From a virus, in IMG/VR virus record IMGVR_UViG_3300037042_006844, positions 1 through 64,000 of that record: a stretch of DNA of 64,000 nt, one strand, 5' to 3'. Below are positions 1 through 64,000 of the stretch, one piece after another. The position numbers and the translations under genes are program-made. How positions within the stretch are numbered: the first letter of the stretch is position 1; every line of letters begins with the position of its first letter. Below the pieces are notes generated by a model. It ran no database searches. It was given only the letters and a program-made list of their open reading frames with translations, and had not been told where the DNA came from.

Positions 1-130
1 CTGGATGAACACCATCCAACAAATAATCTATACACGTTTGCGACGAGTGAATTGTGTGTGTTTTGCTGCAATGCTTTCGCAGCGATTCATATTTTTCAAA
101 TTTGACACCACATTGTTTACATATATACAT
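1..130 (-). CDS. Start of a free-standing homing endonuclease, Ros/MucR-type zinc finger (partial)
   Basis: This gene begins with ATG at 128-130 and runs off the left edge, so only 43 residues are visible. They contain one C2H2 finger with C4, C7, H20 and H25 (C-x2-C-x12-H-x4-H). The finger is followed by a stretch resembling the one after the Ros/MucR-type fingers of the endonuclease-methyltransferase at 13780-15768. In phages such fingers often head homing endonucleases (family knowledge), so that is the likely identity, but the catalytic part lies outside the window. The start is supported by a GGGGAG Shine-Dalgarno sequence 7 nt upstream and by a sigma70-like promoter at 152-179. It follows the tail tube gene and its terminator. 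A zinc-finger DNA-binding protein without nuclease cannot be excluded. Confidence 0.6.
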   Translation of the reverse strand, partial: MYICKQCGVKFEKYESLRKHCSKTHTIHSSQTCIDYLLDGVHP

Positions 131-162
131 AAAAAAACTCCCCATACAATAAGTATAGGGAG
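131..162 (-). terminator. Rho-independent terminator after tail tube gene, overlapping the next gene's RBS
   Basis: On the minus strand a 10-bp stem (162-153 with 147-138, one G-U pair) and a 5-nt loop are followed by seven T residues (137-131). It lies 54 nt downstream of the tail tube stop. The 3' arm contains the GGGGAG Shine-Dalgarno sequence of the next gene, so the hairpin may also hide that RBS in read-through RNA. Confidence 0.8.
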
Positions 163-179
163 GATTTTTGAAAGTGCAA
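152..179 (-). promoter_or_regulatory. Sigma70-like promoter for the left-edge zinc-finger gene
   Basis: The sense strand reads TTGCAC (179-174), a 16-nt spacer and TATACT (157-152). The expected start near position 145 lies inside the 3' arm of the terminator hairpin. RNA from this promoter would lack the 5' arm and keep the RBS open. Confidence 0.5.
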
Positions 180-216
180 CCTGATTTATGCTTTCTGGAG
201 CAATCAGGTCGATGCG

Positions 217-708
217 TCAATATTGCAAAATTGCATAATCTGGCTGAACCGTGAGATTGATTTTCAATGCTTCACCGTCGTTGCTCCAATCGAGCGAATT
301 GAATGAGGCTTCAGTAATGAACGATCCTTTGAGTGTCCATTCTTCGACCTTGTCGCCGACAGGACCGAGAACATTGATGGTCAAATCTTTCTTGTAGAAA
401 TCTTGATAGCCATCACGACCCGTCACAGATTCGTGATGCAGACGAACCCATTCCATGACTGCTTGTGCGCCAGATGGAACGATTGGATCATAAAGCTCCA
501 TCGTGATGGTTCCCCAAATGCTCTTGCCTTTGTAGAACGTTCTGATGTTGATGTGGTCTAATTCTTTGGCGGCCTGAGTAATTTTTGGGCGGTCCGTCTT
601 TTTGATTATGAAGGACGGCACACCGTCACAATACAAAACAAATCTGTTCTGCACCTTTGGCTCAAACGCCGTGTAAAAAATTTCTGATGGATTTAATAGT
701 TCTGCCAT
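217..708 (-). CDS. gp19: Tail tube protein (gp19-like)
   Basis: This 163-aa protein matches the size and sequence character of T4 gp19, the subunit of the inner tail tube that is stacked inside the sheath and serves as the DNA conduit. The N-terminal half is a beta-rich tube fold (NRFVLYCDGVPSF, then WGTITMELYDPI), and the C-terminal half carries the conserved WTLKGSFI segment and ends in a hydrophobic strand. AAGGAC lies 10 nt upstream of the ATG, and the TATTTATA late-promoter motif lies at 734-741, giving a leader of roughly 20 nt. A strong terminator follows. Unlike T4, gene 19 here is separated from the sheath gene 18 by more than 30 kb. Confidence 0.9.
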   Translation of the reverse strand: MAELLNPSEIFYTAFEPKVQNRFVLYCDGVPSFIIKKTDRPKITQAAKELDHINIRTFYKGKSIWGTITMELYDPIVPSGAQAVMEWVRLHHESVTGRDGYQDFYKKDLTINVLGPVGDKVEEWTLKGSFITEASFNSLDWSNDGEALKINLTVQPDYAILQY

Positions 709-733
709 AATATTTGTCCTTTATTGTCCTAGA

Positions 734-741
734 TATAAATA
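734..741 (-). promoter_or_regulatory. Putative late promoter, tail tube gene
   Basis: Exact TATTTATA on the sense strand, 25 nt upstream of the tail tube start codon. Confidence 0.65.
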
Positions 742-770
742 TGAATGGAAATCAATATTTGTTGTTTTTT

Positions 771-1934
771 TTATATTTTGTTGATATCCGCATCAATCAA
801 ATTATTAATGGTCGAACGTAATTTGCTGATATATCCACTTGCTCGCAGCAGTTTGAACACCAAATTCTCAGTGCTATATTCACCACCCGTGCTTAAACCT
901 GTTTCGCGCATATTAAATAAACGCTTAACCATGTCTTTGAGAGAATCAACACGATTCGTTTTGATAACAGCGGCGATCTCATCAGTAAATTGTTTGTATT
1001 TCTTTTTGATGGCATCTTTGTCGATTTGCACATCTTCGTGTTTTGGCTGTTTGACCCATTCATTATTGAGAATACTATATACAGCTTGGCTTCGATTTAC
1101 ATCGGCAATGTCTTGGATGTATATTTCGACCGGATGCTCATTGATGTGAATATCGTGATGCTCGTTCCACTTGTTTTTATAGCCATCCACAAGCTTTTTT
1201 ACCAGTTCCTTGTTTGGATCGATCTTGCTGAAATCGATCAAAACATGCAAATCGATATCGCTTGTTGGAGTCCAATTATAACCAGCAGTGCTACCAAGAA
1301 ACAAAACATCCTCGATTGGCGCGGTAAGTTCTGTATCTTTGTAGAAAGTAGTGGCAGTTTTTAGCAGCATATCCAGCATTTCTGGCTTGAGAGTGTTTCC
1401 TTCCCAAATCTCTGGATTAAGAATACTGTTGTATAGTCTGAATTTTTCTTTTACACCCAAAATCTCTTTGAGCTTGTTAATGGTATCAGTGGCACTGGTA
1501 TGTAACAGCCCAATGCCCCCAGCGGCTTTGAATTCATCTATTACGTCCTGTCTGTCATCTATCATGATGGCATCGGGTCCGGCGAACTTAGCCTTATCTT
1601 CCCTGTGAGAAACTAAATTAGGTTTGAAAGTTATACCGTGCTTTTTCAACCATGCTGTTTTTCCGACATTGCTTTCTGGATTGGATGAGTGACTCAAAAT
1701 TTCAGTTGGTAGCTCTTTGACAAAATTGTAAAGAACTTTTCCATCCCTCATCCAAGGCGCATCAGCATAAAAAGCAGGGCTGTTTTTGTGAACAAGCTCA
1801 TAGGTTTGTTTTTTACCATGCTCGGCTTCATATGCTGCTGGAGACCTTCCATCACTGTAATGTTCAAACTGTTTCTCCCAGTCAACTATGACTCCATCCA
1901 TGTCAAGATAGATTTTATACTTACTGTGTATCAT
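771..1934 (-). CDS. HAD phosphatase fused to a Pol beta-type nucleotidyltransferase
   Basis: This 387-aa protein has two recognisable enzymatic domains. Residues 5-160 form a HAD hydrolase like the 5'(3')-deoxyribonucleotidase group: motif I is YLDMDGVIVDW with D11 and D13, a Ser motif lies near residue 81 (LSHSS), and the acidic motif IV is MIDDRQD with D126 and D127. Residues about 205-280 form a minimal nucleotidyltransferase: GSTAGYNWTPTSDIDLHV has the G-S pair and the D226/D228 metal ligands, with a later acidic strand VEIYIQD. The C-terminal 100 residues are helical. Substrates cannot be read from the sequence. A role in end-healing of RNA or DNA, or in nucleotide metabolism, is only inference. 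The gene lies between two structural genes with a late-type motif 7 nt upstream. Confidence 0.75.
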   Translation of the reverse strand: MIHSKYKIYLDMDGVIVDWEKQFEHYSDGRSPAAYEAEHGKKQTYELVHKNSPAFYADAPWMRDGKVLYNFVKELPTEILSHSSNPESNVGKTAWLKKHGITFKPNLVSHREDKAKFAGPDAIMIDDRQDVIDEFKAAGGIGLLHTSATDTINKLKEILGVKEKFRLYNSILNPEIWEGNTLKPEMLDMLLKTATTFYKDTELTAPIEDVLFLGSTAGYNWTPTSDIDLHVLIDFSKIDPNKELVKKLVDGYKNKWNEHHDIHINEHPVEIYIQDIADVNRSQAVYSILNNEWVKQPKHEDVQIDKDAIKKKYKQFTDEIAAVIKTNRVDSLKDMVKRLFNMRETGLSTGGEYSTENLVFKLLRASGYISKLRSTINNLIDADINKI

Positions 1935-1941
1935 CTGTTAT

Positions 1942-1949
1942 AATAAATA
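1942..1949 (-). promoter_or_regulatory. Putative late promoter (variant), HAD-nucleotidyltransferase gene
   Basis: TATTTATT on the sense strand, one mismatch from TATTTATA, 7 nt upstream of the ATG. Confidence 0.5.
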
Positions 1950-2046
1950 TATGCTACCTGCTTATTCTTCTAAGCCTAAGCTTATATTAGCTTCTTTAGT
2001 TCTAGTATTCATATTCTAAATAATTAACTAACTGAGCACTTCAAGC

Positions 2047-2250
2047 TCAATGCTTATAGCTTATGCTTTCTATACCTGGTCTGTCAAGATATAAGAAGTC
2101 CAAACCCACTGTTAAGTCTAATTTTATTTTGCCAGACTGGTATTTATAACGAAACAAGTCAAGAAACTCACATATTTCTTGACTTTCCCTATTTTCAGTT
2201 AAGGGTTCGTAATATGTGTTATCAGAATACTGCTCAAACCTGATGTTCAC
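2047..2250 (-). CDS. Small protein of unknown function, 67 aa
   Basis: This open frame starts with GTG at 2248-2250, because no ATG in frame would give a similar length. The product is mixed acidic/aromatic, with the central segment EICEFLDLFRYKYQSGK and a hydrophobic tail (LDLTVGLDFLYLD). I recognise no domain. The sense strand just upstream reads TACTTATTATAT, a weak relative of the late-promoter motif. The frame fills an otherwise empty 330-nt gap between two minus-strand genes, which is the main reason to keep it. It could be spurious. Confidence 0.4.
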   Translation of the reverse strand: MNIRFEQYSDNTYYEPLTENRESQEICEFLDLFRYKYQSGKIKLDLTVGLDFLYLDRPGIESISYKH

Positions 2251-2268
2251 ATATAATAAGTATGAAGC

Positions 2269-2562
2269 TTATTTTGTGGTCGGCTTAAAAGTTCCATCTT
2301 TCAGACTCAACACACCGTCACCATATTTCTGACTTAATTGCTGCAACAAAGTATTTTCTTCAGTTTGGACTTTTTTCCATTCGTCAAAAATCTTGGTTCG
2401 CTCACTAGCTAAATCAGCTTTTTGTTGTTCCATTTGTTGTTCCAATTCAACTTTGGCAAGTTCCAGCTGTCCAAGTTCAAAAATCTTTTGTTGATACTTG
2501 GCTTGAAGTTGCGCAATTGCTTGCATTTCTTGTTCCGTGAATTTTGTAACGTTTTCGTTCAT
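2269..2562 (-). CDS. Small coiled-coil protein, 97 aa
   Basis: The 97-aa product is almost entirely one predicted coiled coil (residues 8-75, rich in Q, E, K and L in heptad spacing). It ends in a short domain KYGDGVLSLKDGTFKPTTK, a tail I associate with small hypothetical proteins of T4-like marine phages. The function is unknown; a structural or chaperone role near the tail genes is inference. The start is firm: an exact TATTTATA lies 4 nt upstream of the ATG, a spacing shared with several other genes in this genome. Confidence 0.75.
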   Translation of the reverse strand: MNENVTKFTEQEMQAIAQLQAKYQQKIFELGQLELAKVELEQQMEQQKADLASERTKIFDEWKKVQTEENTLLQQLSQKYGDGVLSLKDGTFKPTTK

Positions 2563-2566
2563 ATGA

Positions 2567-2574
2567 TATAAATA
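2567..2574 (-). promoter_or_regulatory. Putative late promoter, coiled-coil protein gene
   Basis: Exact TATTTATA on the sense strand, 4 nt before the start codon. Confidence 0.65.
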
Positions 2575-2599
2575 CCGCAGGTTGCCCCGATCCGCATTT

Positions 2600-4033
2600 T
2601 TATATTACAGTTTGTAGCTTGTCAACGTCTTTACGCTCTGCGTTGATCATGTAATAAAAATCAACTTTTGGTTGAGAAAATATTTTTTTGAAAAGGCTCG
2701 TTTTGCGGTCTACTCCAATGTATGCTTTGTTATTTTCTATTTTCTCAACATAGTAAACGTCTGGTGAACCTATTGGGGTGAGATGCACAGTGATTGAGGC
2801 TTCATCAACTAACCAAGACCAGTATTCAGGAAATTCTATGACCAATGTATTGTTCCGACCACGAACGAAAACTGCATGTTCTGGACCTTCCAAAGTCGCA
2901 TGGACCAATCGTTTTCCAGGCTGGTCTTGGTGCTGAATCACGAACGCTTTGGTAGTTGCTGCAAAACTGCCGTTGACTTCAAGATTGAACGCTGGTTGTG
3001 ATTCATTGATACCGACTCGACTGCCAGTGATATAAAATACAGTTGAGTTATCGAGTTTGCTGACAACTCTAAATGGTGCTGCGCTGCCACTGGCTAGAAT
3101 CTGTCCTTCAACGAGTAGATTTCTGCCAATAGTAACATCGTTCAGAACATCTAAATTGTTGTTGACCGTCGCATTTAACGTGGTAAGCTGGTCTTCAATG
3201 ACGGCAGTTCCAGCTAACAAAGAGCCAATGTCGGCACGGCTCGCGCTCAAACTGCCACTCAAAACAAGACCATCACTTTTATCAACCCAAACACCTTCAG
3301 CAGCATCGTAAACAAAAAACGAATTATCGTGAGGATGTTTGCTGCTACTAAAATTGCTGATTTCGTCGAGTGTTACTGGCTGACGCAGATCGACGTAAAT
3401 TTCACCAGTCGAGCTATTGACAGTGGTTACATAACCAATTTTAACCAAATCGATGGGAGGATGCGGACGAATGTTTGTGAATGACCCAGAAATTGTGGCA
3501 CTCAAATAAACAGTATCACCATCGGCATATCCAGTGTTTGTATTGAGACCGCCCAAATACCCAGATGTCAATACATAACCATCTGCACCTGGAGCAATGT
3601 TGTCGTTTGCAACGCCCAAAACATCGCTGGTAACTTCGCTGCCCAATTCATGAACCATTGCGACAGCTAAATCCACGACTACATATGAACTACCAGTGCT
3701 GCCAATAACCCTAACTACTTGACCTTTGTTGATGGTGACTCCGCTGCCATTTTTAACGATCACCAAAGAATTTTCAGCATTCGCTGAAAATGCGACCAAA
3801 TCGCTGTTTGTTGTGCCGTCGCGATACCAATATTTATACGATGTTCCGCCAACCACCAAACGCACTTCCATCGATTGATAGCGAATTTCTGCTGGAATAG
3901 CTATATTTGCCGCAACAACTGCGGCTGCAATGGTATCAACTGAGCCAGTATAAGGACCAGACCAGCTATCCACGGGCAGTGGATTAACTGGTTGAACTCC
4001 GTATACTAGTTGTAAACCTTGCGTTAATGGCAT
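2600..4033 (-). CDS. Tail fibre / adhesin tip protein
   Basis: This 477-aa protein is rich in Gly, Ser, Thr and Val with a beta-repeat character, typical of trimeric fibres. The N-terminal 230 residues contain repeating beta segments (GVTINKGQVVRVIG, DTVYLSATISGSF). Around residues 290-330 there is a knob-like part ending in RVGINESQPAFNLEVNG, which in phage fibres often precedes a distal domain. The C-terminal 130 residues hold the conserved pattern HATLEGPEHAVFVRGR...EYWSWLVDE...ITVHLTPIG...YYMINAERKD, common at fibre and structural-protein ends of T4-like marine phages (recalled family pattern). It directly follows the large repeat fibre and probably assembles with it to contact the host surface. 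Confidence 0.7.
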   Translation of the reverse strand: MPLTQGLQLVYGVQPVNPLPVDSWSGPYTGSVDTIAAAVVAANIAIPAEIRYQSMEVRLVVGGTSYKYWYRDGTTNSDLVAFSANAENSLVIVKNGSGVTINKGQVVRVIGSTGSSYVVVDLAVAMVHELGSEVTSDVLGVANDNIAPGADGYVLTSGYLGGLNTNTGYADGDTVYLSATISGSFTNIRPHPPIDLVKIGYVTTVNSSTGEIYVDLRQPVTLDEISNFSSSKHPHDNSFFVYDAAEGVWVDKSDGLVLSGSLSASRADIGSLLAGTAVIEDQLTTLNATVNNNLDVLNDVTIGRNLLVEGQILASGSAAPFRVVSKLDNSTVFYITGSRVGINESQPAFNLEVNGSFAATTKAFVIQHQDQPGKRLVHATLEGPEHAVFVRGRNNTLVIEFPEYWSWLVDEASITVHLTPIGSPDVYYVEKIENNKAYIGVDRKTSLFKKIFSQPKVDFYYMINAERKDVDKLQTVI

Positions 4034-4046
4034 AATTCGTTATTTC

Positions 4047-6521
4047 TCACGCTCTGGTCGTTTGATGTCTGTGCGATGCGCTATATGGTAGAGCGTTTGT
4101 CAACGTATACACACGATACGATACAGCATTTCCGCCAGCATCATTCACGTTAAACGTTGACAATATATAATTAGCAGTAATGTTGGCGTTTAATGCGTCC
4201 AAATCCAATACTTGTGTAATAGCCAATGTTGCGGGCATTGCACTAGTGAAAATTGCATTTGTGGTTCCTGTGAGCAAATTATATGGATTGCTACCGTCTG
4301 TGAAAATTCTGGTGCCCAGTGCTCTTACTGCTGCGGAATTGAGTGGCGCAGTCGCAACTGGACCGTAGTATATCATATACAAAAACGTAATGGTTGTTGT
4401 GCTTCCAGTTGTTGTAGTAAATGCATCGACCACAACCACTCTATATCCAACGCTGGTTGTGCCAACTGAAGTTGGGGTATGAGATGTGGATGGTATTGTG
4501 GCAGATGCGCCCGAGATAGGAATCGCCGAAAGTCCTGGAACGTCGCTCCACGTTCCGCCGTTAATTTGAAACTGCACACTATAGCTACTTAGTGCCACAT
4601 TTGCGCTGTTTCGAGTAATCGTTCCACTCAAAGTTGTGGCGGTGTTTCCACGCTCACGCTTTGTGTTGGTTTCTGGGGATGCGATGGATGTTCCCACAAC
4701 CGATAGCGAAATTGATGGAGCAACATACGCAGCAGGAGTAATGTTTACAGTTGCTGTTGCAGTGCCGCCAACATTATCAGTCACAATATAACGATAGTTG
4801 AATGGTTGCGTGTTATATGCAGAGTCTACATAATTGTGCGTGTATGTAGTAATTCCAGTGTTAGTTGACAATACAACCCAAGAGCCAGCACCATTACGTC
4901 TCCATTCCAAACTTACGGTTGCTGCCGTAGTTCCTGGGGCATGAATAACATAACTAAAATTAAGAACGTTTGCTATTGCAGTTTGGTTAAACGCAATAGA
5001 TGTGGGAGAACTGAGATTGACTGTTGGATTAATTGGTTCAACTATCGCCAAAGCAATAACTTCTGCTGGAGTTTTTCCAGTTGCTGGAATGGTCTCACCG
5101 CTGGCATATTTACCAAACGTTTTTCCTCCCGACAGATACACAATCAAATCTGTTGTAAATATATTCGCACGGGTGGCAAAAGATGCACTATTAACAAATG
5201 AGGCTGTGTTGGCTATGTCTGCGTGCGATGCACTTCTAGCAAACGAAGCACTTTTAACGAAAGATGCGCTTCTTGCGAGTTCAACGAAAGACGCACTTTT
5301 TGCGAATGATGCTGTATTAGCAAGTGATGCGGTGTTGGCAATATTGGCAAACGAAGCAGATTTTGCCATGTTTGCGAAAGATGCACTACGAGCAACTGAA
5401 GCACTGCGTGCATACGACGCACTCCAAGCTATTTGCGCAAAAGAAGCACTTCTAGCAACTGACGCAGATTGTGCTGTTTGAGCAAAAGATGCCGAATTAG
5501 CCCACGATGCGGAGTTTGCAAATTTGGCTGTGCTCGCAGAACGTGCAAACGATGCACTTTTTGCCAGTGACGCACTTCTGGCAAATGACGCAGTTTTTGC
5601 TGTATCTGCAAAAGAAGCACTTTGTGCGTTCCAAGCAATTTGAGCAAAAGACGCGCTTCGTGCAACCGAAGCACTGTATGCAAACGATGCGCTTCTAGCA
5701 ACTGACGCAGATTGTGCTGTTTGAGCAAAAGATGCACTACGAGCAACCGAAGCACTATGAGCATATGATGCGCTCCATGCTGTTTGAGCAAAAGATGCAC
5801 TACGAGCAACCGAAGCACTATGAGCATATGATGCGCTGTTGGCGAATGATGCGCTTTTTGCCAGTGAGGCACTTTTTGCGAATGAAGCACTTGTAGCACT
5901 CCATGCTGTTTGAGCAAAAGATGCACTATGAGCATATGATGCGCTTCTAGCAATTTGAGCAAAAGATGCACTTCTAGTAAACGATGCCGATTCCGCTCTA
6001 CTTGCAAATGAAGCACTTTTTGCAACTGAAGCACTGTGAGCATACGACGAACTCCAAGCTATTTGAGCAAAAGATGCGCTTTTTGCAACTGAAGCACTGC
6101 GTGCCCATGAAGCCGTATTGGCGAACAATGCAAGGCTGGCAGATACAGCACTATGAGCAAACGAAGCCGTGTGCGCAACGGATGCTGTAATGGGATATGT
6201 GCTACCAGTGTGTAAAATCGTCCCACCGCCAGCTGCCCAGCTTGCGCTGTTCGCCCAACTGCTTGTAATGGGATATGTGCTGCCAGTATGCAGCTGCGAT
6301 CCGCCACCAGGAGCCCAGCTTGAGCTATGGGCAAAAGATGCACTATGGGCAACTGAAGCACTAATTGCGAATCCAACGTGCAACGAACTAGATGGGACCA
6401 TTATAGGGTCCAGATTTTCATCAAACACCAATACTGAAGCAGAGTGCGGTCTAATGATCTGTTCTACGAAAGAACTCGCACTTCGTCTACTTACAAGTAA
6501 GTCGTTATTTTGAAAAATCAT
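4047..6521 (-). CDS. Tail fibre with a 400-residue SASxA repeat shaft and Ig-like end
   Basis: This 824-aa protein has three parts. Residues 1-52 may anchor it to the baseplate. Residues about 53-455 are dozens of degenerate repeats of SAS-x-A (SASFA, SASVA, SASYA, SASWA), broken by two copies of LHTGSTYPIT. Such regular small-residue repeats suggest a long beta-helical or fibrous shaft. Residues 456-824 hold at least two Ig/FN3-like beta-sandwich stretches (for example FSYVIHAPG...SLEWRRNGAGSW and YSVQFQINGGTWSDV) and a terminal domain. The shaft DNA is internally repetitive and includes a perfect 59-bp duplication at 5716-5837. A variant late motif lies 7 nt upstream. Fibre is the best call; the receptor is unknown. 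Confidence 0.7.
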   Translation of the reverse strand: MIFQNNDLLVSRRSASSFVEQIIRPHSASVLVFDENLDPIMVPSSSLHVGFAISASVAHSASFAHSSSWAPGGGSQLHTGSTYPITSSWANSASWAAGGGTILHTGSTYPITASVAHTASFAHSAVSASLALFANTASWARSASVAKSASFAQIAWSSSYAHSASVAKSASFASRAESASFTRSASFAQIARSASYAHSASFAQTAWSATSASFAKSASLAKSASFANSASYAHSASVARSASFAQTAWSASYAHSASVARSASFAQTAQSASVARSASFAYSASVARSASFAQIAWNAQSASFADTAKTASFARSASLAKSASFARSASTAKFANSASWANSASFAQTAQSASVARSASFAQIAWSASYARSASVARSASFANMAKSASFANIANTASLANTASFAKSASFVELARSASFVKSASFARSASHADIANTASFVNSASFATRANIFTTDLIVYLSGGKTFGKYASGETIPATGKTPAEVIALAIVEPINPTVNLSSPTSIAFNQTAIANVLNFSYVIHAPGTTAATVSLEWRRNGAGSWVVLSTNTGITTYTHNYVDSAYNTQPFNYRYIVTDNVGGTATATVNITPAAYVAPSISLSVVGTSIASPETNTKRERGNTATTLSGTITRNSANVALSSYSVQFQINGGTWSDVPGLSAIPISGASATIPSTSHTPTSVGTTSVGYRVVVVDAFTTTTGSTTTITFLYMIYYGPVATAPLNSAAVRALGTRIFTDGSNPYNLLTGTTNAIFTSAMPATLAITQVLDLDALNANITANYILSTFNVNDAGGNAVSYRVYTLTNALPYSASHRHQTTRA
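5157..6365 (-). repeat. Degenerate tandem repeat region encoding the SASxA shaft
   Basis: Short degenerate units encoding Ser-Ala-Ser-x-Ala recur along about 1.2 kb in the coding frame. Higher-order units of about 60-66 bp are visible, for instance near 5640-5840. The pattern has no spacer structure and is wholly coding. Confidence 0.85.
5716..5837 (-). repeat. Perfect 59-bp direct repeat, period 63 bp
   Basis: Positions 5716-5774 and 5779-5837 are identical over 59 bases and separated by 4 bases, so the period is 63 bp (21 codons). The exact identity, compared with degenerate neighbouring units, suggests a recent in-frame duplication within the fibre shaft. Confidence 0.9.
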
Positions 6522-6528
6522 ACTCTAC

Positions 6529-6536
6529 AATAAATA
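6529..6536 (-). promoter_or_regulatory. Putative late promoter (variant), repeat fibre gene
   Basis: TATTTATT on the sense strand, 7 nt upstream of the ATG. Confidence 0.5.
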
Positions 6537-6558
6537 TGGAACACTCTGATTTCCCACA

Positions 6559-8034
6559 TTAAAATGTTTCGCCTGTTTCGCCGATGATAGCAATTGGAAC
6601 TCTATGCCAAGCATTGCTTGAATATATATAGAAATAACTTCCGTCATAACTAATCCACCCATCCTCTCCATAATCGGTCGATTGATATGGAACTTGATAA
6701 TAGAATTTGTCTGGAGACCGCTGAAAAATTCTGAATGCTGTATTAATCGGTCGAACTGAAGTGGTATAAATTGGTAGATCGTTACAATCGTAACCGCTGA
6801 TATACGCTCCTGCAATTGAATCGAAATCGAATTCTGGAATTGGTCGGCGCAACCATCCATACGGACTTCTATAAACGTAAATATAGCTTTCATCGTATGC
6901 GAGCCAGCCGTTTTCTCCATAGCTTGTGGTGGAAGCTGGTGCTGGCCGGAACATTGTCTTTACTATAATTGGAGGCACCGGCGGGGTCATAGAAGCAGGA
7001 AGCGATCTATTGGTGTTGATATACTCCACGCCCACATTTTTCAAATATCCATATGGACTTGAAGATGCTATAGCATTGTTTTTCACTATCGACATATCGT
7101 TTTCGCCAATAACATGATCCGTGACCATAATTTTTCTGACAGTAAACGTTTTGAATGTTGTGGATTTCACACCATCAATTGTCTCTGGGAGCAGATATGC
7201 ATTGGTGATCAAATTGAATGTTGTTTTGATATTTCTATCCTCACCATTGGCAATTTCCACCGTGTTGGTGTAATCGTCAATACGAGTTCTGAATCTAAAA
7301 TCATCCACACCCCAATAATCGTGTGTGGCAAAATTGATCTTTTCCAGTAATGCATTATTTTGATCAACGAAATCCGTCCATAATATGCACTCATACGTTA
7401 TAATAACGTGGTCGGGCATCGTCACGTTGAAAATTTGTTTGGTCGGTTTATTTTTGAATGGATTGCGTTCATTCAAAACGTCGAATTTGTCATACTTGTT
7501 TTTTTGATTAAATTTGGTTACGACTTGGTATGACAAATACCGATTGAACGTCATTAAATCTTTATTATTGCTGACGTTTGTGCGTTTAATCAACATTGCG
7601 GGCAGAAGGATTTTACCTTGATTGTCACGCAAATATCCGTCTCGTCTAACAGCATTCCAACGCTCTGGGCTTGCATACAAAACGGGAACCTTGACAAGCG
7701 AGCCATTGTCCATTACGCTTAAACCGACACGATCAGATAGATGCTTCATTATTGTCGTATCAATTTGAAGCAACGATACCGAAAAATTCTCGGTTCCATC
7801 TTGGTCACGACGAATGGCAAATTCTTTTTTATAGCCACCCTCCAAAGGTATTGGGCTGTTATCGTCATCCAACAATGGAATGCGGCGACCCGAGATAATC
7901 AAACCAGTATCGTCGGATTGCACATCTGGAGAACGTATGTCCGACAGGTTCGAATTCTTCTGCTTTGGATTTGGTGCGGGGTTGATCCCCAATCCATTCT
8001 GCTGTTTTGAAGTTGGATTACCTTGCCACGACAT
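6559..8034 (-). CDS. gp15: Tail completion / sheath stabiliser (gp15-like) with C-terminal repeat modules
   Basis: Residues 80-300 follow the T4 gp15 pattern: VPVLYASPERWNAV, then LLPAMLIKRTNV, then VTMPDHVIITYECILWTDF and a helical stretch before HDYWG. gp15 caps the sheath and joins the tail to the neck (family knowledge). At 491 aa it is far longer than T4 gp15 (272 aa). The extra C-terminal part carries two copies of a 30-residue module, about residues 369-402 and 452-485, with the pattern YGexGWxxYDxSYxYxY...W. The same module occurs in the tail protein at 52949-54814. The gene starts 3 nt after the gp14 gene and lacks its own promoter motif, so it is co-transcribed with the neck genes. 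Confidence 0.7.
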   Translation of the reverse strand: MSWQGNPTSKQQNGLGINPAPNPKQKNSNLSDIRSPDVQSDDTGLIISGRRIPLLDDDNSPIPLEGGYKKEFAIRRDQDGTENFSVSLLQIDTTIMKHLSDRVGLSVMDNGSLVKVPVLYASPERWNAVRRDGYLRDNQGKILLPAMLIKRTNVSNNKDLMTFNRYLSYQVVTKFNQKNKYDKFDVLNERNPFKNKPTKQIFNVTMPDHVIITYECILWTDFVDQNNALLEKINFATHDYWGVDDFRFRTRIDDYTNTVEIANGEDRNIKTTFNLITNAYLLPETIDGVKSTTFKTFTVRKIMVTDHVIGENDMSIVKNNAIASSSPYGYLKNVGVEYINTNRSLPASMTPPVPPIIVKTMFRPAPASTTSYGENGWLAYDESYIYVYRSPYGWLRRPIPEFDFDSIAGAYISGYDCNDLPIYTTSVRPINTAFRIFQRSPDKFYYQVPYQSTDYGEDGWISYDGSYFYIYSSNAWHRVPIAIIGETGETF

Positions 8035-8037
8035 AGA

Positions 8038-8604
8038 TTATGACTGCCTTTCTACGACATTTAGTTTGCTCAATCTGCTATAATGAGTATTGCAAAGAAA
8101 ACTCCAAGATTTGTCGGGATGACCTCCCAAAAATTGCTCTTGAATAACATTGTCAATTTCGTAAAACCGCTCATTATAAAGCAGAATATCGCCGATTTCT
8201 GGGAAAAACCCAGTTCTGACACAATCACGCTCTCTGAATTTATAGACCACACTTTGATTACGATCAGGTCCAAACCCTTGATTATCATCACCAGATATGT
8301 CCTCACGTTGAATCAACGCGGTCATGTCGATACCAGAGTAAAAAGTCTTGCCAGTATCGCTTGAACTTTCTCCGTAAACATTGACAGAGGTTTCTGCCGC
8401 TGCAATTTTGAACAATTGCACAACACACTCAATGATATCTCCAAGCAGTTCTGCATTAACAGAGCCGAGCATGTTCATATCACGCTGCGAAAAGAACCTA
8501 CCGGGCGAATAGGTCGGACTATAAATACCCACGTCTTTACGTCCGTTCGTCCAGTATTGCGGAAAAAGGTTTTTCGGATACTGTTTTGTTACTGGTGCAG
8601 CCAT
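8038..8604 (-). CDS. gp14: Neck protein (gp14-like)
   Basis: The 188-aa protein sits between gp13-like and gp15-like genes, the T4 position of gene 14. It has the pattern I associate with gp14 of T4-like marine phages: MLGSVNAELLGDIIECVVQ near the N-terminus, then FYSGIDMTALI, GFGPDRNQSVVYKFRE and a C-terminal EQFLGGHPDKSWSF. gp14 joins gp13 in sealing the filled head before tail attachment. AGGA stands 6 nt upstream of the ATG and a CATTTATA variant of the late motif lies within the end of the gp13 gene. Confidence 0.75.
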   Translation of the reverse strand: MAAPVTKQYPKNLFPQYWTNGRKDVGIYSPTYSPGRFFSQRDMNMLGSVNAELLGDIIECVVQLFKIAAAETSVNVYGESSSDTGKTFYSGIDMTALIQREDISGDDNQGFGPDRNQSVVYKFRERDCVRTGFFPEIGDILLYNERFYEIDNVIQEQFLGGHPDKSWSFLCNTHYSRLSKLNVVERQS

Positions 8605-8608
8605 GTTT

Positions 8609-9847
8609 TCATCCTATATAAATGTGGAGTGGAACCTTGGACAACATTTTGTTCATTGCTTCAGATTCTTTGTCTTTATTTTCAAGCTGGTTCACGCGCA
8701 ATGTTTTCTCAAGCATATCTCGAAGTTTTTCAAGCAATGCGTCTTTTTCTTCCTTAGCTTCACTGCGCAGTTCGGCACCATCTAAAGTGACTTCGCCACC
8801 TGGAATTGGCACAGTGCTATATTTTTGCAAAATACGACCCAACGTTTCTTTACACAATGCCAAGAAATACTTTTTGATCCACTGTTTGCCAGGTTGATTG
8901 ATTTTACAATATTGGCAAAATTCATACGGAACATCACTAGGATCGCTCACAAACTGGTATCTCGATCCGCTAAGGAAGTTGGTAATATCCTTATCGCTTT
9001 CAACGTAATAATCGATCCAGATGTTCATATCGTGGTCTGGAATGGGAAAAATACGCAGCATGTTATTACCGAAAATTTCAAATCCAAAATGGCTTTTACG
9101 CACCAAATCGTTGAATTCGATGGCTTGGATACGCTCCAAATCTTCGAAAATTGGGGTCATCAAAAACTGGGTTGCTGGGCTATATCCACTGAAGCCCATT
9201 TCTTGGAGGACGTTTGAATAACTCATACCAGTCATACTGAATGGGTCATAAATACGTGCTACAGCAGGTGGTCGAAAATGAAATACTCGGCGAACTTCGA
9301 TACGAGAACTGCTCAAATGCTCGACATCTTGACCGATCAGTTTATTCAAATCGAACACTTGTTGGCTGCCTTTTGGACCGCCATAATTGCTATGCACGCT
9401 GGCAGTGACAGCAATACTAGTGCGTTTCATGGGGGTTTCTCCACCAACCAATGCTTCACTACCATACTGCTTGCTGAGTTGCACAACAAACGGAAGACCC
9501 GATCCTTTTACACCCATACCAGTGAGGTTTGGATATTGGTCTTGAGATATACCTTGCACATTTACCATGTTATTAACGATATTGAACTCGTTGATAACAC
9601 GATTGTATTCCAAAACCGACTCTTCAAAACATGCGTAGAAATTTACGTCGATCATTTCAATATCGACTATGGGATAACCCAAACGTTTTGCTGCCCACAT
9701 GGCACTCCCGCTGCAATCGGTTTCAAATGTAGACTCGACACCGCTACAGCTTTCGCCCAGATAATAGCCAAATGGCACCGAAGCCGAATTTACGGAACTG
9801 CCGCTTCCCGGCCATCTAACACGATCCTGATCAAGATTAGCACTCAT
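8609..9847 (-). CDS. gp13: Neck protein (gp13-like)
   Basis: The 412-aa product matches T4 gp13 in length class and in its conserved C-terminal half: IWIDYYVESDKDI, then PGKQWIKKYFLALCKETLG and the PIPGGEVTLDGAELRSEA segment, followed by a coiled-coil tail (DALLEKLRDMLEKTLRVNQ). gp13 forms the head-to-tail connector ring under the portal. An exact TATTTATA lies 4 nt upstream of the ATG. The neck, tail completion and fibre genes read in the same direction and may be one late unit. Confidence 0.85.
   Translation of the reverse strand: MSANLDQDRVRWPGSGSSVNSASVPFGYYLGESCSGVESTFETDCSGSAMWAAKRLGYPIVDIEMIDVNFYACFEESVLEYNRVINEFNIVNNMVNVQGISQDQYPNLTGMGVKGSGLPFVVQLSKQYGSEALVGGETPMKRTSIAVTASVHSNYGGPKGSQQVFDLNKLIGQDVEHLSSSRIEVRRVFHFRPPAVARIYDPFSMTGMSYSNVLQEMGFSGYSPATQFLMTPIFEDLERIQAIEFNDLVRKSHFGFEIFGNNMLRIFPIPDHDMNIWIDYYVESDKDITNFLSGSRYQFVSDPSDVPYEFCQYCKINQPGKQWIKKYFLALCKETLGRILQKYSTVPIPGGEVTLDGAELRSEAKEEKDALLEKLRDMLEKTLRVNQLENKDKESEAMNKMLSKVPLHIYIG
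8617..8624 (-). promoter_or_regulatory. Putative late promoter (variant), gp14-like gene
   Basis: CATTTATA on the sense strand, 12 nt upstream of the ATG, overlapping the end of the gp13 coding region. Confidence 0.4.
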
Positions 9848-9851
9848 TAAA

Positions 9852-9859
9852 TATAAATA
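9852..9859 (-). promoter_or_regulatory. Putative late promoter, neck module
   Basis: Exact TATTTATA on the sense strand, 4 nt upstream of the gp13-like start codon. Confidence 0.65.
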
Positions 9860-9887
9860 TCGCTATGTTCGATATTAGTGCCAATTT

Positions 9888-10049
9888 CTATTCTATTGTT
9901 GGGTCGTTTTCGTCCAAATAGATAGTCGCCAATATTTTATAATCGGAAACGGGAGCCGTTTTAGGCGCAGTCTCCCGACGCAATTTTTCTTCTTTGAGCT
10001 TTTTGGCTCGGAGGACTTTTTGTAGAGTGGTCTTTACTTTCTGATTCAT
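9888..10049 (-). CDS. Small basic protein of unknown function, 53 aa
   Basis: I place the start at the ATG at 10047-10049 (MNQKVKTTLQ), not at an in-frame ATG 48 nt upstream. The exact TATTTATA motif at 10069-10076 lies between the two and would leave the upstream codon outside the transcript. The product has a very basic helix in its first 30 residues (VLRAKKLKEEKLRRE) and an acidic C-terminus (DENDPTIE). I recognise no family. Confidence 0.55.
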   Translation of the reverse strand: MNQKVKTTLQKVLRAKKLKEEKLRRETAPKTAPVSDYKILATIYLDENDPTIE

Positions 10050-10068
10050 AAACGATGCGTTCTTCGGG

Positions 10069-10076
10069 TATAAATA
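10069..10076 (-). promoter_or_regulatory. Putative late promoter, 53-aa protein gene
   Basis: Exact TATTTATA on the sense strand, 19 nt upstream of the chosen ATG; the only in-frame upstream ATG lies before it. Confidence 0.6.
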
Positions 10077-10103
10077 TACCCCGTGCAACAAGAACACGCC
10101 GAA

Positions 10104-11117
10104 TTATACAGTTTTCAGAAACTCGTCGGTATCCCTGCGCAGTTCATCTTCTGGAACACTGTCAATTTTGTCTCCGTATTTTTGAGTCCAGAACAACTTG
10201 ATTTTACCAAGCATTGGTCCTGGCTTAATTTGGGGAAAGTTCTTCATGATCCAATCGCCCCCATATTGGCTTTTGGCTGGAGCGAAGGCTTCTATTTCAG
10301 CCTGCTTTTTCACCATGTCGGCGTATTTGTCTGGAAATTGTGTTTTGATGTAATGATCGGCATCGGGCTGAGTTCTATGCTTTTTGAGAGCTATTAACTT
10401 GGCTTTTATCTCTTGAGCAGTTGGGCGACCCGCACGCATACGTTTGCGGTCACTGTTGTTCAAACCAACGCCTTCAAAATAGCTACTGTCGAAAAGATCG
10501 GTATAGCTGATAAAGTTAACGATGTCGTCGATAGTTTTGATATCATCGAATTTGCCCAAAATTGGGGTATACCCCAGCATTTTGAGTCCGTCCCTAAGAT
10601 TTTTGGTCAAAAGGATATAGTGATACTGCCCCTTTTTATCTTCATAGATTTTGAAGAATCCATCGGTGCCATACTTGAAATGTAATCTGCGAGAAAACAC
10701 GCCCAAAATACCACTAAAATCGTTATAACTCAAATAGTCGTATTGGGCATCATAATCGTCCGCACCAGCATACAAAAAGTCTACGTGAACGGTTTTGCCA
10801 GGAGCTGACTCGCTGCTATACAACACACTATAGATATTGCCATTTTTACTGTAGTCTTTGATCAGCGGTCCCAAGTAAGTAAATAATGCATTTTTGACGT
10901 TCGGATTTCCGCTGACAACGATATCGATATCGCCATGATCGGCTTTGGCGGGCAGTGCTTTGCTCAACTTAAACTTGTCAAACCTATCACCAAGCCTATG
11001 TTTCAGTTCATCGAAAATAGTGTTCATCTCGGTGGTAGATACCCGTTGAGCACGACTCCCAAACAGCTTTCCACCCTCTTTTATCAGCCCCGTTAATATG
11101 TTGCCCAGTTTAATCAT
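10104..11117 (-). CDS. Pol beta-type nucleotidyltransferase-like protein
   Basis: This 337-aa protein contains a minimal nucleotidyltransferase core: LSKALPAKADHGDIDIVV supplies two metal-binding Asp residues and KTVHVDFLYAG the third. The middle part (FSRRLHFKYGTDGFF, YHYILLTKNLRDGLKMLGYTP) and a helical C-terminal half follow. The start MIKLGNILT at 11117 is chosen over an ATG 27 nt upstream because its ATGA overlaps the restored stop of the YkgJ-like frame at 11114-11116, and because three proteins here begin with MIKL. The substrate is unknown. The enzyme is distinct from the HAD-fused nucleotidyltransferase at 771-1934, and the two may act in the same nucleic-acid end-processing pathway (inference). 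Confidence 0.65.
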   Translation of the reverse strand: MIKLGNILTGLIKEGGKLFGSRAQRVSTTEMNTIFDELKHRLGDRFDKFKLSKALPAKADHGDIDIVVSGNPNVKNALFTYLGPLIKDYSKNGNIYSVLYSSESAPGKTVHVDFLYAGADDYDAQYDYLSYNDFSGILGVFSRRLHFKYGTDGFFKIYEDKKGQYHYILLTKNLRDGLKMLGYTPILGKFDDIKTIDDIVNFISYTDLFDSSYFEGVGLNNSDRKRMRAGRPTAQEIKAKLIALKKHRTQPDADHYIKTQFPDKYADMVKKQAEIEAFAPAKSQYGGDWIMKNFPQIKPGPMLGKIKLFWTQKYGDKIDSVPEDELRRDTDEFLKTV

Positions 11118-11511
11118 ACTGGTTCTTTCATAAAGAATTTCCAAAATTCAACATCCACCGTTTTGATATCGGGATCGATATGTTGAGCAGTTTCGATGAT
11201 AATTTTGCTTTGTGGGCATCTATCATGCAGCTTCACATACACCGAATTATTATCAAACTTATATTGAAATATATATATGGATAAATTCTACATTCCATCG
11301 GTCTTCTGTCATATATTCCACATCTGTCATTGACCAAAAACTTGCAATTCCCGTCGACTCCCCTTTTTATTCTATAAATCACACCATTTTTTGTGTCCAA
11401 ATCATCCACATCAAATTTCGATATTTCATGTGGCAATAAAATGGGAGCGTTCACATCCACGTTCTTTCCACAACATTTTTCTGTGCAAATTCCACAATTC
11501 AGCGTTATCAT
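11114..11511 (-). pseudogene. YkgJ/UPF0153-type cysteine-cluster protein, frameshifted in an (AT)5 run
   Basis: The first 92 codons (11511-11233) encode a typical YkgJ metal-chelating cluster: CGICTEKCCG near the N-terminus and CKFLVNDRCGIYDRRPMECR further on. The frame then stops at TGA. Removing one 2-bp unit from the (AT)5 run at 11269-11278 restores a continuous frame that continues FQYKFDNNSVYVKLHDRCPQ and ends at 11114, in an ATGA overlap with the nucleotidyltransferase gene. The restored tail contains another family-like motif (KLHDRCPQ), so the downstream frame is real. The gene may be broken, phase-variable by slippage, subject to programmed frameshifting, or misassembled by one repeat unit. 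The intact form would be 131 aa. TATTTATG lies 23 nt upstream. Confidence 0.75.
11269..11278. repeat. (AT)5 dinucleotide run at the YkgJ frameshift
   Basis: Five AT units interrupt the cysteine-cluster gene. Four units would leave the gene in frame. Confidence 0.85.
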
Positions 11512-11534
11512 AGGTTTCCAACTCCGCCCTATAA

Positions 11535-11542
11535 CATAAATA
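11535..11542 (-). promoter_or_regulatory. Putative late promoter (variant), YkgJ-like gene
   Basis: TATTTATG on the sense strand, 23 nt upstream of the ATG, arranged divergently with the plus-strand motif at 11565-11572. Confidence 0.45.
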
Positions 11543-11564
11543 GGTTTTGGCTATAAAAAAACGA

Positions 11565-11572
11565 TATTTATA
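11565..11572 (+). promoter_or_regulatory. Putative late promoter, lipoprotein gene
   Basis: Exact TATTTATA on the plus strand, 4 nt before the ATG. Its orientation relative to the gene matches the minus-strand cases, which shows that the motif is directional. Confidence 0.65.
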
Positions 11573-11576
11573 ATGT

Positions 11577-12530
11577 ATGAAGAAGTCATTTACAACTCTG
11601 GTTCTACTATTGTTTTTGTCTGGATGCGGCACAATCATTCCCGATAACCAAAATGGTAGTCAAAAAAAGATCGCCAACAAAACTGAAGCGGTCACTGATG
11701 CCAAAAGCAAAATTGCCGCAAACACCGAAGAAAAATTGATACAAGTATCAGGACTAAGCTACGGAGTTGGCTACAGTCTCGATCACGTTCCGTTGACCAA
11801 CAAGATCAATGAAATTGAAACAGCCAAAGAGTTGAACAGCAGAATCGTCAGCATTGCTGGTTCTCCAGATTTGGATGAAATGAACCGAATCAAACAAACT
11901 GTAGACCTTTTGAACAGCGAAGTCAAGAAAGAAAGGGACAAAGGAGCCAAACTTTTGACAGACAAAGATCAGGAGATCATGATTGTTCAAAAAGAAAAAG
12001 AAGCCCTTAAAGCCAACTTGGAACGTAAAGTTGAAGACTTGACCAAGGCTGCAAAGAAGCAAGCCGAAGAATCTGATAGCAACAAAGTGGTGATTGAAAA
12101 CGTCAATAAATGGTTTGGATTGGGTGCCGTTTTCTATGGTCTCAAACGATTTGTCACTACTTGTATTGTGGGCATTTTGGTGTTTGGTGTTGCATTTTTG
12201 GTGCTGCGCCTTCTTGCCGCAACAAATCCAATCGCCGCAAGCATTTTCTCGGTGTTCAACATCATTGGTGCTGGAGTGATTCACACGGTGCGTGGTATAG
12301 CACCAAAAGCATTGAATTTTAGTGGGTTTTCATCCACAAACGAAGTTCAAAAATACAAAAACACTTTGGCTAAATTGGTGGACAACATTGAAGAAGTTCA
12401 GATTAAAAACACTGCCCCAGATGCAACCATCTCACTAAAAGATTTGCTTGATCATTTTGACAAAGAATTGGATCAAGCTGATAAAGATGTGATTACAGAA
12501 CTCAAAACTGAATTGCGATGGAAAAAATAA
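11577..12530 (+). CDS. Lipoprotein with coiled coil and C-terminal membrane segments (spanin-like?)
   Basis: The 317-aa product starts with a lipoprotein signal peptide (MKKSFTTLVLLLFLSGCG) with lipobox LSGC and Cys17 as the probable acylation site. Residues 95-170 form a long charged coiled coil (EVKKERDKGAKLLTDKDQEI). Residues about 188-242 contain two hydrophobic segments (CIVGILVFGVAFLVLRLL and ASIFSVFNIIGAGVI). The C-terminal 70 residues are helical and charged. An outer-membrane lipid anchor joined by a periplasmic coiled coil to an inner-membrane segment is the layout of unimolecular spanins, which disrupt the outer membrane at lysis. This protein is longer than known u-spanins, so that role is inference. 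A superinfection-exclusion lipoprotein is an alternative. Confidence 0.7.
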   Translation: MKKSFTTLVLLLFLSGCGTIIPDNQNGSQKKIANKTEAVTDAKSKIAANTEEKLIQVSGLSYGVGYSLDHVPLTNKINEIETAKELNSRIVSIAGSPDLDEMNRIKQTVDLLNSEVKKERDKGAKLLTDKDQEIMIVQKEKEALKANLERKVEDLTKAAKKQAEESDSNKVVIENVNKWFGLGAVFYGLKRFVTTCIVGILVFGVAFLVLRLLAATNPIAASIFSVFNIIGAGVIHTVRGIAPKALNFSGFSSTNEVQKYKNTLAKLVDNIEEVQIKNTAPDATISLKDLLDHFDKELDQADKDVITELKTELRWKK

Positions 12531-12535
12531 AAAGA

Positions 12536-12564
12536 TTGACGTTCACACAACTCTGTGCTAATAT
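12536..12564 (+). promoter_or_regulatory. Sigma70-type early promoter, Mom-like gene
   Basis: TTGACG (12536-12541), a 17-nt spacer and TAATAT (12559-12564) nearly match the bacterial consensus. Only 6 nt separate the -10 box from the ATG, so the transcript would be leaderless or almost so. Confidence 0.7.
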
Positions 12565-12570
12565 AAAAAC

Positions 12571-13344
12571 ATGGCAGAGTCCTATTGCGACACATCACTA
12601 ATTTATTTGGAGCCAATCAGCAAACCGATTGCCCGCAGCATGATCGAAAAAAACCACTATAGTCACAAGTGGTCTTGCTGCACCGTGGCTTACGGGGTTT
12701 TCTACAAAGAATACATCGAAAGCACATTTTTCGGTGGTTATCAGAGTAAACTAATCGGAGTATTGGTTTATGGAAATGCAGTGGGAAGATGCGCCAGCAA
12801 AAGCATCAGTCCTCTATTAGCCAACGATAATGTATTTGAACTCACCCGCTTGTGGGTCGCAGATGGCTATGGAAAAAACATAGAAAGTTATTGTATAGCT
12901 GAAAGCTTTCGGTTGTTAAACAAAGAATATCCCAAAATCAAATGCATATTGACCTATGCTGATAGCGAAGAAGGTCATCGTGGCATCATCTATCAAGCAT
13001 CTGGATTTATTTATCAAGGGGACAATTACGTCGATATTGCAATTATGCCGAACTACAGTGTAAGTTTGGACGGTCCTCCGAGCTACAAATGGATTCATAG
13101 TCGCAGTGTGTATAACCGATGGAAATCACACAATGTTGACAAGCTGAAAGAACGAATCGGCAAAACGTTTTGGCGCAAACGTGAAAGCGGAAAGCATCGC
13201 TATGTCAAATTCATTTGTGGCAAAATTGAAAACAAACGACTCAGAAAATCTTTGAAACACAAAGAATTGCCGTATCCAAAAGGTGCGATTTTCAAAGAAG
13301 TTGTCACTGAACACGTTGTGGACAGTTCACAGTCTTTCTTCTAA
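12571..13344 (+). CDS. Mom-like DNA modification protein (GNAT fold)
   Basis: The 257-aa protein shows the pattern of the phage Mu Mom family, GNAT-fold enzymes that hypermodify adenines in phage DNA and protect it from restriction. Visible landmarks are NHYSHKW (residues 28-34), the ELTRLW strand (90-95), a helix IAESFRLLNKEYP, and YADSEEGH (129-136) followed by GIIYQASGFIYQG (138-150). A basic C-terminal extension (residues 180-240) may bind DNA. It has a host-type promoter instead of the late octamer, which fits early synthesis. A different Mom/GNAT-related activity cannot be excluded. The gene converges on the minus-strand gene at 13351 with a 6-nt gap. Confidence 0.75.
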   Translation: MAESYCDTSLIYLEPISKPIARSMIEKNHYSHKWSCCTVAYGVFYKEYIESTFFGGYQSKLIGVLVYGNAVGRCASKSISPLLANDNVFELTRLWVADGYGKNIESYCIAESFRLLNKEYPKIKCILTYADSEEGHRGIIYQASGFIYQGDNYVDIAIMPNYSVSLDGPPSYKWIHSRSVYNRWKSHNVDKLKERIGKTFWRKRESGKHRYVKFICGKIENKRLRKSLKHKELPYPKGAIFKEVVTEHVVDSSQSFF

Positions 13345-13350
13345 AACCGT

Positions 13351-13728
13351 TTAATTTTTGTAAAACTTCAATGTTTTTACCACTTTATCCAGACCCAAAT
13401 TTTTGAAGTTCAAATCGTCTTTCTTTTTACCCTGAAAGCTTTCGTGGTGGATGCTTACATCAAACCTTTTCATATCTTTGTCAAGAGGAATCACTGTAGC
13501 AGAATAATATGACACGGTGTTACTGTTTGGCAATACCAGAAACATTCCGAATCCTTTATCATATTTTTTAGTCCACGCATCTTTTCCAGACTCGAAATAT
13601 TTTGTCTCAGACACGTTGACCCCTCTTACATCATCTTGTGATCGGCGCAGTTTGGAAATTATTGTTTGAATAAGAGTGGGTTCATCGATCACTTCTTTGA
13701 TCAGTTGTATCAATTCTGTTTTTGTCAT
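13351..13728 (-). CDS. Unknown protein, 125 aa
   Basis: The product begins with a short amphipathic helix (TKTELIQLIKEVIDEPTLIQ), a start often seen in small T4-like phage proteins. A beta-rich part follows (GFGMFLVLPNSNTVSYYSATV, FDVSIHHESFQ) and the protein ends in a basic helix. I recognise no catalytic motif. A TATTTATT late-type motif lies 5 nt before the ATG, so it is probably a late gene. It lies downstream of the endonuclease-methyltransferase and its terminator. Confidence 0.65.
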   Translation of the reverse strand: MTKTELIQLIKEVIDEPTLIQTIISKLRRSQDDVRGVNVSETKYFESGKDAWTKKYDKGFGMFLVLPNSNTVSYYSATVIPLDKDMKRFDVSIHHESFQGKKKDDLNFKNLGLDKVVKTLKFYKN

Positions 13729-13733
13729 ATATT

Positions 13734-13741
13734 AATAAATA
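13734..13741 (-). promoter_or_regulatory. Putative late promoter (variant), 125-aa protein gene
   Basis: TATTTATT on the sense strand, 5 nt upstream of the ATG and directly after the terminator of the preceding gene. Confidence 0.5.
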
Positions 13742-13742
13742 G

Positions 13743-13764
13743 AAAAACCCCAGCTGGGGTTTTT
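13743..13764. terminator. Palindromic terminator after the endonuclease-methyltransferase
   Basis: A perfect 22-nt palindrome with a run of five A, four C, central AGCT, four G and five T can form a strong hairpin. On the minus strand it lies 16 nt after the stop at 13780. Its stem is nearly the same sequence as the terminator behind the capsid gene at 15842-15869. Confidence 0.8.
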
Positions 13765-13779
13765 TCGTCATGTAGTTGA

Positions 13780-15768
13780 TTAAATTTCAACAATGGCCTC
13801 TCGTTTATTTGCAGAATTTTTATCAAAATGACTTGTGTTTGATACTATATACGAGTTTATATTGGTCCAATTCAGCCGTTCGCTTAATTCGCTGGACACA
13901 TTAATGTAACATTTCTTACCCGAATATTTTTCAATTGCGGCGATGAACGTATTTTTCCAATCATTAAACGATCCGTGCGCAGTGCTGTTGCTGTAAATCT
14001 CAAGATCGTAATACGGAATGCTAGTAAAAATCAAATCAAACCGACGATCTGTTGAAAACTCCTCAAATTTACAATTGTGAATTTCTACATTGGTTAAATT
14101 TGCATTTTTAATAAAAGTCTGCAATTCACCGAATGTTTCAACGTTTGGTTCACATCCGATATACGTGCCATTTGGATATTTACTCTTAAATCCCAATAAT
14201 CTGCCGCCAAATCCACAACACGGGTCCAATACCACAGGCGAGGCCGTGTCCCCCAAATATTTGTGATATATTGCGGCTGCTAATAGCGGCTTAAAAAATG
14301 AAACGGTTATTCTTCTGGCAGACAAACCCTGTATCAATTGGTGTAAACTAAAATCAAATATTTCGCCACTATTATTACAACCGATTCTGTATTTTATAAC
14401 ATCGTGCATGATAGATTCGTCCTCCCACGCAGTTTTCGGCGCAACGTTACCTTTATAACTCGCTCCCCAGTAAGAATGGAAATGATGCTTCAAATAATTA
14501 TTGCCGATTGAATAAATATTGTTTGAAAATTCATTGGATTGCGCATTGTAAATCGATGTATAATCATATTCTCTAATTTTGCGCATAACCAATTCTATGC
14601 TCTCATATAACGGGGGATATGGAAATTCCGGTTGGAAATTGCGAATGAATTTTTTAAGCAACCACAAAAATGACTCAACGTAAGGTTGACCTTTGTCGAT
14701 AATGCAATTTGAAAAATATTCTTTATTTATTACCACATCGTCATATCCTAATACCAAATGGTTAATTTTATTATAACATGCTATATTTTTGATCAAATCG
14801 GTCTCACTGCGCGAGTTCGTTATGAGTGCAGACAAATCACTTTCGCGAATTCTATAAATATTATCGATGGTATTATTTTTTTGGCGATCCGATATAACAC
14901 TAGATAGCAGCTTAAAATTCAAATTTTCAATATTTGTTGGATGCCAATATTCGCCATCGATTTCAATGCACATATTGTGATCCTGTAAATAAAAATCAAC
15001 AGACGCGGACCTATCACCACAATCAACTACGTATGGATGTTTATATTTAATATTAAGAGAATTTAATAATGATTCAAAACATAGTTCTGGTTCTGTATCA
15101 ATAGTATTTATGGCACATTTTCTATTAACTGCACTATCCGACATTTTTTTGACAGCAGTTCGTTTATGCGTTTTACCATACATCGGATTATTGATTCCTA
15201 TTGAATTGTGCCCGGTAATATAATCGATTCTATATGGGTAGTAGTTTAACAACTTAACCGTTTTACCACACCCACATTCACACAGTGGGTGTGTATTATT
15301 AAATATGTGTTGTTTGACATAGGTCGGTTTGTCCAATTTGTGTATTTTTTTAATGTGCCAGCCCAGCAAATTACCGGAAGCAAATTGTTCTCCACAGATC
15401 ACACACGAATGTTTATTTTCTGTAGACATTAACCTATTTTTATATTCAATATTTTTAAGTTTGGATGAGCGATATTCACCACAGCGAATAACATAATCAT
15501 CTGGCGATATGCTATGTGTGTCCCTCAGATGAACAAAAAATCCAACCGAAGAATACTTGTTATTGCACAATTTACACTCAATTTTATTGACAGACCTAAT
15601 ATGCGTTTTACTTTTTTGTTTTCTAAACTCGCCGTATTTACATGCGTATTTATCGGATGTCAGTGCATGTTTCCATTTCAAATGACTTGAAAAGCTGTAT
15701 AATGAAATTTTTTCGCCGCAAATATCACAAGATTTCAACGACGGTTTATTAACAATAGCGCGACTCAT
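13780..15768 (-). CDS. Homing endonuclease-DNA methyltransferase fusion
   Basis: The 662-aa protein (start chosen at the ATG at 15768, just after the promoter) has four parts. Residues 14-143 carry three Ros/MucR-type zinc fingers (CDICG...HLKWKH, CKLCN...HLRDTH, CVICG...HIKKIH). A CECGCGK knot and a NUMOD3-like motif NNPMYGKTHK follow near 163-200. Residues about 226-312 form an EDxHD/Vsr-type nuclease core (ELCFESLLNSL, ASVDFYL, CIEIDGEYWH, IYRIRESDL). Residues 365-662 form a methyltransferase with SAM motif DPCCGFGGRLLG (515-526) and catalytic TSIPYYD (582-588), related to the D/N/S-PPY motif of amino-methyltransferases. It sits directly behind the capsid gene with its own promoter and terminator. 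The fusion suggests a self-protecting homing element or a one-chain restriction-modification enzyme (inference). Confidence 0.8.
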   Translation of the reverse strand: MSRAIVNKPSLKSCDICGEKISLYSFSSHLKWKHALTSDKYACKYGEFRKQKSKTHIRSVNKIECKLCNNKYSSVGFFVHLRDTHSISPDDYVIRCGEYRSSKLKNIEYKNRLMSTENKHSCVICGEQFASGNLLGWHIKKIHKLDKPTYVKQHIFNNTHPLCECGCGKTVKLLNYYPYRIDYITGHNSIGINNPMYGKTHKRTAVKKMSDSAVNRKCAINTIDTEPELCFESLLNSLNIKYKHPYVVDCGDRSASVDFYLQDHNMCIEIDGEYWHPTNIENLNFKLLSSVISDRQKNNTIDNIYRIRESDLSALITNSRSETDLIKNIACYNKINHLVLGYDDVVINKEYFSNCIIDKGQPYVESFLWLLKKFIRNFQPEFPYPPLYESIELVMRKIREYDYTSIYNAQSNEFSNNIYSIGNNYLKHHFHSYWGASYKGNVAPKTAWEDESIMHDVIKYRIGCNNSGEIFDFSLHQLIQGLSARRITVSFFKPLLAAAIYHKYLGDTASPVVLDPCCGFGGRLLGFKSKYPNGTYIGCEPNVETFGELQTFIKNANLTNVEIHNCKFEEFSTDRRFDLIFTSIPYYDLEIYSNSTAHGSFNDWKNTFIAAIEKYSGKKCYINVSSELSERLNWTNINSYIVSNTSHFDKNSANKREAIVEI

Positions 15769-15784
15769 GTGTATAACTATACAC
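15769..15784. repeat. Perfect inverted repeat over the promoter of the endonuclease-methyltransferase
   Basis: GTGTATA and TATACAC arms are separated by 2 nt, immediately before the ATG and overlapping the -10 box. It could be an operator, or a hairpin at the 5' end of the mRNA. Confidence 0.6.
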
Positions 15785-15804
15785 GATACGCTAAGAAAAT
15801 GCAA
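15776..15804 (-). promoter_or_regulatory. Sigma70-like promoter, endonuclease-methyltransferase gene
   Basis: The sense strand reads TTGCAT (15804-15799), a 17-nt spacer and TATAGT (15781-15776). The ATG follows after 7 nt, so the transcript would be nearly leaderless. Confidence 0.6.
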
Positions 15805-15841
15805 TGTTTTTTGCGTATCCTTTCACTATACAAAAAAAAAA

Positions 15842-15869
15842 GAAAACCCCAGCGAAAGCTGGGGTTTTC
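15842..15869 (-). terminator. Strong terminator after the major capsid gene
   Basis: A 12-bp perfect stem (15842-15853 with 15858-15869) closed by a GAAA tetraloop is followed on the minus strand by a long T run (15841-15832, with one interruption). It lies 25 nt after the capsid stop. Confidence 0.95.
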
Positions 15870-15894
15870 GTGTTATTCTAATTCGCTAGATCAA

Positions 15895-17634
15895 TTATAC
15901 TTGATCAAGGTCGGCAACCAGAACTTTTCCATAAAATTCGGGTCTGACTACCTTCTTAGCGTAGCGGGTCATCACACCACGGCGTGGCGTGAAATTCACT
16001 GGATCATAGACCAGTGGAGTTTGGATAAGCGGAATGTATGGGGCATACACTGCGCCGGTTTCGAGGAAGTTATTTCCACGGAAACCAATCAAGATGACGT
16101 TATCGGTCATATATGGGTTCTTGTAGACTTGGAAGCGACTTGCGAAGCTACCAACTCGGGCAACGCCCATTGCGAACTTGGCTTGATCACCATCGGTGTT
16201 GACCACATATCCTGGGATACTTTCTAGAATAGTTGCCACATCTGGAGAACAAACGAGGAAGTTAGCACCACCACGGAGAGTCAATTTGTGGATCGTGTTG
16301 GATACCTTTTGAATCTTGTTGCCAAGAGTCTGGAACCAAGTTGATTTCACATATGCTGTGCGGTTAGCGGCTGTGTTCTGATTACGTGTGAATGAAGCAA
16401 CGTTGGTCGTTGCGTTCACAGTCTTGGTGAACTCAGTTCCGATTGCAGCACTCCATGCTTCGGTGGTGACACCGGTCACGGATTCGTTTAACATGTCGAG
16501 GATTTCGAGGTCGATTTCCATTGACACATATTCGCTCAACAGTGCAGTAAGTTCTGCTTCTGCATCGATGCTGTGGTAAGCATTCAAATCTTGAGCAAGT
16601 TCTGGAGTCCAGATTGCTTTCAATTTGCGGGTCTTAGCCACGATAGGTTCGCTCTTGAGGTCAAGGTTGACTTCAGGAATACCAAGGTCAGTTCCAATTG
16701 CTTGGGTTGCGGTTGCGGCAGCTTTACCAGAACCTTCACCGGCAGTTTTACCATCTTCGAAATCACCACGCAAATTGTCCGTGGGTTGAATTGTATAAAT
16801 CAATCTTGGAGTTGCTGCCGGGTATATTGTGGCAGATGATTGGCTGACGAACATGTTAATTTGATAGTATGGGTTTGCCAAGCTACCAGTATTAACTGCT
16901 GTTGCATAAGTGTTCAACACAGTGTATGCTGTGTTGTTTGCTTGTGTAAGGCCGAATGAACGAACTGCGTTCAAATCAACATTCCAAAGATATCCGTTTG
17001 CAGCAACGGTTCCAGTTTGGGTGTTGTCATCAAGATTCAATGTTACCTTGAAAATACCTTTAACTTTACTAGTAGATGCAACAACTGATGAGCTAAATGC
17101 GGTATCAAATTGGAGATCGTTCCAACTTGCAGATGCAATTGTAGCTGATGTGCATGTAGAACTGGTCACAAATCTCTCTGAGTATGCATAACGACCTTGA
17201 CCGTAAAGACCGTTAACTGCTGAGTCGGTTGAACCGAGCTTCTTTTGAGTTCCACCGAACAAGCTTTCGCCGCTGGTGTGACCCAATTGGTTGTTGCCAT
17301 ACTTGAAGTCCAAGTAGAAAATCAGACCGCTTGGGAGATTCATCGGTTGAACACTGACGAATTCTTTAGCAGCGATTTCTGCGAACACACGGCGAACGAG
17401 TGGGAGAGCTACGCCAGCCCATTGTTCACTGTTTGCGCTTGTTCCGGTTGAGGTTGCTTCGTCAAGCAATTGTTTTGCTTGATTTTCCAAGAGGATCGAC
17501 ATGTGCGCCTTTTCGGTGCCACGGGTGCCTTCGAGAAGACCCGTTCGTTCCCACTTGGTTTGTAGACCACGGGTTTCAGCCATCAGCTTCGCCTGTGGAT
17601 TCATGTTTCCTGTCAATAGACTTTTTACATCCAT
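15895..17634 (-). CDS. gp23: Major capsid protein (gp23-like)
   Basis: The 579-aa protein carries the T4 gp23 hallmark near residues 50-115: SILLENQAKQLL, then EQWAGVALPLVRRVFAEI and FVSVQPMNLPSGLIFYLDF. The N-terminal 60 or so residues probably include a propeptide removed by the gp21 protease during head maturation, as in T4. The central part is a Thr/Ala/Asn-rich insertion, and the C-terminal part resumes gp23-type segments (VVNTDGDQAKFAMGVARVGSF, MTRYAKKVVRPEFYG). AGGA precedes the ATG by 10 nt. No late octamer lies directly upstream, so it is probably transcribed with gp22. A strong terminator follows. Confidence 0.95.
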   Translation of the reverse strand: MDVKSLLTGNMNPQAKLMAETRGLQTKWERTGLLEGTRGTEKAHMSILLENQAKQLLDEATSTGTSANSEQWAGVALPLVRRVFAEIAAKEFVSVQPMNLPSGLIFYLDFKYGNNQLGHTSGESLFGGTQKKLGSTDSAVNGLYGQGRYAYSERFVTSSTCTSATIASASWNDLQFDTAFSSSVVASTSKVKGIFKVTLNLDDNTQTGTVAANGYLWNVDLNAVRSFGLTQANNTAYTVLNTYATAVNTGSLANPYYQINMFVSQSSATIYPAATPRLIYTIQPTDNLRGDFEDGKTAGEGSGKAAATATQAIGTDLGIPEVNLDLKSEPIVAKTRKLKAIWTPELAQDLNAYHSIDAEAELTALLSEYVSMEIDLEILDMLNESVTGVTTEAWSAAIGTEFTKTVNATTNVASFTRNQNTAANRTAYVKSTWFQTLGNKIQKVSNTIHKLTLRGGANFLVCSPDVATILESIPGYVVNTDGDQAKFAMGVARVGSFASRFQVYKNPYMTDNVILIGFRGNNFLETGAVYAPYIPLIQTPLVYDPVNFTPRRGVMTRYAKKVVRPEFYGKVLVADLDQV

Positions 17635-17683
17635 AATATTATTTTCCTATCTTTTTGTTGGTTTGTTTTTACTCGCAAACAAT

Positions 17684-18811
17684 TTACTTCGTGATTCCTG
17701 CGAGCAATTGGAATCTTGAAGCCATCGCATCGGCTTGAGTTGCCACAATCATGGACTCAGGTCTGGTGGATGATACTGGTTTGCTTGCCAAACCTTCGGT
17801 GATAGTTGTTACGGTCGCATTAGATTTCTTTTTCGCAACCGATCCACCGGCATTATTTGATTCGGCTAAAACTGTATAAGCAAGCTTGATTTCACGCAAT
17901 GTTTTGGTGAGATCAAACGTGTTGATGACCCTCAACTTTTGAGCTTCGGTCAAATTCTTGTTTTTGAAAAGCTTGTTGGTATAAAGCAATTTTGCGTTGA
18001 GCAAATTGCTTTCTTCCAAAACGGTCTTAACATACTTGAGACCTTCATTGGCTTCAGAAAGACGTGCTTTCAATACTTCGTTCTCTTCGTTCAGAGCAAT
18101 CAATGCTTCAACCATTTCCTCATTGCTGATATCGCAATCTTCGGTTGGTGAAGGAACTTGTCCAGCTGCTGGAGCCGCTGGAGCCGCTGGGGCAACTGGG
18201 AGTCCAGTGTTAGGATCAATTTGCCCTGCTGCTGGAACTGGCGGCACAACTGGTGCTGGTGCTGCTCCTGGAACGCCATCTTCTTCAAGCTCGGCGAGAA
18301 GTTCGTCGAGGCTAAACTCTTCATCAGCGGGAACGTCGTCGAGGCTAAACTCTTCATCAGCGGGAACGTCGTCGTCGGATACTACAGGTTCGTCGCCCAT
18401 TTGTGCGCCACAACCGTCATCACCACATTCAGTGGTTGGGGTTTCGAGTTCGGCGAGAATCTCGTCAAGCTCTTCACTGGTGATTTCCATGCTCTCTTCC
18501 ATAGTTGCATCAAACTCTTGTTTGCCTGCTGGAGTGCTGTTTTTTGTTGCTGAAGCGGATGGTTTCACAGGATGTTGTTTTGAAGCAACGTTGCCTTTTT
18601 CGCCACCGATTTTTGAAGTAGAAAGTTTTTCTTCAATTTTCTCTCCGTCATCAGCATCTTGCTGCTCTTCTGAATCTTCCTTGAGTTTTTCTGCGAACAT
18701 GTTTTTCATGCTCTTTGCGAAATTTTCCTCAAGAAAAGTTTTTGCGTTCGCAATTGCAGTTTCACGAACTGCTTTTGCGTCGGCGATGCTCTCTTTTAAT
18801 AGATCGCTCAT
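17684..18811 (-). CDS. gp22: Prohead core scaffold (gp22-like)
   Basis: The 375-aa protein lies directly upstream of the capsid gene, the T4 position of gene 22. It is very acidic in its middle (DDVPADEEFSLDELLAELEE, then a Pro/Ala-rich stretch) with helical ends, as expected for a scaffold that fills the prohead and is degraded by gp21. The N-terminal helix (LLKESIADAKAVRETAIANA) and the C-terminal 130 residues (NEENEVLKARLSEANEGLKY) are coiled-coil-like. An 11-residue acidic unit, VPADEEFSLDD, is tandemly duplicated. AAAGGAC precedes the ATG; a TATTTATT motif lies 95 nt upstream. Confidence 0.8.
   Translation of the reverse strand: MSDLLKESIADAKAVRETAIANAKTFLEENFAKSMKNMFAEKLKEDSEEQQDADDGEKIEEKLSTSKIGGEKGNVASKQHPVKPSASATKNSTPAGKQEFDATMEESMEITSEELDEILAELETPTTECGDDGCGAQMGDEPVVSDDDVPADEEFSLDDVPADEEFSLDELLAELEEDGVPGAAPAPVVPPVPAAGQIDPNTGLPVAPAAPAAPAAGQVPSPTEDCDISNEEMVEALIALNEENEVLKARLSEANEGLKYVKTVLEESNLLNAKLLYTNKLFKNKNLTEAQKLRVINTFDLTKTLREIKLAYTVLAESNNAGGSVAKKKSNATVTTITEGLASKPVSSTRPESMIVATQADAMASRFQLLAGITK
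18305..18370 (-). repeat. Perfect 33-bp tandem duplication in the scaffold gene
   Basis: Positions 18305-18337 and 18338-18370 are identical and encode two copies of an acidic 11-residue unit. Confidence 0.9.
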
Positions 18812-18906
18812 AATATAGTGTCCTTTTCTAGTTTTGTTGTGAAGTTATTGAAGAACTCCAAAGAAGATTTATCTGCACTGACATCAAAGACATTGATGTA
18901 TTTGAT

Positions 18907-18914
18907 AATAAATA
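18907..18914 (-). promoter_or_regulatory. Putative late promoter (variant), scaffold/capsid genes
   Basis: TATTTATT on the sense strand, 95 nt before the scaffold start. It lies back to back with the plus-strand motif at 18948-18955. Confidence 0.45.
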
Positions 18915-18947
18915 TCGTATAAAAAAGGAAAATCGCAAAAATCTTTC

Positions 18948-18955
18948 TATTTATA
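18948..18955 (+). promoter_or_regulatory. Putative late promoter, 182-aa protein gene
   Basis: Exact TATTTATA on the plus strand, 5 nt before the ATG. Confidence 0.65.
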
Positions 18956-18960
18956 GATAT

Positions 18961-19509
18961 ATGCTAGCACGCTCAGATAAACAACCACGATATTTCCAAT
19001 TCGAAAGAATGATCAAAAAAGGAGATGTATCACCCAATGATTACATCAAAATTCGCGAAATTGTTCAACGTTTGCGAGAAGAAGAAAGCTCGGCTGAATA
19101 TAGCATCAGTAAGATGCGAGAGGTCGAGGGAAAAACTTTTGATCAACTACTGAACGAAAACACAGGAGTTCGTTTTAACAAGCAAGAACTACTTGCTTTT
19201 CAATCAAAGCAAAAAGGGTTCGGTGGATTTGGCAAAGTAAATTTTACTCACAAGCAAGACCGAAACGAAATCGCTGCTGAAATAAGCAGCAACGAATCCA
19301 ACAAAACCTACGTTTTCAAAAAACTCGCAAACAACGAAAGCAAAGGCATGTTCAACTATGCATGTTTTATCGAAGTGCGTGGTGCCACTGAGGAAAAAAG
19401 CAAACCAAAAATTGTTTATACACTCAGCACAATTTTCAGCAACAATGACGATCAAAACACCAAAGTCCTAACAGACTTCATCAACCGAATCAACAACTAT
19501 GGACTATAA
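18961..19509 (+). CDS. Unknown protein, 182 aa
   Basis: One of only four plus-strand genes. The product is soluble and charged, with an N-terminal helical part (ERMIKKGDVSPNDYIKIREI) followed by a mixed region (QKGFGGFGKVNFTHKQDRNE) and a beta-rich C-terminal half (MFNYACFIEVRGA, PKIVYTLSTIFSNN). I recognise no family. Its last 11 nt overlap the start of the next gene, so the two are probably translationally coupled. The island is inserted between the scaffold and protease genes and is closed by a bidirectional terminator. Confidence 0.75.
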   Translation: MLARSDKQPRYFQFERMIKKGDVSPNDYIKIREIVQRLREEESSAEYSISKMREVEGKTFDQLLNENTGVRFNKQELLAFQSKQKGFGGFGKVNFTHKQDRNEIAAEISSNESNKTYVFKKLANNESKGMFNYACFIEVRGATEEKSKPKIVYTLSTIFSNNDDQNTKVLTDFINRINNYGL

Positions 19510-19870
19510 ATCATTACATTCTCAGCAAGTAAAATTGGGAAATTTTCTCAATCGATCATCGGGCAGTGATGTTGAAGAAGCCACCAAATTCAAACTGATT
19601 GAAATCGACCATCCAAACGGTTGGAGTTTCAGCGAAATCGATCAACTTGGAGATATGGGATTCAAAATTGACAACGATACGGATATGGTATCTGAAATCG
19701 AAGTTCCCACGATGGAGATGGCAGAAGAAAAAGTCCCCATCCGAGTTTATAAAACCGATGACGGATATGTTCTAGAAACTCACCGTCACTATGTTTTTGA
19801 GAGTTTCGAAAAAATGATTGATTTCATCGACTCAGTTCCGTCAGACCCCAAAATGAAAGGGCTGAAATAA
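19499..19870 (+). CDS. Unknown acidic protein, 123 aa
   Basis: The gene overlaps the preceding plus-strand gene by 11 nt and has no promoter motif of its own. The product is acidic with a hydrophilic N-terminus, a central MVSEIEVPTMEMAEEKVPIR and a final compact part YVLETHRHYVFESFEKMIDF. No known domain is visible. It may act with the 182-aa protein. Confidence 0.7.
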   Translation: MDYKSLHSQQVKLGNFLNRSSGSDVEEATKFKLIEIDHPNGWSFSEIDQLGDMGFKIDNDTDMVSEIEVPTMEMAEEKVPIRVYKTDDGYVLETHRHYVFESFEKMIDFIDSVPSDPKMKGLK

Positions 19871-19888
19871 CGCCCCACTATATAAAGC

Positions 19889-19914
19889 AAAAAACCGCCG
19901 AATGGCGGTTTTTT
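19889..19914. terminator. Bidirectional terminator between converging genes
   Basis: An 11-bp stem (19889-19899 with 19904-19914) with loop GAAT has an A run on one side and a T run on the other, so it can stop transcription from both directions. It lies between the plus-strand pair ending at 19870 and the minus-strand gene ending at 19934. Confidence 0.9.
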
Positions 19915-19933
19915 CGTTTGTCGATCCAATGAT

Positions 19934-20404
19934 TTACTTTGGAGAATTTTGCGGCTTTTGATTGCTTTGTGGCTGTTGCGGTTGAGCAACTTGTGAGGTT
20001 GGTTGTGCCAGACCTTGTTGCATTTCAACTGGGTCAGCGATTTCAAAATAACGTTCCAACTTCAAACCAATTTCTTCATACAGCATTTCGAGTTGTTGTT
20101 CAACACCTTTGATTTTGTGTGCTTCTTCATACAACTTTGAAGCCATTTTCTTGACTTCTTTCATATCCCGCTCCACCATTTTTGCTTCCATCCACTCACG
20201 GCATTCTTTGAGTGCATAACGTTCGGCTAAATTGACGGCATCCATGATTTTGTTTGCAGTCTCGTAAACACACTCTGCCTTCAAGTTTTTGCGATATTCG
20301 TTGTAAGCCTTGATGGTTTCACGAAGTCTGACTTTCTCCTCTTTTGACAAAGGAGCATATGCTGTCTCGGTTGCATTTTCTACTAGATGTTTTAACTTGA
20401 TCAT
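19934..20404 (-). CDS. Unknown helical protein, 156 aa
   Basis: The protein begins MIKLKHLVENATETAY, a start shared with other proteins of this phage. Residues 18-120 are almost wholly helical and charged (LSKEEKVRLRETIKAYNEYR, KKMASKLYEEAHKIKGVEQQ). The last 35 residues are a disordered Gln/Pro/Ser tail. A position between scaffold and protease suggests a prohead core component, which is inference. An exact TATTTATA lies 4 nt before the ATG. Confidence 0.7.
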   Translation of the reverse strand: MIKLKHLVENATETAYAPLSKEEKVRLRETIKAYNEYRKNLKAECVYETANKIMDAVNLAERYALKECREWMEAKMVERDMKEVKKMASKLYEEAHKIKGVEQQLEMLYEEIGLKLERYFEIADPVEMQQGLAQPTSQVAQPQQPQSNQKPQNSPK

Positions 20405-20408
20405 ATGC

Positions 20409-20416
20409 TATAAATA
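20409..20416 (-). promoter_or_regulatory. Putative late promoter, 156-aa protein gene
   Basis: Exact TATTTATA on the sense strand, 4 nt upstream of the start codon. Confidence 0.65.
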
Positions 20417-20425
20417 GGGTATAAA

Positions 20426-21028
20426 TTATAATTCCGAGATGATATCGTGAATGATTCTTTCAATATCACCATAAGGATTGACAATTTGATTTGGATTGAC
20501 ACTCTCGGCGAGTTTGTTCTGCGGATACATGAATGCACCTTGTGTGCTTGGATTGCTAACGAAATCAAATGCAATTAAATCAAAATCGTCTTGCACGACA
20601 TCGGCTCCCTCACGCATATCCTTTTTAACACTACCCAAACCACGGCTGCTGATTCCCAGCAAAATGCCTGCTTTGAGCAAATCTTTAAGAATGTTGCCGC
20701 TTGGTGTGGGAAGAATTTCAACTGTCCCAACCAAATCATCGCCGTCCCAACCCATATCCACAATATTGTGGCTAACGTTTTTTAGGTTAACAACGCTGCT
20801 TTCTGGATGATCCAGTTCGCCCATTGCCCTACGTTGTTTCACAAAGTTATCCAAATATTTTGCAGCTTCACGCTCTAAAATACCTTTTGGGTAAACTCTA
20901 CCGTTTTGGTTTTTTGCATCGGCACGTTGTAGTGTGCCTGTGACAAGCATTTTGCCATCGGTCAAAGATTCGTTCAACGAAGACCTTTTGAACTCAAATG
21001 GTAATACATCAATTAATACTGTTTTCAT
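20426..21028 (-). CDS. gp21: Prohead maturation protease (gp21-like)
   Basis: The 200-aa protein has the layout of the T4 gp21 / herpesvirus-assemblin-like serine protease family that cleaves scaffold and capsid propeptides. The pattern NGRVYPKGILEREAAKY is followed by MGELDHPES, with the likely catalytic His, by NVSHNIVDMGWDGDDLVG and by ILLGISSRGLGSV, with the likely catalytic Ser. The C-terminal 50 residues include DFVSNPSTQGAFMYP, another conserved block. It is encoded just upstream of the scaffold/capsid block, as in T4. Confidence 0.9.
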   Translation of the reverse strand: MKTVLIDVLPFEFKRSSLNESLTDGKMLVTGTLQRADAKNQNGRVYPKGILEREAAKYLDNFVKQRRAMGELDHPESSVVNLKNVSHNIVDMGWDGDDLVGTVEILPTPSGNILKDLLKAGILLGISSRGLGSVKKDMREGADVVQDDFDLIAFDFVSNPSTQGAFMYPQNKLAESVNPNQIVNPYGDIERIIHDIISEL

Positions 21029-21031
21029 GTG

Positions 21032-22093
21032 TTAAGCTGTTGGTGGCGGTTGAGTTCCAGTTTTATCTGCTGGTTTTTCTTCGCCGACTGGAGCCGCTGG
21101 TTCTTTGCTCGTCACTGTATTGTTGGGACTCGACGAAGACTGTTTGGCTGGATCGACCAATGCTTGCGATTTGGCGATTTGATATCGATCTTTTGGTTTT
21201 GTTTCAGCGGGACCAAGAATTTTGACCTTGAATCCTGGCTTGATAAAGAACTTTGCGGTCTTTTGTTTACTTTCCTCGCGCCCGAGAATGATGATCACAT
21301 AGCGATCATAATAATAATCGATGTTCACGCCAGTCACGTTAATTGTATAATCAGTCTCAGGCTGTTTGAAACCTTTGCTCGCACGGACCACAATTTTTTT
21401 ATTGAGAATTTGATCCTGAATCTTTTTTTGCAGATTCGTTTTCAACTCTTCAGTGCTATCTTTCAGCTTGGTGTCAAACTGAGTAAAATCTGGTTGGAGG
21501 TTATATGCTTGCACTTGCACGTTTGGTGCAGCGGGTTGTTGCTGCTGCGGTTGTGCAGTTTGCGCTGGTGCTTGCGGAGCCGCCGGTTGTTGAGCGGGAA
21601 CTTCACCCGCTTCGGTTCGTAAACGATATCGTAAACCGTTGATCCCTTCAACTACTTTGATGCCCTTTTTGTAAAAATGATTCTCTGTAAACGGCAAGCG
21701 ACCTTGTTTATATCCGTCAAGACCAGGATCCATTTCTGGATCGCCATGTTGAGGAAGCCCGTTTTTATCAGCCCAAACATCGACTGGTTCAATATTTTGT
21801 GCTGGAGTCACATAAGCTGGCTCACTATACATTTGGTTTTCCAATGACAAATCGGTATTCCGATTCACCGGTTTTGCGAGCTTATATCCAAGCTGTGTAG
21901 CTGCTTTAACGTTTCCGGGACCACGGCGGCTAAATGCAAACGGTGACATCACACCGCCAACTGCACTGCTGGTAGTAGCTTCATCTATCCCATTAATTGC
22001 AGCATCAATACGCTCTTTAAGGTCAGGAGCAATATTCTCAGCATTGACCTCCAAATAGCGTTGCAGCTTTGCTTTTTTTAACTCAGTTTTCAT
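21032..22093 (-). CDS. Unknown protein with Pro/Gln-rich linker, 353 aa
   Basis: I start the protein at the ATG at 22093 (MKTELKKAKL); the upstream in-frame start would be TTG. It overlaps the preceding gene by 11 nt and ends 3 nt before the protease gene, so the three form a tight operon. Residues 1-160 are mixed; residues about 166-200 are a Pro/Ala/Gln linker. Residues 205-305 look like a folded domain with helix then strands (LKTNLQKKIQDQILNKKIVV, YTINVTGVNIDYYYDRYVII). The last 45 residues are disordered. I recognise no family. A prohead or portal-associated role is suggested only by position. Confidence 0.7.
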   Translation of the reverse strand: MKTELKKAKLQRYLEVNAENIAPDLKERIDAAINGIDEATTSSAVGGVMSPFAFSRRGPGNVKAATQLGYKLAKPVNRNTDLSLENQMYSEPAYVTPAQNIEPVDVWADKNGLPQHGDPEMDPGLDGYKQGRLPFTENHFYKKGIKVVEGINGLRYRLRTEAGEVPAQQPAAPQAPAQTAQPQQQQPAAPNVQVQAYNLQPDFTQFDTKLKDSTEELKTNLQKKIQDQILNKKIVVRASKGFKQPETDYTINVTGVNIDYYYDRYVIIILGREESKQKTAKFFIKPGFKVKILGPAETKPKDRYQIAKSQALVDPAKQSSSSPNNTVTSKEPAAPVGEEKPADKTGTQPPPTA

Positions 22094-22949
22094 TGGCAAA
22101 TTTGTTCACTGCTTCAATCAATTCGTATGCACTCAACAAACTGGTCAACTGATTTTCTCTCACAACGCCAACGACAGTTTTATTAGAAAGTTGAGCAATA
22201 GTCTCATTGAGCTTAATTTTGATCACATCGCTTTTGACCAAAATAGCACGTTCTTTCAACACATCAGCCACACGCTTGTATTCTTTATTGACAAATTCCG
22301 TGAATTTATTGGTATTGGACACATTCGTGATATACTCTTTGAGCAGAGTTTTTTGTGATGGAAGTAATGTGGAGTATTTCTTATTGAAATTTTCGATCAA
22401 AAATTTATAAGCGAGCAGTTTCACTTCGGCTGGTTGTGAACTATACATGTCAAGTGGCTGATCATCCGTTTTTTTCTCTCGGATTAAATTCTCGACAACA
22501 AACTCTCGGGCTTCAAGCAAATCGGCAACATCGAATTGAGATTCGCCGTCGGTCTGATTTTCAAACAGTTTGTAGACACTGGCATACAATTTGTAATTGG
22601 GGATTTTGTTTTTCAAAAAATCGTCAATATCAAACTGAGCTTTAATCTCTTTAATGAGATTGTATTTTTGGGTGTTCAAATCCCGCTCATCCAATTTTGA
22701 ACGAGTTTGAAGAACAACGTTAAGGAGTCTTTCGGCTGATTCAGAGTTTTTTGATGCCTGATTGACAACGAAATTATAGAGTTGAAACTCTTTCCCTAGC
22801 GATGTGCTTTCATTGAAGTATTTGAACATCAAATTCTTCGTGAATGACTCGTCCCGCCCAGCCAAAATATCGGCTGTAATTTGGCGGGTAAGTAGCTCAA
22901 ATAATACTCCGCTGTTCTTGAACTTCGAATGTTTAGCTTTCTTACGCAT
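22083..22949 (-). CDS. Conserved T4-like head-cluster protein of unknown function, 288 aa
   Basis: The all-helical product starts with KHSKFKNSGVLFELLTRQIT, a block I recall from unnamed proteins encoded between portal and protease genes in T4-like marine phages. Charged helices follow (KYNLIKEIKAQFDIDDFLKN, YKLYASVYKLFENQTDGESQ). No catalytic motif is visible. Its conserved place suggests a role in prohead assembly (inference). An exact TATTTATA lies 14 nt upstream of the ATG and probably starts the transcript for this gene and the two that follow. Confidence 0.75.
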   Translation of the reverse strand: MRKKAKHSKFKNSGVLFELLTRQITADILAGRDESFTKNLMFKYFNESTSLGKEFQLYNFVVNQASKNSESAERLLNVVLQTRSKLDERDLNTQKYNLIKEIKAQFDIDDFLKNKIPNYKLYASVYKLFENQTDGESQFDVADLLEAREFVVENLIREKKTDDQPLDMYSSQPAEVKLLAYKFLIENFNKKYSTLLPSQKTLLKEYITNVSNTNKFTEFVNKEYKRVADVLKERAILVKSDVIKIKLNETIAQLSNKTVVGVVRENQLTSLLSAYELIEAVNKFANEN

Positions 22950-22963
22950 ATAGTTCTATTAAA

Positions 22964-22971
22964 TATAAATA
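22964..22971 (-). promoter_or_regulatory. Putative late promoter, 288-aa protein / protease operon
   Basis: Exact TATTTATA on the sense strand, 14 nt upstream of the ATG. Confidence 0.65.
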
Positions 22972-23003
22972 TGTATCACTTTACAAAATCATCGCGAATT
23001 GTG

Positions 23004-26000
23004 CTATTCCTTGATATTTGTTTCATCCATAAACGATTTTTCTTGTCCTTCTCGCAAAATTTCTTTTTGCCCGTCTACAGATTTTAACGCCGTTGCTAAT
23101 GATTCCATACTTTCCAACGACAACGGGGATTTTTTTCGGTATTTGTGTGCAGGACGCAAATCGCTACGAGAGTTGATTTCCAACGTTCCGAGTGGGTCTT
23201 CGCCAAACGGATAATCTCTAGCTTTTTTTCTACCAGTCTGATCGCGCTCTGTGAGTTTTGGTGCTTCTCCTCCAGCTGGTGCAGCACTAGCATCGGCACC
23301 GCCAGCTGCTTCTCCACCAGCACCAGCTTCTCCACCAGCCTCATCGCCACCTGGTGAGCCGCCCCCGCCTCCGCCGCTTTCATCACCGCCACCTTCCCCG
23401 CCAGCTTCACCATCACCTTTGGCTTTGAGAAACTCCAATGCGGGATCGTTACCTTCTTCTTCGATTTGTTTGAATCGATACATACCTTTCGCATCGTCCA
23501 CAAGCTCTTTTTGTAGCACAATCATGTCTTGATCGCTCATACCAAAAACATTATCATATATCCACTTCTTGCTGAATAGTTTTTGTTCCTGCATGTCTTT
23601 GGACACTTCGACTTTGCTTTTCCAAACGTCGATTTTTTCTTTTTCAAAAATCGTGGATGGGTTCGTCAGTTCCAAAGTGAAATCGACCAATGCTTCATCA
23701 CGGTATCCTTGACTATACAAATGCACCACCGCAATTTTGTTCAATTCGCTCACAATGATGCGTTGAACACGTTGAATGGTTCTGGCAAAACGAATATCTT
23801 CGGCGGCGAGCGTTGCTTTACCAGACAGTGCTTCGTCATATCCCAAAAATGCTTTGGGGATTTTGAGTGCCGCCATCATTTTGTTGCGCAGATATTCAAT
23901 ATCGTCAGTTCCTGTCCATTCAAGGCCTGGCAAATTCTCAATATTGGTTCCGCTATCGCCACCACGAACTGGAAGGAAAAAATCTTCAACCATGTTTTGT
24001 AGGTTGAAACGCAGATTGTAATCACCCGTGTTTTGATCCAAATATGGAGTCTTTTTCATTTGTTGAATAAGACGTTCCATATGGTTATCAACCTCATTTG
24101 GAGGAATATTACCAATGTCCACTTTGAAAATGCGTTTTTCGGGTGCTCGCATGATACGATGGATCAACATAGCGTCTTCCATCAAGCTCAACTGTTTCCA
24201 AACTCGTCGAGCACCTTCCAACATCGAATTATGAACGACTATTCCATTTGCTACAAAATTTGAATTTTCCGATTCAACTTGAATGTCATAAGTTGGTTGT
24301 ATCCCAATTGATTCTATAGATTTAATAGGGTCCAGAATAACACTATCACATCCAATATGAGAATATTTATGTAATTGCGTCTTTTTTAATCCATCCAAAT
24401 AGAAATATATGTAATATGACTTGGTTCTGTTACATGTTGTCCCACATATTATAGTTTCACCATCAAATCCTCGCTCTTTAACATTTGAACACTTAAATCC
24501 TAAACGAGATATCATACACTTGACATCTTCCACTAAAGTCTTATTATTTAATTCTAATGAATATCGATTTGAATTCCATTTATCCGTAAAAATAGACCCA
24601 TCTGCATCCACAAGTCCATTAATAAATGATAACTGCAACGATTCCGATAGTTGAAATACCCAGTATGGGATTCTTTTCGTGGTCGCTTTTCCTTTGAATC
24701 CGTTAATATACAAAAATTCAGCCAACATCTTAGATCCAACAACAGATTGGTCTCCGCTATTTTCGCCTCCTTCTATCAGTCTCGATTGTTTGTTTGCAAA
24801 CTTTTCAAGTAGTGTTGTGTATTTATCATTCAATTCCAAGTTTACACCCCTCGCAAAACACACAGTATCCATTGCTTTGTTCAACCATCCATCACCAAAC
24901 ATGAACCCAAAAAATTCCATGAAATCGTTGGTAGGGTTAACAGGCAACGAGGTTATATCCGATTTCCATCCGTTATGGTTTGATGTGGTAATAAAATCTG
25001 TGCTAAGTTTTATGTCTGCTCTGGATGACATCGATTTATTGTTAAGAACCAATAAGTCTGTTATTGCCAAATCCCCGGCATTTTTATATACAAATACATC
25101 ATCAGAATATACCAAAATAGGATGTGTATCTGTGCATTCGATTGAATTGTGTTGGGTGCTTATTTTATAAGTATGTTTGTCCCCAGAAGCAATCGAATTA
25201 AGAACTGTCGATAATTCATATGTTCTACTTTCTACATTATAAGTCCATACTTTATCACCCACCGCAATTTCGTTTATGCGTTTCGCACCAAATTCCATGT
25301 CCACATATGAGTTTTTTGCCAAACATTTTCCATATGGCAGAAAATTACTGTCATTTAGCAAACGGAAATGCGCCATTTGATAATTCTCAAGGTCTTCAAT
25401 TTTATTGCCGTATGGAAGATTGACTTGGAATTTGGTAAAGTTTTTGTTGGTCAAATGAGAGTTCTCAACGCGGGTGACATAGTATGAACTAAGCGGCTCC
25501 ACCATGTAAACGCCGTATTCTGGACTGATGTGCATTCTCAAATAGAAATCGCCATATTTAGCCAAACTGCGGGTCCAACTCCAAAGATTGAACTCGATAT
25601 TGAGGATGTCATAAAACAAATTGTTTAGAACGCTTTTGATGTCATCATTGCTGCTACGAACCGTGATCACCTCTCCAAGCTCATTGCGAGTGGTGCATTC
25701 GTCGGCATAAATGTCCAGAGCGGATGCCAAAATCGGGTCCATATCCATAGTATTTCCACAGATTACACTATCAGTTGCAAAGTTATGATATTCCTCCACC
25801 GTAACATCATAGACATCCGTTTCACCTATCATTTCAATAGATACTATTTTATGGTTTAATGTAGTTTCTACTTCCTGCTTGAAAGATTTCCAATCATGCC
25901 CCTCTTTTTTGAGACGATTTTGTAGAGTTGAATGATCGCAATGAATATGATCAATGAACTCCCATAAATTTATTTTTGAGTTTTCTTTATAAAACTCCAA

Positions 26001-26804
26001 TGCTTTCTCTTTGACATTGGAAAATGTTATATCTCCACGATATTTTGGATTGTGTTCTCCTGTTTGATTTCTATTAACAAATACTTCTTTGAGAGTTTTT
26101 GATCGTTGTTCATTCGATTCATCGGAATGTTGTTTTCCATAAAACTGTGTAGCAATAAGTTTGTGTTCAGACACCCATCCGTGAGAATAATTATAAATAC
26201 TCCGATACCCAAGTTTATTGGTGTGTTGATAAAACGGCATTACTGAATCTCCAACCCGAAGTTCATATAACATTTTATACGATCCATCTCTCATCATAAA
26301 TGGATGTTTCAAACTTCCAATGACAAATTTGCCATCATCAAACGTCACTTTATATCCTTGGCGGGTTCCTTTTTTCTTACGAGGATGATACGCCTTTCCC
26401 AATTTAATACTATCTGTTTTGTGGTCATAGCTAAACACATAGAATCTTTCTTGGGGTTTATCTTTGTATCGTTCCGTCAATTCTGCTATTGTTGGGTATG
26501 TTCCATCTGGCAATGGGATAATCGTATCCGGTCCAACACAATCATAATCGCGAAACAACTCAACACGACTACTTTGATAACTGAGATTGAAATCTCGGGT
26601 ATACTGATTATATGCAGTTGTGCGAAGACGATTGAACCTATCACGCAGCGAACTACGATCCGCTGCATAAAAAATTTCGTCGGTGTCGATGACTTTGAGC
26701 TTTTTACCACCGATATTGCGAACAATAATATCGTTGCTAAACAGTCGTTTTAACTTAGCGTATAGCGATCTGTTTTTTAGCTCTTGAAATGATTTTTCAT
26801 CCAT
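23004..26804 (-). CDS. gp20: Portal protein (gp20-like) containing two inteins
   Basis: The 1266-aa precursor contains a portal of about 637 aa interrupted twice. Extein residues 1-88 include DRFNRLRTTAYNQYTRDF; residues 352-493 include MDPILASALDIYADECT and WSWTRSLAKYGDFYLRMHI; residues 860-1266 include SMLEGARRVWKQLSLMEDAM, PEKRIFKVDIGN and IPKAFLGYDEALSGKATLA, all typical of gp20. The portal forms the 12-subunit ring through which DNA is packed. The C-terminal part has a long Gly/Glu-rich low-complexity stretch. Intein 1 spans residues 89-351 and intein 2 spans 494-859. Each starts with Cys and ends with Asn, and the next extein residue is Thr or Ser. Joined exteins read FRDYD-TMDMDP and LPYGK-SMLEGA, as expected of uninterrupted portals. 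Confidence 0.9.
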   Translation of the reverse strand: MDEKSFQELKNRSLYAKLKRLFSNDIIVRNIGGKKLKVIDTDEIFYAADRSSLRDRFNRLRTTAYNQYTRDFNLSYQSSRVELFRDYDCVGPDTIIPLPDGTYPTIAELTERYKDKPQERFYVFSYDHKTDSIKLGKAYHPRKKKGTRQGYKVTFDDGKFVIGSLKHPFMMRDGSYKMLYELRVGDSVMPFYQHTNKLGYRSIYNYSHGWVSEHKLIATQFYGKQHSDESNEQRSKTLKEVFVNRNQTGEHNPKYRGDITFSNVKEKALEFYKENSKINLWEFIDHIHCDHSTLQNRLKKEGHDWKSFKQEVETTLNHKIVSIEMIGETDVYDVTVEEYHNFATDSVICGNTMDMDPILASALDIYADECTTRNELGEVITVRSSNDDIKSVLNNLFYDILNIEFNLWSWTRSLAKYGDFYLRMHISPEYGVYMVEPLSSYYVTRVENSHLTNKNFTKFQVNLPYGNKIEDLENYQMAHFRLLNDSNFLPYGKCLAKNSYVDMEFGAKRINEIAVGDKVWTYNVESRTYELSTVLNSIASGDKHTYKISTQHNSIECTDTHPILVYSDDVFVYKNAGDLAITDLLVLNNKSMSSRADIKLSTDFITTSNHNGWKSDITSLPVNPTNDFMEFFGFMFGDGWLNKAMDTVCFARGVNLELNDKYTTLLEKFANKQSRLIEGGENSGDQSVVGSKMLAEFLYINGFKGKATTKRIPYWVFQLSESLQLSFINGLVDADGSIFTDKWNSNRYSLELNNKTLVEDVKCMISRLGFKCSNVKERGFDGETIICGTTCNRTKSYYIYFYLDGLKKTQLHKYSHIGCDSVILDPIKSIESIGIQPTYDIQVESENSNFVANGIVVHNSMLEGARRVWKQLSLMEDAMLIHRIMRAPEKRIFKVDIGNIPPNEVDNHMERLIQQMKKTPYLDQNTGDYNLRFNLQNMVEDFFLPVRGGDSGTNIENLPGLEWTGTDDIEYLRNKMMAALKIPKAFLGYDEALSGKATLAAEDIRFARTIQRVQRIIVSELNKIAVVHLYSQGYRDEALVDFTLELTNPSTIFEKEKIDVWKSKVEVSKDMQEQKLFSKKWIYDNVFGMSDQDMIVLQKELVDDAKGMYRFKQIEEEGNDPALEFLKAKGDGEAGGEGGGDESGGGGGGSPGGDEAGGEAGAGGEAAGGADASAAPAGGEAPKLTERDQTGRKKARDYPFGEDPLGTLEINSRSDLRPAHKYRKKSPLSLESMESLATALKSVDGQKEILREGQEKSFMDETNIKE
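24228..25325 (-). mobile_element. Portal intein 2, with LAGLIDADG endonuclease (366 aa)
   Basis: Cys494 opens the splicing domain (CLAKNSYVDMEFG), a TxxH-type block B reads CTDTHPI, and the C-terminal block ends FVANGIVVHN before extein Ser860. Between them lie two LAGLIDADG-type motifs, FGFMFGDGWL and INGLVDADGSI, each with an acidic residue in the catalytic position. The endonuclease therefore looks intact and the element may still home. The insertion interrupts the extein stretch LPYGK-SMLEGA. Confidence 0.9.
25752..26540 (-). mobile_element. Portal intein 1, short central domain (263 aa)
   Basis: Cys89 opens the intein (CVGPDTIIPLPDGT), block B reads GSLKHPF, and the C-terminal block ends NFATDSVICGN before extein Thr352. 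No LAGLIDADG motif is present. The middle (WVSEHKLIATQFYGK, then NPKYRGDITFSN and a helix-turn-helix-like tail) resembles an HNH/NUMOD-type endonuclease region but lacks a clear paired-His catalytic centre, so it is probably degenerate. Splicing residues are intact. Confidence 0.85.
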
Positions 26805-26820
26805 AATGTGCTATCTTATA

Positions 26821-26828
26821 TATAAGTA
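26821..26828 (-). promoter_or_regulatory. Possible late promoter (variant), portal gene
   Basis: TACTTATA on the sense strand, 16 nt upstream of the portal ATG and adjacent to the terminase stop; one mismatch from TATTTATA. Confidence 0.35.
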
Positions 26829-28037
26829 TTATAACAACCAAGTTAGTGACTCTTTTTTGCCAGTATGCGCTGCGCCGGTGTCGAATTTCCAAGTTTCTTG
26901 AGGAGATTGGATGATTTTGGTCTGACTTGCGGGTCCTGGAGTAGTGTTTACCACCTTTTTAATGCCACTCAGCATGGTGCGTGTGTATAGCATTTGCTCG
27001 GTTCGTATTTTTAATGCGGTGTCTCGCACCCAAAGACCAATACCCAACGACATCACAAGATCGTCGTTATAGCCTTTCATTGCTTCAGCTTTAGCACCGT
27101 TCCAAATAAACACATTAAGCTCTTCGTAAAGACGGACACTACGAATTACAATTTGTTGTTCACGGAAAAACGCCTCCATTTTGTTGATAATGAGTTGGCG
27201 GTTGATGTTTGTCGTTGTGAATCCGGGAACTGCTTTTTTCTCAGTATTATTGAGTTTATTGCTATAAGTTCGCTCTATATCGACAACTTTTAGATCAGAT
27301 GAACTGTAAAAAAGATTTTGGTATTCTCTGTCTATAATTTGCTGCAACGATGCCCAACCAATGTTATTGTTTTCAACGACCAACAAAGCATTGTTATATT
27401 CAGTTGCCACTGTTACCAACAAATTTCCAAAATCTTTGGTTGTAATCTGCCCTTTATATTCCGCAACTTGCTCCAAAGTTTCAACGTCAAATACATGAAA
27501 CGCGCTAAAATCCGCTCCGTCGCCGCGAGCGCAGTCGGCAGATATCATATAGTTTTTGCTGTAATCAGGACGTTCCCATATCCACAAATCCTGTGTGGCA
27601 CCACGTTTTTCAATGGGGTCTTTGATATAAGTTTTTTTGTAAAACTCCAAGACATCGACTGAGACGACTTGATTTCCAGATGTGCTGAAATCACAATTAT
27701 GCGATACAATTCCATCTACATTGAATATATTGCCGTTGCCGACATTTACAATATCATATAAATCGATTGCGGCATCGACTTTCGTAATGGATATAACTTC
27801 GATATCCGCGCCATCAACTCCTGTTATTTTTGAGCCAATTTTTATATCGCACGAACGAATTTCTATTGAATTAAAAATAAAAGGATGATTATCAGAACAC
27901 TTTATCGTCTTGCCATTACTCAAAAATATGACATAATGACAATCTTTTTTTAGCTTTCTAATACCCAAAAAATTTTGATATCCAGAAGGAGTGAGAATCT
28001 GGAATCTTGTGTTAAGCTTAACGTCAGGGATGTTCAT
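26829..28037 (-). CDS. gp17-C: Large terminase C-terminal part preceded by split-intein C fragment
   Basis: The 402-aa product has two parts. Residues 1-114 are the C fragment of a split intein: FQILTPSGYQNFLG, block B CSDNHPF, then IDLYDIVNVGNGNIFNVDGI and terminal VSHN. Residues 115-402 are the terminase C-extein starting Cys-Asp-Phe-Ser and holding the RNase H-like nuclease: ISADCARGDGADFSAFHVFD, VVENNNIGWASLQQI and KGYNDDLVMSLGIG carry the acidic residues. I start at the ATG at 28037; an in-frame TTG at 28052 would overlap the upstream stop. Trans-splicing with the product of 28049-28882 would give a 534-aa terminase with the joint AAQECD-CDFSTSG. Confidence 0.85.
   Translation of the reverse strand: MNIPDVKLNTRFQILTPSGYQNFLGIRKLKKDCHYVIFLSNGKTIKCSDNHPFIFNSIEIRSCDIKIGSKITGVDGADIEVISITKVDAAIDLYDIVNVGNGNIFNVDGIVSHNCDFSTSGNQVVSVDVLEFYKKTYIKDPIEKRGATQDLWIWERPDYSKNYMISADCARGDGADFSAFHVFDVETLEQVAEYKGQITTKDFGNLLVTVATEYNNALLVVENNNIGWASLQQIIDREYQNLFYSSSDLKVVDIERTYSNKLNNTEKKAVPGFTTTNINRQLIINKMEAFFREQQIVIRSVRLYEELNVFIWNGAKAEAMKGYNDDLVMSLGIGLWVRDTALKIRTEQMLYTRTMLSGIKKVVNTTPGPASQTKIIQSPQETWKFDTGAAHTGKKESLTWLL
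27696..28037 (-). mobile_element. Split intein C fragment (114 aa)
   Basis: From the ATG start to the terminal Asn before extein Cys. It holds the block B His, the HN terminus and the strand usually found just after the N-terminal region, so the break lies very early in the intein. No endonuclease domain is present. Confidence 0.88.
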
Positions 28038-28048
28038 AATGTATATGA

Positions 28049-28882
28049 TCAAATTAGATGAGAATATAAATTTTCTAATGAAATCTCATATTCGATACCA
28101 GTATTTTTATCTAGTATTTTAACTGTCGAATCCCCCCATAGACAATCGCATTCTTGAGCCGCCCCTTTTATGCCAGACAATTCGGTCTGTTGATCGCGCC
28201 ATGTTTGATCACGATCTGGATGCAAATTCCAAGGCAGACGAATGGTATTGAACTTGTTTTCACCGGCTTCGGCTGCCACCCACGTTTTATGGAAAAAATT
28301 ACCAACACCGTTTGGCGTTGATAATATGATCGCACGACCGCCGGTTGAAAGAGTGTATTGTGATGACAGCCAAATTTCTTCGATGTTGTCAATAAACGCG
28401 GCTTCGTCAATAATCAGCACAGAGAGTGCTGCTGAACGACCTGCGGTTCCCGCACTGGAAACAGCTTTGATTTGCGACCCGTTTTTGAGACGCAAGCTCA
28501 AACGGTTATCTTCCACGCACTGAACTTTCAACCACGCCGGAAGATTGTCATTTGCGAAACGAACTTTTGTGACAATTTCTTTGGCAGTTTCCTGAGTAAT
28601 GCTGATGATTAGAATATTTTTGTCGGTAAAAAACGTCATCAACCACAAACTATATGCTGCCGTTAGAGTGGAAATACCCATCTGACGACTTTTGAGAATG
28701 ATGTTGAGACTGTTTTCTACCAAATCTGTAAGAGCCTCTTCCTGAAATGGATACAAATCAAAATTACAGGTGCCGCGCACTGGATGTTGGATTTTCACAT
28801 ACTTCTTCATGAAGTATATGGGGTCTTCCAAACATCGTTTATACTCGGCTTTTATTAGCTCTCTGTAATTTTGCTGACTCAT
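28049..28882 (-). CDS. gp17-N: Large terminase N-terminal ATPase part ending in split-intein N fragment
   Basis: Residues 1-246 of this 277-aa protein are the packaging ATPase of a T4-type large terminase: an adenine-binding YPFQEEA motif, Walker A in LKSRQMGISTL (63-73), Walker B in VLIIDEAAF (155-163) and the coupling segment IILSTPNG. Residues 247-277 are the N fragment of an intein: CLWGDSTVKILDKNTGIEYE, then ISLENLYSHLI and a stop. The downstream gene, in another frame, supplies the remaining intein and the nuclease half. Only after trans-splicing would a working terminase form. The gene overlaps the upstream zinc-binding protein by 44 nt. Confidence 0.88.
   Translation of the reverse strand: MSQQNYRELIKAEYKRCLEDPIYFMKKYVKIQHPVRGTCNFDLYPFQEEALTDLVENSLNIILKSRQMGISTLTAAYSLWLMTFFTDKNILIISITQETAKEIVTKVRFANDNLPAWLKVQCVEDNRLSLRLKNGSQIKAVSSAGTAGRSAALSVLIIDEAAFIDNIEEIWLSSQYTLSTGGRAIILSTPNGVGNFFHKTWVAAEAGENKFNTIRLPWNLHPDRDQTWRDQQTELSGIKGAAQECDCLWGDSTVKILDKNTGIEYEISLENLYSHLI
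28052..28144 (-). mobile_element. Split intein N fragment (31 aa)
   Basis: The fragment starts at Cys247 after AAQECD and ends at the stop codon. An N fragment of about 30 residues paired with a C fragment of about 110 is the layout of atypically split inteins known from phage terminases, such as AceL-TerL (recalled). It differs from cyanobacterial DnaE inteins, whose N part is about 100 residues. Confidence 0.88.
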
Positions 28883-29483
28883 AATTCCCTTCTAATTCCG
28901 CAATGAACCCGTCAAGTTCTGCCAACCGAGCATTGATAATGGCGAGGTCTCTAGAGACATCTTCCTGGATTTTGCCCAAATCCGCACTGGTTTCCCACTT
29001 TTCAATAGTGCCATCTTCGTTGATAAATTCCAATGGCTTTCCTGTATGATCAACGCACCATTTCAACGTCTCGTCAAATTTCTTTTTGTATTCGCCCAAA
29101 ACACTGCGCTCGTTGCGAAGATCGCGGGCTTTATCAAAAAAGTCCCACGTTCCTTCCAGCTTCATTTGCGTTTCATTTTTTATAAAACAATCGTAACAAA
29201 ACTGAGTTTTTGGCCAAACTCGATCATCAAGATAATTTCCCCATCGAACATCGCAATTACAACCTTTGCAACGTTTTTCGATAATGATCGATTTTTTTGG
29301 AACTCGGCGTTTTTTACCGTCTTTCAAAACCCACTTTTTTCCACTGCTATCCTCCCATTCTTCACCCTCTTTACGAGTTGAATCATTGAGACTTTCAGTA
29401 TAACCAATTTGTATAAACGGACGACTACCATCTATATAGTCTTTGACAATAGCAAGATTACTTTTACCTTGAGCTTTCTTCAT
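28839..29483 (-). CDS. Zinc-binding protein at the small-terminase position, 214 aa
   Basis: The ATG at 29483 (MKKAQGKSNLAIVKDYIDG) is used; the longer frame would need TTG. A probable zinc site is formed by CKGCNC and CYDC, 20 residues apart, around residues 71-98. N-terminal GYTESLNDSTRKEGEEWEDS and a C-terminal coiled coil complete the protein. I recall the same layout in unnamed proteins upstream of gene 17 in T4-like marine phages. The place is that of T4 gene 16 (small terminase), but there is no clear gp16 similarity, so a packaging role is inference. It overlaps the terminase gene by 44 nt. Confidence 0.7.
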   Translation of the reverse strand: MKKAQGKSNLAIVKDYIDGSRPFIQIGYTESLNDSTRKEGEEWEDSSGKKWVLKDGKKRRVPKKSIIIEKRCKGCNCDVRWGNYLDDRVWPKTQFCYDCFIKNETQMKLEGTWDFFDKARDLRNERSVLGEYKKKFDETLKWCVDHTGKPLEFINEDGTIEKWETSADLGKIQEDVSRDLAIINARLAELDGFIAELEGNYESAKLQRANKSRV

Positions 29484-29501
29484 AACCAATATGTATTTGT
29501 T

Positions 29502-30554
29502 TTATTTACCAAAACCACTTTGTAGACCTTTAATGATGAACCCCCCAGTTATTTTATATGGTTTGCTATGAATGCTTGGATCGCGCACCACAATGCCTTC
29601 ATGCTTCTCCAAATCCCCAATTTCACTGGTGGCATTTTTAAGGATTTCATCGCCCAATTTGACCGTTGCGATGTAAACGATTGTATCATTAATGATCTTT
29701 TTGATATCTTCACCTTGAAAATCGGCACTGATATTTTTGCTGTCTGAAGCTTTGACAAACTGCTCACGGGTAATCAATGGAGTTTGAATGCTAATACCTT
29801 TCAGCCAATCTTTGAGAGATTTGGTAACGGGATTGCCGTCTGGATATAACGTAACTTTTTCACCCAATGGTCTGGTTAGATTTGGATTGGATTTGAACGT
29901 TGTGCCAATGCTGCCCAAAACTTTGAATCCGTATTTTTTAGCGACCGCATTCAATTTGTTGATGTAACTTTGCATTGCATCGTGGTCATAGTTGATTTCG
30001 GTTGCCACACGGCTTTTTACTTGCCCATCCTTGCCAATATTTTTTGGTTTGATTTCTTTCAATCCGTGAATTGCCAGAAAATTTCCGATGTCGCCATACC
30101 CAACTACATTGGTTTGCCCTTCCACATATTCGATGTTCAACAAAATGTTAGGATTGTCGAGCATTCCCAATTTTTTCAATTCCGATTTGGTGCTGGGAAT
30201 TGCTGCGTCGAATATATTAAGCACTTTGGCACCAATTTTAACGAATCCGTGTTCTTGACCAGAGGCGGGATCAGTGGGCCAGCGTTTCGCCAAATCGTCG
30301 GGTCGCATTCCTTGAATATCGAACGGTTTGGCACTACCACGGTCCATAACGAATTGTCCTTTTGACAAACGAATACTGGCGTTTACACCGTCAATTTTGA
30401 CACTTCCTGCGCCTTTTTTAAGTGTTTCAATGGTTTTGACAAATACGTCCACCAATTGTTTTCCGTTGGCGGCAAAATCGAACGGGTGGTCCATATGCCC
30501 TCCCGCGCCGCCTTCGGTCAATACTTCATAGAGTAGATTATTTAACTTGATCAT
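29502..30554 (-). CDS. ATP-dependent ligase-like nucleotidyltransferase
   Basis: The 350-aa protein shows the ordered motifs of covalent nucleotidyltransferases (DNA/RNA ligases, capping enzymes): motif I KIDG (K53 the likely AMP-accepting lysine) within GSVKIDGVNASIRL, RGSAKPF (72-78), an acidic motif III-like NIEYVEG (140-146), motif IV EGIVVR (319-324) and motif V FIIKG (339-343). The segment from 170 to 310 between motifs III and IV is longer than in small RNA ligases. The start EGGAGGHMDHPFDF resembles a family of unassigned proteins in cyanophages (recalled). Ligase is the structural reading; substrate and activity are unproven. An exact TATTTATA lies 4 nt before the ATG. Confidence 0.65.
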   Translation of the reverse strand: MIKLNNLLYEVLTEGGAGGHMDHPFDFAANGKQLVDVFVKTIETLKKGAGSVKIDGVNASIRLSKGQFVMDRGSAKPFDIQGMRPDDLAKRWPTDPASGQEHGFVKIGAKVLNIFDAAIPSTKSELKKLGMLDNPNILLNIEYVEGQTNVVGYGDIGNFLAIHGLKEIKPKNIGKDGQVKSRVATEINYDHDAMQSYINKLNAVAKKYGFKVLGSIGTTFKSNPNLTRPLGEKVTLYPDGNPVTKSLKDWLKGISIQTPLITREQFVKASDSKNISADFQGEDIKKIINDTIVYIATVKLGDEILKNATSEIGDLEKHEGIVVRDPSIHSKPYKITGGFIIKGLQSGFGK

Positions 30555-30558
30555 TAAC

Positions 30559-30566
30559 TATAAATA
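30559..30566 (-). promoter_or_regulatory. Putative late promoter, ligase-like gene
   Basis: Exact TATTTATA on the sense strand, 4 nt upstream of the ATG, just after the terminator of the homing endonuclease. Confidence 0.65.
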
Positions 30567-30577
30567 TATGACGAAAC

Positions 30578-30606
30578 AAAAAAACCCCGCCTTTTTAGTG
30601 GCGGGG
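30578..30606 (-). terminator. Terminator after the free-standing homing endonuclease
   Basis: A G/C-rich 7-bp stem (30585-30591 with 30600-30606) with an 8-nt loop is followed on the minus strand by seven T. It lies 28 nt after the endonuclease stop. Confidence 0.9.
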
Positions 30607-30634
30607 CTGTTTAGGCTATCTCAGTGTTGTCAAT

Positions 30635-32143
30635 TCACATAGGTCGAGTCCACTCAAACTTAAAATGCCCGCAATCCCATATTCTGTCATATCCATTTAT
30701 TTGCATATTTTTCCATTCGCTCAAATTTGTGTCAAATTGTTTGAGTTTTTTATTGAGCTTATGCTTTTGAAAGTGCGATCTGCCAATTGGAACACAATTA
30801 TTTGTATGGAAATAATGATACCCAGCTGGTGTATGTGACACAAATCTCATGCCTATATTTTTATACACGGACCCAGTAAATAATCTTTTATCGGAGTATG
30901 TTACTACTGAATTAACATCGTAATTTTTTACAAAGTGCGCAAACAATTTAGATGCACCACCCACAATATGCGTATTGAGAGTATTGCAATAACGAGATAA
31001 TTCATATTGATATTTTTTATCGTATCTAGACTTGACAAACGTCATAATGGACAATAGAACGTCATCTTTATACAACCCGATTCTTATTGAAGATGTGTCA
31101 TCCCCCTGAATATGATTTTTGATTAAAAACTCCGTTTTATCAACGTTTGAAACTTCTTTAATTACGCATTTCCGAGCATGAAATTTCTCAGATTTTTTAA
31201 TTTTATTTAGCAATATACTTTTGACGATATCTTGTTTGCATTTCCACTCCCAATCCCAAATGTGCATCAATTCAATATTTTTTTCCGCACATCTATTTGT
31301 TTTCGACAAATGGTATTTTTTATTCTTTTTACCAGCCAACTCGCCATGCCAATATATGCCGTCGCATTCTATAGCCATATTTAACTGCGGCAGTAAAATA
31401 TCGATCTCCTCTCCGCCCAATATTGTTCTATCGTGTGGCTTTGTAACAACGTTATATTCATGCAAAAAACTCAAAATTTCTGTTTCTATGGAAGACGCGA
31501 ATCTGTTGTGTGGATTGCAATTCAAGCATCGAGGAATGTTCCCAGAATACAGATTATCTTCAAAATTATTGCCGCATTTACAACAAGTAAATTTGTATAG
31601 GGTATCATAAGAAGAACCGGCGTATTGTTCGCGGGTAAATAACGGGGTAACGATATTATGCAGCCTGCCCCCATCAAATATATCCGCCACGGTCTCGCTC
31701 GCAATTCTGGCGCGATGTTTTTCTTTAACAGCGTCCAATTGAGAAACGTTTGTAATATTATTATCGACTAAATATTGTTTATATTTTTTTGATTCGAATC
31801 CAATTTGCTTTGATTCGAGTCGTTTCTGTGTGCTTTTGAGTGTATTCGGAGATACATTCATGCCATATTTTTCATTATTCGTTTTTAGCATTTTATCGCG
31901 ATTATTGAAATGCTCGTCACCATATTTTTCCAATTTCGTGCGTTTTGCTTTTTCTAAATTGTTGTAATTTTCATCGCCGTATTTTTCTTTCAACGTAGAT
32001 TTCATGTTCAAAACCATTTTATCATACGCCCCATTTTCTCGTTTTTGGCGTATTTTGTCTTTGACATGTGGTAATTGCGATGGATGATACACACCATATT
32101 TTTTGAAAAAAGCGTCTCTTATTTTTTTACCTCGTTCGGTCAT
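30635..32143 (-). CDS. Free-standing EDxHD homing endonuclease with a possible Mom/GNAT-like C-terminal domain
   Basis: The 502-aa protein starts at the ATG at 32143, 8 nt after a strong AAGGAG. Residues 15-100 hold four KYG-type repeats (KEKYGDENYNNLEKAKRTKL), seen in DNA-binding parts of phage endonucleases. A zinc ribbon (CCKCG...CLNCN) spans about 187-209. The nuclease core follows: SSIETEILSFL, EEIDILLPQLNMAIECDGIYWH and LMHIWDWEW, typical of Vsr-like EDxHD enzymes. Residues about 325-500 resemble a GNAT fold; the series ELSRYC, VVTYSD and GSVYKNIGMRF recalls Mom. It sits between the sheath and ligase-like genes with its own promoter and terminator. DNA cutting at the matching intergenic site of related phages is the expected role. 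Confidence 0.8.
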   Translation of the reverse strand: MTERGKKIRDAFFKKYGVYHPSQLPHVKDKIRQKRENGAYDKMVLNMKSTLKEKYGDENYNNLEKAKRTKLEKYGDEHFNNRDKMLKTNNEKYGMNVSPNTLKSTQKRLESKQIGFESKKYKQYLVDNNITNVSQLDAVKEKHRARIASETVADIFDGGRLHNIVTPLFTREQYAGSSYDTLYKFTCCKCGNNFEDNLYSGNIPRCLNCNPHNRFASSIETEILSFLHEYNVVTKPHDRTILGGEEIDILLPQLNMAIECDGIYWHGELAGKKNKKYHLSKTNRCAEKNIELMHIWDWEWKCKQDIVKSILLNKIKKSEKFHARKCVIKEVSNVDKTEFLIKNHIQGDDTSSIRIGLYKDDVLLSIMTFVKSRYDKKYQYELSRYCNTLNTHIVGGASKLFAHFVKNYDVNSVVTYSDKRLFTGSVYKNIGMRFVSHTPAGYHYFHTNNCVPIGRSHFQKHKLNKKLKQFDTNLSEWKNMQINGYDRIWDCGHFKFEWTRPM

Positions 32144-32170
32144 ATACAATACTCCTTATCTAATAGATAC

Positions 32171-32198
32171 ATATTAACACACATGTCAAAAATGTCAA
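32171..32198 (-). promoter_or_regulatory. Sigma70 promoter, free-standing homing endonuclease
   Basis: The sense strand has a perfect TTGACA (32198-32193), a 16-nt spacer and TATA-like TAATAT (32176-32171). A second TTGACA copy lies inside the spacer. A leader of about 20 nt with AAGGAG follows. Confidence 0.75.
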
Positions 32199-32207
32199 AA
32201 ATATAAA

Positions 32208-32238
32208 CAAAAAAGGAGAGCAATTTCTTGCTCTCCTT
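32208..32238 (-). terminator. Terminator after the tail sheath gene
   Basis: An 11-bp perfect stem (32213-32223 with 32228-32238) with a 4-nt loop is followed on the minus strand by a T run (32214-32209). It lies 19 nt after the sheath stop. Confidence 0.92.
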
Positions 32239-32257
32239 GTGAATGAGGTTTTATTAG

Positions 32258-35200
32258 TTATGCGCTAAAAGTTGCGCCAGTAGGCATAATGTTGAAATCA
32301 AGCATGATGAATTCAGCAGTTCTGGTTGGCTGGATATAAATCTGACCATAGAGGATATTTCTATCGATCAAATCAGGTGTGTTGTTTTCAGCATCCATTT
32401 TAACTTGGAATGCGTAAACACCGTTGCGCTGTTGGACACTCTCCAAGTATGGGTTAACAATTGCCAAGAAACGGTTGCGAGTTGCAGCAACGTTTTGTTC
32501 GAAAACAAGGTAGTTGCTTGAGCTTGCAATGAATTTCTTGAGGTTGATCAACAGACGGCGAACATTCACACGATCCGTTGCGCTTGGTGCGAGTTGGAGG
32601 GTTTTTTGACCCCACACCACGATGCCTTGGCCTGGGAATGCCACGATTGGGTTGACACGATTTTCATACAATTGATCACGTTCTTGGTGATTCAAGCGGT
32701 CAAGGACTTGCACTGCTTGAGGGATACCACCACGATTCAAACCTGCTGGAGCATACCATTCGGCGGCAGCGTTGTCGTTTGCTGCATAGATGCTTGGCAG
32801 AACCACAGAAGGTGGAACGCTGATGATTTTGTTCATGTTGGTGTCAAGAATCTTGACCCAAGGATAGTAGGTTGCGACATAGTTACTGTCGATTGTTGCA
32901 ACGCTGTTAATTGCTGCTTCAATCAAACCTACGCTTTGGTTGCTTGCTGGGAACACCACGTTGTCCATGATGTAGAAACAATCACCACGGGCTTCACACA
33001 TAGTGATGGTTAAGTTGGTAACATAGCTGTGTTGTTCACAGAAGATACCTGGGAGCACAATCAAGTTGATATCCCATTCATCAGAATTACTGAGGGCAGC
33101 GATACATTGTTTGTATGCAATGCTACCAGGACTCTTGATGGTTGTGCAATCCATACCTTGGGTGTTACCAGCGGTAATGTCGCTTCCGACGTTGATCGGA
33201 ATTGCAGGCCATTGACCGTCGAAACCACCTTGGAAACCAACCACGAATTTACGCAATCTCACGTAAATAGGCTCGTTAACTGGATCGTAGACACTTGGAA
33301 TACTACCACTCAACTCTGGGGCGAGCAGCGAACCTGTGCTTGCTGCGACACCTTGAGCATAATACTTAGCATCTGCATAGCCCCAAACCTTGGCTTCAAG
33401 ATCAAAGTCGATGTTGTCACCATTTTGATCGTTGCCGCCATAGTATGGAAGTGGCTTGAACCATTGCTGGGTATCAGTTGCAACACCAACTCCAAATGAA
33501 GAGGTTGGATAGAGATGTGCGATTTCATCACTTGCTTCTGGAACTTCTCCGAACACCGTTCCAGATGGATATTTACCTGGTGCCAGACCGTAGATACTTG
33601 CTTTGCTGTAACGGACTGACGGCAACAAATTGCTCAAAGTTCCGTCGATAGGAGCATAATATCCTTCGAATCCATAAGGAATAACGCTTTCTGCGTAAGG
33701 CATGTCAGTCATTTCGATTCTGACATACTTACTCAAATTAACGTAAGTTCCGTATTCCACAATTTTACCTGCAAAGGTAATATATGCATAACGATCACCG
33801 ATACGACGAGCCACAAAGTTTGCGCTGTCTGGATCAAGGTTCAAGTTTTGGAAGATTTCCAAATACTTAGGACGTTTATCGGTATCACTGTATGCACGAA
33901 CTGCAAGAGTGAATGTGCCCCAGGCGCTTCCTGGAACAGTTCCAGCCAACTTGACGTTGCTGATTTCAATCTTGAATTTTCTGTTTGCCAAATTGCCATC
34001 GCTCAGAGTATGAACTTTGAACAATTTGAATTTGGTTGCGGTTGCGCTTTCATCTGCACTACCTTTGAATGGCGCAATTTGTTGTGAATAAATCCAAGGA
34101 GTTTTTGCATTGGTGATTGCAAATTGTGAGTCTCCGCTATTTGGATCATATGAATATTGGTCAACAAACTTCATGGACTCACCAACGCTGAATCCGGTTG
34201 TTGGTGCTGTTGCGACCTGAATTCTCCAACCACCACCTTCATCTGCTGGACGGGTTTTTTCCGCCAAGAAACGTTTGATGCTGTCTTCGAATAGCACGTA
34301 GTTGTATGCTGCTTCGATTTTTTGACCGGCAACTTGTTTTGCTGGATTACCAACTGTTGGGTCCATACCAAACACGTCTTTGATGTAGTTATTTGCGTTT
34401 TCTTCCATCGAGAAATCGTAATAACCGTATGTTCCAGAAGAAACATTGCCATCTGGATCTGAGAAGTTATAGCGAAGTGCCAATTGATATTGGTTTTCGT
34501 TTGGATTGACTTGTCCTTTGTATGGATACACAGAACTTGTCAATTGAGCAACCGTTGAATCTCCGAATCCGGAAACCGCATAGTTGCTGTCAAACTCGGT
34601 TGAGCCATTTTGGGTATTTGCCAACACGCTCAACACCATGTTTTTGCGGGTGCTTGGATTTGGATTACATGGGTCAGAACCACCATTTGCAACCGAGACG
34701 AACGTTCCATTGAATGGACCATATTCGCCACTGACGATGCCGAGGAATCTCAATGCTGCACCGCAAGTAGCTGCACTGCGAACAGTTGCAAAACTTGCGC
34801 TGTGAACAACCAATGCAGTAGTTGCATCAAACGTGTCCTTATCATAGTCCAAAGTGATTTGATCAAAAGGAGTGGTGGTATTCAACATCGAAGAACTCAA
34901 ACGAAATGCCGTTTCAGTGCTTTCGTTGATTGCTGTTGATATTTGAATGGCTTCTGTGGTTTGCAAGCCTTGAGCACTCGATGTTAGATAGAAATAGCCA
35001 ACTGCGCCAGATGGAAGTGACCCTCCAGTAAACGGACGGACCAACTTGCCACTTGCAACTGTGCCGAGGCTAACTTGTTTGCCAGCATAAATTAAGCTAC
35101 CGCTGAGAGTGCCAGTGCCGTTATAATTTGCTGGATAATTGCTGGTCAATGCTGTTGAACCGAAACGAGCATTGATGCTGCCGCTCAAAATCAGTTCTGA

Positions 35201-36244
35201 AGTATCATTTGATACAATTGCGTCAAACTGATTTTTTGGAGCAGTCGATTTTTTGCTGTAAGTATATCCTTTCAACTTGGTTGTTGAAGCAACGTTGCCT
35301 GCCACAAATACGAATGGCCAATTGATTTCGCCGTTCACTTGATTGATTGATGCAGTCAAATACGAACCAGAATTTGCTGGAAATGTTTTGGTTCCGCCCG
35401 GGACGCCGGACCATGTTCCGTGTATCGCGCTATTGATGATATAATCAGTCTGTAGAAGAGTGCTGCCGCTCATATAAACGCTGCCAGTAGGAATGAATCT
35501 GTTGACATCGAACCATGCCATAACATAATCAGAAGAGCCATTGTGTCTGGCTACTTTTTTGCCAGCACTCACCACAGATGCGCTGAAAGCTGCATATGCA
35601 TTTAGTGTGGCAATATTAACCAATTGTCGATTTTTATATGCATCTCCGAGAGATGAACTCAACGATGCGATATCTGGCAAATAAGAATATGATCCAAGGA
35701 AGCTGGTAATTTGAGCTTTCGTGGTGAGACTAACACTTGCACTAAGACCAACGATACCAGTTGGGATACCTACAACAGTGCTTCCGCTGACTTTCCAAGC
35801 TGAAGCAGAGTGAGTGTATTGAATATTGGCGGTTAAATCGTCGCTATTCAAATACATGAATGAAGCGGTTGTTAAAGCACCAACGTCTGCTGATCGGTCC
35901 CAATAACCTGGTTCAGCATACACGACCAAAGGATTTTTTTGCCAGTAACCAGTCAAACCGCCGACACGAACAATCGTGACGATACCTTGTTGAACAAGAT
36001 ATTCTTTGGCAGTATATGGTCCATAATAAACACCGTCAGCAAGCCCGTATCTTTGTTCGAGCGTTGCTACGTCAGTGATAATATTTGGAAAAAATGCAGG
36101 TCCGTCAGCAAATGGAGCGACGATTGCACCTCCGATGTTGGCTACCCCTTGAGCTAGCCCCGATAAGTCATTCTCACGGGTAAATACCCCTGGACTGACG
36201 ATTGATTGTTCTGGACTCCAGCGTCCACCTTCTTGTATTGGCAT
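32258..36244 (-). CDS. gp18: Tail sheath protein (gp18-like), about twice the usual length
   Basis: The 1328-aa protein begins with a typical sheath start (SPGVFTRENDLSGL, GAIVAPFADGPAFFP) and ends with the sheath-type C-terminus (LYGQIYIQPTRTAEFIMLDF). Before it lies the helix that packs on the tube (RRLLINLKKFIASSSNYLVF). T4 gp18 has 659 residues. The extra length lies in the middle, from about residue 120 to 700, and is rich in Ser, Ala, Thr and Tyr like exposed phage surface domains. The insertion probably decorates the outside of the contractile sheath. GAAAGGAAC precedes the ATG; the late motif lies 51 nt upstream, and a small hairpin lies in the leader. Confidence 0.88.
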   Translation of the reverse strand: MPIQEGGRWSPEQSIVSPGVFTRENDLSGLAQGVANIGGAIVAPFADGPAFFPNIITDVATLEQRYGLADGVYYGPYTAKEYLVQQGIVTIVRVGGLTGYWQKNPLVVYAEPGYWDRSADVGALTTASFMYLNSDDLTANIQYTHSASAWKVSGSTVVGIPTGIVGLSASVSLTTKAQITSFLGSYSYLPDIASLSSSLGDAYKNRQLVNIATLNAYAAFSASVVSAGKKVARHNGSSDYVMAWFDVNRFIPTGSVYMSGSTLLQTDYIINSAIHGTWSGVPGGTKTFPANSGSYLTASINQVNGEINWPFVFVAGNVASTTKLKGYTYSKKSTAPKNQFDAIVSNDTSELILSGSINARFGSTALTSNYPANYNGTGTLSGSLIYAGKQVSLGTVASGKLVRPFTGGSLPSGAVGYFYLTSSAQGLQTTEAIQISTAINESTETAFRLSSSMLNTTTPFDQITLDYDKDTFDATTALVVHSASFATVRSAATCGAALRFLGIVSGEYGPFNGTFVSVANGGSDPCNPNPSTRKNMVLSVLANTQNGSTEFDSNYAVSGFGDSTVAQLTSSVYPYKGQVNPNENQYQLALRYNFSDPDGNVSSGTYGYYDFSMEENANNYIKDVFGMDPTVGNPAKQVAGQKIEAAYNYVLFEDSIKRFLAEKTRPADEGGGWRIQVATAPTTGFSVGESMKFVDQYSYDPNSGDSQFAITNAKTPWIYSQQIAPFKGSADESATATKFKLFKVHTLSDGNLANRKFKIEISNVKLAGTVPGSAWGTFTLAVRAYSDTDKRPKYLEIFQNLNLDPDSANFVARRIGDRYAYITFAGKIVEYGTYVNLSKYVRIEMTDMPYAESVIPYGFEGYYAPIDGTLSNLLPSVRYSKASIYGLAPGKYPSGTVFGEVPEASDEIAHLYPTSSFGVGVATDTQQWFKPLPYYGGNDQNGDNIDFDLEAKVWGYADAKYYAQGVAASTGSLLAPELSGSIPSVYDPVNEPIYVRLRKFVVGFQGGFDGQWPAIPINVGSDITAGNTQGMDCTTIKSPGSIAYKQCIAALSNSDEWDINLIVLPGIFCEQHSYVTNLTITMCEARGDCFYIMDNVVFPASNQSVGLIEAAINSVATIDSNYVATYYPWVKILDTNMNKIISVPPSVVLPSIYAANDNAAAEWYAPAGLNRGGIPQAVQVLDRLNHQERDQLYENRVNPIVAFPGQGIVVWGQKTLQLAPSATDRVNVRRLLINLKKFIASSSNYLVFEQNVAATRNRFLAIVNPYLESVQQRNGVYAFQVKMDAENNTPDLIDRNILYGQIYIQPTRTAEFIMLDFNIMPTGATFSA

Positions 36245-36260
36245 AATTTATGTTCCTTTC

Positions 36261-36278
36261 AAAGTTAACGCTAACTTT
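36261..36278 (-). promoter_or_regulatory. Leader hairpin upstream of the sheath RBS
   Basis: A 7-bp inverted repeat (AAAGTTA and TAACTTT, 4-nt loop) lies in the 5' leader between the late promoter and the RBS of the sheath gene. It may stabilise the abundant sheath mRNA (inference). Confidence 0.5.
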
Positions 36279-36295
36279 CGAAGTTATGTTTACTT

Positions 36296-36303
36296 TATAA
36301 ATA
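36296..36303 (-). promoter_or_regulatory. Putative late promoter, tail sheath gene
   Basis: Exact TATTTATA on the sense strand, 51 nt upstream of the ATG. This is the longest leader behind an exact motif, which shows that the motif acts apart from the start codon. Confidence 0.7.
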
Positions 36304-36353
36304 TTGCCAAAAAAGTTGAAGCTCTAACTATTTATGTCAACTTCTCGTTTTTC

Positions 36354-39300
36354 TTACCGAAAGCTTATCTTGCTATACCCATTTTCTTTTTTGATTTCGA
36401 GATGCATATCAACCATATCTCGCATTTGATCCAAATGGCTGATAATCCAAATGAAATCGAATTGGTGTTTCAAATACGTGAACAGAGCACCCATCTGCCC
36501 CAAATGGTCGCTATCAGCACAACCAAATCCCTCGTCGATGCAAATGATATTGGGTCTCGGAAGATTGCTGATATTGATAAGAGCAACACGAATAGCCAGT
36601 CCACTGATGAATTTCTCCATTCCACTTCCCATTTCCAATGCCCAGCGGCGATCTTCATACACAATATTACTCATGATGTTTTTACCATCGGTTTGCAAAG
36701 TAACAGTGAACTCCACAATCTGATGCAAAATGTTGTTAACCTCTTTTTCAATCTCTGGCAAAGTTTTTGTAATTACTTCGTAGGGAATGCCATCTCGACT
36801 TATTACAGAAGTATACAGTTTATACGTTTCATAGGTCGATTCCAACTCTTTTACTTTTTTCAATTGATCTGTGGTGTTTTTATACTGAAGCTCCAGCTTT
36901 CCTTTTTCAGTGGATGCTTTGAACAGATCATTATTGGTGTTTTTGATGTCGGATTCGACGCGTTTTACCGAGTTTTTACAGTCAGTAATTTCAGCAAGCA
37001 GTTTGTTATTGTTCTCGATAATATCCTTATTTTTGTAAAATATGTCGATATTATCCGTGACCAATTTGAGCTTGTTTTGTAGATCATTTAGAGCGTTTTC
37101 CAATTTCAAAATGGTATTATTGAACGATGACCGAGCCTTTTCCAGCGTGGTTTTTTCAGTGTTGGATCGTTGACATTCTTTGTAGCGAACCTCAATGTCA
37201 CCATGTTTTTCAACTTTTTGTTTTATGCCGTTGTAAAGAGTCACAATTGCTGTGGCACGGTTTCGTTCATTATCCAAATCTTGTTTGGTTGCAATTGCAT
37301 CTTTAACAAACACATTGTTGACGCAGTATGAACAGTCAGGATCGTATTTATGTTCCTCAAGCTTTTTGAGTTTGTCCATCTTACTACGAATCACCAATTT
37401 GAGCTTTTCGATGTCGGATGAGGTTTTGCTTTCTTCGGCTTTATCAATTTTGTATTGCTCATACTCGACATCGATATTTTCACACGTTGCGAGTGAACCG
37501 CTCAATTCAGCTATGCGACGTTCCACATTGGCGAGTTCGGCTTTTTGATCAGAAATGTCGTTTTGAGTAGTTGCGATCTTTTTGTCGAATTCGATTTTGT
37601 CGGATTCCAGCACAGTAATATCGTGAGCAAAAGAATCAGCTTTGGTAATGTTATTGCTCAGTTCAAGCAATTTACCATTCCACTCTTCTTTTTTAATTTC
37701 CAGATCAGCCATCTGTTTATTTGAATCAACAATTTTTGCAGTGTTGATCTCGATGCTGCCAGAGATGTGTTCCAGTTCTTCGACGAGCTGGTCTTTGCTA
37801 ATGTTTTTCAACAGTGTATTTGTATCTCTGAAATTGTCATTTGCAATGTTATACAACTGATCGAATACTGTTAATCCCATGAATTGGCACAGCAAATCTT
37901 TACGTTCAGTCTGCCCAAGGTCTACAAACGATCCTGCTTTGCTGTTCTGAACACTCAAAACCGTGAGAATAAAATCCTCATATGTTCCAACATAATCGCG
38001 AATAATGTCGTTGGTGCTGCGCCGGGCTTCTCCATTCAATGGAATTTCGTTACCATTCTCGATTTTGTAAAATTTGACCTCTACCTTAACGTTGCCCTTT
38101 TTATCAGCTGCCCCTTTGCGTTCAATAAAATAATCAACACCGCTCACTTCAAAATTGAACTTACAACTGAAGCTCATCTTTTGAGTGTTCATTACATTAA
38201 CGGCTTTGTAGCCTTTGCTGAACTTATCAAACACACAAAATGCCAACGCATCCATGATGCTGCTCTTGCCACTGGCATTCGGAGCAAACAAACCTATCGT
38301 GCCTTTCAACTGAGTGAAATCAATGAAATTATCCTCACCATAACTGAACATATTGTCAAACTCAAAAGTTTTGGGTTTCCAACGAATGTTTTTTGGCGTT
38401 TTGTCTTTTGGAATTTGTGTGTTGATCGTTTTGTTGAGTTGTTTGACTTTCTCAATCAACTCGGGGTCCACTTTCTTCGCAAGCAGATTGTCCTCAATCA
38501 ATGTGTTTTGGTAGTCTGCGTCAAAAATGCTATGAATATCTAGCACTTGACCGATCTTGGATGCTTGCGTATCATACTCATCAATTCTGATAAACGTTGA
38601 TTCCAAAATCTCGCATTTGGTTTTGATGGTATTAATAACCTCTTTAACTTGAGATGGAATTGTTTCAAAACACTTGGTGCGAATACGAGCTTTTTTGGGA
38701 ATGTTACTGATATCTGTGAGCAGTTCACCCTTGCTGATTTCGACGGTATAAAACCCATAGTCATTTGAAAGTTCGTAATGTTTGAACAGTCGGCGTTTCA
38801 AATCCCATGCCAAAAATCCGTGACCTTTGAGTTCTTCACCGTGATTTTGTTGGATCATTGAACCGGCATAAACAATTACTGGCTTGCCTTCGCCGTCATC
38901 ATACTCTTGCAATACTTGATGTTTATGTATGTCGCCCAACATTACTATATGATGCCCATCAAATAGATCGTTTGTGATGGCGCGATTGCTGACAGTATAG
39001 CCAACATCCGTAATGGCGTTGTTTACTGGACCGTGAAACAGAGCAATATGGTGATCAGTTTCCAATCGATATTTGGCTGGAATATTGTCATACTTGATGT
39101 ATTTGTCTGGAGCGTCAAACACACTGAAATGGTTGAACAGTATGTTTTCGTATCGAAATATGTCGGTGGGTTTGAGATAATAAAGATTCGGATGATTCAG
39201 AGCATCCACGATTGGAGTCAAACAATCCAAACGATTTTTATTGGAAAGCATACAATTTCCGCATATACTAATCAGCCCGTTTCTACGAGTCAAAACATTA

Positions 39301-40517
39301 GTATTGGGCACAGACACACAATATACATTTCCATCATATCTAACTTTTCGAATTTCTTTAATAGACGTGTTATTCACCGTATCAGTCAAATTAATATGCC
39401 CAGAATACTGTTGTTTGGAGTTTTCATAATTGCCAAATATAATTCTATCAGATTTTGTTGATGATGCTCCAATTAACCTGGCGATTGTATATAATATATC
39501 AATACTTTCTTTTGATATTGATGTAAAATACCAATAATTTTTACCATTTTTAGACAAACTCCCATCGCCATGTAAATAGCCGTCCATAAAACTTTTCAAT
39601 TCGGAATTTGTATGTGAAAAAATAGATGGCGGTATTTCTTTTTTATTATTGAAAAATTTACATATGTCTTTTGCCAAACTTTCATAAACAACAATGAAAA
39701 CTGATCCATCTTTTTGAGGTCTGGTTTTTGTTGTATAGTTTAATTTTTTTAATATATTCTCTAAATAAGTTATTTCCCGTTCACATTTGAGATGGAATTG
39801 AACTCGGCATCCATCAAATTTATTTTCATCGGTGTTATTTACATGGTCTCTTAAAACAAAAGTTCCTTCTGCGAAAGAGAATCCCAGCAACTTAAAAAAT
39901 GGGCTTTCTGCGTAATTATTAACAATGCCATTAATTGGAATTAATCCCGTAAGAGGAACATCTTTTGCTTCTTTTTTATAAAATTTATCGGTTTGAGTGT
40001 GATAATACAACATCTGATGTGTCGGAGTAACTAATATATCTGTTTTCTTACCAAGAAAATTATACATGGCTCCGTCGGATCGTTTGATTATTGTTTCACT
40101 TGGGGATTGAAATTCAATTTCCTTTGTATCAACATTGAATGTGGCGATTTTATCCATGCTTTTATTTTCAACATATTTTTTAATGTTGACCCATCCGGAT
40201 TGAGTCAATAGTTCATGATCTTCACTATAACAATCGTGATTGCCAGCAATGAGAATGGTGGGCATTCTATCTGCACACCCTTTCAGAAAATCCCCACCTA
40301 TTTTTACGCACTCTGGACTCAGATCGCTTTTGTTGTGAAACACGTCGCCAGTGATCACACAAATTCCAGCTGCATTTTTACTCAGCCTATCTAGAGCCAA
40401 ATAAAACCGATCAAAAACAGTTGTGTATTCGTCGTGCCGTTTGGTCAATCGGATGTGAATATCCGATACTTGCATTACGATGTCTATTTTTTTGTCTGTA
40501 TTTTTTAGCACTATCAT
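36354..40517 (-). CDS. gp47-gp46: Mre11-Rad50 (gp47-gp46) single-chain fusion interrupted by an intein
   Basis: The 1387-aa precursor carries a complete Mre11-type nuclease followed by a complete Rad50-type ATPase. Mre11 motifs are VSDIHIRL (17-24), ITGDVFHNKSD, AGNHD (91-95), ALFHGPVNN and VMLGDIHKHQ. Rad50 motifs are Walker A LFAPNASGKSSI (743-754), a coiled coil with zinc hook CSYC (1062-1065), a signature-like GMEKFISGLA and Walker B IICIDEGFG. In T4 these are separate proteins processing DNA ends for recombination-dependent replication. The intein occupies residues 96-421, right after GNHD; the spliced protein would be 1061 aa. The start overlaps the primase stop as ATGA. No frame break lies between the two halves. 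Confidence 0.92.
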   Translation of the reverse strand: MIVLKNTDKKIDIVMQVSDIHIRLTKRHDEYTTVFDRFYLALDRLSKNAAGICVITGDVFHNKSDLSPECVKIGGDFLKGCADRMPTILIAGNHDCYSEDHELLTQSGWVNIKKYVENKSMDKIATFNVDTKEIEFQSPSETIIKRSDGAMYNFLGKKTDILVTPTHQMLYYHTQTDKFYKKEAKDVPLTGLIPINGIVNNYAESPFFKLLGFSFAEGTFVLRDHVNNTDENKFDGCRVQFHLKCEREITYLENILKKLNYTTKTRPQKDGSVFIVVYESLAKDICKFFNNKKEIPPSIFSHTNSELKSFMDGYLHGDGSLSKNGKNYWYFTSISKESIDILYTIARLIGASSTKSDRIIFGNYENSKQQYSGHINLTDTVNNTSIKEIRKVRYDGNVYCVSVPNTNVLTRRNGLISICGNCMLSNKNRLDCLTPIVDALNHPNLYYLKPTDIFRYENILFNHFSVFDAPDKYIKYDNIPAKYRLETDHHIALFHGPVNNAITDVGYTVSNRAITNDLFDGHHIVMLGDIHKHQVLQEYDDGEGKPVIVYAGSMIQQNHGEELKGHGFLAWDLKRRLFKHYELSNDYGFYTVEISKGELLTDISNIPKKARIRTKCFETIPSQVKEVINTIKTKCEILESTFIRIDEYDTQASKIGQVLDIHSIFDADYQNTLIEDNLLAKKVDPELIEKVKQLNKTINTQIPKDKTPKNIRWKPKTFEFDNMFSYGEDNFIDFTQLKGTIGLFAPNASGKSSIMDALAFCVFDKFSKGYKAVNVMNTQKMSFSCKFNFEVSGVDYFIERKGAADKKGNVKVEVKFYKIENGNEIPLNGEARRSTNDIIRDYVGTYEDFILTVLSVQNSKAGSFVDLGQTERKDLLCQFMGLTVFDQLYNIANDNFRDTNTLLKNISKDQLVEELEHISGSIEINTAKIVDSNKQMADLEIKKEEWNGKLLELSNNITKADSFAHDITVLESDKIEFDKKIATTQNDISDQKAELANVERRIAELSGSLATCENIDVEYEQYKIDKAEESKTSSDIEKLKLVIRSKMDKLKKLEEHKYDPDCSYCVNNVFVKDAIATKQDLDNERNRATAIVTLYNGIKQKVEKHGDIEVRYKECQRSNTEKTTLEKARSSFNNTILKLENALNDLQNKLKLVTDNIDIFYKNKDIIENNNKLLAEITDCKNSVKRVESDIKNTNNDLFKASTEKGKLELQYKNTTDQLKKVKELESTYETYKLYTSVISRDGIPYEVITKTLPEIEKEVNNILHQIVEFTVTLQTDGKNIMSNIVYEDRRWALEMGSGMEKFISGLAIRVALINISNLPRPNIICIDEGFGCADSDHLGQMGALFTYLKHQFDFIWIISHLDQMRDMVDMHLEIKKENGYSKISFR
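39255..40232 (-). mobile_element. Intein in the Mre11 active site, with LAGLIDADG endonuclease (326 aa)
   Basis: Cys96 opens the intein (CYSEDHELLTQSGW), block B reads VTPTHQM, and it ends LISICGN before extein Cys422. LAGLIDADG-type motifs LLGFSFAEGTF (first) and MDGYLHGDGSL (second) carry acidic residues E217 and D318, so the endonuclease may be active. Insertion directly after the phosphoesterase motif GNHD means the nuclease would stay inactive until splicing. Confidence 0.9.
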
Positions 40518-41428
40518 AGTTTATGTCTTATTTTCAATCTGAACAAATTGCTCTCATCCATCTTAACACTAGCATCGATATTTTGCCAAGTTTTGACATG
40601 CCCAATCTCATTCGGGTCTTTTCCATCCAACAAAACCAGATGGGCATCGATGCCATTTTGGATCAAAAATTCGCAAATATCAAAGCTACTTTTGATGGCA
40701 TCATTATCCAAAAGCACGTTAACTCTTGGTGGTTTTTGCTGCATCAATTTGATTTTAAGTTTGCTGGAAAGGGATTTTCCAAACAAAGGAATTGCGTTAT
40801 ATTTGACAGAAAACGCATCAAAAACCCCTTCAACCAACGTAATCGGTTTGCTGAAATCGGTCAGCATTTCAAAGCCAATAATGTTTTTGGATGCCTCGCA
40901 CAACCGATATTTCATCTTGCTTTGATAAAAATCACGACCGCAATAAAAATTCAATTCTCCCGTTGCAGAGTAGGATGGAACCACAATTCGATTCGCAAAT
41001 TTACCTTCGCAACAGTATCCTATGTTGTATCGGAGAATGTCGTAAACACTCAAACCCCGTTTGAAACAATAACTCAACGCATGTTTATGGCACACATCTG
41101 CTGCGGATTTATACAAAGGTTTGAACTCTTGAGGAAGGCGTAGTTTTTCAACTTCGTGTATTTCGGATGGTTTCGGAGCCCTGATTTTACAAAGAGTCTG
41201 GTAAAATTCACCAGGAGCTCTGATTTTGTTCAAAAGGCTTTTGAAGCTTTTTCCACTGAAATTGCACACCCAACAATGATAATAACCATTGGTTGTATTA
41301 ACGTTTAATTTGCGTTTATAATGGTTGCAATTCGGACAAAAAAACATAACCTCCTCGCCACCCTTTTGGATGTAAGGTTTATGCTTAAAAAGCCGAGTCA
41401 ATGTTTCTATAACGGAGGTGTCTACCAT
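40514..41428 (-). CDS. gp61: DNA primase (gp61 / DnaG-like)
   Basis: The 304-aa protein is a primase with an N-terminal zinc finger (FFCPNCNHYKR...YYHCWVCNFSG, residues about 29-59) and a TOPRIM domain: LVEGVFDAFSV with the metal-binding Glu, then RVNVLLDNDAIKSS with the two Asp. It makes RNA primers for lagging-strand synthesis, in T4 together with helicase gp41. I use the ATG at 41428 (MVDTSVIETLTRLF) since a -10 box sits 7 nt before it. The primase, resolvase and gp47-gp46 fusion form a compact recombination-replication operon embedded in the late strand. The helicase gene is not in this window. Confidence 0.88.
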   Translation of the reverse strand: MVDTSVIETLTRLFKHKPYIQKGGEEVMFFCPNCNHYKRKLNVNTTNGYYHCWVCNFSGKSFKSLLNKIRAPGEFYQTLCKIRAPKPSEIHEVEKLRLPQEFKPLYKSAADVCHKHALSYCFKRGLSVYDILRYNIGYCCEGKFANRIVVPSYSATGELNFYCGRDFYQSKMKYRLCEASKNIIGFEMLTDFSKPITLVEGVFDAFSVKYNAIPLFGKSLSSKLKIKLMQQKPPRVNVLLDNDAIKSSFDICEFLIQNGIDAHLVLLDGKDPNEIGHVKTWQNIDASVKMDESNLFRLKIRHKL

Positions 41429-41435
41429 ACGCCTG

Positions 41436-41444
41436 AGTATAGCA
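41436..41444 (-). promoter_or_regulatory. Possible extended -10 promoter, primase operon
   Basis: The sense strand reads TGC-TATACT, an extended -10 element, 7 nt before the chosen primase ATG. No convincing -35 box was found at 16-18 nt. Confidence 0.35.
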
Positions 41445-41472
41445 TACACCAAACTGTCTAAGACGCAACTTT

Positions 41473-41985
41473 TTATTTTTCGTCATACATGGCGGCAACC
41501 ACGGCATCATACATATCACCATTGCGCTCATCCCAGTTGCCCTTTTTATTGGATACGGTGAAATTGATAATATCGGGCATCATCAGTTCCAATTGTGCTT
41601 TGACAAATGCTTTCGGTTTGATACCTTTGATTCTACACTTACCAAACAAATGCTTGCGCATTGTGGTCACACTTAAAAGATTGACCTTCTTTTTGAAATG
41701 CTCCTCCATGATGTAGGCAAACACCGCATTGTGCCTTGCCAGTGTTATAATAACCTGCTGTGAAGTAAATCCACCAGCGAAGCCACTAAGAGCGGCTTCT
41801 AAATTGATGCATGAAATCTGCTTGGTGAGCGGGTTTTTTTCCAATTCGGATATGACATGAAACGTTTTTTCCCTGGTCGTATCGAATTTTTTGGTGTCAA
41901 CAAAGCCAGCAGAGAGGATTTTTTTATCCTCTCTGAATGCCCAGCCCGTGACCGACGTTGAAGAATCTAGTCCTAGTGTAACCAT
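41473..41985 (-). CDS. RuvC-like Holliday junction resolvase
   Basis: The 170-aa protein has the RNase H-fold layout of RuvC: LGLDSSTSVTGWAF with D7, INLEAALSGFAGGF with E63 and a C-terminal NGDMYDAVVAAMYDE with D157 and D160. The helix FTSQQVIITLARHNAVFAY is also typical. RuvC cuts four-way junctions. T4 uses the unrelated gp49 for trimming branched DNA before packaging, so this enzyme may replace gp49 here (inference). It is encoded just before primase and the gp47-gp46 fusion. AGGT near the ATG is a weak RBS and no late motif lies directly upstream. Confidence 0.85.
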   Translation of the reverse strand: MVTLGLDSSTSVTGWAFREDKKILSAGFVDTKKFDTTREKTFHVISELEKNPLTKQISCINLEAALSGFAGGFTSQQVIITLARHNAVFAYIMEEHFKKKVNLLSVTTMRKHLFGKCRIKGIKPKAFVKAQLELMMPDIINFTVSNKKGNWDERNGDMYDAVVAAMYDEK

Positions 41986-42005
41986 TACCTAATACATAGT
42001 AATGA

Positions 42006-42494
42006 TCAGCGAGTAAACTTAGCGTTACTGTATCTGTCGCTATTAAAGCCCTTTAGATACAGTGATAACTGCTTTGATTTATTTCCAATTGCGTCTTTGA
42101 ATTGGGTCTGACCGATTGGAGTTTTGAGTTTGAAACCTTGATCAACAGTATACATCGCGTCTTGCACCGCACCCTGACCGTTCCAATTCACAGAAATTTT
42201 ATTAACACCATCTGTTCGAATACCACCGTTTGTGGTGTCGCTATAGTTGAGTGCTGTTTGATTGAAATTCTCAGTTCCGTTGTTGGCGTGGAGTTTGAAC
42301 CCTTTTGTGGCAGTGTATTTAGTATCAAACGTGCTGGTTCCTACAGATAGTTCATTTGAACCGTCACCCGTTTTGACGTTTTTTTGAACTGGTTGGTATG
42401 CACCACCAGCAGCTTGACCGGACAAATACCTATCTGCCAAGCTTTTGTTGGAAGATTCACGATCAATTGTTTTGCTATCTGATAAAGTTGCCAT
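42006..42494 (-). CDS. Unknown protein, 162 aa
   Basis: The N-terminal 40 residues are polar and probably disordered (DRESSNKSLADRYLSGQ). The rest is beta-rich with a loose repeat: FDTKYTATKGFKLHANNGT and MYTVDQGFKLKTPIGQTQF are related, so the protein may hold two copies of one small beta domain. It follows the tail/adsorption genes and has a TATTTATT motif 20 nt upstream plus AAGGAAC, so it is probably a late structural or tail-associated protein. I recognise no family. Confidence 0.65.
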   Translation of the reverse strand: MATLSDSKTIDRESSNKSLADRYLSGQAAGGAYQPVQKNVKTGDGSNELSVGTSTFDTKYTATKGFKLHANNGTENFNQTALNYSDTTNGGIRTDGVNKISVNWNGQGAVQDAMYTVDQGFKLKTPIGQTQFKDAIGNKSKQLSLYLKGFNSDRYSNAKFTR

Positions 42495-42514
42495 ATATTT
42501 CTAATGTTCCTTAT

Positions 42515-42522
42515 AATAAATA
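42515..42522 (-). promoter_or_regulatory. Putative late promoter (variant), 162-aa protein gene
   Basis: TATTTATT on the sense strand, 20 nt upstream of the ATG. Confidence 0.5.
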
Positions 42523-42525
42523 GGT

Positions 42526-44949
42526 TTATGTGTCCCATTTCACCACAATATTGATGGGAATCTGACCGTTATTTTTAATCGGATTTGCGATCTTTCCAAT
42601 AGCGACCAAATCAGCCCCCGCATACAAACCTACTTGGGTGATGTATGGTGCTAGATATGATCCTGTAGGATCGACGGAAGCACTGTAATGATAAGAGAAA
42701 AATTCTGATTTAATCTTATTGCCAAATCCCTTCCCAGTTCTAGCATCCAAAAATTTAATGATGTCGTCATAATTTTTACGCTTTGCGGTTGGTGAAACGT
42801 ATTGTTTGTAGTTTTCGATTTGAAGATTTTGTATGTAGTAGTTCCAAATCAAAAATGCATCGGCATAATCCACAACACCATCGTTGTTGGCATCAAAATT
42901 TTTCGTGGACATTGCGCAACGCAATTCTGGAGTCAAACGGTCGGCGGTATAGTCATTCATAGACGACGCAAAATAAGAAAACATACTTTGCTGCACATCT
43001 CCCTCGACCAACACATCCCACCAAGATTCTTTGCGCGGTGCCGTCAATCTATAGTTGATATAGCGAAGGATGATGTCTAGGTTGCTGAAATCAAATGTCG
43101 CTTGATTAATGATGCCGTAATCAAACAATGACCCAGTAACAGCCGTTGGGTTTGTGGATACATTGAACTCTCCTGGTTCGACCGTGCAGATATACTGCTT
43201 TTCATTCAAACCGACTTGACTTTGATAAGTTCCATATATATAGTCGATAAGAGGATTTATTGGATCTTTGAGAAAGTCGCTCAATATACTACCAGTGTTG
43301 TTCACAATGATGCGGTTGTTATTGTAAAATACGTTGCCGATCACAGCGTCTTTTTGCAAATCCGCAAAGTTATAAATGAACGATTTTCCGCACACATCAT
43401 ACATTGCGGGTTGATCCAAAACATAAATAATACCACCCGTGCCACCGTTGATATCATCACCAGAACAATCACAGATAGCATCTTCCATTTTGAATTCCAC
43501 AATATTTTCTGGAACCGAAAACGAGCAATCTAAATCTCCACTACCACTTTGTTCAGCCAGCATTGCTGTGGCAAGATACATATCATCGTTCAATGGAGCG
43601 GGAGACCCTATAACCAGGTTTTCATTGCTTACTGCCACAGATGCTCCAAACGCACTAAAGCATTCGCCCACACGCTTTCTATAAGCAATTGGCGCAGTTG
43701 TTGCCAATGTTAAAATCGACGACCCAGAACACGCATTTGGAATCCATTTATACAACAATGCTTGACCGTTGAAAGTGCTGGCACCAAAATCGTTGTTTTC
43801 GAAATTTGTGTCGAACGTATCAACCGAAGATGACAAATAAATGCTTGAAAATGGAAAATAGGGTTTTGGAGAGCCAACCAGCACATATTGGTTGGTCATA
43901 TCGACACTATATCCAAGCATGTTGTCTTTGAATGTGGTAGCATCCCCATACAATTTTTTGTTGAGAATATATTCGGTTGAGCCAGTTGAATGATAGTAAA
44001 AATAAAACGCTCCACGCTGCCTAACGGTTGATGATCCACTATATTCCAAATATACCAAATCGTTTGGAGCACCAACAACGAGACCTTGGTTAGACAATGC
44101 CACAGAATACCCATATCGAGATGCGGATTGTGCAAGTGGATAAAATTCAACATCTGGAACAGATTCGAGTTTCAGCCAATTTGACGCAGTATTTTGTGAC
44201 AACGTTTGAACCAGCCCCCAATTATCAGTGGAACCATCTCTCTGATAAATATACACTCTGCTGTGAGTCGTCGATAGCGTTCCGACTGCAATACGATTTT
44301 CACTGGTTTTATCGATGGCGACCGCAGAGCCAAAAAATTTTTGTCCAGCATCTCCACTTGTTAATGTCGTTTGAAGATCATAGTCGTCGGATAGAGTATT
44401 GTATTTATAAACATAAACAGCACCCCGTCCGCTGCTTGCACTTGGCGCACTTATCGCCAAATAATTATCTGAAATACCCACAGATTTTCCAAACCAATCA
44501 GCGGGATTGCCATCAATTGTGCAGAATGGATCGGTTGGTAATATGAAATCGGTATCGTCCGTATCGGCACAAGCAGAAGAATTGCTGTTGTCATACATAC
44601 GATACACGTCTACAGCAGCGGACCAATCATAATAAGTTGGACCGGTGCTATTATAGATTTTGCGATCCCAATCACCAATCCCCATATATTTATCGCATAA
44701 AGATACCGAATCTCCATATCTACTTTGCAGCAACGTGTGTGACGGAGGAGTGGACGGGCGATAGTTTCTAACAAACGAATAATTTGTATCGAATTGATTT
44801 CTATGATATACAGCTACTTCTCCAATTCTGGCAAAACTCTCACTACAGTTGTAAAGTTTTGAGTTTGGATTACCAACTGCGACATACGTTCCGTTGGTCG
44901 CAACTTGATATCCGAAATTCTCGTTATAGATGTTCAGGAGTGTTGACAT
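42526..44949 (-). CDS. Tail/adsorption protein with integrin-like FG-GAP beta-propeller and dockerin-like motif
   Basis: Residues 12-450 of this 807-aa protein hold seven recurrences of one blade pattern, (F/Y/L)Gxx(V)...(V/I)G(A/S)P: FGYQVATNGTYVAVGNP (12), YGDSVSLCDKYMGIG (78), FGKSVGISDNYLAISAP (153), FGSAVAI (206), YGYSVALSNQGLVVGAP (279), LGYSVDMTNQYVLVGSP (345) and FGASVAVSNENLVIGSP (434). This fits a seven-bladed FG-GAP propeller. Residues 685-706 (FDANNDGVVDYADAFLIWNYY) form a dockerin/EF-hand-like calcium loop. The C-terminal 45 residues match the end of the 371-aa baseplate protein at 46170. A host-binding tail protein is the best reading. An exact TATTTATA lies 4 nt before the ATG. 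Confidence 0.75.
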   Translation of the reverse strand: MSTLLNIYNENFGYQVATNGTYVAVGNPNSKLYNCSESFARIGEVAVYHRNQFDTNYSFVRNYRPSTPPSHTLLQSRYGDSVSLCDKYMGIGDWDRKIYNSTGPTYYDWSAAVDVYRMYDNSNSSACADTDDTDFILPTDPFCTIDGNPADWFGKSVGISDNYLAISAPSASSGRGAVYVYKYNTLSDDYDLQTTLTSGDAGQKFFGSAVAIDKTSENRIAVGTLSTTHSRVYIYQRDGSTDNWGLVQTLSQNTASNWLKLESVPDVEFYPLAQSASRYGYSVALSNQGLVVGAPNDLVYLEYSGSSTVRQRGAFYFYYHSTGSTEYILNKKLYGDATTFKDNMLGYSVDMTNQYVLVGSPKPYFPFSSIYLSSSVDTFDTNFENNDFGASTFNGQALLYKWIPNACSGSSILTLATTAPIAYRKRVGECFSAFGASVAVSNENLVIGSPAPLNDDMYLATAMLAEQSGSGDLDCSFSVPENIVEFKMEDAICDCSGDDINGGTGGIIYVLDQPAMYDVCGKSFIYNFADLQKDAVIGNVFYNNNRIIVNNTGSILSDFLKDPINPLIDYIYGTYQSQVGLNEKQYICTVEPGEFNVSTNPTAVTGSLFDYGIINQATFDFSNLDIILRYINYRLTAPRKESWWDVLVEGDVQQSMFSYFASSMNDYTADRLTPELRCAMSTKNFDANNDGVVDYADAFLIWNYYIQNLQIENYKQYVSPTAKRKNYDDIIKFLDARTGKGFGNKIKSEFFSYHYSASVDPTGSYLAPYITQVGLYAGADLVAIGKIANPIKNNGQIPINIVVKWDT

Positions 44950-44953
44950 TTCC

Positions 44954-44961
44954 TATAAATA
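44954..44961 (-). promoter_or_regulatory. Putative late promoter, propeller protein gene
   Basis: Exact TATTTATA on the sense strand, 4 nt before the ATG with GGAA between. Confidence 0.65.
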
Positions 44962-45016
44962 TTGAGCAAAAACAAAATTCACTGGAAGTTTCAATATAAT
45001 AAACCCGGTTATTTGT

Positions 45017-46147
45017 TTATGCTGGGCAGCCTACTTTAACAACCCAGTAAGTGTCTGGCAATGGAGAGTATATACGTAATGTTGCGGTTGGTGTAGTAGT
45101 ATTTTTAACAAATTGCGCAGTTCCATCTCCAGGTCCCGAACAAATTGCGCCATAAAATCCATATGCCGCCAACTCAGGAATAGGAGCTCCTGGTAGCAAT
45201 GCGCTGCTTCTCCAACCAGTCATAACGACAGTAACTCCCTCATAAATAATTTCAAACATATCTGGAACAGCATATGCTGAATACGTCATAGTAACAACCC
45301 CAGTGGCAGATCCAAGAGTTATTTCATAATCGTAATAGTATGGGGCTGCTGCTGAAAATCCATATGCAAAAAGAGTGTTGCAAGAAACTGGACCGGGCGG
45401 TGCCACCGTTGGCGGCACTGGACCAGGCGGAACTGGTTCTATTGGGCAGCACGGACCCACAATGGAGGGATTTGCCAAATATGATCCCAACCCGCAGACG
45501 CTTACTGGAACAGCCAGATCATCCGAATCAGAAATCAATCCATATTTGTTGATAAAAAATGACCCAGATAGTCTAAGATTATAATTACCATCATCGACGA
45601 TGTCGCCCGGAATATCGCCACTTTGGTTGTTGATAACCAATGTATTTGGGCGAATTTTATCGCCAGTTTGATCAACCCGCAAATTCAATGCTGAAAAATC
45701 GTTGGTAAGATGTAAAGATGCCCCATCCGTGTCATATCCATCGAAACCAAAAATATTGTAAGCGTTGTTGTAGTTGTTGTAATACATTTTTTGGACTGTA
45801 TTAAACACTTGGCGTTGGTAGGTGCCGTCTAAATTCATTGGGTTGGACACGGCATTATACTGAGCACTACCGCTTGGATAAAACACCGAGCTAGAATGAA
45901 CATATTTACCAATTTGAAAATCGATGGGGTCGAGAAATTGGCTGACGGCTAAAAACCCGCTCACCGGCTCTCTGGCACAACTACCAGAAACGTTGTTGTT
46001 GCACGAAGCAATAGGAGTAACGAGCGGAAATAGATCATCGCCTTCGTTGGCAAGAATCAGATCATTCAAAACACTATTGAGTGTCTGCTCCTTGGCAATC
46101 GTAAACGACGTTACAATTATGTCTTGATTTCTAAAGAATTTGATCAT
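45017..46147 (-). CDS. Tail/baseplate protein with Pro-rich hinge, 376 aa
   Basis: The N-terminal part (MIKFFRNQDIIVTSFTIAKE) is related in style to the start of the next upstream protein (MIFSQFTSDDIVVGRINQVS), so both may dock to the same baseplate site. Residues 50-225 are mixed and Tyr/Asn-rich. A proline hinge (PVPPGPVPPTVAPPGPV, about residues 237-253) leads to a C-terminal beta-sandwich of about 115 residues ending TLRIYSPLPDTYWVVKVGC, possibly a receptor-binding head (inference). A TATTTATA motif lies 5 nt before the ATG, with AGGG overlapping the gap. Confidence 0.65.
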   Translation of the reverse strand: MIKFFRNQDIIVTSFTIAKEQTLNSVLNDLILANEGDDLFPLVTPIASCNNNVSGSCAREPVSGFLAVSQFLDPIDFQIGKYVHSSSVFYPSGSAQYNAVSNPMNLDGTYQRQVFNTVQKMYYNNYNNAYNIFGFDGYDTDGASLHLTNDFSALNLRVDQTGDKIRPNTLVINNQSGDIPGDIVDDGNYNLRLSGSFFINKYGLISDSDDLAVPVSVCGLGSYLANPSIVGPCCPIEPVPPGPVPPTVAPPGPVSCNTLFAYGFSAAAPYYYDYEITLGSATGVVTMTYSAYAVPDMFEIIYEGVTVVMTGWRSSALLPGAPIPELAAYGFYGAICSGPGDGTAQFVKNTTTPTATLRIYSPLPDTYWVVKVGCPA

Positions 46148-46152
46148 CCCTA

Positions 46153-46160
46153 TATAAATA
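46153..46160 (-). promoter_or_regulatory. Putative late promoter, 376-aa tail protein gene
   Basis: Exact TATTTATA on the sense strand, 5 nt upstream of the ATG. Confidence 0.65.
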
Positions 46161-46169
46161 GGATGTGTC

Positions 46170-47285
46170 TTAGAAATCGATGCGGACTTTTATTAGCAAC
46201 TCACTATCAAAGCTTTTTTGAACTGGGCGACTAACTTTGCCAATTGCCAACAACTCATTGTTGGAATCATACAAGCCAACGCTCGTAATATAGGTTCTTG
46301 GGTTGTTGATCAAATCTTGGTAAATGATCGTTCCTTTTGTCTTACCATCGGTTCCATCAGACACAAATGTTGGATTATTGCTATAATTATACTCTTTGTT
46401 TTTGACACGGACGAAATAATTGGTGCTGGGAACAAACTCACTTTTACGAACCGCCATAGGCTTTGTGCTGGTTTTCAATCTGTAAAAGAAATATCGGCTC
46501 CAAACTCTCCAGTGACTTTGGAAAGCCGTCGAGAAATCGTTGCTGGTTCTGGCGGTAGTGATTTCGTTGCCGGTTGATGATATACCAACACGTTTTTCCA
46601 GATTGATAGCATTGAAAATGACCACGCCATTTGAAGGGTAGGACAAGCCAATACCTTCATAAACTGGACTACCGGTTTTCAAATATGGAGTAGGAACTCC
46701 ACTGCGGACTGACCCAGAAATCAAATTGTAAACACTCTGCTGTTTGTTGACCACAGATGAATCGTCAATATATGAGAACTGACCGTGGGTTCCCATGAAA
46801 TTGATTTGGACTTGACCAGGATCAATTTGGTCTTTCATTTTGTCAGCAGAGAAATTCACCACGAAAATTGCTTCGCTGTCTTGTGACGTAGAAGCACTGC
46901 CAGACGCAAAAGAAAACAAGTTATCACCTGGTTGCAGCAACACATTTCTGTATTGAGAATAAATGACTTTGGTTTCGTTTGTCAAAACTTCATCTGATGC
47001 TTGAATGATTGCGCCAGTAGTGCTGTCGTATTGGGAGCTACCAGAATTGACATAATCACCATACGCAACTGAAAAATATTGGTCGCCGCCAGCATACACG
47101 TTAACATAGTATTGACCGTTACGAACGTCCCACTGAGTGCTACCAATCATTGTGTTGGCTTGAGCGGACGATGTTGAAAAGAGCGATTGGCTCAAATACA
47201 AACTCCCCGTTCCGAATAGACCAGAAGATACCTGGTTTATTCGACCCACTACGATGTCGTCTGATGTAAATTGGCTAAAAATCAT
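46170..47285 (-). CDS. Baseplate/tail structural protein, 371 aa
   Basis: The protein is beta-rich with Tyr/Ser/Asn-rich segments. The start MIFSQFTSDDIVVGRINQVS and the end TYITSVGLYDSNNELLAIGK are patterns I recall from unnamed structural proteins in baseplate clusters of T4-like marine phages. The last 45 residues are shared with the propeller protein at 42526. It lies 8 nt after the 213-aa protein gene without a promoter motif, so it is co-transcribed with the baseplate genes. Its exact place in the baseplate cannot be told. Confidence 0.65.
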   Translation of the reverse strand: MIFSQFTSDDIVVGRINQVSSGLFGTGSLYLSQSLFSTSSAQANTMIGSTQWDVRNGQYYVNVYAGGDQYFSVAYGDYVNSGSSQYDSTTGAIIQASDEVLTNETKVIYSQYRNVLLQPGDNLFSFASGSASTSQDSEAIFVVNFSADKMKDQIDPGQVQINFMGTHGQFSYIDDSSVVNKQQSVYNLISGSVRSGVPTPYLKTGSPVYEGIGLSYPSNGVVIFNAINLEKRVGISSTGNEITTARTSNDFSTAFQSHWRVWSRYFFYRLKTSTKPMAVRKSEFVPSTNYFVRVKNKEYNYSNNPTFVSDGTDGKTKGTIIYQDLINNPRTYITSVGLYDSNNELLAIGKVSRPVQKSFDSELLIKVRIDF

Positions 47286-47293
47286 ATGTTATC

Positions 47294-47935
47294 TTAGGTT
47301 GTTGTAGGAACTTTCACCGTGACAGTGATCGACGTATTACCACCGCTTTCATTACCGATGAGAGTAATGTTGGTTGTAGTTGTCAGTGCCAAAGAGGCGT
47401 TTGGAACAAATCTAAATTTATTGCCCACAACCACTTGAGATGTTTGTGAGGTCAAATCGCCAGCAAATGAAGGAACCGTGGCTGTGGTCGAATTCAAACT
47501 GTTCGTTTCCGTCACAATCAATGTGCCAACGTTTTTGTTCGAAAGGATTGCTGTATAGCCCAAAGTGACGTTGTAAGTAGGATTGGTGCTTGGGCTGATA
47601 GAAATATCACCAGTATAATCACGATCAACAGTAATAACGCTTTGCGCTACACTGATCGTAGGAACTGCGGTCACACCTTCGTTCAAACTGACCAGTTTAT
47701 ACTTCATCAATTGCGATTCATTCGTGATCGGTTCCATTACTGGAGTATTGCGAATGGCAATGTCGTAATACGCACTACCAAGTGGATGCGTTGGGTTAAA
47801 CTGAGTGTAGTCGATTTCATCGTCTGCCAACGCAAACGCTGTGATGTTCAGACCGCCAGTTTTTGCGAGAATTTCACGACCTTTTCTCGTCAAACCGGCG
47901 TTAATCGTAATTACATTGTTGTCAAGATATGCCAT
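47294..47935 (-). CDS. Baseplate/tail structural protein with Ig-like tail, 213 aa
   Basis: I use the ATG at 47935 (MAYLDNNVITINAGLTRKGR), 2 codons inside the longest frame. Residues 1-90 (GREILAKTGGLNITAFALAD, HPLGSAYYDIAIRNTPVMEP) are a pattern found in other unnamed T4-like marine phage tail proteins (recalled). Residues 95-213 form a Thr/Ser-rich beta domain (LTTTTNITLIGNESGGN) like a bacterial Ig-like module. The role is unknown; late tail gene by context. Confidence 0.65.
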   Translation of the reverse strand: MAYLDNNVITINAGLTRKGREILAKTGGLNITAFALADDEIDYTQFNPTHPLGSAYYDIAIRNTPVMEPITNESQLMKYKLVSLNEGVTAVPTISVAQSVITVDRDYTGDISISPSTNPTYNVTLGYTAILSNKNVGTLIVTETNSLNSTTATVPSFAGDLTSQTSQVVVGNKFRFVPNASLALTTTTNITLIGNESGGNTSITVTVKVPTTT

Positions 47936-47981
47936 ATACAAATAATTATCAAGCTAATTCGGTTTTTTACCAAAATAGATA

Positions 47982-50900
47982 CTATAAGTTCATAATATAC
48001 ATATTCAGGCTGGCACTATTTTCCATAGATGCGGTAAGCGGAACCGCAACAAATAGACTGTTCGGACTATCAATTGAACCAGTCGTTGTGCCATATATAG
48101 GAAAATTGCTGCTACTAACGTTCAAACTCAAAAACCCTGGGATTGTAATGACCGGTTCTGAACCATTTGTAACGCCACTTCTGTTGATGGTGGTTGTAGA
48201 ATCATTTTTCCCTTTGATGTAAGTATAGAAAGTGACTTTCGATTTTGCGGAAAGTTTTACACCACTTTTGATAGAATAGTTCGATGCACTAACCGCTTGA
48301 TAGCTGTATCGGGAACCTGGCATTACGAGCTTGCTCAAATGTCGTGGTGAATAACCACTGTTCATGTTTCCATAATAACGGTTTGTAAAGCCACTGGACC
48401 CCGTGATTGAACCCGATCCAATCGATTCAACTCGATCAAAGCTTGCCGTAAATCCAACAATTTTACCGTTGTTATCGGCAAATTGGTAATAATCATTGTC
48501 CGAGACGTTGTAGGTATTCCGAACGTTGAACCCATTCTGGTTGACAAAAACATTCTTGCCGTATCTAGCAAAAATGAAATCGCGATCATCGATAGTATCG
48601 GGAATTTCAAACCGTGAATAATTATAAGTATTATGGTCGGTATCTATACCAGTGATGGAACCGATGGCGACGTTCATCGCACTGCCAGTTGTGTATGACC
48701 CCGATAAATGTGCCGCGTTATCGAACCCAAAACTTGCGGTCGAAAATCCACCCACGTTATAAGTGATGTCTTTATAATTGAATTTTTTTCTTTCAAGAAC
48801 AGACGGCTCAATCAGCAATCCGCGTTTAAGGGCAGCGCGGTTTGGAACAACTTTACTGATATAGTCAAACACACTGAAATCGATATAGAATCTGTATGTG
48901 GTATAGAATTCTTGCGGATAAATGTATTTCTCGTTTGTTGCCGCAAAATCAGCAAGACGTTGTTGTAATGCTGGATAGTTTTGGCTAGTCAGATATTTTG
49001 GATCGCCAATCACATCAGTTACGCCCTCTTTACCAATGAAATTTTCAATTGAATTTTCCAAATACGTAAATGGACTGATATAGTAACCAATCACGTTACT
49101 ATCGCTACCAACAATGTCATTTGTCTTTGTGCTGTAATCGTATGGCACCAAATTTGATGTTGCGAACTCATCAATTTTGTTGATCTTAACGTTGTTTTTG
49201 TAATTTGGACCGAAATTATTGGCGTTGATTGCCTGCTTCATGACCAGTCGTTCAAACTGATATGGGAAATTCGAAACGACTGCGGGTGTGCATTCTGGAT
49301 ACGACTGAACAATGGATTCGCCCGTGAAATTATATGCTCGGAATGCATTGGCGTTTGGACTGCCAATCACATGATATCGAACATTTTGATTCGGAACCCA
49401 CACATAATCAACCGAAGATGTGTGCGACCACAAATCAACGGGCGTGTCGAAACTCCACAGATACAGCAAATTGTCATAAATCAAAGCTTTATCTGGCGAA
49501 GAAATACTATCGATATTATAGCTATGTTCATTGAAATCCTCATCGGCAAGTGGGGCGATCATCACCTTCACCTTATCAATATTTCCTTTGAACGACACAT
49601 CGGACTCGTAGTTGCCGATATAGAAACTACCCGACGAAAAATATTGGTTCTGGGAATAGGTAATGACTTTTGTTGCTGAGTCATGAAAATTGTTCAAAGA
49701 CCCTTCATACTGATTCACCGCAAGTTTGTATGATTTTGGCACATATTTCTCCGCACTCGATGCGGTGAATGATGCGGTGATGTTGTAATAGTTATGTCCA
49801 CTTCGTATAAACGAATGGATTGAAGACAGATTTTCGACCACTGGCAGCGCGTCATATTCGTAGCCGTCTGCGACATCCCGCGATACCATGAATGTAAAAA
49901 GATTGCCATTCAAAAAGGGCAACTCTTTAGTTTTCAAACTGGATGTGAAATTGGATTCCAACGGATGGAAATCAAAAATCAAAATACCAGATTCGGTCTG
50001 GCGTGTTTTTTTGATATAAACTCTCCAATCAACATGGTCGTTACGCATTTTGGTAACAATCGGTATTTGATCGTCGGCAAAATAGTTTGTGCTGGCAAAT
50101 CGAAATGCCGTTTCAAACGTATTGAATCCTGTGAACACTTCGTTGATGTTGCGAGAAGATGTGAGATGATAATCACCCGCCACAGAAGCAGTTATCGTAT
50201 ATTGTGGCTGCGACTCATATTTGTATTCGCTGCCAGTATGATTGAACGTGACGTATTTGTCACTGTCAAATTTAGCCAAATAAACAATGCTATCAAAATC
50301 AAAATAGTTGATCCGATTGACAGTGACATCCGTGCTGCCATATTCACGCAATTGAACCAGTCCGGTTGGAATGCCAAACAGTGATGTGATCAACTCCAAT
50401 GAGTTAGCAGTTCCTTTGGTTTTGTAAATATATGGTAGATTGTTCGCAAATCGGTTGAGAAGTCGTTTGCCATAGTCAAAATACGAGCTTGACAATGATC
50501 CGCTATATTGAGTCTGGTCAAACAGATACTGTGTTACGTCGCTGTTTTGTAGTTTGAAATTATCAGTATTCCAACTGAATGAGTTGAGCAATTCGTCCAA
50601 GAAATTTTTTGGATAGTCACTCGCTTCTGATGCGCCTAGAGGATATGTCTTTGGAAACTTTTTGACATACACCAAAATGTTGTCAAAGAAATGCCCCACC
50701 ATAGAGGTGAATTTCAAATAATCGGTGTAGTCACCATCTTCTTGAATATATGCAGGAAGTTGATTGATTAAACTGTCAACATTGTTTTTATCATATTCAA
50801 TACCATCGAGCACTTTCTCGTCGAGGCTCGACGTATAGAAAAACAAATACGATTCGTATTCATCAAATGAATTCAGCAATGCGATTTGATCTTGCTCCAA

Positions 50901-52469
50901 ACGGTTACGCTCCTCGGCGTATGAAGCACTAATGACCAGATTTGCGGTGTCCGCTCTCAAAGCAATTGCCGCTTTTTGTGAGTTCTTTTTGTTGAACTCG
51001 GATATTTTGTTCTTGGCGATTTTCGTTCGCAACTCAGCAGAACTATACACGACGAAGTTCTCAAAGCTGTTGTAGTCGATCAAAAGATCATTGATTTTTT
51101 GCTTGAGGCTTGCCTTTGCGGAAGTTAAAGTATCAACAGAGTGCTCTCCGTATTTATCGTTTGTAGGGTTTGCCGCGTCAACCGAAACGCTGAAATTCAC
51201 TCCGTTCAGATAAATTTTACGGCTTACTGGCTCAACAAACAAATTCGTTTTGAAATAGACTGGGGCAATCGAAATATTGCTGATCCAGCATGTTGTTCGC
51301 ACATCATATTCCAAAGGAAGCGGCTGATCCAATTTTATCTGAACATTGACTCTACCATCAGTCGGGTTCAAATAGTTTGTGTGGGTCAAAATCTTGACCA
51401 ACATACCGCCATCAAAATTCAACGCATTTTTGTAATAACCGAAATATCTGTTGGCATACCCGTCCAACATTGATGTCGTTTGAACAGCCAACCAATCTGT
51501 GTAAATGATTTTGACAAACAAATCCAGAATGGTTTGAAGCTGGACGGAATTGATGCTGGTTTTCTGCAAAATGCGATCCTGCGACACTTTCGTAACAATG
51601 GTTTTGAATGCGAGCAGAATATCACTTTCACTAAATTCTGTTGAATTGTATGTGTAAGTGAAGTTTTTAAGTTGGTCATCGATACCAGTAAACTTGACCG
51701 ATTGTTGAATCATTTGATCATCGGCTTTGGACAAATTTTGAATTTTGTCATAGCCAACGTAAGTATCAATGATAAACTGTTGCAATTGGGCTTCAGATTT
51801 CAATCCCAGACTTTGGGCGATTTGTATGTAATTGTAGTTTGGCGCATTGGCAACGAACGTCTGCGAAATAGGATTGCTATCAATAATCCGATCCACCATC
51901 GAAGAAATTTGCAGAAACAAATATTTTTTGTCTGCGAACGCACTGGCTTTTGTTGCGTCTAAAGCTGCGACTGGCGATAAGGTGGGGTTGAACGCAAACG
52001 ATAACCGAATTTCAGTTCGACTTGGACTGATTTCTTTGATCACCAAACGGTTTTTATTGTTACCAGCGACATTCCTAATAAAATTGTAAAGAATGTAATA
52101 CAGCCCAGGTGCAATTTGGGTTTGTTTTAAGACATTTTGAGTGTTCAACAAAAGTTCGTTATTGAACTTCGAAAAGTTTGTGAACGGTTTGGCAAAATTG
52201 TAGTATGACATCGTATTATTGATGTCAACATATGAGCCTTGTATCACAGAATATGACACAGTTGGAACAATGCGATTGAAAAATATACCCTCTTGTGAGC
52301 TATTGTAAAGAGAAAACTCGATCAGATCGTTGTCGGATGTTCCAAAAAATTGCTCTTTATTTACAAATTTTTGTTCATAAAGTGTTTGCAAATTTACAGG
52401 AAGGTATGAACCACTAGCTATGCCAGTAGTCAACGTCGTCTCATCAATTGATAGGTAACTGTATGGCAT
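47982..52469 (-). CDS. Giant baseplate/tail structural protein, 1495 aa
   Basis: One of the longest proteins here. Residues 1-750 are mixed, with a long helical stretch near 440-590 (SAELRTKIAKNKISEFNKKN, EERNRLEQDQIALLNSFDEY). About residues 770-1010 resemble a LamG/concanavalin-type sandwich (DYHLTSSRNINEVFTGFNTF, SFKGNIDKVKVMIAPLADED). The C-terminal 300 residues are Ser/Tyr/Asn-rich beta segments ending in a domain with many SGS motifs. I recall large proteins of this type in the baseplate cluster of marine T4-like phages, but no function is assigned. It starts 5 nt after the 157-aa gene. Confidence 0.7.
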   Translation of the reverse strand: MPYSYLSIDETTLTTGIASGSYLPVNLQTLYEQKFVNKEQFFGTSDNDLIEFSLYNSSQEGIFFNRIVPTVSYSVIQGSYVDINNTMSYYNFAKPFTNFSKFNNELLLNTQNVLKQTQIAPGLYYILYNFIRNVAGNNKNRLVIKEISPSRTEIRLSFAFNPTLSPVAALDATKASAFADKKYLFLQISSMVDRIIDSNPISQTFVANAPNYNYIQIAQSLGLKSEAQLQQFIIDTYVGYDKIQNLSKADDQMIQQSVKFTGIDDQLKNFTYTYNSTEFSESDILLAFKTIVTKVSQDRILQKTSINSVQLQTILDLFVKIIYTDWLAVQTTSMLDGYANRYFGYYKNALNFDGGMLVKILTHTNYLNPTDGRVNVQIKLDQPLPLEYDVRTTCWISNISIAPVYFKTNLFVEPVSRKIYLNGVNFSVSVDAANPTNDKYGEHSVDTLTSAKASLKQKINDLLIDYNSFENFVVYSSAELRTKIAKNKISEFNKKNSQKAAIALRADTANLVISASYAEERNRLEQDQIALLNSFDEYESYLFFYTSSLDEKVLDGIEYDKNNVDSLINQLPAYIQEDGDYTDYLKFTSMVGHFFDNILVYVKKFPKTYPLGASEASDYPKNFLDELLNSFSWNTDNFKLQNSDVTQYLFDQTQYSGSLSSSYFDYGKRLLNRFANNLPYIYKTKGTANSLELITSLFGIPTGLVQLREYGSTDVTVNRINYFDFDSIVYLAKFDSDKYVTFNHTGSEYKYESQPQYTITASVAGDYHLTSSRNINEVFTGFNTFETAFRFASTNYFADDQIPIVTKMRNDHVDWRVYIKKTRQTESGILIFDFHPLESNFTSSLKTKELPFLNGNLFTFMVSRDVADGYEYDALPVVENLSSIHSFIRSGHNYYNITASFTASSAEKYVPKSYKLAVNQYEGSLNNFHDSATKVITYSQNQYFSSGSFYIGNYESDVSFKGNIDKVKVMIAPLADEDFNEHSYNIDSISSPDKALIYDNLLYLWSFDTPVDLWSHTSSVDYVWVPNQNVRYHVIGSPNANAFRAYNFTGESIVQSYPECTPAVVSNFPYQFERLVMKQAINANNFGPNYKNNVKINKIDEFATSNLVPYDYSTKTNDIVGSDSNVIGYYISPFTYLENSIENFIGKEGVTDVIGDPKYLTSQNYPALQQRLADFAATNEKYIYPQEFYTTYRFYIDFSVFDYISKVVPNRAALKRGLLIEPSVLERKKFNYKDITYNVGGFSTASFGFDNAAHLSGSYTTGSAMNVAIGSITGIDTDHNTYNYSRFEIPDTIDDRDFIFARYGKNVFVNQNGFNVRNTYNVSDNDYYQFADNNGKIVGFTASFDRVESIGSGSITGSSGFTNRYYGNMNSGYSPRHLSKLVMPGSRYSYQAVSASNYSIKSGVKLSAKSKVTFYTYIKGKNDSTTTINRSGVTNGSEPVITIPGFLSLNVSSSNFPIYGTTTGSIDSPNSLFVAVPLTASMENSASLNMYIMNL

Positions 52470-52473
52470 ATTG

Positions 52474-52947
52474 TTATGTTAATGGTAGGAACGGAAAATC
52501 ATCGCTAAAATCAGATGGCACATTTCCTTGTCCCAAACTGATCCTCAAATTGATAATTTCGGTTTTCATCGCAGCAATGACTTGCTTATCGTCATTGTTT
52601 TCATATTTCTCAACCAAATTGTTGACCGTTTCGTTGAGAATACGGTTTTCTGCCAATTGCACATTGTATTGTTGCAGCAGAGTAGCCATATCTTGAGTTT
52701 GTTGCTGTTGAGGATTTTGCAGTTCACTAAACTCAACACTATTCGTGTCAAGAATTTTGTTGGTGTTGTATTCCAACGTTTTGAGCAGAATATTGCTGTA
52801 ATAATACTTCCCATCGGAAGTTTTATCGTTGTTGAAAATAAGTTGGAAGTTTCCGAACGGATCAATATTGTTCGAAAACACACCTGTATCTCTAAAGGTT
52901 TGTAGGTCACTGAGACCAACCCCATACTCTACAACTATGTCAGCCAT
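52474..52947 (-). CDS. Small tail-cluster protein with coiled coil, 157 aa
   Basis: Residues 1-75 are a small mixed domain (LSDLQTFRDTGVFSNNIDPF). Residues 78-140 form a Gln/Asn/Glu-rich coiled coil (QLAENRILNETVNNLVEKYE). The end DDFPFLPLT is hydrophobic. It is fitted between two large structural genes with gaps of 1 and 4 nt, so it is translated as part of the baseplate operon. It may be an adaptor or chaperone; I recognise no family. Confidence 0.65.
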   Translation of the reverse strand: MADIVVEYGVGLSDLQTFRDTGVFSNNIDPFGNFQLIFNNDKTSDGKYYYSNILLKTLEYNTNKILDTNSVEFSELQNPQQQQTQDMATLLQQYNVQLAENRILNETVNNLVEKYENNDDKQVIAAMKTEIINLRISLGQGNVPSDFSDDFPFLPLT

Positions 52948-52948
52948 A

Positions 52949-54814
52949 TTATCTTATAATTTTGAACACCTTGGCAGTATCGACAATATCGACCGTGCCA
53001 TCTGGATACTCTGCCTTTATAAATATCTTGAAATACCGTTCTTGAGGCAATCCAGTGGTATCAAACTTAAAATAATTTCCCTTGGTGGGGTCGCAGCTTA
53101 GTTTAGAGTATTCGTCAAAATCAATCAAAACCTCCTCGGACTCCGCATCTTTGATCATAAAATACGATGAGCTAGGCAAATATTTTGGAGTAATCATCGA
53201 AGGCTGTTGATATGCCTTTTGGAAGTTTTTAAGCGGGTATCGATCTCTAGCAAATACGAACACTTTTGGCAAACTGCCAGCTTTGTATGTGCCTTTGAGT
53301 TGCTGCAAGGTGATTAAATTCTCAGTGGAACCCGTCACTGGAGACAAGCTGCCAGTGTTAAGAACCGAATCGTCCCATGCCACATCCATATATGGCGAAT
53401 AAATAGTGTTGGTTTCTTTACTGAAAAATTGCAACAAACCATTAGTTTTACCCACAGGCGGCACAGAGGTTTCCAGTGATGTTGCCAGAATAATTCCGTT
53501 GTTTGGAACACATCCACACAACCATGCTCTCACAATACGAGTTACGTCCATTGTGATATCGCCCTGTTGCCCCAAAGTATAGGATTGACTACAAACCAGC
53601 CCAGACCCACTCAATGCGGGAAAAGCCGATGAACTACAAATCCAATGAGGCTTATCAGTATATGAAGCCGGAACGATGTAATACCATGTCCCTCCACCAT
53701 TTTGAAAACTTGCGGTTCCATACGAAGCGGTTCTCAAATAATCAACTTGTTGGTAACTGCTGGTCATAGGAGTGACCCATTGACCACTACCAGAGTAATT
53801 TCGAAAATCCCAACTTGCTCCCATTGTAGTGCCACCATCTGCCCATCTTCCATCGCCGTTATACCAACTTTGGCTAATCGGATATGCGTAGATGGTATAG
53901 TCCAGCGGCAGATTGCGCTGACCACAAGCCGTCATGTTCAAACTGAATTTGATGTTGGAGCTTGATAATTGATTTTTTGCGATGGACTGACTGACGTTAG
54001 TCAAATCAAATTGAACCATTGTTCTGGAAAAATCGGGCTTCAATAAAAACTGCGCCGTGTCAGGTGGTGTAACTGACCCAGAATATTCTCCCTTGAAATA
54101 ACCCTCAAAATTTGTCAAATCGATATAATAATAACGACTCGAAGTTACAGTGCTAACATATCCAGAAAAATTTGTTCCGTAAACACTACCAGAAAAGGTG
54201 CCGTTTTCTACACACAATGGACCCGTTCCAGTGCAACTAGTTCCGACAACAACACCGTTGAAATTGTGAAAACTGCCACTACCGACCAAAGAACTGGTAA
54301 GCGGCGTGACAGTATATGCCGATCCATTAACAACTAAGCTGTCAAACGTGCTTCCGATATTCAAAGCACCATTGAAACTACCCGTGGTCAACAATCCATC
54401 AACATAGGTGTTTGACGCAAACGAATAGCTGCCACTGAACGAGCCAGAAGCAACTGCGGCAGTTCCAGAAAAATACAAAGCGGTTTTTGGATCGGTGGTG
54501 ACATTGGATATGCGCCCAGTGAACGCTGCAATGGCAATTATGTTGTCAACAATCGAATTGGCAATCGGAAAGCTGCGCCAGGCACTGCCAGAGTAAACGT
54601 AGATGTAGCTTTCATCGTAAGCCAGCCATCCTTCATTGCCGTATGAATTACTGTTTTGAGGTGGTGTGTGCCAAAGAGGATTTGTATACACCAGTTTATT
54701 GCCGTTGTTGGATGCGTAAACTTCAAGAATCTCGTCAATTCCGAAATTTTTGGTTCGATACGCCGCTGAATTATTTAGGTAGGTATCTTGAGATGGATAG
54801 ATGAAAGTATGCAT
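52949..54814 (-). CDS. Tail structural protein with DNRLRE-like and YDESY-module domains, 621 aa
   Basis: I start at the ATG at 54814 (MHTFIYPSQDTYLNNSAAYR), which follows the gp6 stop by 1 nt; the longer frame would enter gp6. The start matches a DNRLRE-like adhesion domain (PSQDTYLNN, later YPISQSWYNGDGRWADGG and DITMDVTRIVRAWL). Residues 54-86 hold one copy of the YGnEGWLAYDESYIYVY module shared with the gp15-like protein. Residues 95-230 contain glycine/serine beta repeats. A surface-exposed tail or fibre-attachment role is likely, but the exact homologue is not known to me. Confidence 0.7.
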   Translation of the reverse strand: MHTFIYPSQDTYLNNSAAYRTKNFGIDEILEVYASNNGNKLVYTNPLWHTPPQNSNSYGNEGWLAYDESYIYVYSGSAWRSFPIANSIVDNIIAIAAFTGRISNVTTDPKTALYFSGTAAVASGSFSGSYSFASNTYVDGLLTTGSFNGALNIGSTFDSLVVNGSAYTVTPLTSSLVGSGSFHNFNGVVVGTSCTGTGPLCVENGTFSGSVYGTNFSGYVSTVTSSRYYYIDLTNFEGYFKGEYSGSVTPPDTAQFLLKPDFSRTMVQFDLTNVSQSIAKNQLSSSNIKFSLNMTACGQRNLPLDYTIYAYPISQSWYNGDGRWADGGTTMGASWDFRNYSGSGQWVTPMTSSYQQVDYLRTASYGTASFQNGGGTWYYIVPASYTDKPHWICSSSAFPALSGSGLVCSQSYTLGQQGDITMDVTRIVRAWLCGCVPNNGIILATSLETSVPPVGKTNGLLQFFSKETNTIYSPYMDVAWDDSVLNTGSLSPVTGSTENLITLQQLKGTYKAGSLPKVFVFARDRYPLKNFQKAYQQPSMITPKYLPSSSYFMIKDAESEEVLIDFDEYSKLSCDPTKGNYFKFDTTGLPQERYFKIFIKAEYPDGTVDIVDTAKVFKIIR

Positions 54815-54815
54815 A

Positions 54816-56807
54816 TTATACCACGAGTCCTTTAATATCAGTCGTTGGGAATTTGACCTCAAAAATCGATGGGTCTTTCGATGGATACACAATGTTGTTT
54901 TGTGTGGCTATATCGATGTTATAAGCAATCGGGGAATAATCACCATCGTCAATGGTCAAATTCTTCACAGTAATATTAATTACCGATTGAACTCCTTCAT
55001 TTTTCATGATTTCGAACATCAACTGGCTAAGATTAATTGGTTGGTTGAAGCCCCAACTATCAATTGCGAAAAATTCTTGAACTGAAGCAATACATGTGTT
55101 GAGCACATCGCGCTTATTGAAACCAGCGAACACAGTGATTTGGAAATCAATACCAATGTTGATGATATATCCGTCGATCACGTTGAATTTATCAGTCAAA
55201 ATTTTGTATTGGCTCAGATAGTTTTTAAGGTTCAACAACGTAGCTGCGTTGATCTGAGACAAATGTTTGTTGATATCATAACCAAGCAAATACAAATTGT
55301 TGGTGAACGGATTGTTGCTTTCCAAAAACTTTCGACGGTCCAAAGGATTGAGCGGATTCAAATTGAGGGTCTCATTTTGTGCTGCCGAACCACTAATAAC
55401 GCCACTAATCAATCCAGTATATGATACTTGGCGTGTAGAATTTGACTGAACAAATGCTTTTGCAACGCTGCCAAACTGAGGACTCATCGAATAAACTCGC
55501 AGCAAAATATCTTCTTCTGTGATGATACGGTTTTGCGATGAAAAATTGGCAATGGCGTTTTGGCGGATTTCATCGTCCGTTTCTGGTCCGGCACCTCCTG
55601 TTGCAGCGATTGGGTTGTTGACCCGCAAACTGTTTTTAATGTTGTTTAACAGAGTAATCTGGCTGTCAGTTAGACCACTGGTGTCATTGAGATAATCAAC
55701 GGCTCCAATCGTGGTAATTTCGCCAGAATTGATGTTGGACACAAGACCACCACCCACAATGTAGTTAATCGTCAACACCGTGTTGGATGGTGATACTCCG
55801 TAGCTGTTGCTCTTCAAAACGTTGGTTCCATCCAAACTAATGTTCAGATTTCCAAGGTTCGACATTCCCACACCCACGTTTGTTGGGTTAGGAACAATCA
55901 CGGTGTTGTCAAAGTTTTCTATATTGGCACCAAACTGCAAATAGGTGTTGTTGTTTTCATCTATAAACGTTGTGAAACGTTTCTCCGTTCGCAGATATTT
56001 AAGCAGTTTTGGAGTTTCAGATTGATATTTGGACAGCGTTTGGTTGTTCAACGGAACATTGTCAACGGCGAGGGGCAGCGTTTCTTGCGCCAAATAATTG
56101 ACCTCGTAGTAGTTGTTATTGTTGCTGTCAACAACGCTAACAATTTTCAAAATGTTGGATGAGTCCAGTTTTATTTGCAAAAATGGCGTTGCGGCACCCA
56201 CACTAATTTGGGTCGATGCCAACCGCCCCGAAAATGCTTTAGTGGTTTTTTTGATCAAATAAAACTGAGGTGCTCCCGTTTCATCACGACTATAAACGCT
56301 AATTTCCCGTGGTGAAAATGCCGTGTTTTGGCTAAAATCTACGCTGTCATCAATCAAAAACGGCACGTTGGAAACACTATTGAATGACGTATATGGTTTC
56401 AGAATCAAACAATAGTTTTCATCTGGAACATACTCACCGTCCATTGTCCCCACCCGCTTCGATGGAAGCAATTGAAACAATTCCAGATTTGTTGTGGCTG
56501 CCGATGCTACTTTTGGTTTGTATCCAAGGTATGCCGCTTGGTTGATTATGTTTCTGCGGTCAGTGGCGAACTGAATGAAACTTTCTTTGAATTGTTGATC
56601 GGTATAATATGAAAGAATATCACCAACATATGCGGCTTGCTCGATGAAGATTTGCCCTGGAGAACTTTCACTAAAATCCCTATAATTTTGAGGATAGTAT
56701 TGTTTAGTGAAGTCGATCAGTTGTTGCTTCAAAGACGCAAAATCACGGCTGACGTATATAACGTCTTTTGTGTTCGCCCGGAACGTCTTATTAGTTATTT
56801 GTGCCAT
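54816..56807 (-). CDS. gp6: Baseplate wedge protein (gp6-like)
   Basis: The 663-aa protein matches T4 gp6, the wedge subunit that forms the core ring of the baseplate. Diagnostic is the N-terminal 110 residues (YVSRDFASLKQQLIDFTKQY, SSPGQIFIEQAAYVGDILSY, NIINQAAYLGYKP), followed by a later ATGGAGPETDDEIRQNA and RIITEEDILLRVYSMSPQFG. These are shared with the J-type wedge family. The ATG overlaps the gp25 stop by one base (TAATG), so translation is coupled. Confidence 0.92.
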   Translation of the reverse strand: MAQITNKTFRANTKDVIYVSRDFASLKQQLIDFTKQYYPQNYRDFSESSPGQIFIEQAAYVGDILSYYTDQQFKESFIQFATDRRNIINQAAYLGYKPKVASAATTNLELFQLLPSKRVGTMDGEYVPDENYCLILKPYTSFNSVSNVPFLIDDSVDFSQNTAFSPREISVYSRDETGAPQFYLIKKTTKAFSGRLASTQISVGAATPFLQIKLDSSNILKIVSVVDSNNNNYYEVNYLAQETLPLAVDNVPLNNQTLSKYQSETPKLLKYLRTEKRFTTFIDENNNTYLQFGANIENFDNTVIVPNPTNVGVGMSNLGNLNISLDGTNVLKSNSYGVSPSNTVLTINYIVGGGLVSNINSGEITTIGAVDYLNDTSGLTDSQITLLNNIKNSLRVNNPIAATGGAGPETDDEIRQNAIANFSSQNRIITEEDILLRVYSMSPQFGSVAKAFVQSNSTRQVSYTGLISGVISGSAAQNETLNLNPLNPLDRRKFLESNNPFTNNLYLLGYDINKHLSQINAATLLNLKNYLSQYKILTDKFNVIDGYIINIGIDFQITVFAGFNKRDVLNTCIASVQEFFAIDSWGFNQPINLSQLMFEIMKNEGVQSVINITVKNLTIDDGDYSPIAYNIDIATQNNIVYPSKDPSIFEVKFPTTDIKGLVV

Positions 56808-57208
56808 TAAATTCTGTTGGTCGTGACTTCGACATTGGTTGTAGCCGTCGTCTTGTTATACGTAAATACCACACTTATAAATATCTTGTTCTTATCAGTA
56901 TTCTCAGGTTGGTTTGTCGCTATTTTAACTTTTACGTCATTAATAAGAACTCCTGCTAAAAATCGGTCAATATCTCGCTGAACGCAATCGACAATGATAC
57001 TTTTGTTCACTTCCAGATCAGTTTGCTGAAACAATAATCTATACAAACTTGACCCAAATTCGTTGTTAAAACGCCTTTCGCCTGGCTGGGTGAGCAAAAG
57101 ATTCCGAATATTGTCGGCTACTTGGTCAACAGTAGCCGTATTGGTCGCAAAGTATCCCTCCTTGCCCAATTGAATCGGTAAACTCAGTCCAAGTGCTTGT
57201 GTAGCCAT
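56807..57208 (-). CDS. gp25: Baseplate wedge protein (gp25-like)
   Basis: The 133-aa protein is of the gp25/GPW family, wedge components at the sheath-baseplate joint that start sheath polymerisation. The hallmark is VDQVADNIRNLLLTQPGERR followed by NNEFGSSLYRLLFQQ. The later RDIDRFLAGVLINDVKVKI is also typical. Its position directly before gp6 is conserved in contractile phages. Confidence 0.92.
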   Translation of the reverse strand: MATQALGLSLPIQLGKEGYFATNTATVDQVADNIRNLLLTQPGERRFNNEFGSSLYRLLFQQTDLEVNKSIIVDCVQRDIDRFLAGVLINDVKVKIATNQPENTDKNKIFISVVFTYNKTTATTNVEVTTNRI

Positions 57209-57211
57209 ATG

Positions 57212-57697
57212 TTAGGGTCTCTTTTTGTCGGCAACTTTTTTATCTATTGCCTTCATGAGCGAACGAAAATCGCGATTTATTACTGCGGCGACATTTTTTA
57301 CTGGCTCAGGAGCGGTTTCTGGAACAACCACGGGCATCGCAGTTTCGTTGATCAGTTCACTGGTGCTGCTACCACCAAAACCACCCATCATACTCGCCAT
57401 GCTGCCTTCTTGGGGAATGCCACCAGTGGTTTCATTCAAAATCGCATTCAATGCTGGGTTGTTGGTATAATTCACCCTCTTTTTTGGTCTTTGTGGAACA
57501 GACGGCAATTCTTCCGTTTCGACGGTTTCGTCCGAATCGGTTTCGTCCGAATCGGACGATGTCGGACGATTGGAGGGTCGATGTGCTTTTCCAGAAAAAA
57601 CCTCTGATAAATAACTGCGCACCTCTTGTCTCATGATGGGCTGCATTTCGGCTCTCACCATTTTAGCGATAATCTTTCTTAGTTGTTCGGCATTCAT
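57212..57697 (-). CDS. Unknown helical protein of the baseplate cluster, 161 aa
   Basis: The protein begins with a helix (AEQLRKIIAKMVRAEMQPIM), has an acidic Ser/Asp stretch with a short duplicated unit (SDSDETDSDETVETEE), then NPALNAILNETTGGIPQ and a Gly/Met part (MASMMGGFGGS). It ends in a basic helix (RDFRSLMKAIDKKVADKK). The same order of parts is familiar from unnamed proteins next to gene 25 in T4-like marine phages (recalled). Function unknown; probably a baseplate assembly factor (inference). Confidence 0.65.
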   Translation of the reverse strand: MNAEQLRKIIAKMVRAEMQPIMRQEVRSYLSEVFSGKAHRPSNRPTSSDSDETDSDETVETEELPSVPQRPKKRVNYTNNPALNAILNETTGGIPQEGSMASMMGGFGGSSTSELINETAMPVVVPETAPEPVKNVAAVINRDFRSLMKAIDKKVADKKRP

Positions 57698-57767
57698 AGT
57701 ATCTCTATTATATATAATTATTGGCGTTTGGCAGAATTCTTCAATTTTAATATAGTGGTTCTGGGTT

Positions 57768-59645
57768 TTACCAAGTTGGATGGTCTGGCCAATAGTCAGC
57801 GGGGTCTGGCGGGCGGAGATTTTTCCGGTCTTCCTGTATTTGTTTTCTCGCTTCTTTTTTCGATTTCAATTTCACTTTTTTAACGCGGGGCGTATTTGCT
57901 GGCTTTGGAACTTTTGGCTTTGGCATATCTTTTTTGACCGATGCCAATTTTGCAGCTGCCCCACCAAGAACGGCACCTCCTGCTGCACCAATCAATGCTC
58001 CTTTTCCTCCTCCGGCCAAAGCACCAATTCCAGCACCCAAACCACCACCCACCAATCCACCCGTTGCTACTTTTGCCAATGTGCTCGGCGAAGAAATTCC
58101 AGCATTTGGATTGAGAGAACTGACCGAATCGATATTTCCACCCGCCAGTTTAGTTATAGCGGCATCTGCGTTGCTAAAATTAGCCGGTGGAGCTATACTT
58201 GGCAAATTTGGAAAATTCGGTTTTGGAATATATGGAGTGACACTTTTCAGTTTATCTACAGCCGCCAGTTGCTCCGTCGAGCCAATATCTCCCGTGATTG
58301 GATCAACAATTTTGGTATTTCCAGCAATGGTTTCGGGCTTGAATTTATCTGGGCTCCAATTATCACCCAATCCATCCTTAACAAACGCAGGGGTCTCAAT
58401 TTTTGGAACTTCAGGGATAGCCTTTTTGAGAGCAGAGTCCGTTTGTAACTTCGAGACAACATCGCTTCCAGACGCTTTTATTGAACTCGTAGCAGAAGAT
58501 ACCGTGCTCGAAACCGAATCTACTGTGCCAGAAATACTGGTTCCCGCCGCATCTTGAACAGTAGATATTGAAGAATTTACTGCACTGGTAGTGGTAGTAA
58601 CACTATCTTGCCCTGGAGTTGTGAATACGGTTTGACCAGCACCGTTTGGTAATGCTGCCAATTGATCCTGTGTCATTCTCGATCTAGGATCACTTGATGA
58701 AAAAGCGGTTCGAATGGTCGAGCCTCCACCCGATACAGTATTAGTTTCAGTGACGGTGGCAGTGGTTTCCACAGTCGATTTTGAAACAACGTCCGATCCC
58801 GCCGCTTTCAGTTTATCGAGCGGATCTAACGGCTTATCGAGCGGATCTAACGGTTTCAAAAAATCTTTTGAGTCCAATTTAACATTTGGGTCAAGACTTT
58901 TCGCAGCTTGTGACGGAAGTTTTATATTTGGATTATCCACCGTAGGCGGTCTGTTCAAAGTTCCAAAAATAGTTTGTGTTGGTGGCCCTGGTAATGCTGG
59001 ACCCGGGTCTGGTAAAAAACATGTGGGAATTTTGGTTTTATCCAACTTTCCACTTTTTACGTCGTCCTCAACACTCTGCCGAAGGCTTTTTAACTCAGAA
59101 ACGAGTTCGACTTCATATTTGTCTGCACCATCAACGTTGCCTTGAAGCAAAAGTCTTTCATATGCAGCCACATTGTCTACGAGGGTGGGTAAATAATTGA
59201 GCGATTTGGATTTTGACAATGCGAGTAAGCATCCCCAATGATTGGCATATACCCGGTTGAATATTGGACGGGCATTGATATTAACAATGATATTCTGTTT
59301 GTTAGTATTCGGTCCAGCATACCCAACCATCGCGGGCGGCAGATTATTTTGATCAGGAACATCTGGCAACAATTTTTGAGCATTGAGAAATTTATACAAT
59401 GCTTTATAACTCCATCCACCGGTGGTATGGCCGATTGAATAGCCATCGTTCCCATGACGAACGCCATCAGTCCCGATTCGACCTTGTTCATAAAATGCAG
59501 ATTTCTCCATTTCGGCGAACAGAGTGACAGGTTCCTCAAACGCATATATAATCATTGCATTGCCATCAAGTTGACGACCCGATGACCAATTATTACCAGA
59601 TGCTGGTTGCAAGAATCCCAAAATATCTACTAAATTGTCTGCCAT
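57768..59645 (-). CDS. Baseplate hub-cluster protein with glycine-zipper segment, 625 aa
   Basis: Residues 1-190 form a folded N-terminal domain (MIIYAFEEPVTLFAEMEKSA, GNDGYSIGHTTGGWSYKALY). Residues 200-540 are low-complexity Ser/Thr/Pro with a short duplicated KPLDPLD unit. Residues about 545-580 are a glycine zipper (GGLVGGGLGAGIGALAGGGK, then AAGGAVLGGAAA), which could insert into or cross a membrane. The C-terminus is basic then acidic (KKVKLKSKKEARKQ, PPDPADYWPDHP). It lies between the hub protein and gp25. Hub component, tape-measure-like or injected protein are all possible; none is proven. Confidence 0.6.
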   Translation of the reverse strand: MADNLVDILGFLQPASGNNWSSGRQLDGNAMIIYAFEEPVTLFAEMEKSAFYEQGRIGTDGVRHGNDGYSIGHTTGGWSYKALYKFLNAQKLLPDVPDQNNLPPAMVGYAGPNTNKQNIIVNINARPIFNRVYANHWGCLLALSKSKSLNYLPTLVDNVAAYERLLLQGNVDGADKYEVELVSELKSLRQSVEDDVKSGKLDKTKIPTCFLPDPGPALPGPPTQTIFGTLNRPPTVDNPNIKLPSQAAKSLDPNVKLDSKDFLKPLDPLDKPLDPLDKLKAAGSDVVSKSTVETTATVTETNTVSGGGSTIRTAFSSSDPRSRMTQDQLAALPNGAGQTVFTTPGQDSVTTTTSAVNSSISTVQDAAGTSISGTVDSVSSTVSSATSSIKASGSDVVSKLQTDSALKKAIPEVPKIETPAFVKDGLGDNWSPDKFKPETIAGNTKIVDPITGDIGSTEQLAAVDKLKSVTPYIPKPNFPNLPSIAPPANFSNADAAITKLAGGNIDSVSSLNPNAGISSPSTLAKVATGGLVGGGLGAGIGALAGGGKGALIGAAGGAVLGGAAAKLASVKKDMPKPKVPKPANTPRVKKVKLKSKKEARKQIQEDRKNLRPPDPADYWPDHPTW

Positions 59646-59650
59646 AATAT

Positions 59651-61369
59651 TTATGTTGTGAATTCGAATTCGATTTGAACTGGACCTTCACGTCGATTGC
59701 GTCCTTTGAAATCTCCGAGAACACCAGCACCAGAAACAGTATTGATAATAACTGGGTCTGCGCACTCGCCCCCACTACCAGTTGGTTTGACACCATCGGC
59801 TCCTGGGGCATAGCCGCCGCCCGTTACGTAAACGCGTCTACTCAACGTTTTATGTAAATTATCACGCAACAATTTAAGTTTGATTTGCTGAACTGAAATT
59901 TGTGTTTGGTCTTGCACCGCATCTTTTGTGTTTACATCGGTAATTTGTCCAGCATCCTCGTGACCGTGCGGATGAGGATGGACGTGATGATACCAATGAA
60001 CGTGGTCTAGGAGCCAATTGCAAAGATCATATAGCCAATCGACCGTGGTTTGCCCCAACAATGCTGGTTCGTTTGTCTCACCATACTGACCTAAAAATAT
60101 TTGCGGTGCGTTGATGCAAGCGATACGATTGGTTGTGAGCACAATTTGATCGTTGGCATCCACCGTATACTCGGCATCTGTGGCTACACCATAGCGGCGT
60201 TTGCTGAAATGCAACGATTCCCCAAAACGACTGCTTAACACAATTCTGTCAGAATTGATAATCGTTTGCTCACCATTCAACACTGGCATTTGGAAACTGG
60301 TTGCCCCAGGAGGATTATATTGAACCTGTTCTTCAGTTCCATCACTCTGTTTGGTTATACCAAACATGCTTTTATAAACAGTCGTTGTCCATCTACTTAC
60401 AATCGGACCACTATTAATTTCTATCGTGGTTCCATCATTGTTGATATCTTCTTCAATTTGACCGCCATAATTTTTCTCACGGGGAGTGACCACGGGGATT
60501 GGAGGAAGTTTTGGGTGCAATTGCTGTGGCTTATCCAACGCAATATTTCTTTGCCGATTGCGAATGATAAGTCTCGGGTTGCCATAACCACCGTTCACAG
60601 AGTCTCTGAACAAGTTTGCATTCAATGCATACGATGGATTGCTGGACCTATCGTTTTGGCGACTGTCGTTGTAAGCCGTAAAACGAATGCTTTGACCAAA
60701 TCGGCTTTCTAATACAGTATCTCCTTCAAACTTTCGAACGCTACGAATAAACGGATTGAGAAGAAAATAGTCCCCAAGGAATCCAGTTTTTGTGATCGTT
60801 TTGAAAAATGGATGTGATAGATAGCTTTGTCGCAGTGGGTCTGGATTTGGCACCGATGGAATTGCACTGGAATTATTGTTGCTCAGTGCCTGCTCAGTGA
60901 CATAATCCGCATTGGTTCCAGTAAAATTAAATCTGTTAAACGGTTTGGTGTAGTAATAGTTTCCCGCCAATTTCAACACCATCACTTGTTCATTCAACAA
61001 TGGGTATTGTGTAACGGTATTATCCAATGGCATTGCCCAAGGCAGTTTATCCAATGGAGTTTTCTTTTCCAGTTCCAGGATGCGAATCTTGACTCGTCCG
61101 ATATAGCTGTAATCAATATCTTTGCTGTTGGGAACTTCATTTTTGTAATTGACTGGAATTTGCTGCGGGTTGACAGTTATTGGACCTTTCGAACGAAGGC
61201 TGTCTGGGTTTTTACTAAAAAACGGATGTTGATCATTGAGAATAACATCCACCACAACCGCAAGTTGGAAATTTGAGTTTTCGCCCGTCAAATTATCTGA
61301 GCCAGAACTTCTGCCAGATGGATTCTGAACTTGTAGGTATTTTGAAATGTTTGTTGATGAATCGCTCAT
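59651..61369 (-). CDS. gp5: Baseplate central hub/spike protein (gp5-like)
   Basis: The 572-aa protein lies in the hub part of the baseplate cluster. Residues 85-165 have an OB-fold-like layout (YSYIGRVKIRILELEKK, YPLLNEQVMVLKLAGNYYYT) as in gp5/VgrG hubs. A beta-repeat region follows, with two related segments SRFGQSIRFTA and SRFGESLHFSK. Near residue 455-475 stands a histidine cluster (HVHWYHHVHPHPHGHED), reminiscent of metal-binding spike tips. No lysozyme domain as in T4 gp5 is seen. Spike/hub is the best call on position and fold; strict homology to gp5 is unproven. Confidence 0.65.
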   Translation of the reverse strand: MSDSSTNISKYLQVQNPSGRSSGSDNLTGENSNFQLAVVVDVILNDQHPFFSKNPDSLRSKGPITVNPQQIPVNYKNEVPNSKDIDYSYIGRVKIRILELEKKTPLDKLPWAMPLDNTVTQYPLLNEQVMVLKLAGNYYYTKPFNRFNFTGTNADYVTEQALSNNNSSAIPSVPNPDPLRQSYLSHPFFKTITKTGFLGDYFLLNPFIRSVRKFEGDTVLESRFGQSIRFTAYNDSRQNDRSSNPSYALNANLFRDSVNGGYGNPRLIIRNRQRNIALDKPQQLHPKLPPIPVVTPREKNYGGQIEEDINNDGTTIEINSGPIVSRWTTTVYKSMFGITKQSDGTEEQVQYNPPGATSFQMPVLNGEQTIINSDRIVLSSRFGESLHFSKRRYGVATDAEYTVDANDQIVLTTNRIACINAPQIFLGQYGETNEPALLGQTTVDWLYDLCNWLLDHVHWYHHVHPHPHGHEDAGQITDVNTKDAVQDQTQISVQQIKLKLLRDNLHKTLSRRVYVTGGGYAPGADGVKPTGSGGECADPVIINTVSGAGVLGDFKGRNRREGPVQIEFEFTT

Positions 61370-61380
61370 ACGGAGTTGTA

Positions 61381-61719
61381 TTAGCTTTTTGAGATGGAGA
61401 TCACGTTTTCCATCAATTGTTTGCGATCTTCGTCACTCAGAAGCATCGCTCCTCCCTCACCAGACGCATCTCCTTTGGAAACCAGTTTTTGAACGATGGC
61501 TGCAAGTTTAACGAGTTGCTCGTCGTTTTTCACGCCGACATCGTAATAATCTTTGATGAGAGGAACAATAATGACCGCGTCATTGACTGTTTTGATCAAC
61601 GTCCGCAATTCAGAAATAAGGATATCAATTTGATCTTTTTTGCTCTCCGAATTCTTAACGATATCTTTGCATAAGCCAGAAAAGTTCTTACCTTTATAAA
61701 TTTCAAAGTTTGTATCCAT
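61381..61719 (-). CDS. Conserved T4-like protein of unknown function, 112 aa
   Basis: An all-helical small protein with the conserved core CKDIVKNSESKKDQIDILIS, RTLIKTVNDAVIIVPLIKDY and GVKNDEQLVKLAAIVQKLVS. I recall near-identical patterns in unnamed proteins close to the hub genes of T4-like marine phages. It has the same length as T4 gp33, the late-transcription co-activator, but no sequence likeness that I can see. The start follows a TATTTATT motif by 5 nt. Confidence 0.75.
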   Translation of the reverse strand: MDTNFEIYKGKNFSGLCKDIVKNSESKKDQIDILISELRTLIKTVNDAVIIVPLIKDYYDVGVKNDEQLVKLAAIVQKLVSKGDASGEGGAMLLSDEDRKQLMENVISISKS

Positions 61720-61724
61720 ATGTC

Positions 61725-61732
61725 AATAAATA
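61725..61732 (-). promoter_or_regulatory. Putative late promoter (variant), 112-aa protein / hub operon
   Basis: TATTTATT on the sense strand, 5 nt upstream of the ATG and directly after the gp55 terminator. It may drive the whole hub and wedge series. Confidence 0.55.
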
Positions 61733-61735
61733 GAA

Positions 61736-61763
61736 AAAACCAACCATTTTCACGATTGGTTTT
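61736..61763 (-). terminator. Terminator after the late sigma factor gene
   Basis: An 8-bp stem (61736-61743 with 61756-61763) with a 12-nt loop is followed on the minus strand by a T run continuing from the stem. It lies 26 nt after the gp55 stop. Confidence 0.75.
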
Positions 61764-61789
61764 GATTTTATAGTTCAAACACGACTGGG

Positions 61790-62773
61790 TCAGTGAATCG
61801 TGCCTTTGTTGGTGTAGTTACGGGCGACCAAGTTTTGATAGCATTTCATTTTGTTCAAAACCTTTGTGATCTGTTGGGTTTTGCAATTGCTAATTTCGCG
61901 TATGTAGAGATACAACGTCTTTTTGTTGAAATTTTCGATACGTTCACAATTGCGGAACAATTCGATCACAGCATACGCAATGTTCAAATCCTTCGCCTTG
62001 CCGAAAATTTTGGCTACGTTTTTTTCCCAATAATCAATGAGCAATTTCATAAATTCTTGGGTTTGAACTTTGCGATGATGATCGTCTTCGGTTTGAAGGC
62101 AAACGGTATCTTCACTGGGCATTTCGCTGATTTCAACGTGCTGGTTGAACCGTTTGTAATTATTGTTGTTGTGGAAAATCAAATAGTTTTTGGCTACAAT
62201 GCTGAAATAGCTGAAAGCCTTTCCCTTTTCGGGGGCATATTTGTTCATATTTGCCACAAGATGGGCGACCGTTTCACGTTGAATTTCGAGCGGGCCTGAA
62301 TCGAAATATGTGAATTTGAACGTATTATAAATGTTCTCTACCAGCTTTTCAAAACTGAATTTGATTCGCTCGTTGTAGATGTTGTTGCGGATGTCCCAAT
62401 CCGGTTGGGCATTATATTCAACAACAGCTTCTTGGGTAGCTTTGCTAAAATAGATTTTTTCTTTCTTATTTCTACCCCGACGACGAGGACGTTTCCCTTC
62501 ATCATCGTAGGGTTCTGAAGCCACTTCAACGTTAATGGCAGAGGGGTCTTGTTTTACAGACTCTATCACTTCAACATCGCTGTCACGTTGAACACTGATG
62601 TTGAGAGGTGCTGTTGATTTTACCAGTTTTGGTTTTTTAACCTTTACCTTATAGACTACAGTAGTTTTTCTCTTCTTGTCTTTAGGTGGTGTAGACAAAA
62701 GTTTAGCACTCTTCGATTTGGAAGATGGTTTCCTTTTATCCTTGTTTTTCATCTGCGGCAATACTGTCGTCAT
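61790..62773 (-). CDS. gp55: Late-transcription sigma factor (gp55-like)
   Basis: Residues about 105-320 of this 327-aa protein match the gp55 sigma family: a region-2-like FSYFSIVAKNYLIFHNNNNY that binds core polymerase and the promoter -10 region, preceded by ERIKFSFEKLVENIYNTFKF and followed by a helical C-terminal part. T4 gp55 (185 aa) directs host polymerase to the TATAAATA late promoter. Here the N-terminus carries an extra 100 residues, very basic at first (KNKDKRKPSSKSKSAK) and then acidic, ending RPRRRGRNKKEK. AAGGA precedes the ATG at 62773. The gene overlaps the upstream membrane-protein gene by 38 nt. It probably serves the TATTTATA motif described here. Confidence 0.85.
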   Translation of the reverse strand: MTTVLPQMKNKDKRKPSSKSKSAKLLSTPPKDKKRKTTVVYKVKVKKPKLVKSTAPLNISVQRDSDVEVIESVKQDPSAINVEVASEPYDDEGKRPRRRGRNKKEKIYFSKATQEAVVEYNAQPDWDIRNNIYNERIKFSFEKLVENIYNTFKFTYFDSGPLEIQRETVAHLVANMNKYAPEKGKAFSYFSIVAKNYLIFHNNNNYKRFNQHVEISEMPSEDTVCLQTEDDHHRKVQTQEFMKLLIDYWEKNVAKIFGKAKDLNIAYAVIELFRNCERIENFNKKTLYLYIREISNCKTQQITKVLNKMKCYQNLVARNYTNKGTIH

Positions 62774-63206
62774 TGGAATTTATCCTTTTGTTATATTCAG
62801 TGATGATAGCTAGCATGTCTTGAAAAAGAAACCCAACTTCATCATCTTTCTCAAACATACCACGTTCATCGATAGATTTCAACTGATTATATACGTTTTT
62901 AGTAAGTTTTCCGAAATCAGTGACCCATTTTACGAGTTCCGTATTCATTTTTTCGGATTCTTCCAGGTTATTTTGAATCGTATCCAGTCGATCCAATGAC
63001 GTTTTCAATGAAATATGCAGAAATGCCGCGACACCCGTGCTCAAAATCTGTGTGAGATCATTTTGTGCTCGATCAACCATTTCTGCTTGATATACTTTTT
63101 CTAGAGCCTTTTTAAGAGCAGCGTTGGTTTTGCGGAGTGACAAATATAGGTAGGTGCTAAATCCGATAGCTAGCACTACGAGTGTAACAAGTATAGTTGT
63201 AATCAT
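62736..63206 (-). CDS. Membrane-anchored coiled-coil protein, 156 aa
   Basis: A single N-terminal membrane helix (TTILVTLVVLAIGFSTYLYL) is followed by a charged, helical part (LRKTNAALKKALEKVYQAEM, DRLDTIQNNLEESEKMNTEL) and a final acidic segment. It would sit in the inner membrane with the coiled coil on one side. The gene overlaps gp55 by 38 nt and is therefore in its operon. Function unknown. Confidence 0.7.
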   Translation of the reverse strand: MITTILVTLVVLAIGFSTYLYLSLRKTNAALKKALEKVYQAEMVDRAQNDLTQILSTGVAAFLHISLKTSLDRLDTIQNNLEESEKMNTELVKWVTDFGKLTKNVYNQLKSIDERGMFEKDDEVGFLFQDMLAIITEYNKRINSNDDSIAADEKQG

Positions 63207-63214
63207 AATAGGAA

Positions 63215-63352
63215 TTATAGGTCGTCGCCAGAGTCATCAGTTTCTACGAACTCGTTGATGAATTCAATAGCATCCTCAATTAAGGACCAATCGTTGCTTT
63301 GGTTTGATTCAAGAAGGATACGACGCAGTTCTAAAAGTTCTTGGTTATTCAT
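63215..63352 (-). CDS. Small acidic protein, 45 aa
   Basis: A short open frame with ATG at 63350-63352 and TAA at 63215-63217. The product starts with a helix (MNNQELLELRRILLES) and is acidic at the end (FVETDDSGDDL). It fills the gap between two minus-strand membrane-protein genes almost exactly (8 nt and 60 nt left over). Codon choice and composition look like the neighbours. There is no clear Shine-Dalgarno sequence. I recall similar very small proteins beginning with this type of helix in other T4-like phages. Confidence 0.6.
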   Translation of the reverse strand: MNNQELLELRRILLESNQSNDWSLIEDAIEFINEFVETDDSGDDL

Positions 63353-63412
63353 GGGTCTAATACAGTAATATATAGTTTCCAGAATGAAAAACCAATTTTT
63401 ATTTTAGAGTTT

Positions 63413-64000
63413 TTAGAAACTAAACATTCCTCTAACCCCAGTTCCTTTACCTTTAGTATGTTTGATAACTTGCTTTTCAACGGGCACCTCTACAATTTTT
63501 TCGACCTCTCGCACAACGTCAACAGGCACCTCCACAATTTTTTCCACCTCTTTTATAACCTCGACTGGCTTTTCGACTTCGACGATTTTTTCCACTTCTC
63601 TGATTGTTTCGTGGATTTGTGGCTCATTATATTCATGTAACGCCGCTTCCGACTTCTCACTTATGTTGTATGCCAGCAACAACACAATTGCCAATGGATC
63701 AAACACCGTGATCAACACTACAATGAACCATTTGACTATCGTTCGGATGTTTGTGTTAAACTCTTCTGCCACGAATTTGAACGTGGTGATGTCTTTTTTC
63801 TGGCTGTTGTCAATTTTCAGCTTGAAAACGTCATCGTCAATTTTACTGGATTTATCGCCAGCTTCTTTTAGTTTGGCATTCTCGGTTTCAATTTGTTTAT
63901 TTAGATCAGTGATTTGATCGTTGATCTGATTCTGAATATTTTGCATTTGAATCGGATTACGAGCGATCAATGCGTTGGTAAGAGTCTCACTTAATCTGGA
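63413..64000 (-). CDS. Membrane protein with VEKIVEVPV repeats (partial at right edge)
   Basis: The open frame runs through the right edge of the window, so the N-terminus is missing; the TTG near 63970 is inside the frame and not a credible start. Visible are an N-terminal coiled coil (QNIQNQINDQITDLNKQIET), one or two membrane helices (IVKWFIVVLITVFDPLAIVLLLA) and a C-terminal part with four related units of EVEKIVEVPV / EVEKPVEVI type. The repeats are strongly charged and would form an extended rod. The VFDPLAIVLLLA pattern is familiar from phage inner-membrane proteins (recalled). Role unknown; superinfection exclusion or lysis control are guesses. Confidence 0.7.
   Translation of the reverse strand, partial: SRLSETLTNALIARNPIQMQNIQNQINDQITDLNKQIETENAKLKEAGDKSSKIDDDVFKLKIDNSQKKDITTFKFVAEEFNTNIRTIVKWFIVVLITVFDPLAIVLLLAYNISEKSEAALHEYNEPQIHETIREVEKIVEVEKPVEVIKEVEKIVEVPVDVVREVEKIVEVPVEKQVIKHTKGKGTGVRGMFSF

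Follow-up and report, generated by a model that had tools for sequence, protein, structure and literature searches.

In a 64,000-nucleotide stretch of viral DNA (the window), which opens the 303.6-kb record IMGVR_UViG_3300037042_006844, the octamer TATTTATA stands before genes on both strands and reads in their sense direction. The element to which it belongs, [A/C]TATTTAT[A/T], is in our judgement probably a late promoter read by a phage gp55-like sigma, with many of the late mRNAs leaderless. A directional promoter of the T4 late type had been proposed from the sequence alone, and this core of the proposal is well supported by the orientation and location of the motif, phylogenetic footprinting, adjacency to terminators, the lack of a -35 block and a co-encoded sigma-2 protein, whereas the link to T4 through the reverse complement and the role given to the sigma's N-terminus need to be changed. 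We propose that the element acts as a -10-like, single-element late promoter of a T4-related jumbo-phage lineage. The gp55-like sigma would bind host RNA polymerase and recognise the element through its sigma-2 domain, stacking on A-12 and contacting A-8 like T4 gp55 while taking T for A at -10 and -9. If the T4 geometry applies, RNA would start ~5-6 nt past the element. At most sites this point coincides with the A of the start codon or adjoins it, and many late mRNAs would therefore be leaderless; the remaining ones would carry leaders of up to ~60 nt. Other genes would use a separate sigma70-type promoter, also near the ATG. The putative label 'late' is taken from the association with virion genes only, the genes behind sense sites including those for the tail tube and head-tail adaptor and genes of the scaffold region.

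The window holds 20 exact copies of TATTTATA where 3.3 +/- 1.9 were expected, and none of 100 dinucleotide shuffles reached 20. Its non-coding upstream regions contain 12 sense copies and no antisense copy, with a gene set called without reference to the motif, in agreement with the directional exact copies of the sequence-only reading (Table 1). These twelve stand; the other eight fall outside that upstream set, being intragenic in sense (8520, 14853, 26192 and 53018) or antisense (3831 and 44402), at 2141 with no sense gene close by, or at 56876. Across the whole record, with starts taken from a simple gene caller, TATTTATA is the top-enriched 8-mer upstream of called starts, 40 of its 65 copies lying 0-60 nt upstream of one (expected 1.7). 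The pooled non-coding upstream sequence of the record has 40 sense against 7 antisense copies (1.6-5.0 expected under Markov orders 1-3). About nine one-mismatch copies had been counted into the same directional class, and here the claim fails: in the window they split into 12 sense and 11 antisense, and we rejected the family as a whole. Over the record only four forms lean to the sense direction, namely TATTTATT (16 sense/5 antisense), TAGTTATA (7/0), TATGTATA (8/2) and TACTTATA (6/2).

Table 1. Copies of the putative late element, a sigma70-type element and the candidate late sigma in the window.
Feature	Position	Strand	Context
TATTTATA	734..741	-	25 nt before tail tube gene 217-708 (PHROG tail tube); motif kept in 4/4 orthologs
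TATTTATT	1942..1949	-	before gene 771-1934; TATTTATW kept in 2/3 orthologs
TATTTATA	2567..2574	-	4 nt before gene 2269-2562; kept in 0/6 orthologs
TATTTATA	9852..9859	-	4 nt before gene 8609-9847 (head-tail adaptor match); kept in 14/17 distinct orthologs
TATTTATA	10069..10076	-	before small possible ORF ~9888-10049; uncertain, outside called gene set
TATTTATA	11565..11572	+	4 nt before ATG of 11577-12530; 8/8 orthologs
TTGAC and TAATAT -10-like hexamer	12536..12570	+	ends 6 nt before ATG of 12571-13344 (Mom-like)
TATTTATT	13734..13741	-	5 nt before gene 13351-13728; hairpin and T-run precede
TATTTATA	18948..18955	+	5 nt before gene 18961-19509; TATTTATW in 12/12 orthologs
TATTTATA	20409..20416	-	4 nt before gene 19934-20404 (adjoins gp21-like protease gene); TATTTATW in 15/16 orthologs
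TATTTATA	22964..22971	-	14 nt before gene 22083-22949; TATTTATW in 25/25 orthologs, gaps 9 to 23 nt
TATTTATA	30559..30566	-	4 nt before gene 29502-30554; ~15 nt past intrinsic terminator stem
TATTTATA	36296..36303	-	51 nt before gene 32258-36244 (1328 aa)
TATTTATT	42515..42522	-	20 nt before gene 42006-42494
TATTTATA	44954..44961	-	4 nt before gene 42526-44949
TATTTATA	46153..46160	-	5 nt before gene 45017-46147
TATTTATA	56876..56883	-	68 nt before gene 54816-56807; possible promoter
TATTTATT	61725..61732	-	5 nt before gene 61381-61719, past hairpin and T-run; TATTTATW in 61/71 distinct orthologous upstream regions
gp55-like late sigma candidate, 327 aa	61790..62773	-	hhalign, AlphaFold2, Foldseek

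In many IMG/VR relatives the motif is kept upstream of the orthologous genes while its gap to the ATG slides. Pooled sense/antisense counts, which are not de-duplicated and include many near-duplicate IMG/VR loci, were 161/4 and 81/5 in two sets of relatives (IMG_55a and IMG_55far), 27/3 in Flavobacterium phage immuto and 16/1 in Mel-JY01; MAG-binned relatives gave 15/0. The motif preceded the major capsid gene in none of 39 orthologous upstream regions and the protease gene in none of 28, and both genes look operon-internal. Megablast of the window's first 25 kb against phages and an Rfam search of the window and L012 returned no match. In 95% of sites A or C occupies position -1, just before the octamer, a feature absent from the sequence-only reading and independently seen in a pool of 215 distinct sites. 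No conserved upstream sequence that might form a -35 block appeared in 40 and 215 aligned sites.

The likely reader of TATTTATA is the 327-aa protein of Table 1, which divides, with the help of an AlphaFold2 model, into a variable, Lys-rich N-terminus (~1-105), a sigma-2-like domain (108-212) and a C-terminal helical domain (231-323). It is only remotely linked to gp55 (hhalign against a classical gp55 set: E 4.5e-4, probability 33%). The top Foldseek matches in PDB and viral libraries are mostly of the sigma70 family, at E 0.03 or worse for PDB, and a sigmaE region 2 target reaches a TM of 0.59-0.63 to the candidate, which identifies the sigma region 2 fold at modest E-values. Searched by itself, the protein matched nothing in PHROG or Pfam, the PHROG 234 and 12791 profiles and Pfam Sigma70_r2 found no match in the 303.6-kb record, and phmmer searches of the ORFs with T4 gp55 and the RM378 sigma gave nothing beyond self. 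Homologs occur in immuto, Mel-JY01 and LR756508, and weakly in RM378; that of immuto is collinear with phrog_234, at only E 0.5. T4 gp55 contacts A-12 through Y97 and A-8 through T99 (PMC7892883). Y189 and S191 of the candidate align with these two residues and are invariant in 61 of 61 sequences, Ser replacing Thr; residues matching the T4 gp55 contacts at -9 are not kept. F187 aligns to T4 H95, and since three of five classical gp55 proteins in the comparison also have F there, F187 alone cannot explain the change at -9. With its length and an extra C-terminal four-helix domain, the candidate departs from the ~185-aa, sigma-4-less form of gp55, and identification of the extra domain as sigma-4 was unsupported when the domain was folded alone. 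An altered N-terminus had been suggested to change the specificity of gp55. However, the extension is variable and predicted to be disordered, and since Mel-JY01 and immuto keep the motif while essentially lacking the extension, a role for it in setting specificity is unlikely.

The remoteness of the gp55 link also leaves some room for a promoter served by a host alternative sigma instead of a phage factor, as does LR756508, which has a sigma homolog without the motif. This homolog is 44% identical and keeps the pocket residues, and 100 kb of LR756508 contain almost no TATTTATA; with the motif lost and the pocket residues unchanged, the comparison therefore fails as a covariation test and lends no such support. 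Against a host sigma, the motif is common to phages whose other promoters differ, being sigma70-like TTGAC/TAnnnT in the record studied here and Bacteroidota-type TTG-N18-22-TANNTTTG in Mel-JY01, and it co-occurs with the conserved phage sigma-2 protein. We regard the host-sigma explanation as improbable.

The distance between element and start codon bears on how the phage-sigma promoter would be used. The gap had been given as 4-95 nt; its range is indeed broad but not flat, with a peak at 3-8 nt (mode 4-5 nt) and a tail to about 70 nt. The modal distance to the AUG equals that expected between a late element and +1, and the peak would imply leaderless mRNAs, a point absent from the sequence-only reading. 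A second class, TTGAC-N17-19-TAnnnT, precedes 46 genes, none of which also has a late site, so that the two classes are mutually exclusive by gene; in 26 of these genes the sigma70-type element ends 6-10 nt before the start. With the late motif ending 3-8 nt and the sigma70-type -10 ending 6-10 nt before the ATG, both classes look leaderless. A wider reading, which we hold to be rather unlikely, is that both classes are largely leaderless in a widespread lineage of large T4-related phages, and that their late sigma joins sigma-2 to a C-terminal domain of its own, sigma-4-like or RNAP-binding, uniting the tasks of gp55 and gp33 in one protein; this would be the unsplit late sigma whose absence has been remarked on in the T4 literature.

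The 3-8 nt mode and the scarcity of SD-like sequences overall would also suit a translation-initiation signal, an AT-rich start-codon context, and initiation in Flavobacterium is tuned by the sequence context ahead of the start codon (PMC6847099). However, the gap slides among orthologs of one gene (the site at 22964), and most sites have gaps of 10-34 nt in immuto and of 23-43 nt in Mel-JY01. The motif is rare, indeed nearly absent, at operon-internal starts: the exact form precedes 3% of starts whose co-directional gap is <=10 nt, against 39% of divergent starts with gaps of 31-100 nt. Sites often follow terminators, which lie just upstream of 4 of 55 sites and 21 of 215 pooled sites (0.15 and 0.3 in shuffles). 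Given the sliding spacing and the operon position, we reject a translation signal as even less probable than a host sigma.

As a late promoter, the element resembles T4 TATAAATA (gp55, gp33 and the gp45 clamp) in being a single 8-bp -10-like element with no -35, in its sense orientation before virion genes and in a sigma-2 protein whose Tyr and Ser/Thr contact residues match. Six of the eight positions are the same, including A-12 and A-8, and -10 and -9 are TT here and AA in T4 on the same strand. The T4 element had been seen as the reverse complement of the octamer; since TATTTATA is TATAAATA with A->T at -10 and -9 in the same orientation, that match is coincidental. The systems differ in the A/C preferred just before the element here, in the usual gap to the ATG (3-8 nt here, mostly 24-28 nt in the T4 stretch) and in the extra N- and C-terminal parts of the 327-aa protein. 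A 50-kb T4 control in the same pipeline gave TATAAATA 7 times in sense and 4 in antisense, mostly at that longer distance from the start, and TATAAATA is not enriched in the sense direction in the 303.6-kb record. The Rhodothermus phage RM378 element TTATTTAA has the same TATTTA core, stands after a terminator in at least one case and accompanies the weak sigma homolog; in this small sample (50 kb) it differs in its final positions (AA, against TA here) and its longer leaders. The Bacteroidota housekeeping promoter TTG/TANNTTTG differs in sequence and has a geometry close to that assumed here: in F. johnsoniae, 4-5 nt separate the downstream element from the transcription start (PMC6847099). 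The record shows no enrichment of TA(H)(H)TTTG (7 sense, 8 antisense), and the host -7 promoter TANNTTTG was rejected on this count.

Short AT-rich late promoters are known from the jumbo phages AR9 and phiKZ, where phage multisubunit RNA polymerases read them, and in a jumbo genome such as this one the motif might likewise serve a phage-encoded polymerase, of that kind or single-subunit. However, no cellular-type beta or beta' domain was found in the 303.6 kb of a record that may be incomplete, with 14 of 14 controls recovered, and the conserved sigma-2-like protein is present; the single-subunit polymerase search recovered no control and therefore carries no weight. We consider this very improbable. 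RNase E often targets AU-rich single-stranded RNA, but a processing site in longer transcripts is the least probable of the alternatives: sites immediately follow intrinsic terminators and occur at divergent starts, and a fixed 9-mer with A/C at -1 is more promoter-like.

A full-text search of a library of open-access papers found none describing TATTTATA as a phage promoter. The element offers a testable late-promoter code for an abundant aquatic phage group, whose known relatives infect Bacteroidota, and late operons could be predicted from sequence through the motif. The two-base promoter change and the natural series of gp55-like proteins make sigma-2 specificity at -9/-10 directly testable and, if the leaderless reading is true, this would be a dsDNA phage lineage largely without 5' leaders. 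A search for the PF02916 clamp gave no match with a weak control; clamp-loader and PolB homologs are present.

We read the whole 303,564-bp IMG/VR virus record (G000), the window (bases 1-64000) and the remainder alike, and called 297 genes in it with a simple gene caller that drew solely on codon usage and the type of start codon. No 8-mer was more enriched than TATTTATA in the 60 nt upstream of these starts; 40 of its 65 genome copies lie within this range (expected 1.7), where the opposite orientation has few, and the window holds 20 exact copies (expected 3.3). In non-coding upstream sequence, sense copies outnumbered antisense copies by 12 to 0 in the window and by 40 to 7 across the record (expected 1.6-5.0), confirming the directional octamer proposed in the sequence-only reading. 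Its inclusion of one-mismatch copies was unsupported, since these divided into 12 sense and 11 antisense in the window; as exceptions, TATTTATT, at 16/5 across the genome, and a small number of variants at position 3 lean to the sense side.

To compare orthologous upstream regions we used IMG/VR loci, which are partly redundant. The motif was kept in 25 of 25 distinct relatives of one gene, sliding over 9-23 nt, and in 61 of 71 of another (see table), frequently directly 3' of a hairpin and T-run. It was absent upstream of the major capsid gene in 39 of 39 distinct relatives and of the protease gene in 28 of 28. A hairpin (CTCGCA...TTTGCGAG) lies in the major capsid gene leader, with TTTGCGAGT kept in close relatives. 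Among starts whose co-directional gap is at most 10 nt, 3% have the exact motif; among divergent starts with gaps of 31-100 nt, 39% do. A terminator stands before 4 of 55 sites (0.15 in shuffles) and 21 of 215 pooled sites (0.3 in shuffles). The sliding position, the rarity at short co-directional gaps and the upstream terminators all argue against a translation signal; judged from these features, TATTTATA is a predicted promoter instead.

Position -1 is A or C in 95% of the 40 exact sites, and the 40 nt upstream of them hold no further conserved block; 215 distinct sites from relatives gave the same picture. TATTTATA is thus a putative single-element promoter, like the T4 late promoter TATAAATA, from which it differs, aligned in the same direction, only at positions 4 and 5 (-10 and -9). 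We file it as a probable T4-type late promoter, and as a variant because the exact consensus and the architecture of the gp55-like protein depart from that type. Distances from TATTTATA to the start codon peak at 3-8 nt, in G000 and the 215 pooled sites, whereas TATAAATA in a T4 control stretch lies mostly 24-28 nt away; the gap is mostly 10-34 nt in the Flavobacterium phage immuto and 23-43 nt in phage Mel-JY01.

A second class, TTGAC-N17-19-TAnnnT, precedes 46 genes clustered at 100-160 kb, none with a late site, and is likewise directional in non-coding upstream regions (40 sense, 5 antisense). We infer that it is early because of its likeness to host sigma70 promoters. In 26 of the 46 genes, 6-10 nt separate the end of its -10 from the start, a geometry that in a sigma70 promoter places +1 on or beside the AUG. 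The class therefore serves as an internal standard, by which the late sites are candidates for leaderless transcription too. SD-like sequences are no commoner before starts than at random positions; a conserved AAGGA is present upstream of some leadered genes.

The probable reader is a 327-aa gp55-like protein, with homologs in over 100 IMG/VR loci, Mel-JY01, immuto and LR756508 and, weakly, the Rhodothermus phage RM378. When profiles were compared, it aligned to region 2 of five classical gp55 proteins (E 4.5e-4). AlphaFold2 was confident of helices at residues 111-212 and at 231-323, and assigned low confidence to the first 105 residues; Foldseek matches (PDB and viral libraries) were mostly sigma70-family, with modest E-values. 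A cryo-EM study of T4 gp55 reports that A-12 stacks on Y97, that T99 bonds A-8, and that N13 and H95 touch A-9 (PMC7892883). Y97 and T99 correspond in the alignment to Y189 and S191, which do not vary among 61 sequences, F187 aligns to H95, and the residue nearest N13 is not Asn; compared with T4, TATTTATA is the same at -12 and -8 and altered at -9. Kept and changed residues would thus fit kept and changed bases, but F at T4 position 95 also occurs in 3 of the 5 classical proteins, so the match to -9 is offered as a hypothesis only. The huge phage LR756508 has a homolog 44% identical with the pocket residues kept, yet 100 kb of its sequence holds almost no TATTTATA before genes; in its place AACTTAA shows mild enrichment. 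A T4 review raises the question of why there is no fused late sigma (PMC2988020). The extra C-terminal domain in our model is a candidate for one; folded alone, it gave no match to sigma-4.

G000 encodes homologs of the T4-type PolB and clamp loader, and no cellular-type beta or beta' domain was found in it; it is therefore plausible that host RNA polymerase carries out late transcription together with a clamp-coupled late sigma. The relatives come from a Flavobacterium phage and several Bacteroidota MAGs, and G000's own other promoters are sigma70-like. The late motif is common to phages whose other promoter types differ, which suggests that a phage factor reads it. Mel-JY01 (PP395634), annotated as a Microcystis phage, carries Bacteroidota-type TTG-N18-22-TANNTTTG promoters upstream (11 sense, 0 antisense) and its close relatives are Bacteroidota phages; its host label may therefore deserve checking.

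Coordinates of features in G000 and a related phage (window and G000 positions coincide)
Feature	Record	Position	Strand	Remark
Mom-like DNA modification gene	window	12571-13344	+	PHROG 1384, E 1.9e-44; sigma70-type promoter
HNH/homing endonuclease gene	window	13780-15804	-	within structural gene region
Hairpin in major capsid gene leader	window	17635-17704	-	
Gene with motif in 25/25 relatives	window	22083-22949		
Large terminase (TerL), two ORFs	window	26829-28882	-	
HNH/homing endonuclease gene	window	30635-32149	-	within structural gene region
Gene with motif in 61/71 relatives	window	61381-61719		
gp55-like protein	window	61790-62773	-	
tmRNA gene	G000	72191-72571	-	tag AKENVVSYDFSYENVAAVAA
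tRNA genes (>30)	G000	about 76-111 kb and 166 kb		
Gene with TTGAC-N17-19-TAnnnT	G000	242793	-	adjoins clamp-loader and PolB genes
Genes with tggtcggaattcctcctcttggctaaagccgaagaggtttccttcctcc element	G000	starts 142989+, 215670-, 224800-, 236397-, 243603-, 259173+, 266337-, 269516-		outside window
Sigma homolog	LR756508	100339-100944		

Several G000 genes share a conserved element of about 50 nt (tggtcggaattcctcctcttggctaaagccgaagaggtttccttcctcc) closely upstream of their start codons; a stem around GGCTAAAGCC shows compensating variation, and the one stretch searched had no Rfam match. The large terminase is split over two ORFs, the first closing with what resembles the start of an intein (CLWGDSTVKI...) and the second opening with intein-like sequence ending VSHNC, after which the terminase resumes; TerL thus looks like a carrier of an atypically split intein, which we take to resemble the AceL-TerL type.

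What the first reader, a model, noticed from the sequence alone, without database searches (positions are those of the whole stretch)
26829..28882. Large terminase broken by an atypically split intein with a 31-residue N fragment
The ATPase half ends in CLWGDSTV...SHLI and a stop. The next gene, in another frame and 11 nt on, starts with a 114-residue C fragment ending VSHN-C before the nuclease half. Conceptual splicing gives AAQECD-CDFSTSG, a normal terminase joint. The split point equals that of AceL-TerL-type inteins known from metagenomic terminases (recalled). It is a natural, fast-splicing candidate and a case of a packaging motor assembled in trans.
Basis: partly seen in the sequence, partly recalled or inferred. 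Interest (0 to 1): 0.85.

Follow-up and report, generated by a model that had tools for sequence, protein, structure and literature searches.

The report
Phage packaging motor broken by split intein
This large phage makes its DNA-packaging enzyme as two separate proteins that almost certainly glue themselves together with a split intein of a known, rare type; relatives show that a mobile DNA-cutting gene usually sits in that break and that here it has apparently been lost, leaving the gene permanently in two pieces.

Summary
On the minus strand, terL is two genes. The N gene (28882..28049) is 246 aa of ATPase half plus a 31-aa intein N fragment. After 11 nt comes the C gene (28037..26829): a 114-aa intein C fragment plus 288 aa of nuclease half. 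Seventy intein-free relatives join the two halves with no gap at AAQECD|CDFSTSG. Both fragments match the two chains of 6DSL ("Cat", consensus of the AceL-TerL and GOS-TerL inteins), with the break at the same place. The window is therefore a new member of the known atypically split TerL inteins. Trans-splicing is strongly expected but not shown.

Relatives add a history. In most, the break holds a roughly 240-aa homing-endonuclease-like gene, and 72 of 75 loci carrying that gene are TerL breaks. In several loci it is partly or wholly deleted, with remnants, while the intein stays split. In one sister group the intein with its nuclease gene is 95-100% identical between phages whose terL is only about 80-90% identical, with steps at both insertion junctions, as expected from recent horizontal transfer. 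The window is best read as a nuclease-less end state under purifying selection (C fragment dN/dS 0.10-0.13).

The parts
28145..28882 (-). N-extein: TerL ATPase half, 246 aa, ends ...AAQECD
   Evidence: Terminase_6N 7.6e-14; PHROG 5989 3.5e-44; 60-90% aa identity to relatives
28052..28144 (-). Intein N fragment, 31 aa, Cys1 at 28144..28142; TGA stop at 28051..28049
   Evidence: Collinear with 6DSL_A CatN residues 5-32; 47-61% identity to N fragments of split relatives
28038..28048 (-). 11-nt break (TCATATACATT); probable scar of endonuclease-gene deletion
   Evidence: 9/11 identical in register to the start of the 770-nt spacer of L002; chance about 1-2 in 766 by all 11-mers of a relative's spacer
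27696..28037 (-). Intein C fragment, 114 aa, ATG start, ends ...VSHN (penultimate His, terminal Asn)
   Evidence: 6DSL_B CatC 3.1e-22 for the profile; 31-32 invariant columns over 8 relatives; dN/dS 0.10-0.13
26829..27695 (-). C-extein: TerL nuclease half, 288 aa plus stop, begins with Cys+1 (CDFSTSG)
   Evidence: PHROG 24361 terminase 9.7e-16; joined directly to the N-extein in 70 relatives

Best explanation
The terL gene of this 303-kb phage record carries an atypically split, class 1 intein of the AceL-TerL/GOS-TerL/Cat family. The two proteins (277 and 402 aa) are made from neighbouring genes. The short N fragment docks on the long C fragment, the intein folds, and Cys1, the block-B His, the terminal Asn and Cys+1 carry out trans-splicing, giving a 534-aa terminase with an unmarked ATPase-nuclease joint (inferred from homology, not shown). 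The break is the site of a separate homing-endonuclease-like gene, still present in most relatives. In the window's line that gene was most likely deleted down to an 11-nt scar. The two reading frames keep separate stop and start, so the gene stayed fractured and depends on trans-splicing.
For: Both fragments are homologous to and collinear with Cat chains A and B. The AlphaFold model of the contiguous relative (pLDDT 82) has 6DSL as top PDB match, and the break falls in a coil between a helix and a strand. Exact empty sites occur in 70 relatives. Cys1, block-B HxF, LYDI, HN and Cys+1 are conserved. Purifying selection acts on both fragments (CI dN/dS 0.10-0.13; NI 0.38-0.44, short). Of 38 distinct relatives reached through the C fragment or the C gene, 26 hold the endonuclease ORF, 4 hold remnants, 2 are contiguous, and 6 lack this ORF. 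72 of 75 loci found through the endonuclease are TerL breaks. Deletion remnants are seen directly in L104, L134, L143 and L151, with short remnant matches in L013 and L158. The window is nested with endonuclease-bearing relatives at 100/96 support. Intein plus spacer is 95-100% identical against about 80-90% for exteins, with steps at both junctions, in L108/L104/L111/L002.
Against: No splicing data. The window junction was not found in a second assembly. The deletion scar in the window itself rests on 11 nt. The N-fragment match to CatN alone is weak. No endonuclease activity or target site has been shown for the companion gene.
Confidence: 0.87

Rival explanations
1. The break is a sequencing or assembly frameshift in an ordinary contiguous TerL mini-intein like that of L024.
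For: One indel could join the N frame (..SLENLYS) to the C frame (SSNLIIYIMNIPDV..), since the C frame is open upstream of the ATG. Contiguous relatives exist (L024/L139/L141, L164). No second assembly of the junction was found.
Against: The sister clade (100/96) stops at the matching codon and restarts at the matching ATG. The window's post-stop bases match the non-coding start of the sister spacer. Independent contigs show other nuclease-less splits (L104, L126, L144, L145, and four contigs like L149).
Confidence: 0.06
2. Both halves are made but never ligated; the terminase works as a two-subunit enzyme and the intein pieces are relics or a docking tag.
For: Genes fractured by endonucleases that work as two peptides are known (ribonucleotide reductase split, cited in PMC10448857). 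ATPase and nuclease are separate domains.
Against: All splicing residues are kept in the window and its relatives, and Cys+1 is present in every intein-bearing row extracted. Purifying selection acts on the intein fragments. Relatives of the same type splice in trans (PMC11766414).
Confidence: 0.05
3. The break is bridged at RNA or ribosome level (intron, stop readthrough or frameshift) rather than by protein splicing.
For: Introns do occur in phage terL genes (ICP1, PMC10448857).
Against: 11 nt cannot hold an intron. No Rfam family reaches threshold in the window. Relatives have whole genes in the break. The empty site lies outside both intein fragments, not at the break.
Confidence: 0.02

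Closest known systems
AceL-TerL, GOS-TerL and the engineered consensus Cat (6DSL)
   Same: Inserted in terL; short N fragment (25-37 aa) and long C fragment (104-115 aa); homologous over both fragments; same break position; Cys1 and Cys+1 as in AceL and Cat
   Different: Host is a 303-kb phage record with full context; fragments 31/114; splicing untested; no close sequence identity (30% to CatC in the fold alignment of the contiguous relative L024)
Fractured genes with split inteins and a companion endonuclease gene (Dassa et al. 2009, cited in PMC6892783 and PMC6801210; the paper itself was not readable here)
   Same: Most relatives have two gene halves with an endonuclease-like gene between them; the same genome has a fractured ribonucleotide reductase
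   Different: In the window the endonuclease gene is gone; the break is N-proximal (after about 30 residues), not at the usual site after about 100
Aeromonas phage PX29 genes 17A/17B and other T4-like or Ackermann-type phages (VP-1, K469, Va1, Serratia 92A1, EniLVp02, Providencia PSTRCR_127)
   Same: TerL in two genes with N and C intein fragments at the corresponding place; PX29 was already annotated so in GenBank; EniLVp02 also lacks an endonuclease gene
   Different: Only 24-29% identity; endonucleases are GIY-YIG or DUF559-like and are often fused to one of the fragments
VidaL and gp41-1 inteins
   Same: Same Hint fold, profile hits 5e-4 and 3e-7
   Different: More distant in sequence; other host proteins or break positions (recalled, not tested)

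Membership tests
Atypically split TerL inteins (AceL/GOS/Cat) | Located in the large terminase gene | tested here: met
   Terminase_6N and PHROG terminase hits on both sides; 70 empty sites
Atypically split TerL inteins (AceL/GOS/Cat) | N fragment of about 25-37 aa, C fragment of about 104-115 aa | tested here: met
   31 and 114 aa; sizes of known ones from PMC11766414
Atypically split TerL inteins (AceL/GOS/Cat) | Sequence homology to both Cat fragments with the break at the same position | tested here: met
   6DSL_B 3e-22; 6DSL_A collinear 2-30 vs 5-32 at E 0.04; L024 Met31 aligns with the CatC start
Atypically split TerL inteins (AceL/GOS/Cat) | Class 1 splicing residues (nucleophile 1, block-B His, penultimate His, terminal Asn, nucleophile +1) | tested here: met
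   C1, CSDNH, VSHN, C+1 conserved
Atypically split TerL inteins (AceL/GOS/Cat) | Splices in trans | not testable with these tools
   Needs co-expression or purified fragments
Fractured gene (split intein plus endonuclease gene in the break) | Endonuclease gene between the halves | tested here: not met
   Window break is 11 nt; met in 26 of 38 distinct relatives reached through the C fragment or C gene
Canonically split inteins (Npu DnaE type) | Break after about 100 intein residues | tested here: not met
   Break after residue 31
Homing endonuclease (companion ORF of relatives) | Recognisable nuclease domain and mobility | tested here: inconclusive
   Weak MTES_1575/DUF559 and NUMOD3 hits in L010, weak NUMOD3 in L002 and L022, no nuclease-family hit in L015 or L023; conserved HAENGGE...D.YD...EIDE; dN/dS 0.09-0.27; transfer pattern; no activity shown

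The most novel reading that the evidence does not exclude
The non-canonical, N-proximal break of TerL inteins is a second endonuclease entry site in the intein fold. Nuclease genes of at least two unrelated kinds (a PD-(D/E)XK-like family dedicated to this break, and GIY-YIG) have taken it. Occupation is tolerated because the gene is fractured. When the nuclease gene is lost, by deletions seen many times, the intein remains split as a ratchet and is only rarely re-fused, as perhaps in L024, which keeps a Met where the C fragment used to start.
Probability: 0.6. Interest if true: 0.7.

Novelty: new member of a known kind. Interest (0 to 1): 0.52.

Why it matters
Short-N split inteins are prized for protein labelling, yet few natural ones are characterised; searches give about 60 distinct natural sequences with matched exteins. 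The loci also show, as side-by-side natural alleles, the steps by which an endonuclease gene fractures an essential gene, moves with the intein, and is lost while the fracture stays. That makes the origin of natural split inteins directly testable. A paper on endonuclease insertion in inteins holds that all such domains sit at one conserved site (PMC6801210); these breaks are elsewhere.

Tried and rejected
(1) I first took the EIDE->EIYE change in the endonuclease of the window's sister clade (23 records) as a sign that it was dead. Rejected: its dN/dS is 0.085-0.10, like copies that keep the Asp, and that clade shows recent transfer. (2) Equating the break with the 'N35' loop of PMC6801210: not adopted. 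The break lies in the coil at residues 27-32 of the L024 model, somewhat before the TPSG turn, and I had no coordinates to check. (3) L165 was counted as nuclease-less in the tree; its gap holds a GIY-YIG ORF, so it is not a loss. (4) PDB search with the companion ORF: only chance hits to GAL4. (5) Independent confirmation of the window junction: none found. (6) Dassa et al. 2009 is not held, and no readable paper described an endonuclease gene in the break of atypically split TerL inteins. That absence is weak evidence of novelty. (7) No Rfam match in the window.

Full report
WHAT IS THERE. The window is the first 64 kb of a 303,564-base virus record. On the minus strand, terL is two genes in different frames. 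The first (28882..28049) encodes 246 residues of ATPase half and then CLWGDSTVKILDKNTGIEYEISLENLYSHLI before TGA. Eleven bases later an ATG (28037) opens a 402-aa frame with a 114-residue C fragment ending VSHN and then CDFSTSG and the nuclease half. Pfam and PHROG models place terminase on both sides.

THE INSERTION SITE. Every intein-bearing row extracted has Cys at +1.

FAMILY. A profile of eight C fragments finds 6DSL_B, 'consensus engineered intein CatC', at 3e-22, far ahead of gp41-1 (3e-7) and VidaL (5e-4). The N fragment aligns collinearly with 6DSL_A CatN (weak alone, E 0.04). A contiguous relative, L024, keeps a Met where CatC starts. Its AlphaFold model (mean pLDDT 82; the first and last residues are poorly predicted) has 6DSL_B as best PDB match, and the break falls in a coil between helix 23-26 and strand 33-35. 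The published members have 25/104 (AceL), 37/115 (GOS) and 30/104 (Cat) residues (PMC11766414). The window's 31/114 fits.

THE BREAK IN RELATIVES. In L002, L010, L015, L022 and L023 the break holds a roughly 240-aa ORF of one family, 52-64% identical to L010's copy. It has conserved HAENGGE...LGYFxDxYDxxxNVVxEIDE and paired CxC/CxxC motifs. Some members have weak Pfam hits to MTES_1575/DUF559 restriction-like domains and NUMOD3. I call it endonuclease-like. A scan with that ORF returned 75 new loci, of which 72 are flanked by TerL halves. Three are elsewhere: L245 beside a PhoH-like gene with intein remains, L246 between structural genes, L247 inside a DNA polymerase.

LOSS OF THE ENDONUCLEASE GENE. 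Sixty-one distinct intein alleles were compared: 48 with the full ORF, 4 with fragments, 2 contiguous, and 7 without it, one of which (L165) has a GIY-YIG ORF instead. L104 and L105 have nearly the same intein (99.7-100%), but L104 keeps only the two ends of the ORF. L143, L134 and L151 show other deletions with remnants. In L126 and L144 the C gene starts inside the N fragment's frame. On an intein tree these states are scattered, and well supported branches force eight changes of the label with L165 counted among the losses. The window sits in a 100/96 clade with five ORF-bearing alleles and L104. Its 11-nt spacer matches the start of L002's 770-nt spacer at 9 of 11 positions, so it is most likely one more deletion. 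The tree cannot give direction by itself; remnants do so for several of the other cases.

MOBILITY. Between L108, L104, L111 and L002 the intein and its spacer are 95-100% identical while exteins are about 80-90%, and the step lies at both insertion junctions. This is what recent transfer of the element as a unit predicts. The window's own intein is no more similar to its relatives than its exteins are, so nothing recent is seen for it.

SELECTION. Window versus L098 and L002: C fragment dN/dS 0.13 and 0.10; N fragment 0.44 and 0.38 on only about 31 codons. The companion ORF is also constrained, including in the clade with EIDE->EIYE (0.085-0.135 there; 0.09-0.27 elsewhere).

CULTURED PHAGES. 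Straboviridae and Ackermannviridae members have split TerL inteins at the corresponding place: PX29 (annotated 17A 'putative N-intein', 17B 'putative GIY-YIG endonuclease and C-intein'), VP-1, K469, 1.244.A, Va1, Serratia 92A1, EniLVp02 and Providencia PSTRCR_127. Pfam gives GIY-YIG or SegE for PX29, VP-1, K469, 92A1 and PSTRCR_127, and DUF559/MTES_1575 for Va1. EniLVp02 has no nuclease in the break. The arrangement was thus already visible in annotation, which limits novelty.

HOW IT LIKELY WORKS. Shown: two genes, exact empty site, homology to a spliceable pair, conserved catalytic residues, purifying selection, deletions in relatives. Inferred: that the window pair splices, that only the ligated product packages DNA, that the companion ORF homes, and that the window lost it by deletion. 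The main technical doubt is that one indel could fuse the window's frames and no second assembly was available. Homologous stops and starts in the sister clade make an error unlikely.

VERDICT. A sound observation and a sound reading: a new natural member of a known, small family. The wider pattern in relatives is more interesting than the window alone.

Noticed in passing
window 23004..26804 (-): The T4-like portal gene (1266 aa) carries two contiguous inteins, the second with a LAGLIDADG domain; L004 carries a similar portal intein at the first site.
   Followed up: partly
window 36354..40517 (-): An SbcCD-like 1387-aa ORF (metallophosphatase plus SMC-type ATPase) contains a contiguous intein with a weak LAGLIDADG match.
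   Followed up: partly
window 30635..32149 (-): A freestanding 504-aa homing-endonuclease-like gene (PHROG 3339, 1.7e-103) lies a few genes upstream of terL.
   Followed up: partly
L097 = G000:C1:274000-286000, about 277497-281121 (-), outside the window: A ribonucleotide-reductase-like gene appears fractured into three ORFs by two split inteins, with a 255-aa PD-(D/E)XK-looking ORF in the first break.
   Followed up: partly
L248 = G000:C1:246500-255500, ORF 250454-251167 (+), outside the window: An endonuclease-like ORF of the TerL-break family (E 2e-16) lies between two pieces of what looks like one glycosyltransferase gene, with no intein or Rfam intron seen.
   Followed up: partly
L004 1986..5138: A TerL broken at a different place (Walker B, DE|CAFIDD) by a related split intein: 33-aa N fragment, 354-aa ORF in the break, C fragment 33% identical to the window's.
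   Followed up: partly
L083 (Vibrio phage VP-1): TerL has a second, contiguous intein at the Walker A motif (SRQSGK|C...HNT) besides the split one fused to GIY-YIG.
   Followed up: no
L025-L030: Six intein-free terL alleles have Thr instead of Cys at the +1 position; no intein was found in any allele with Thr there.
   Followed up: no
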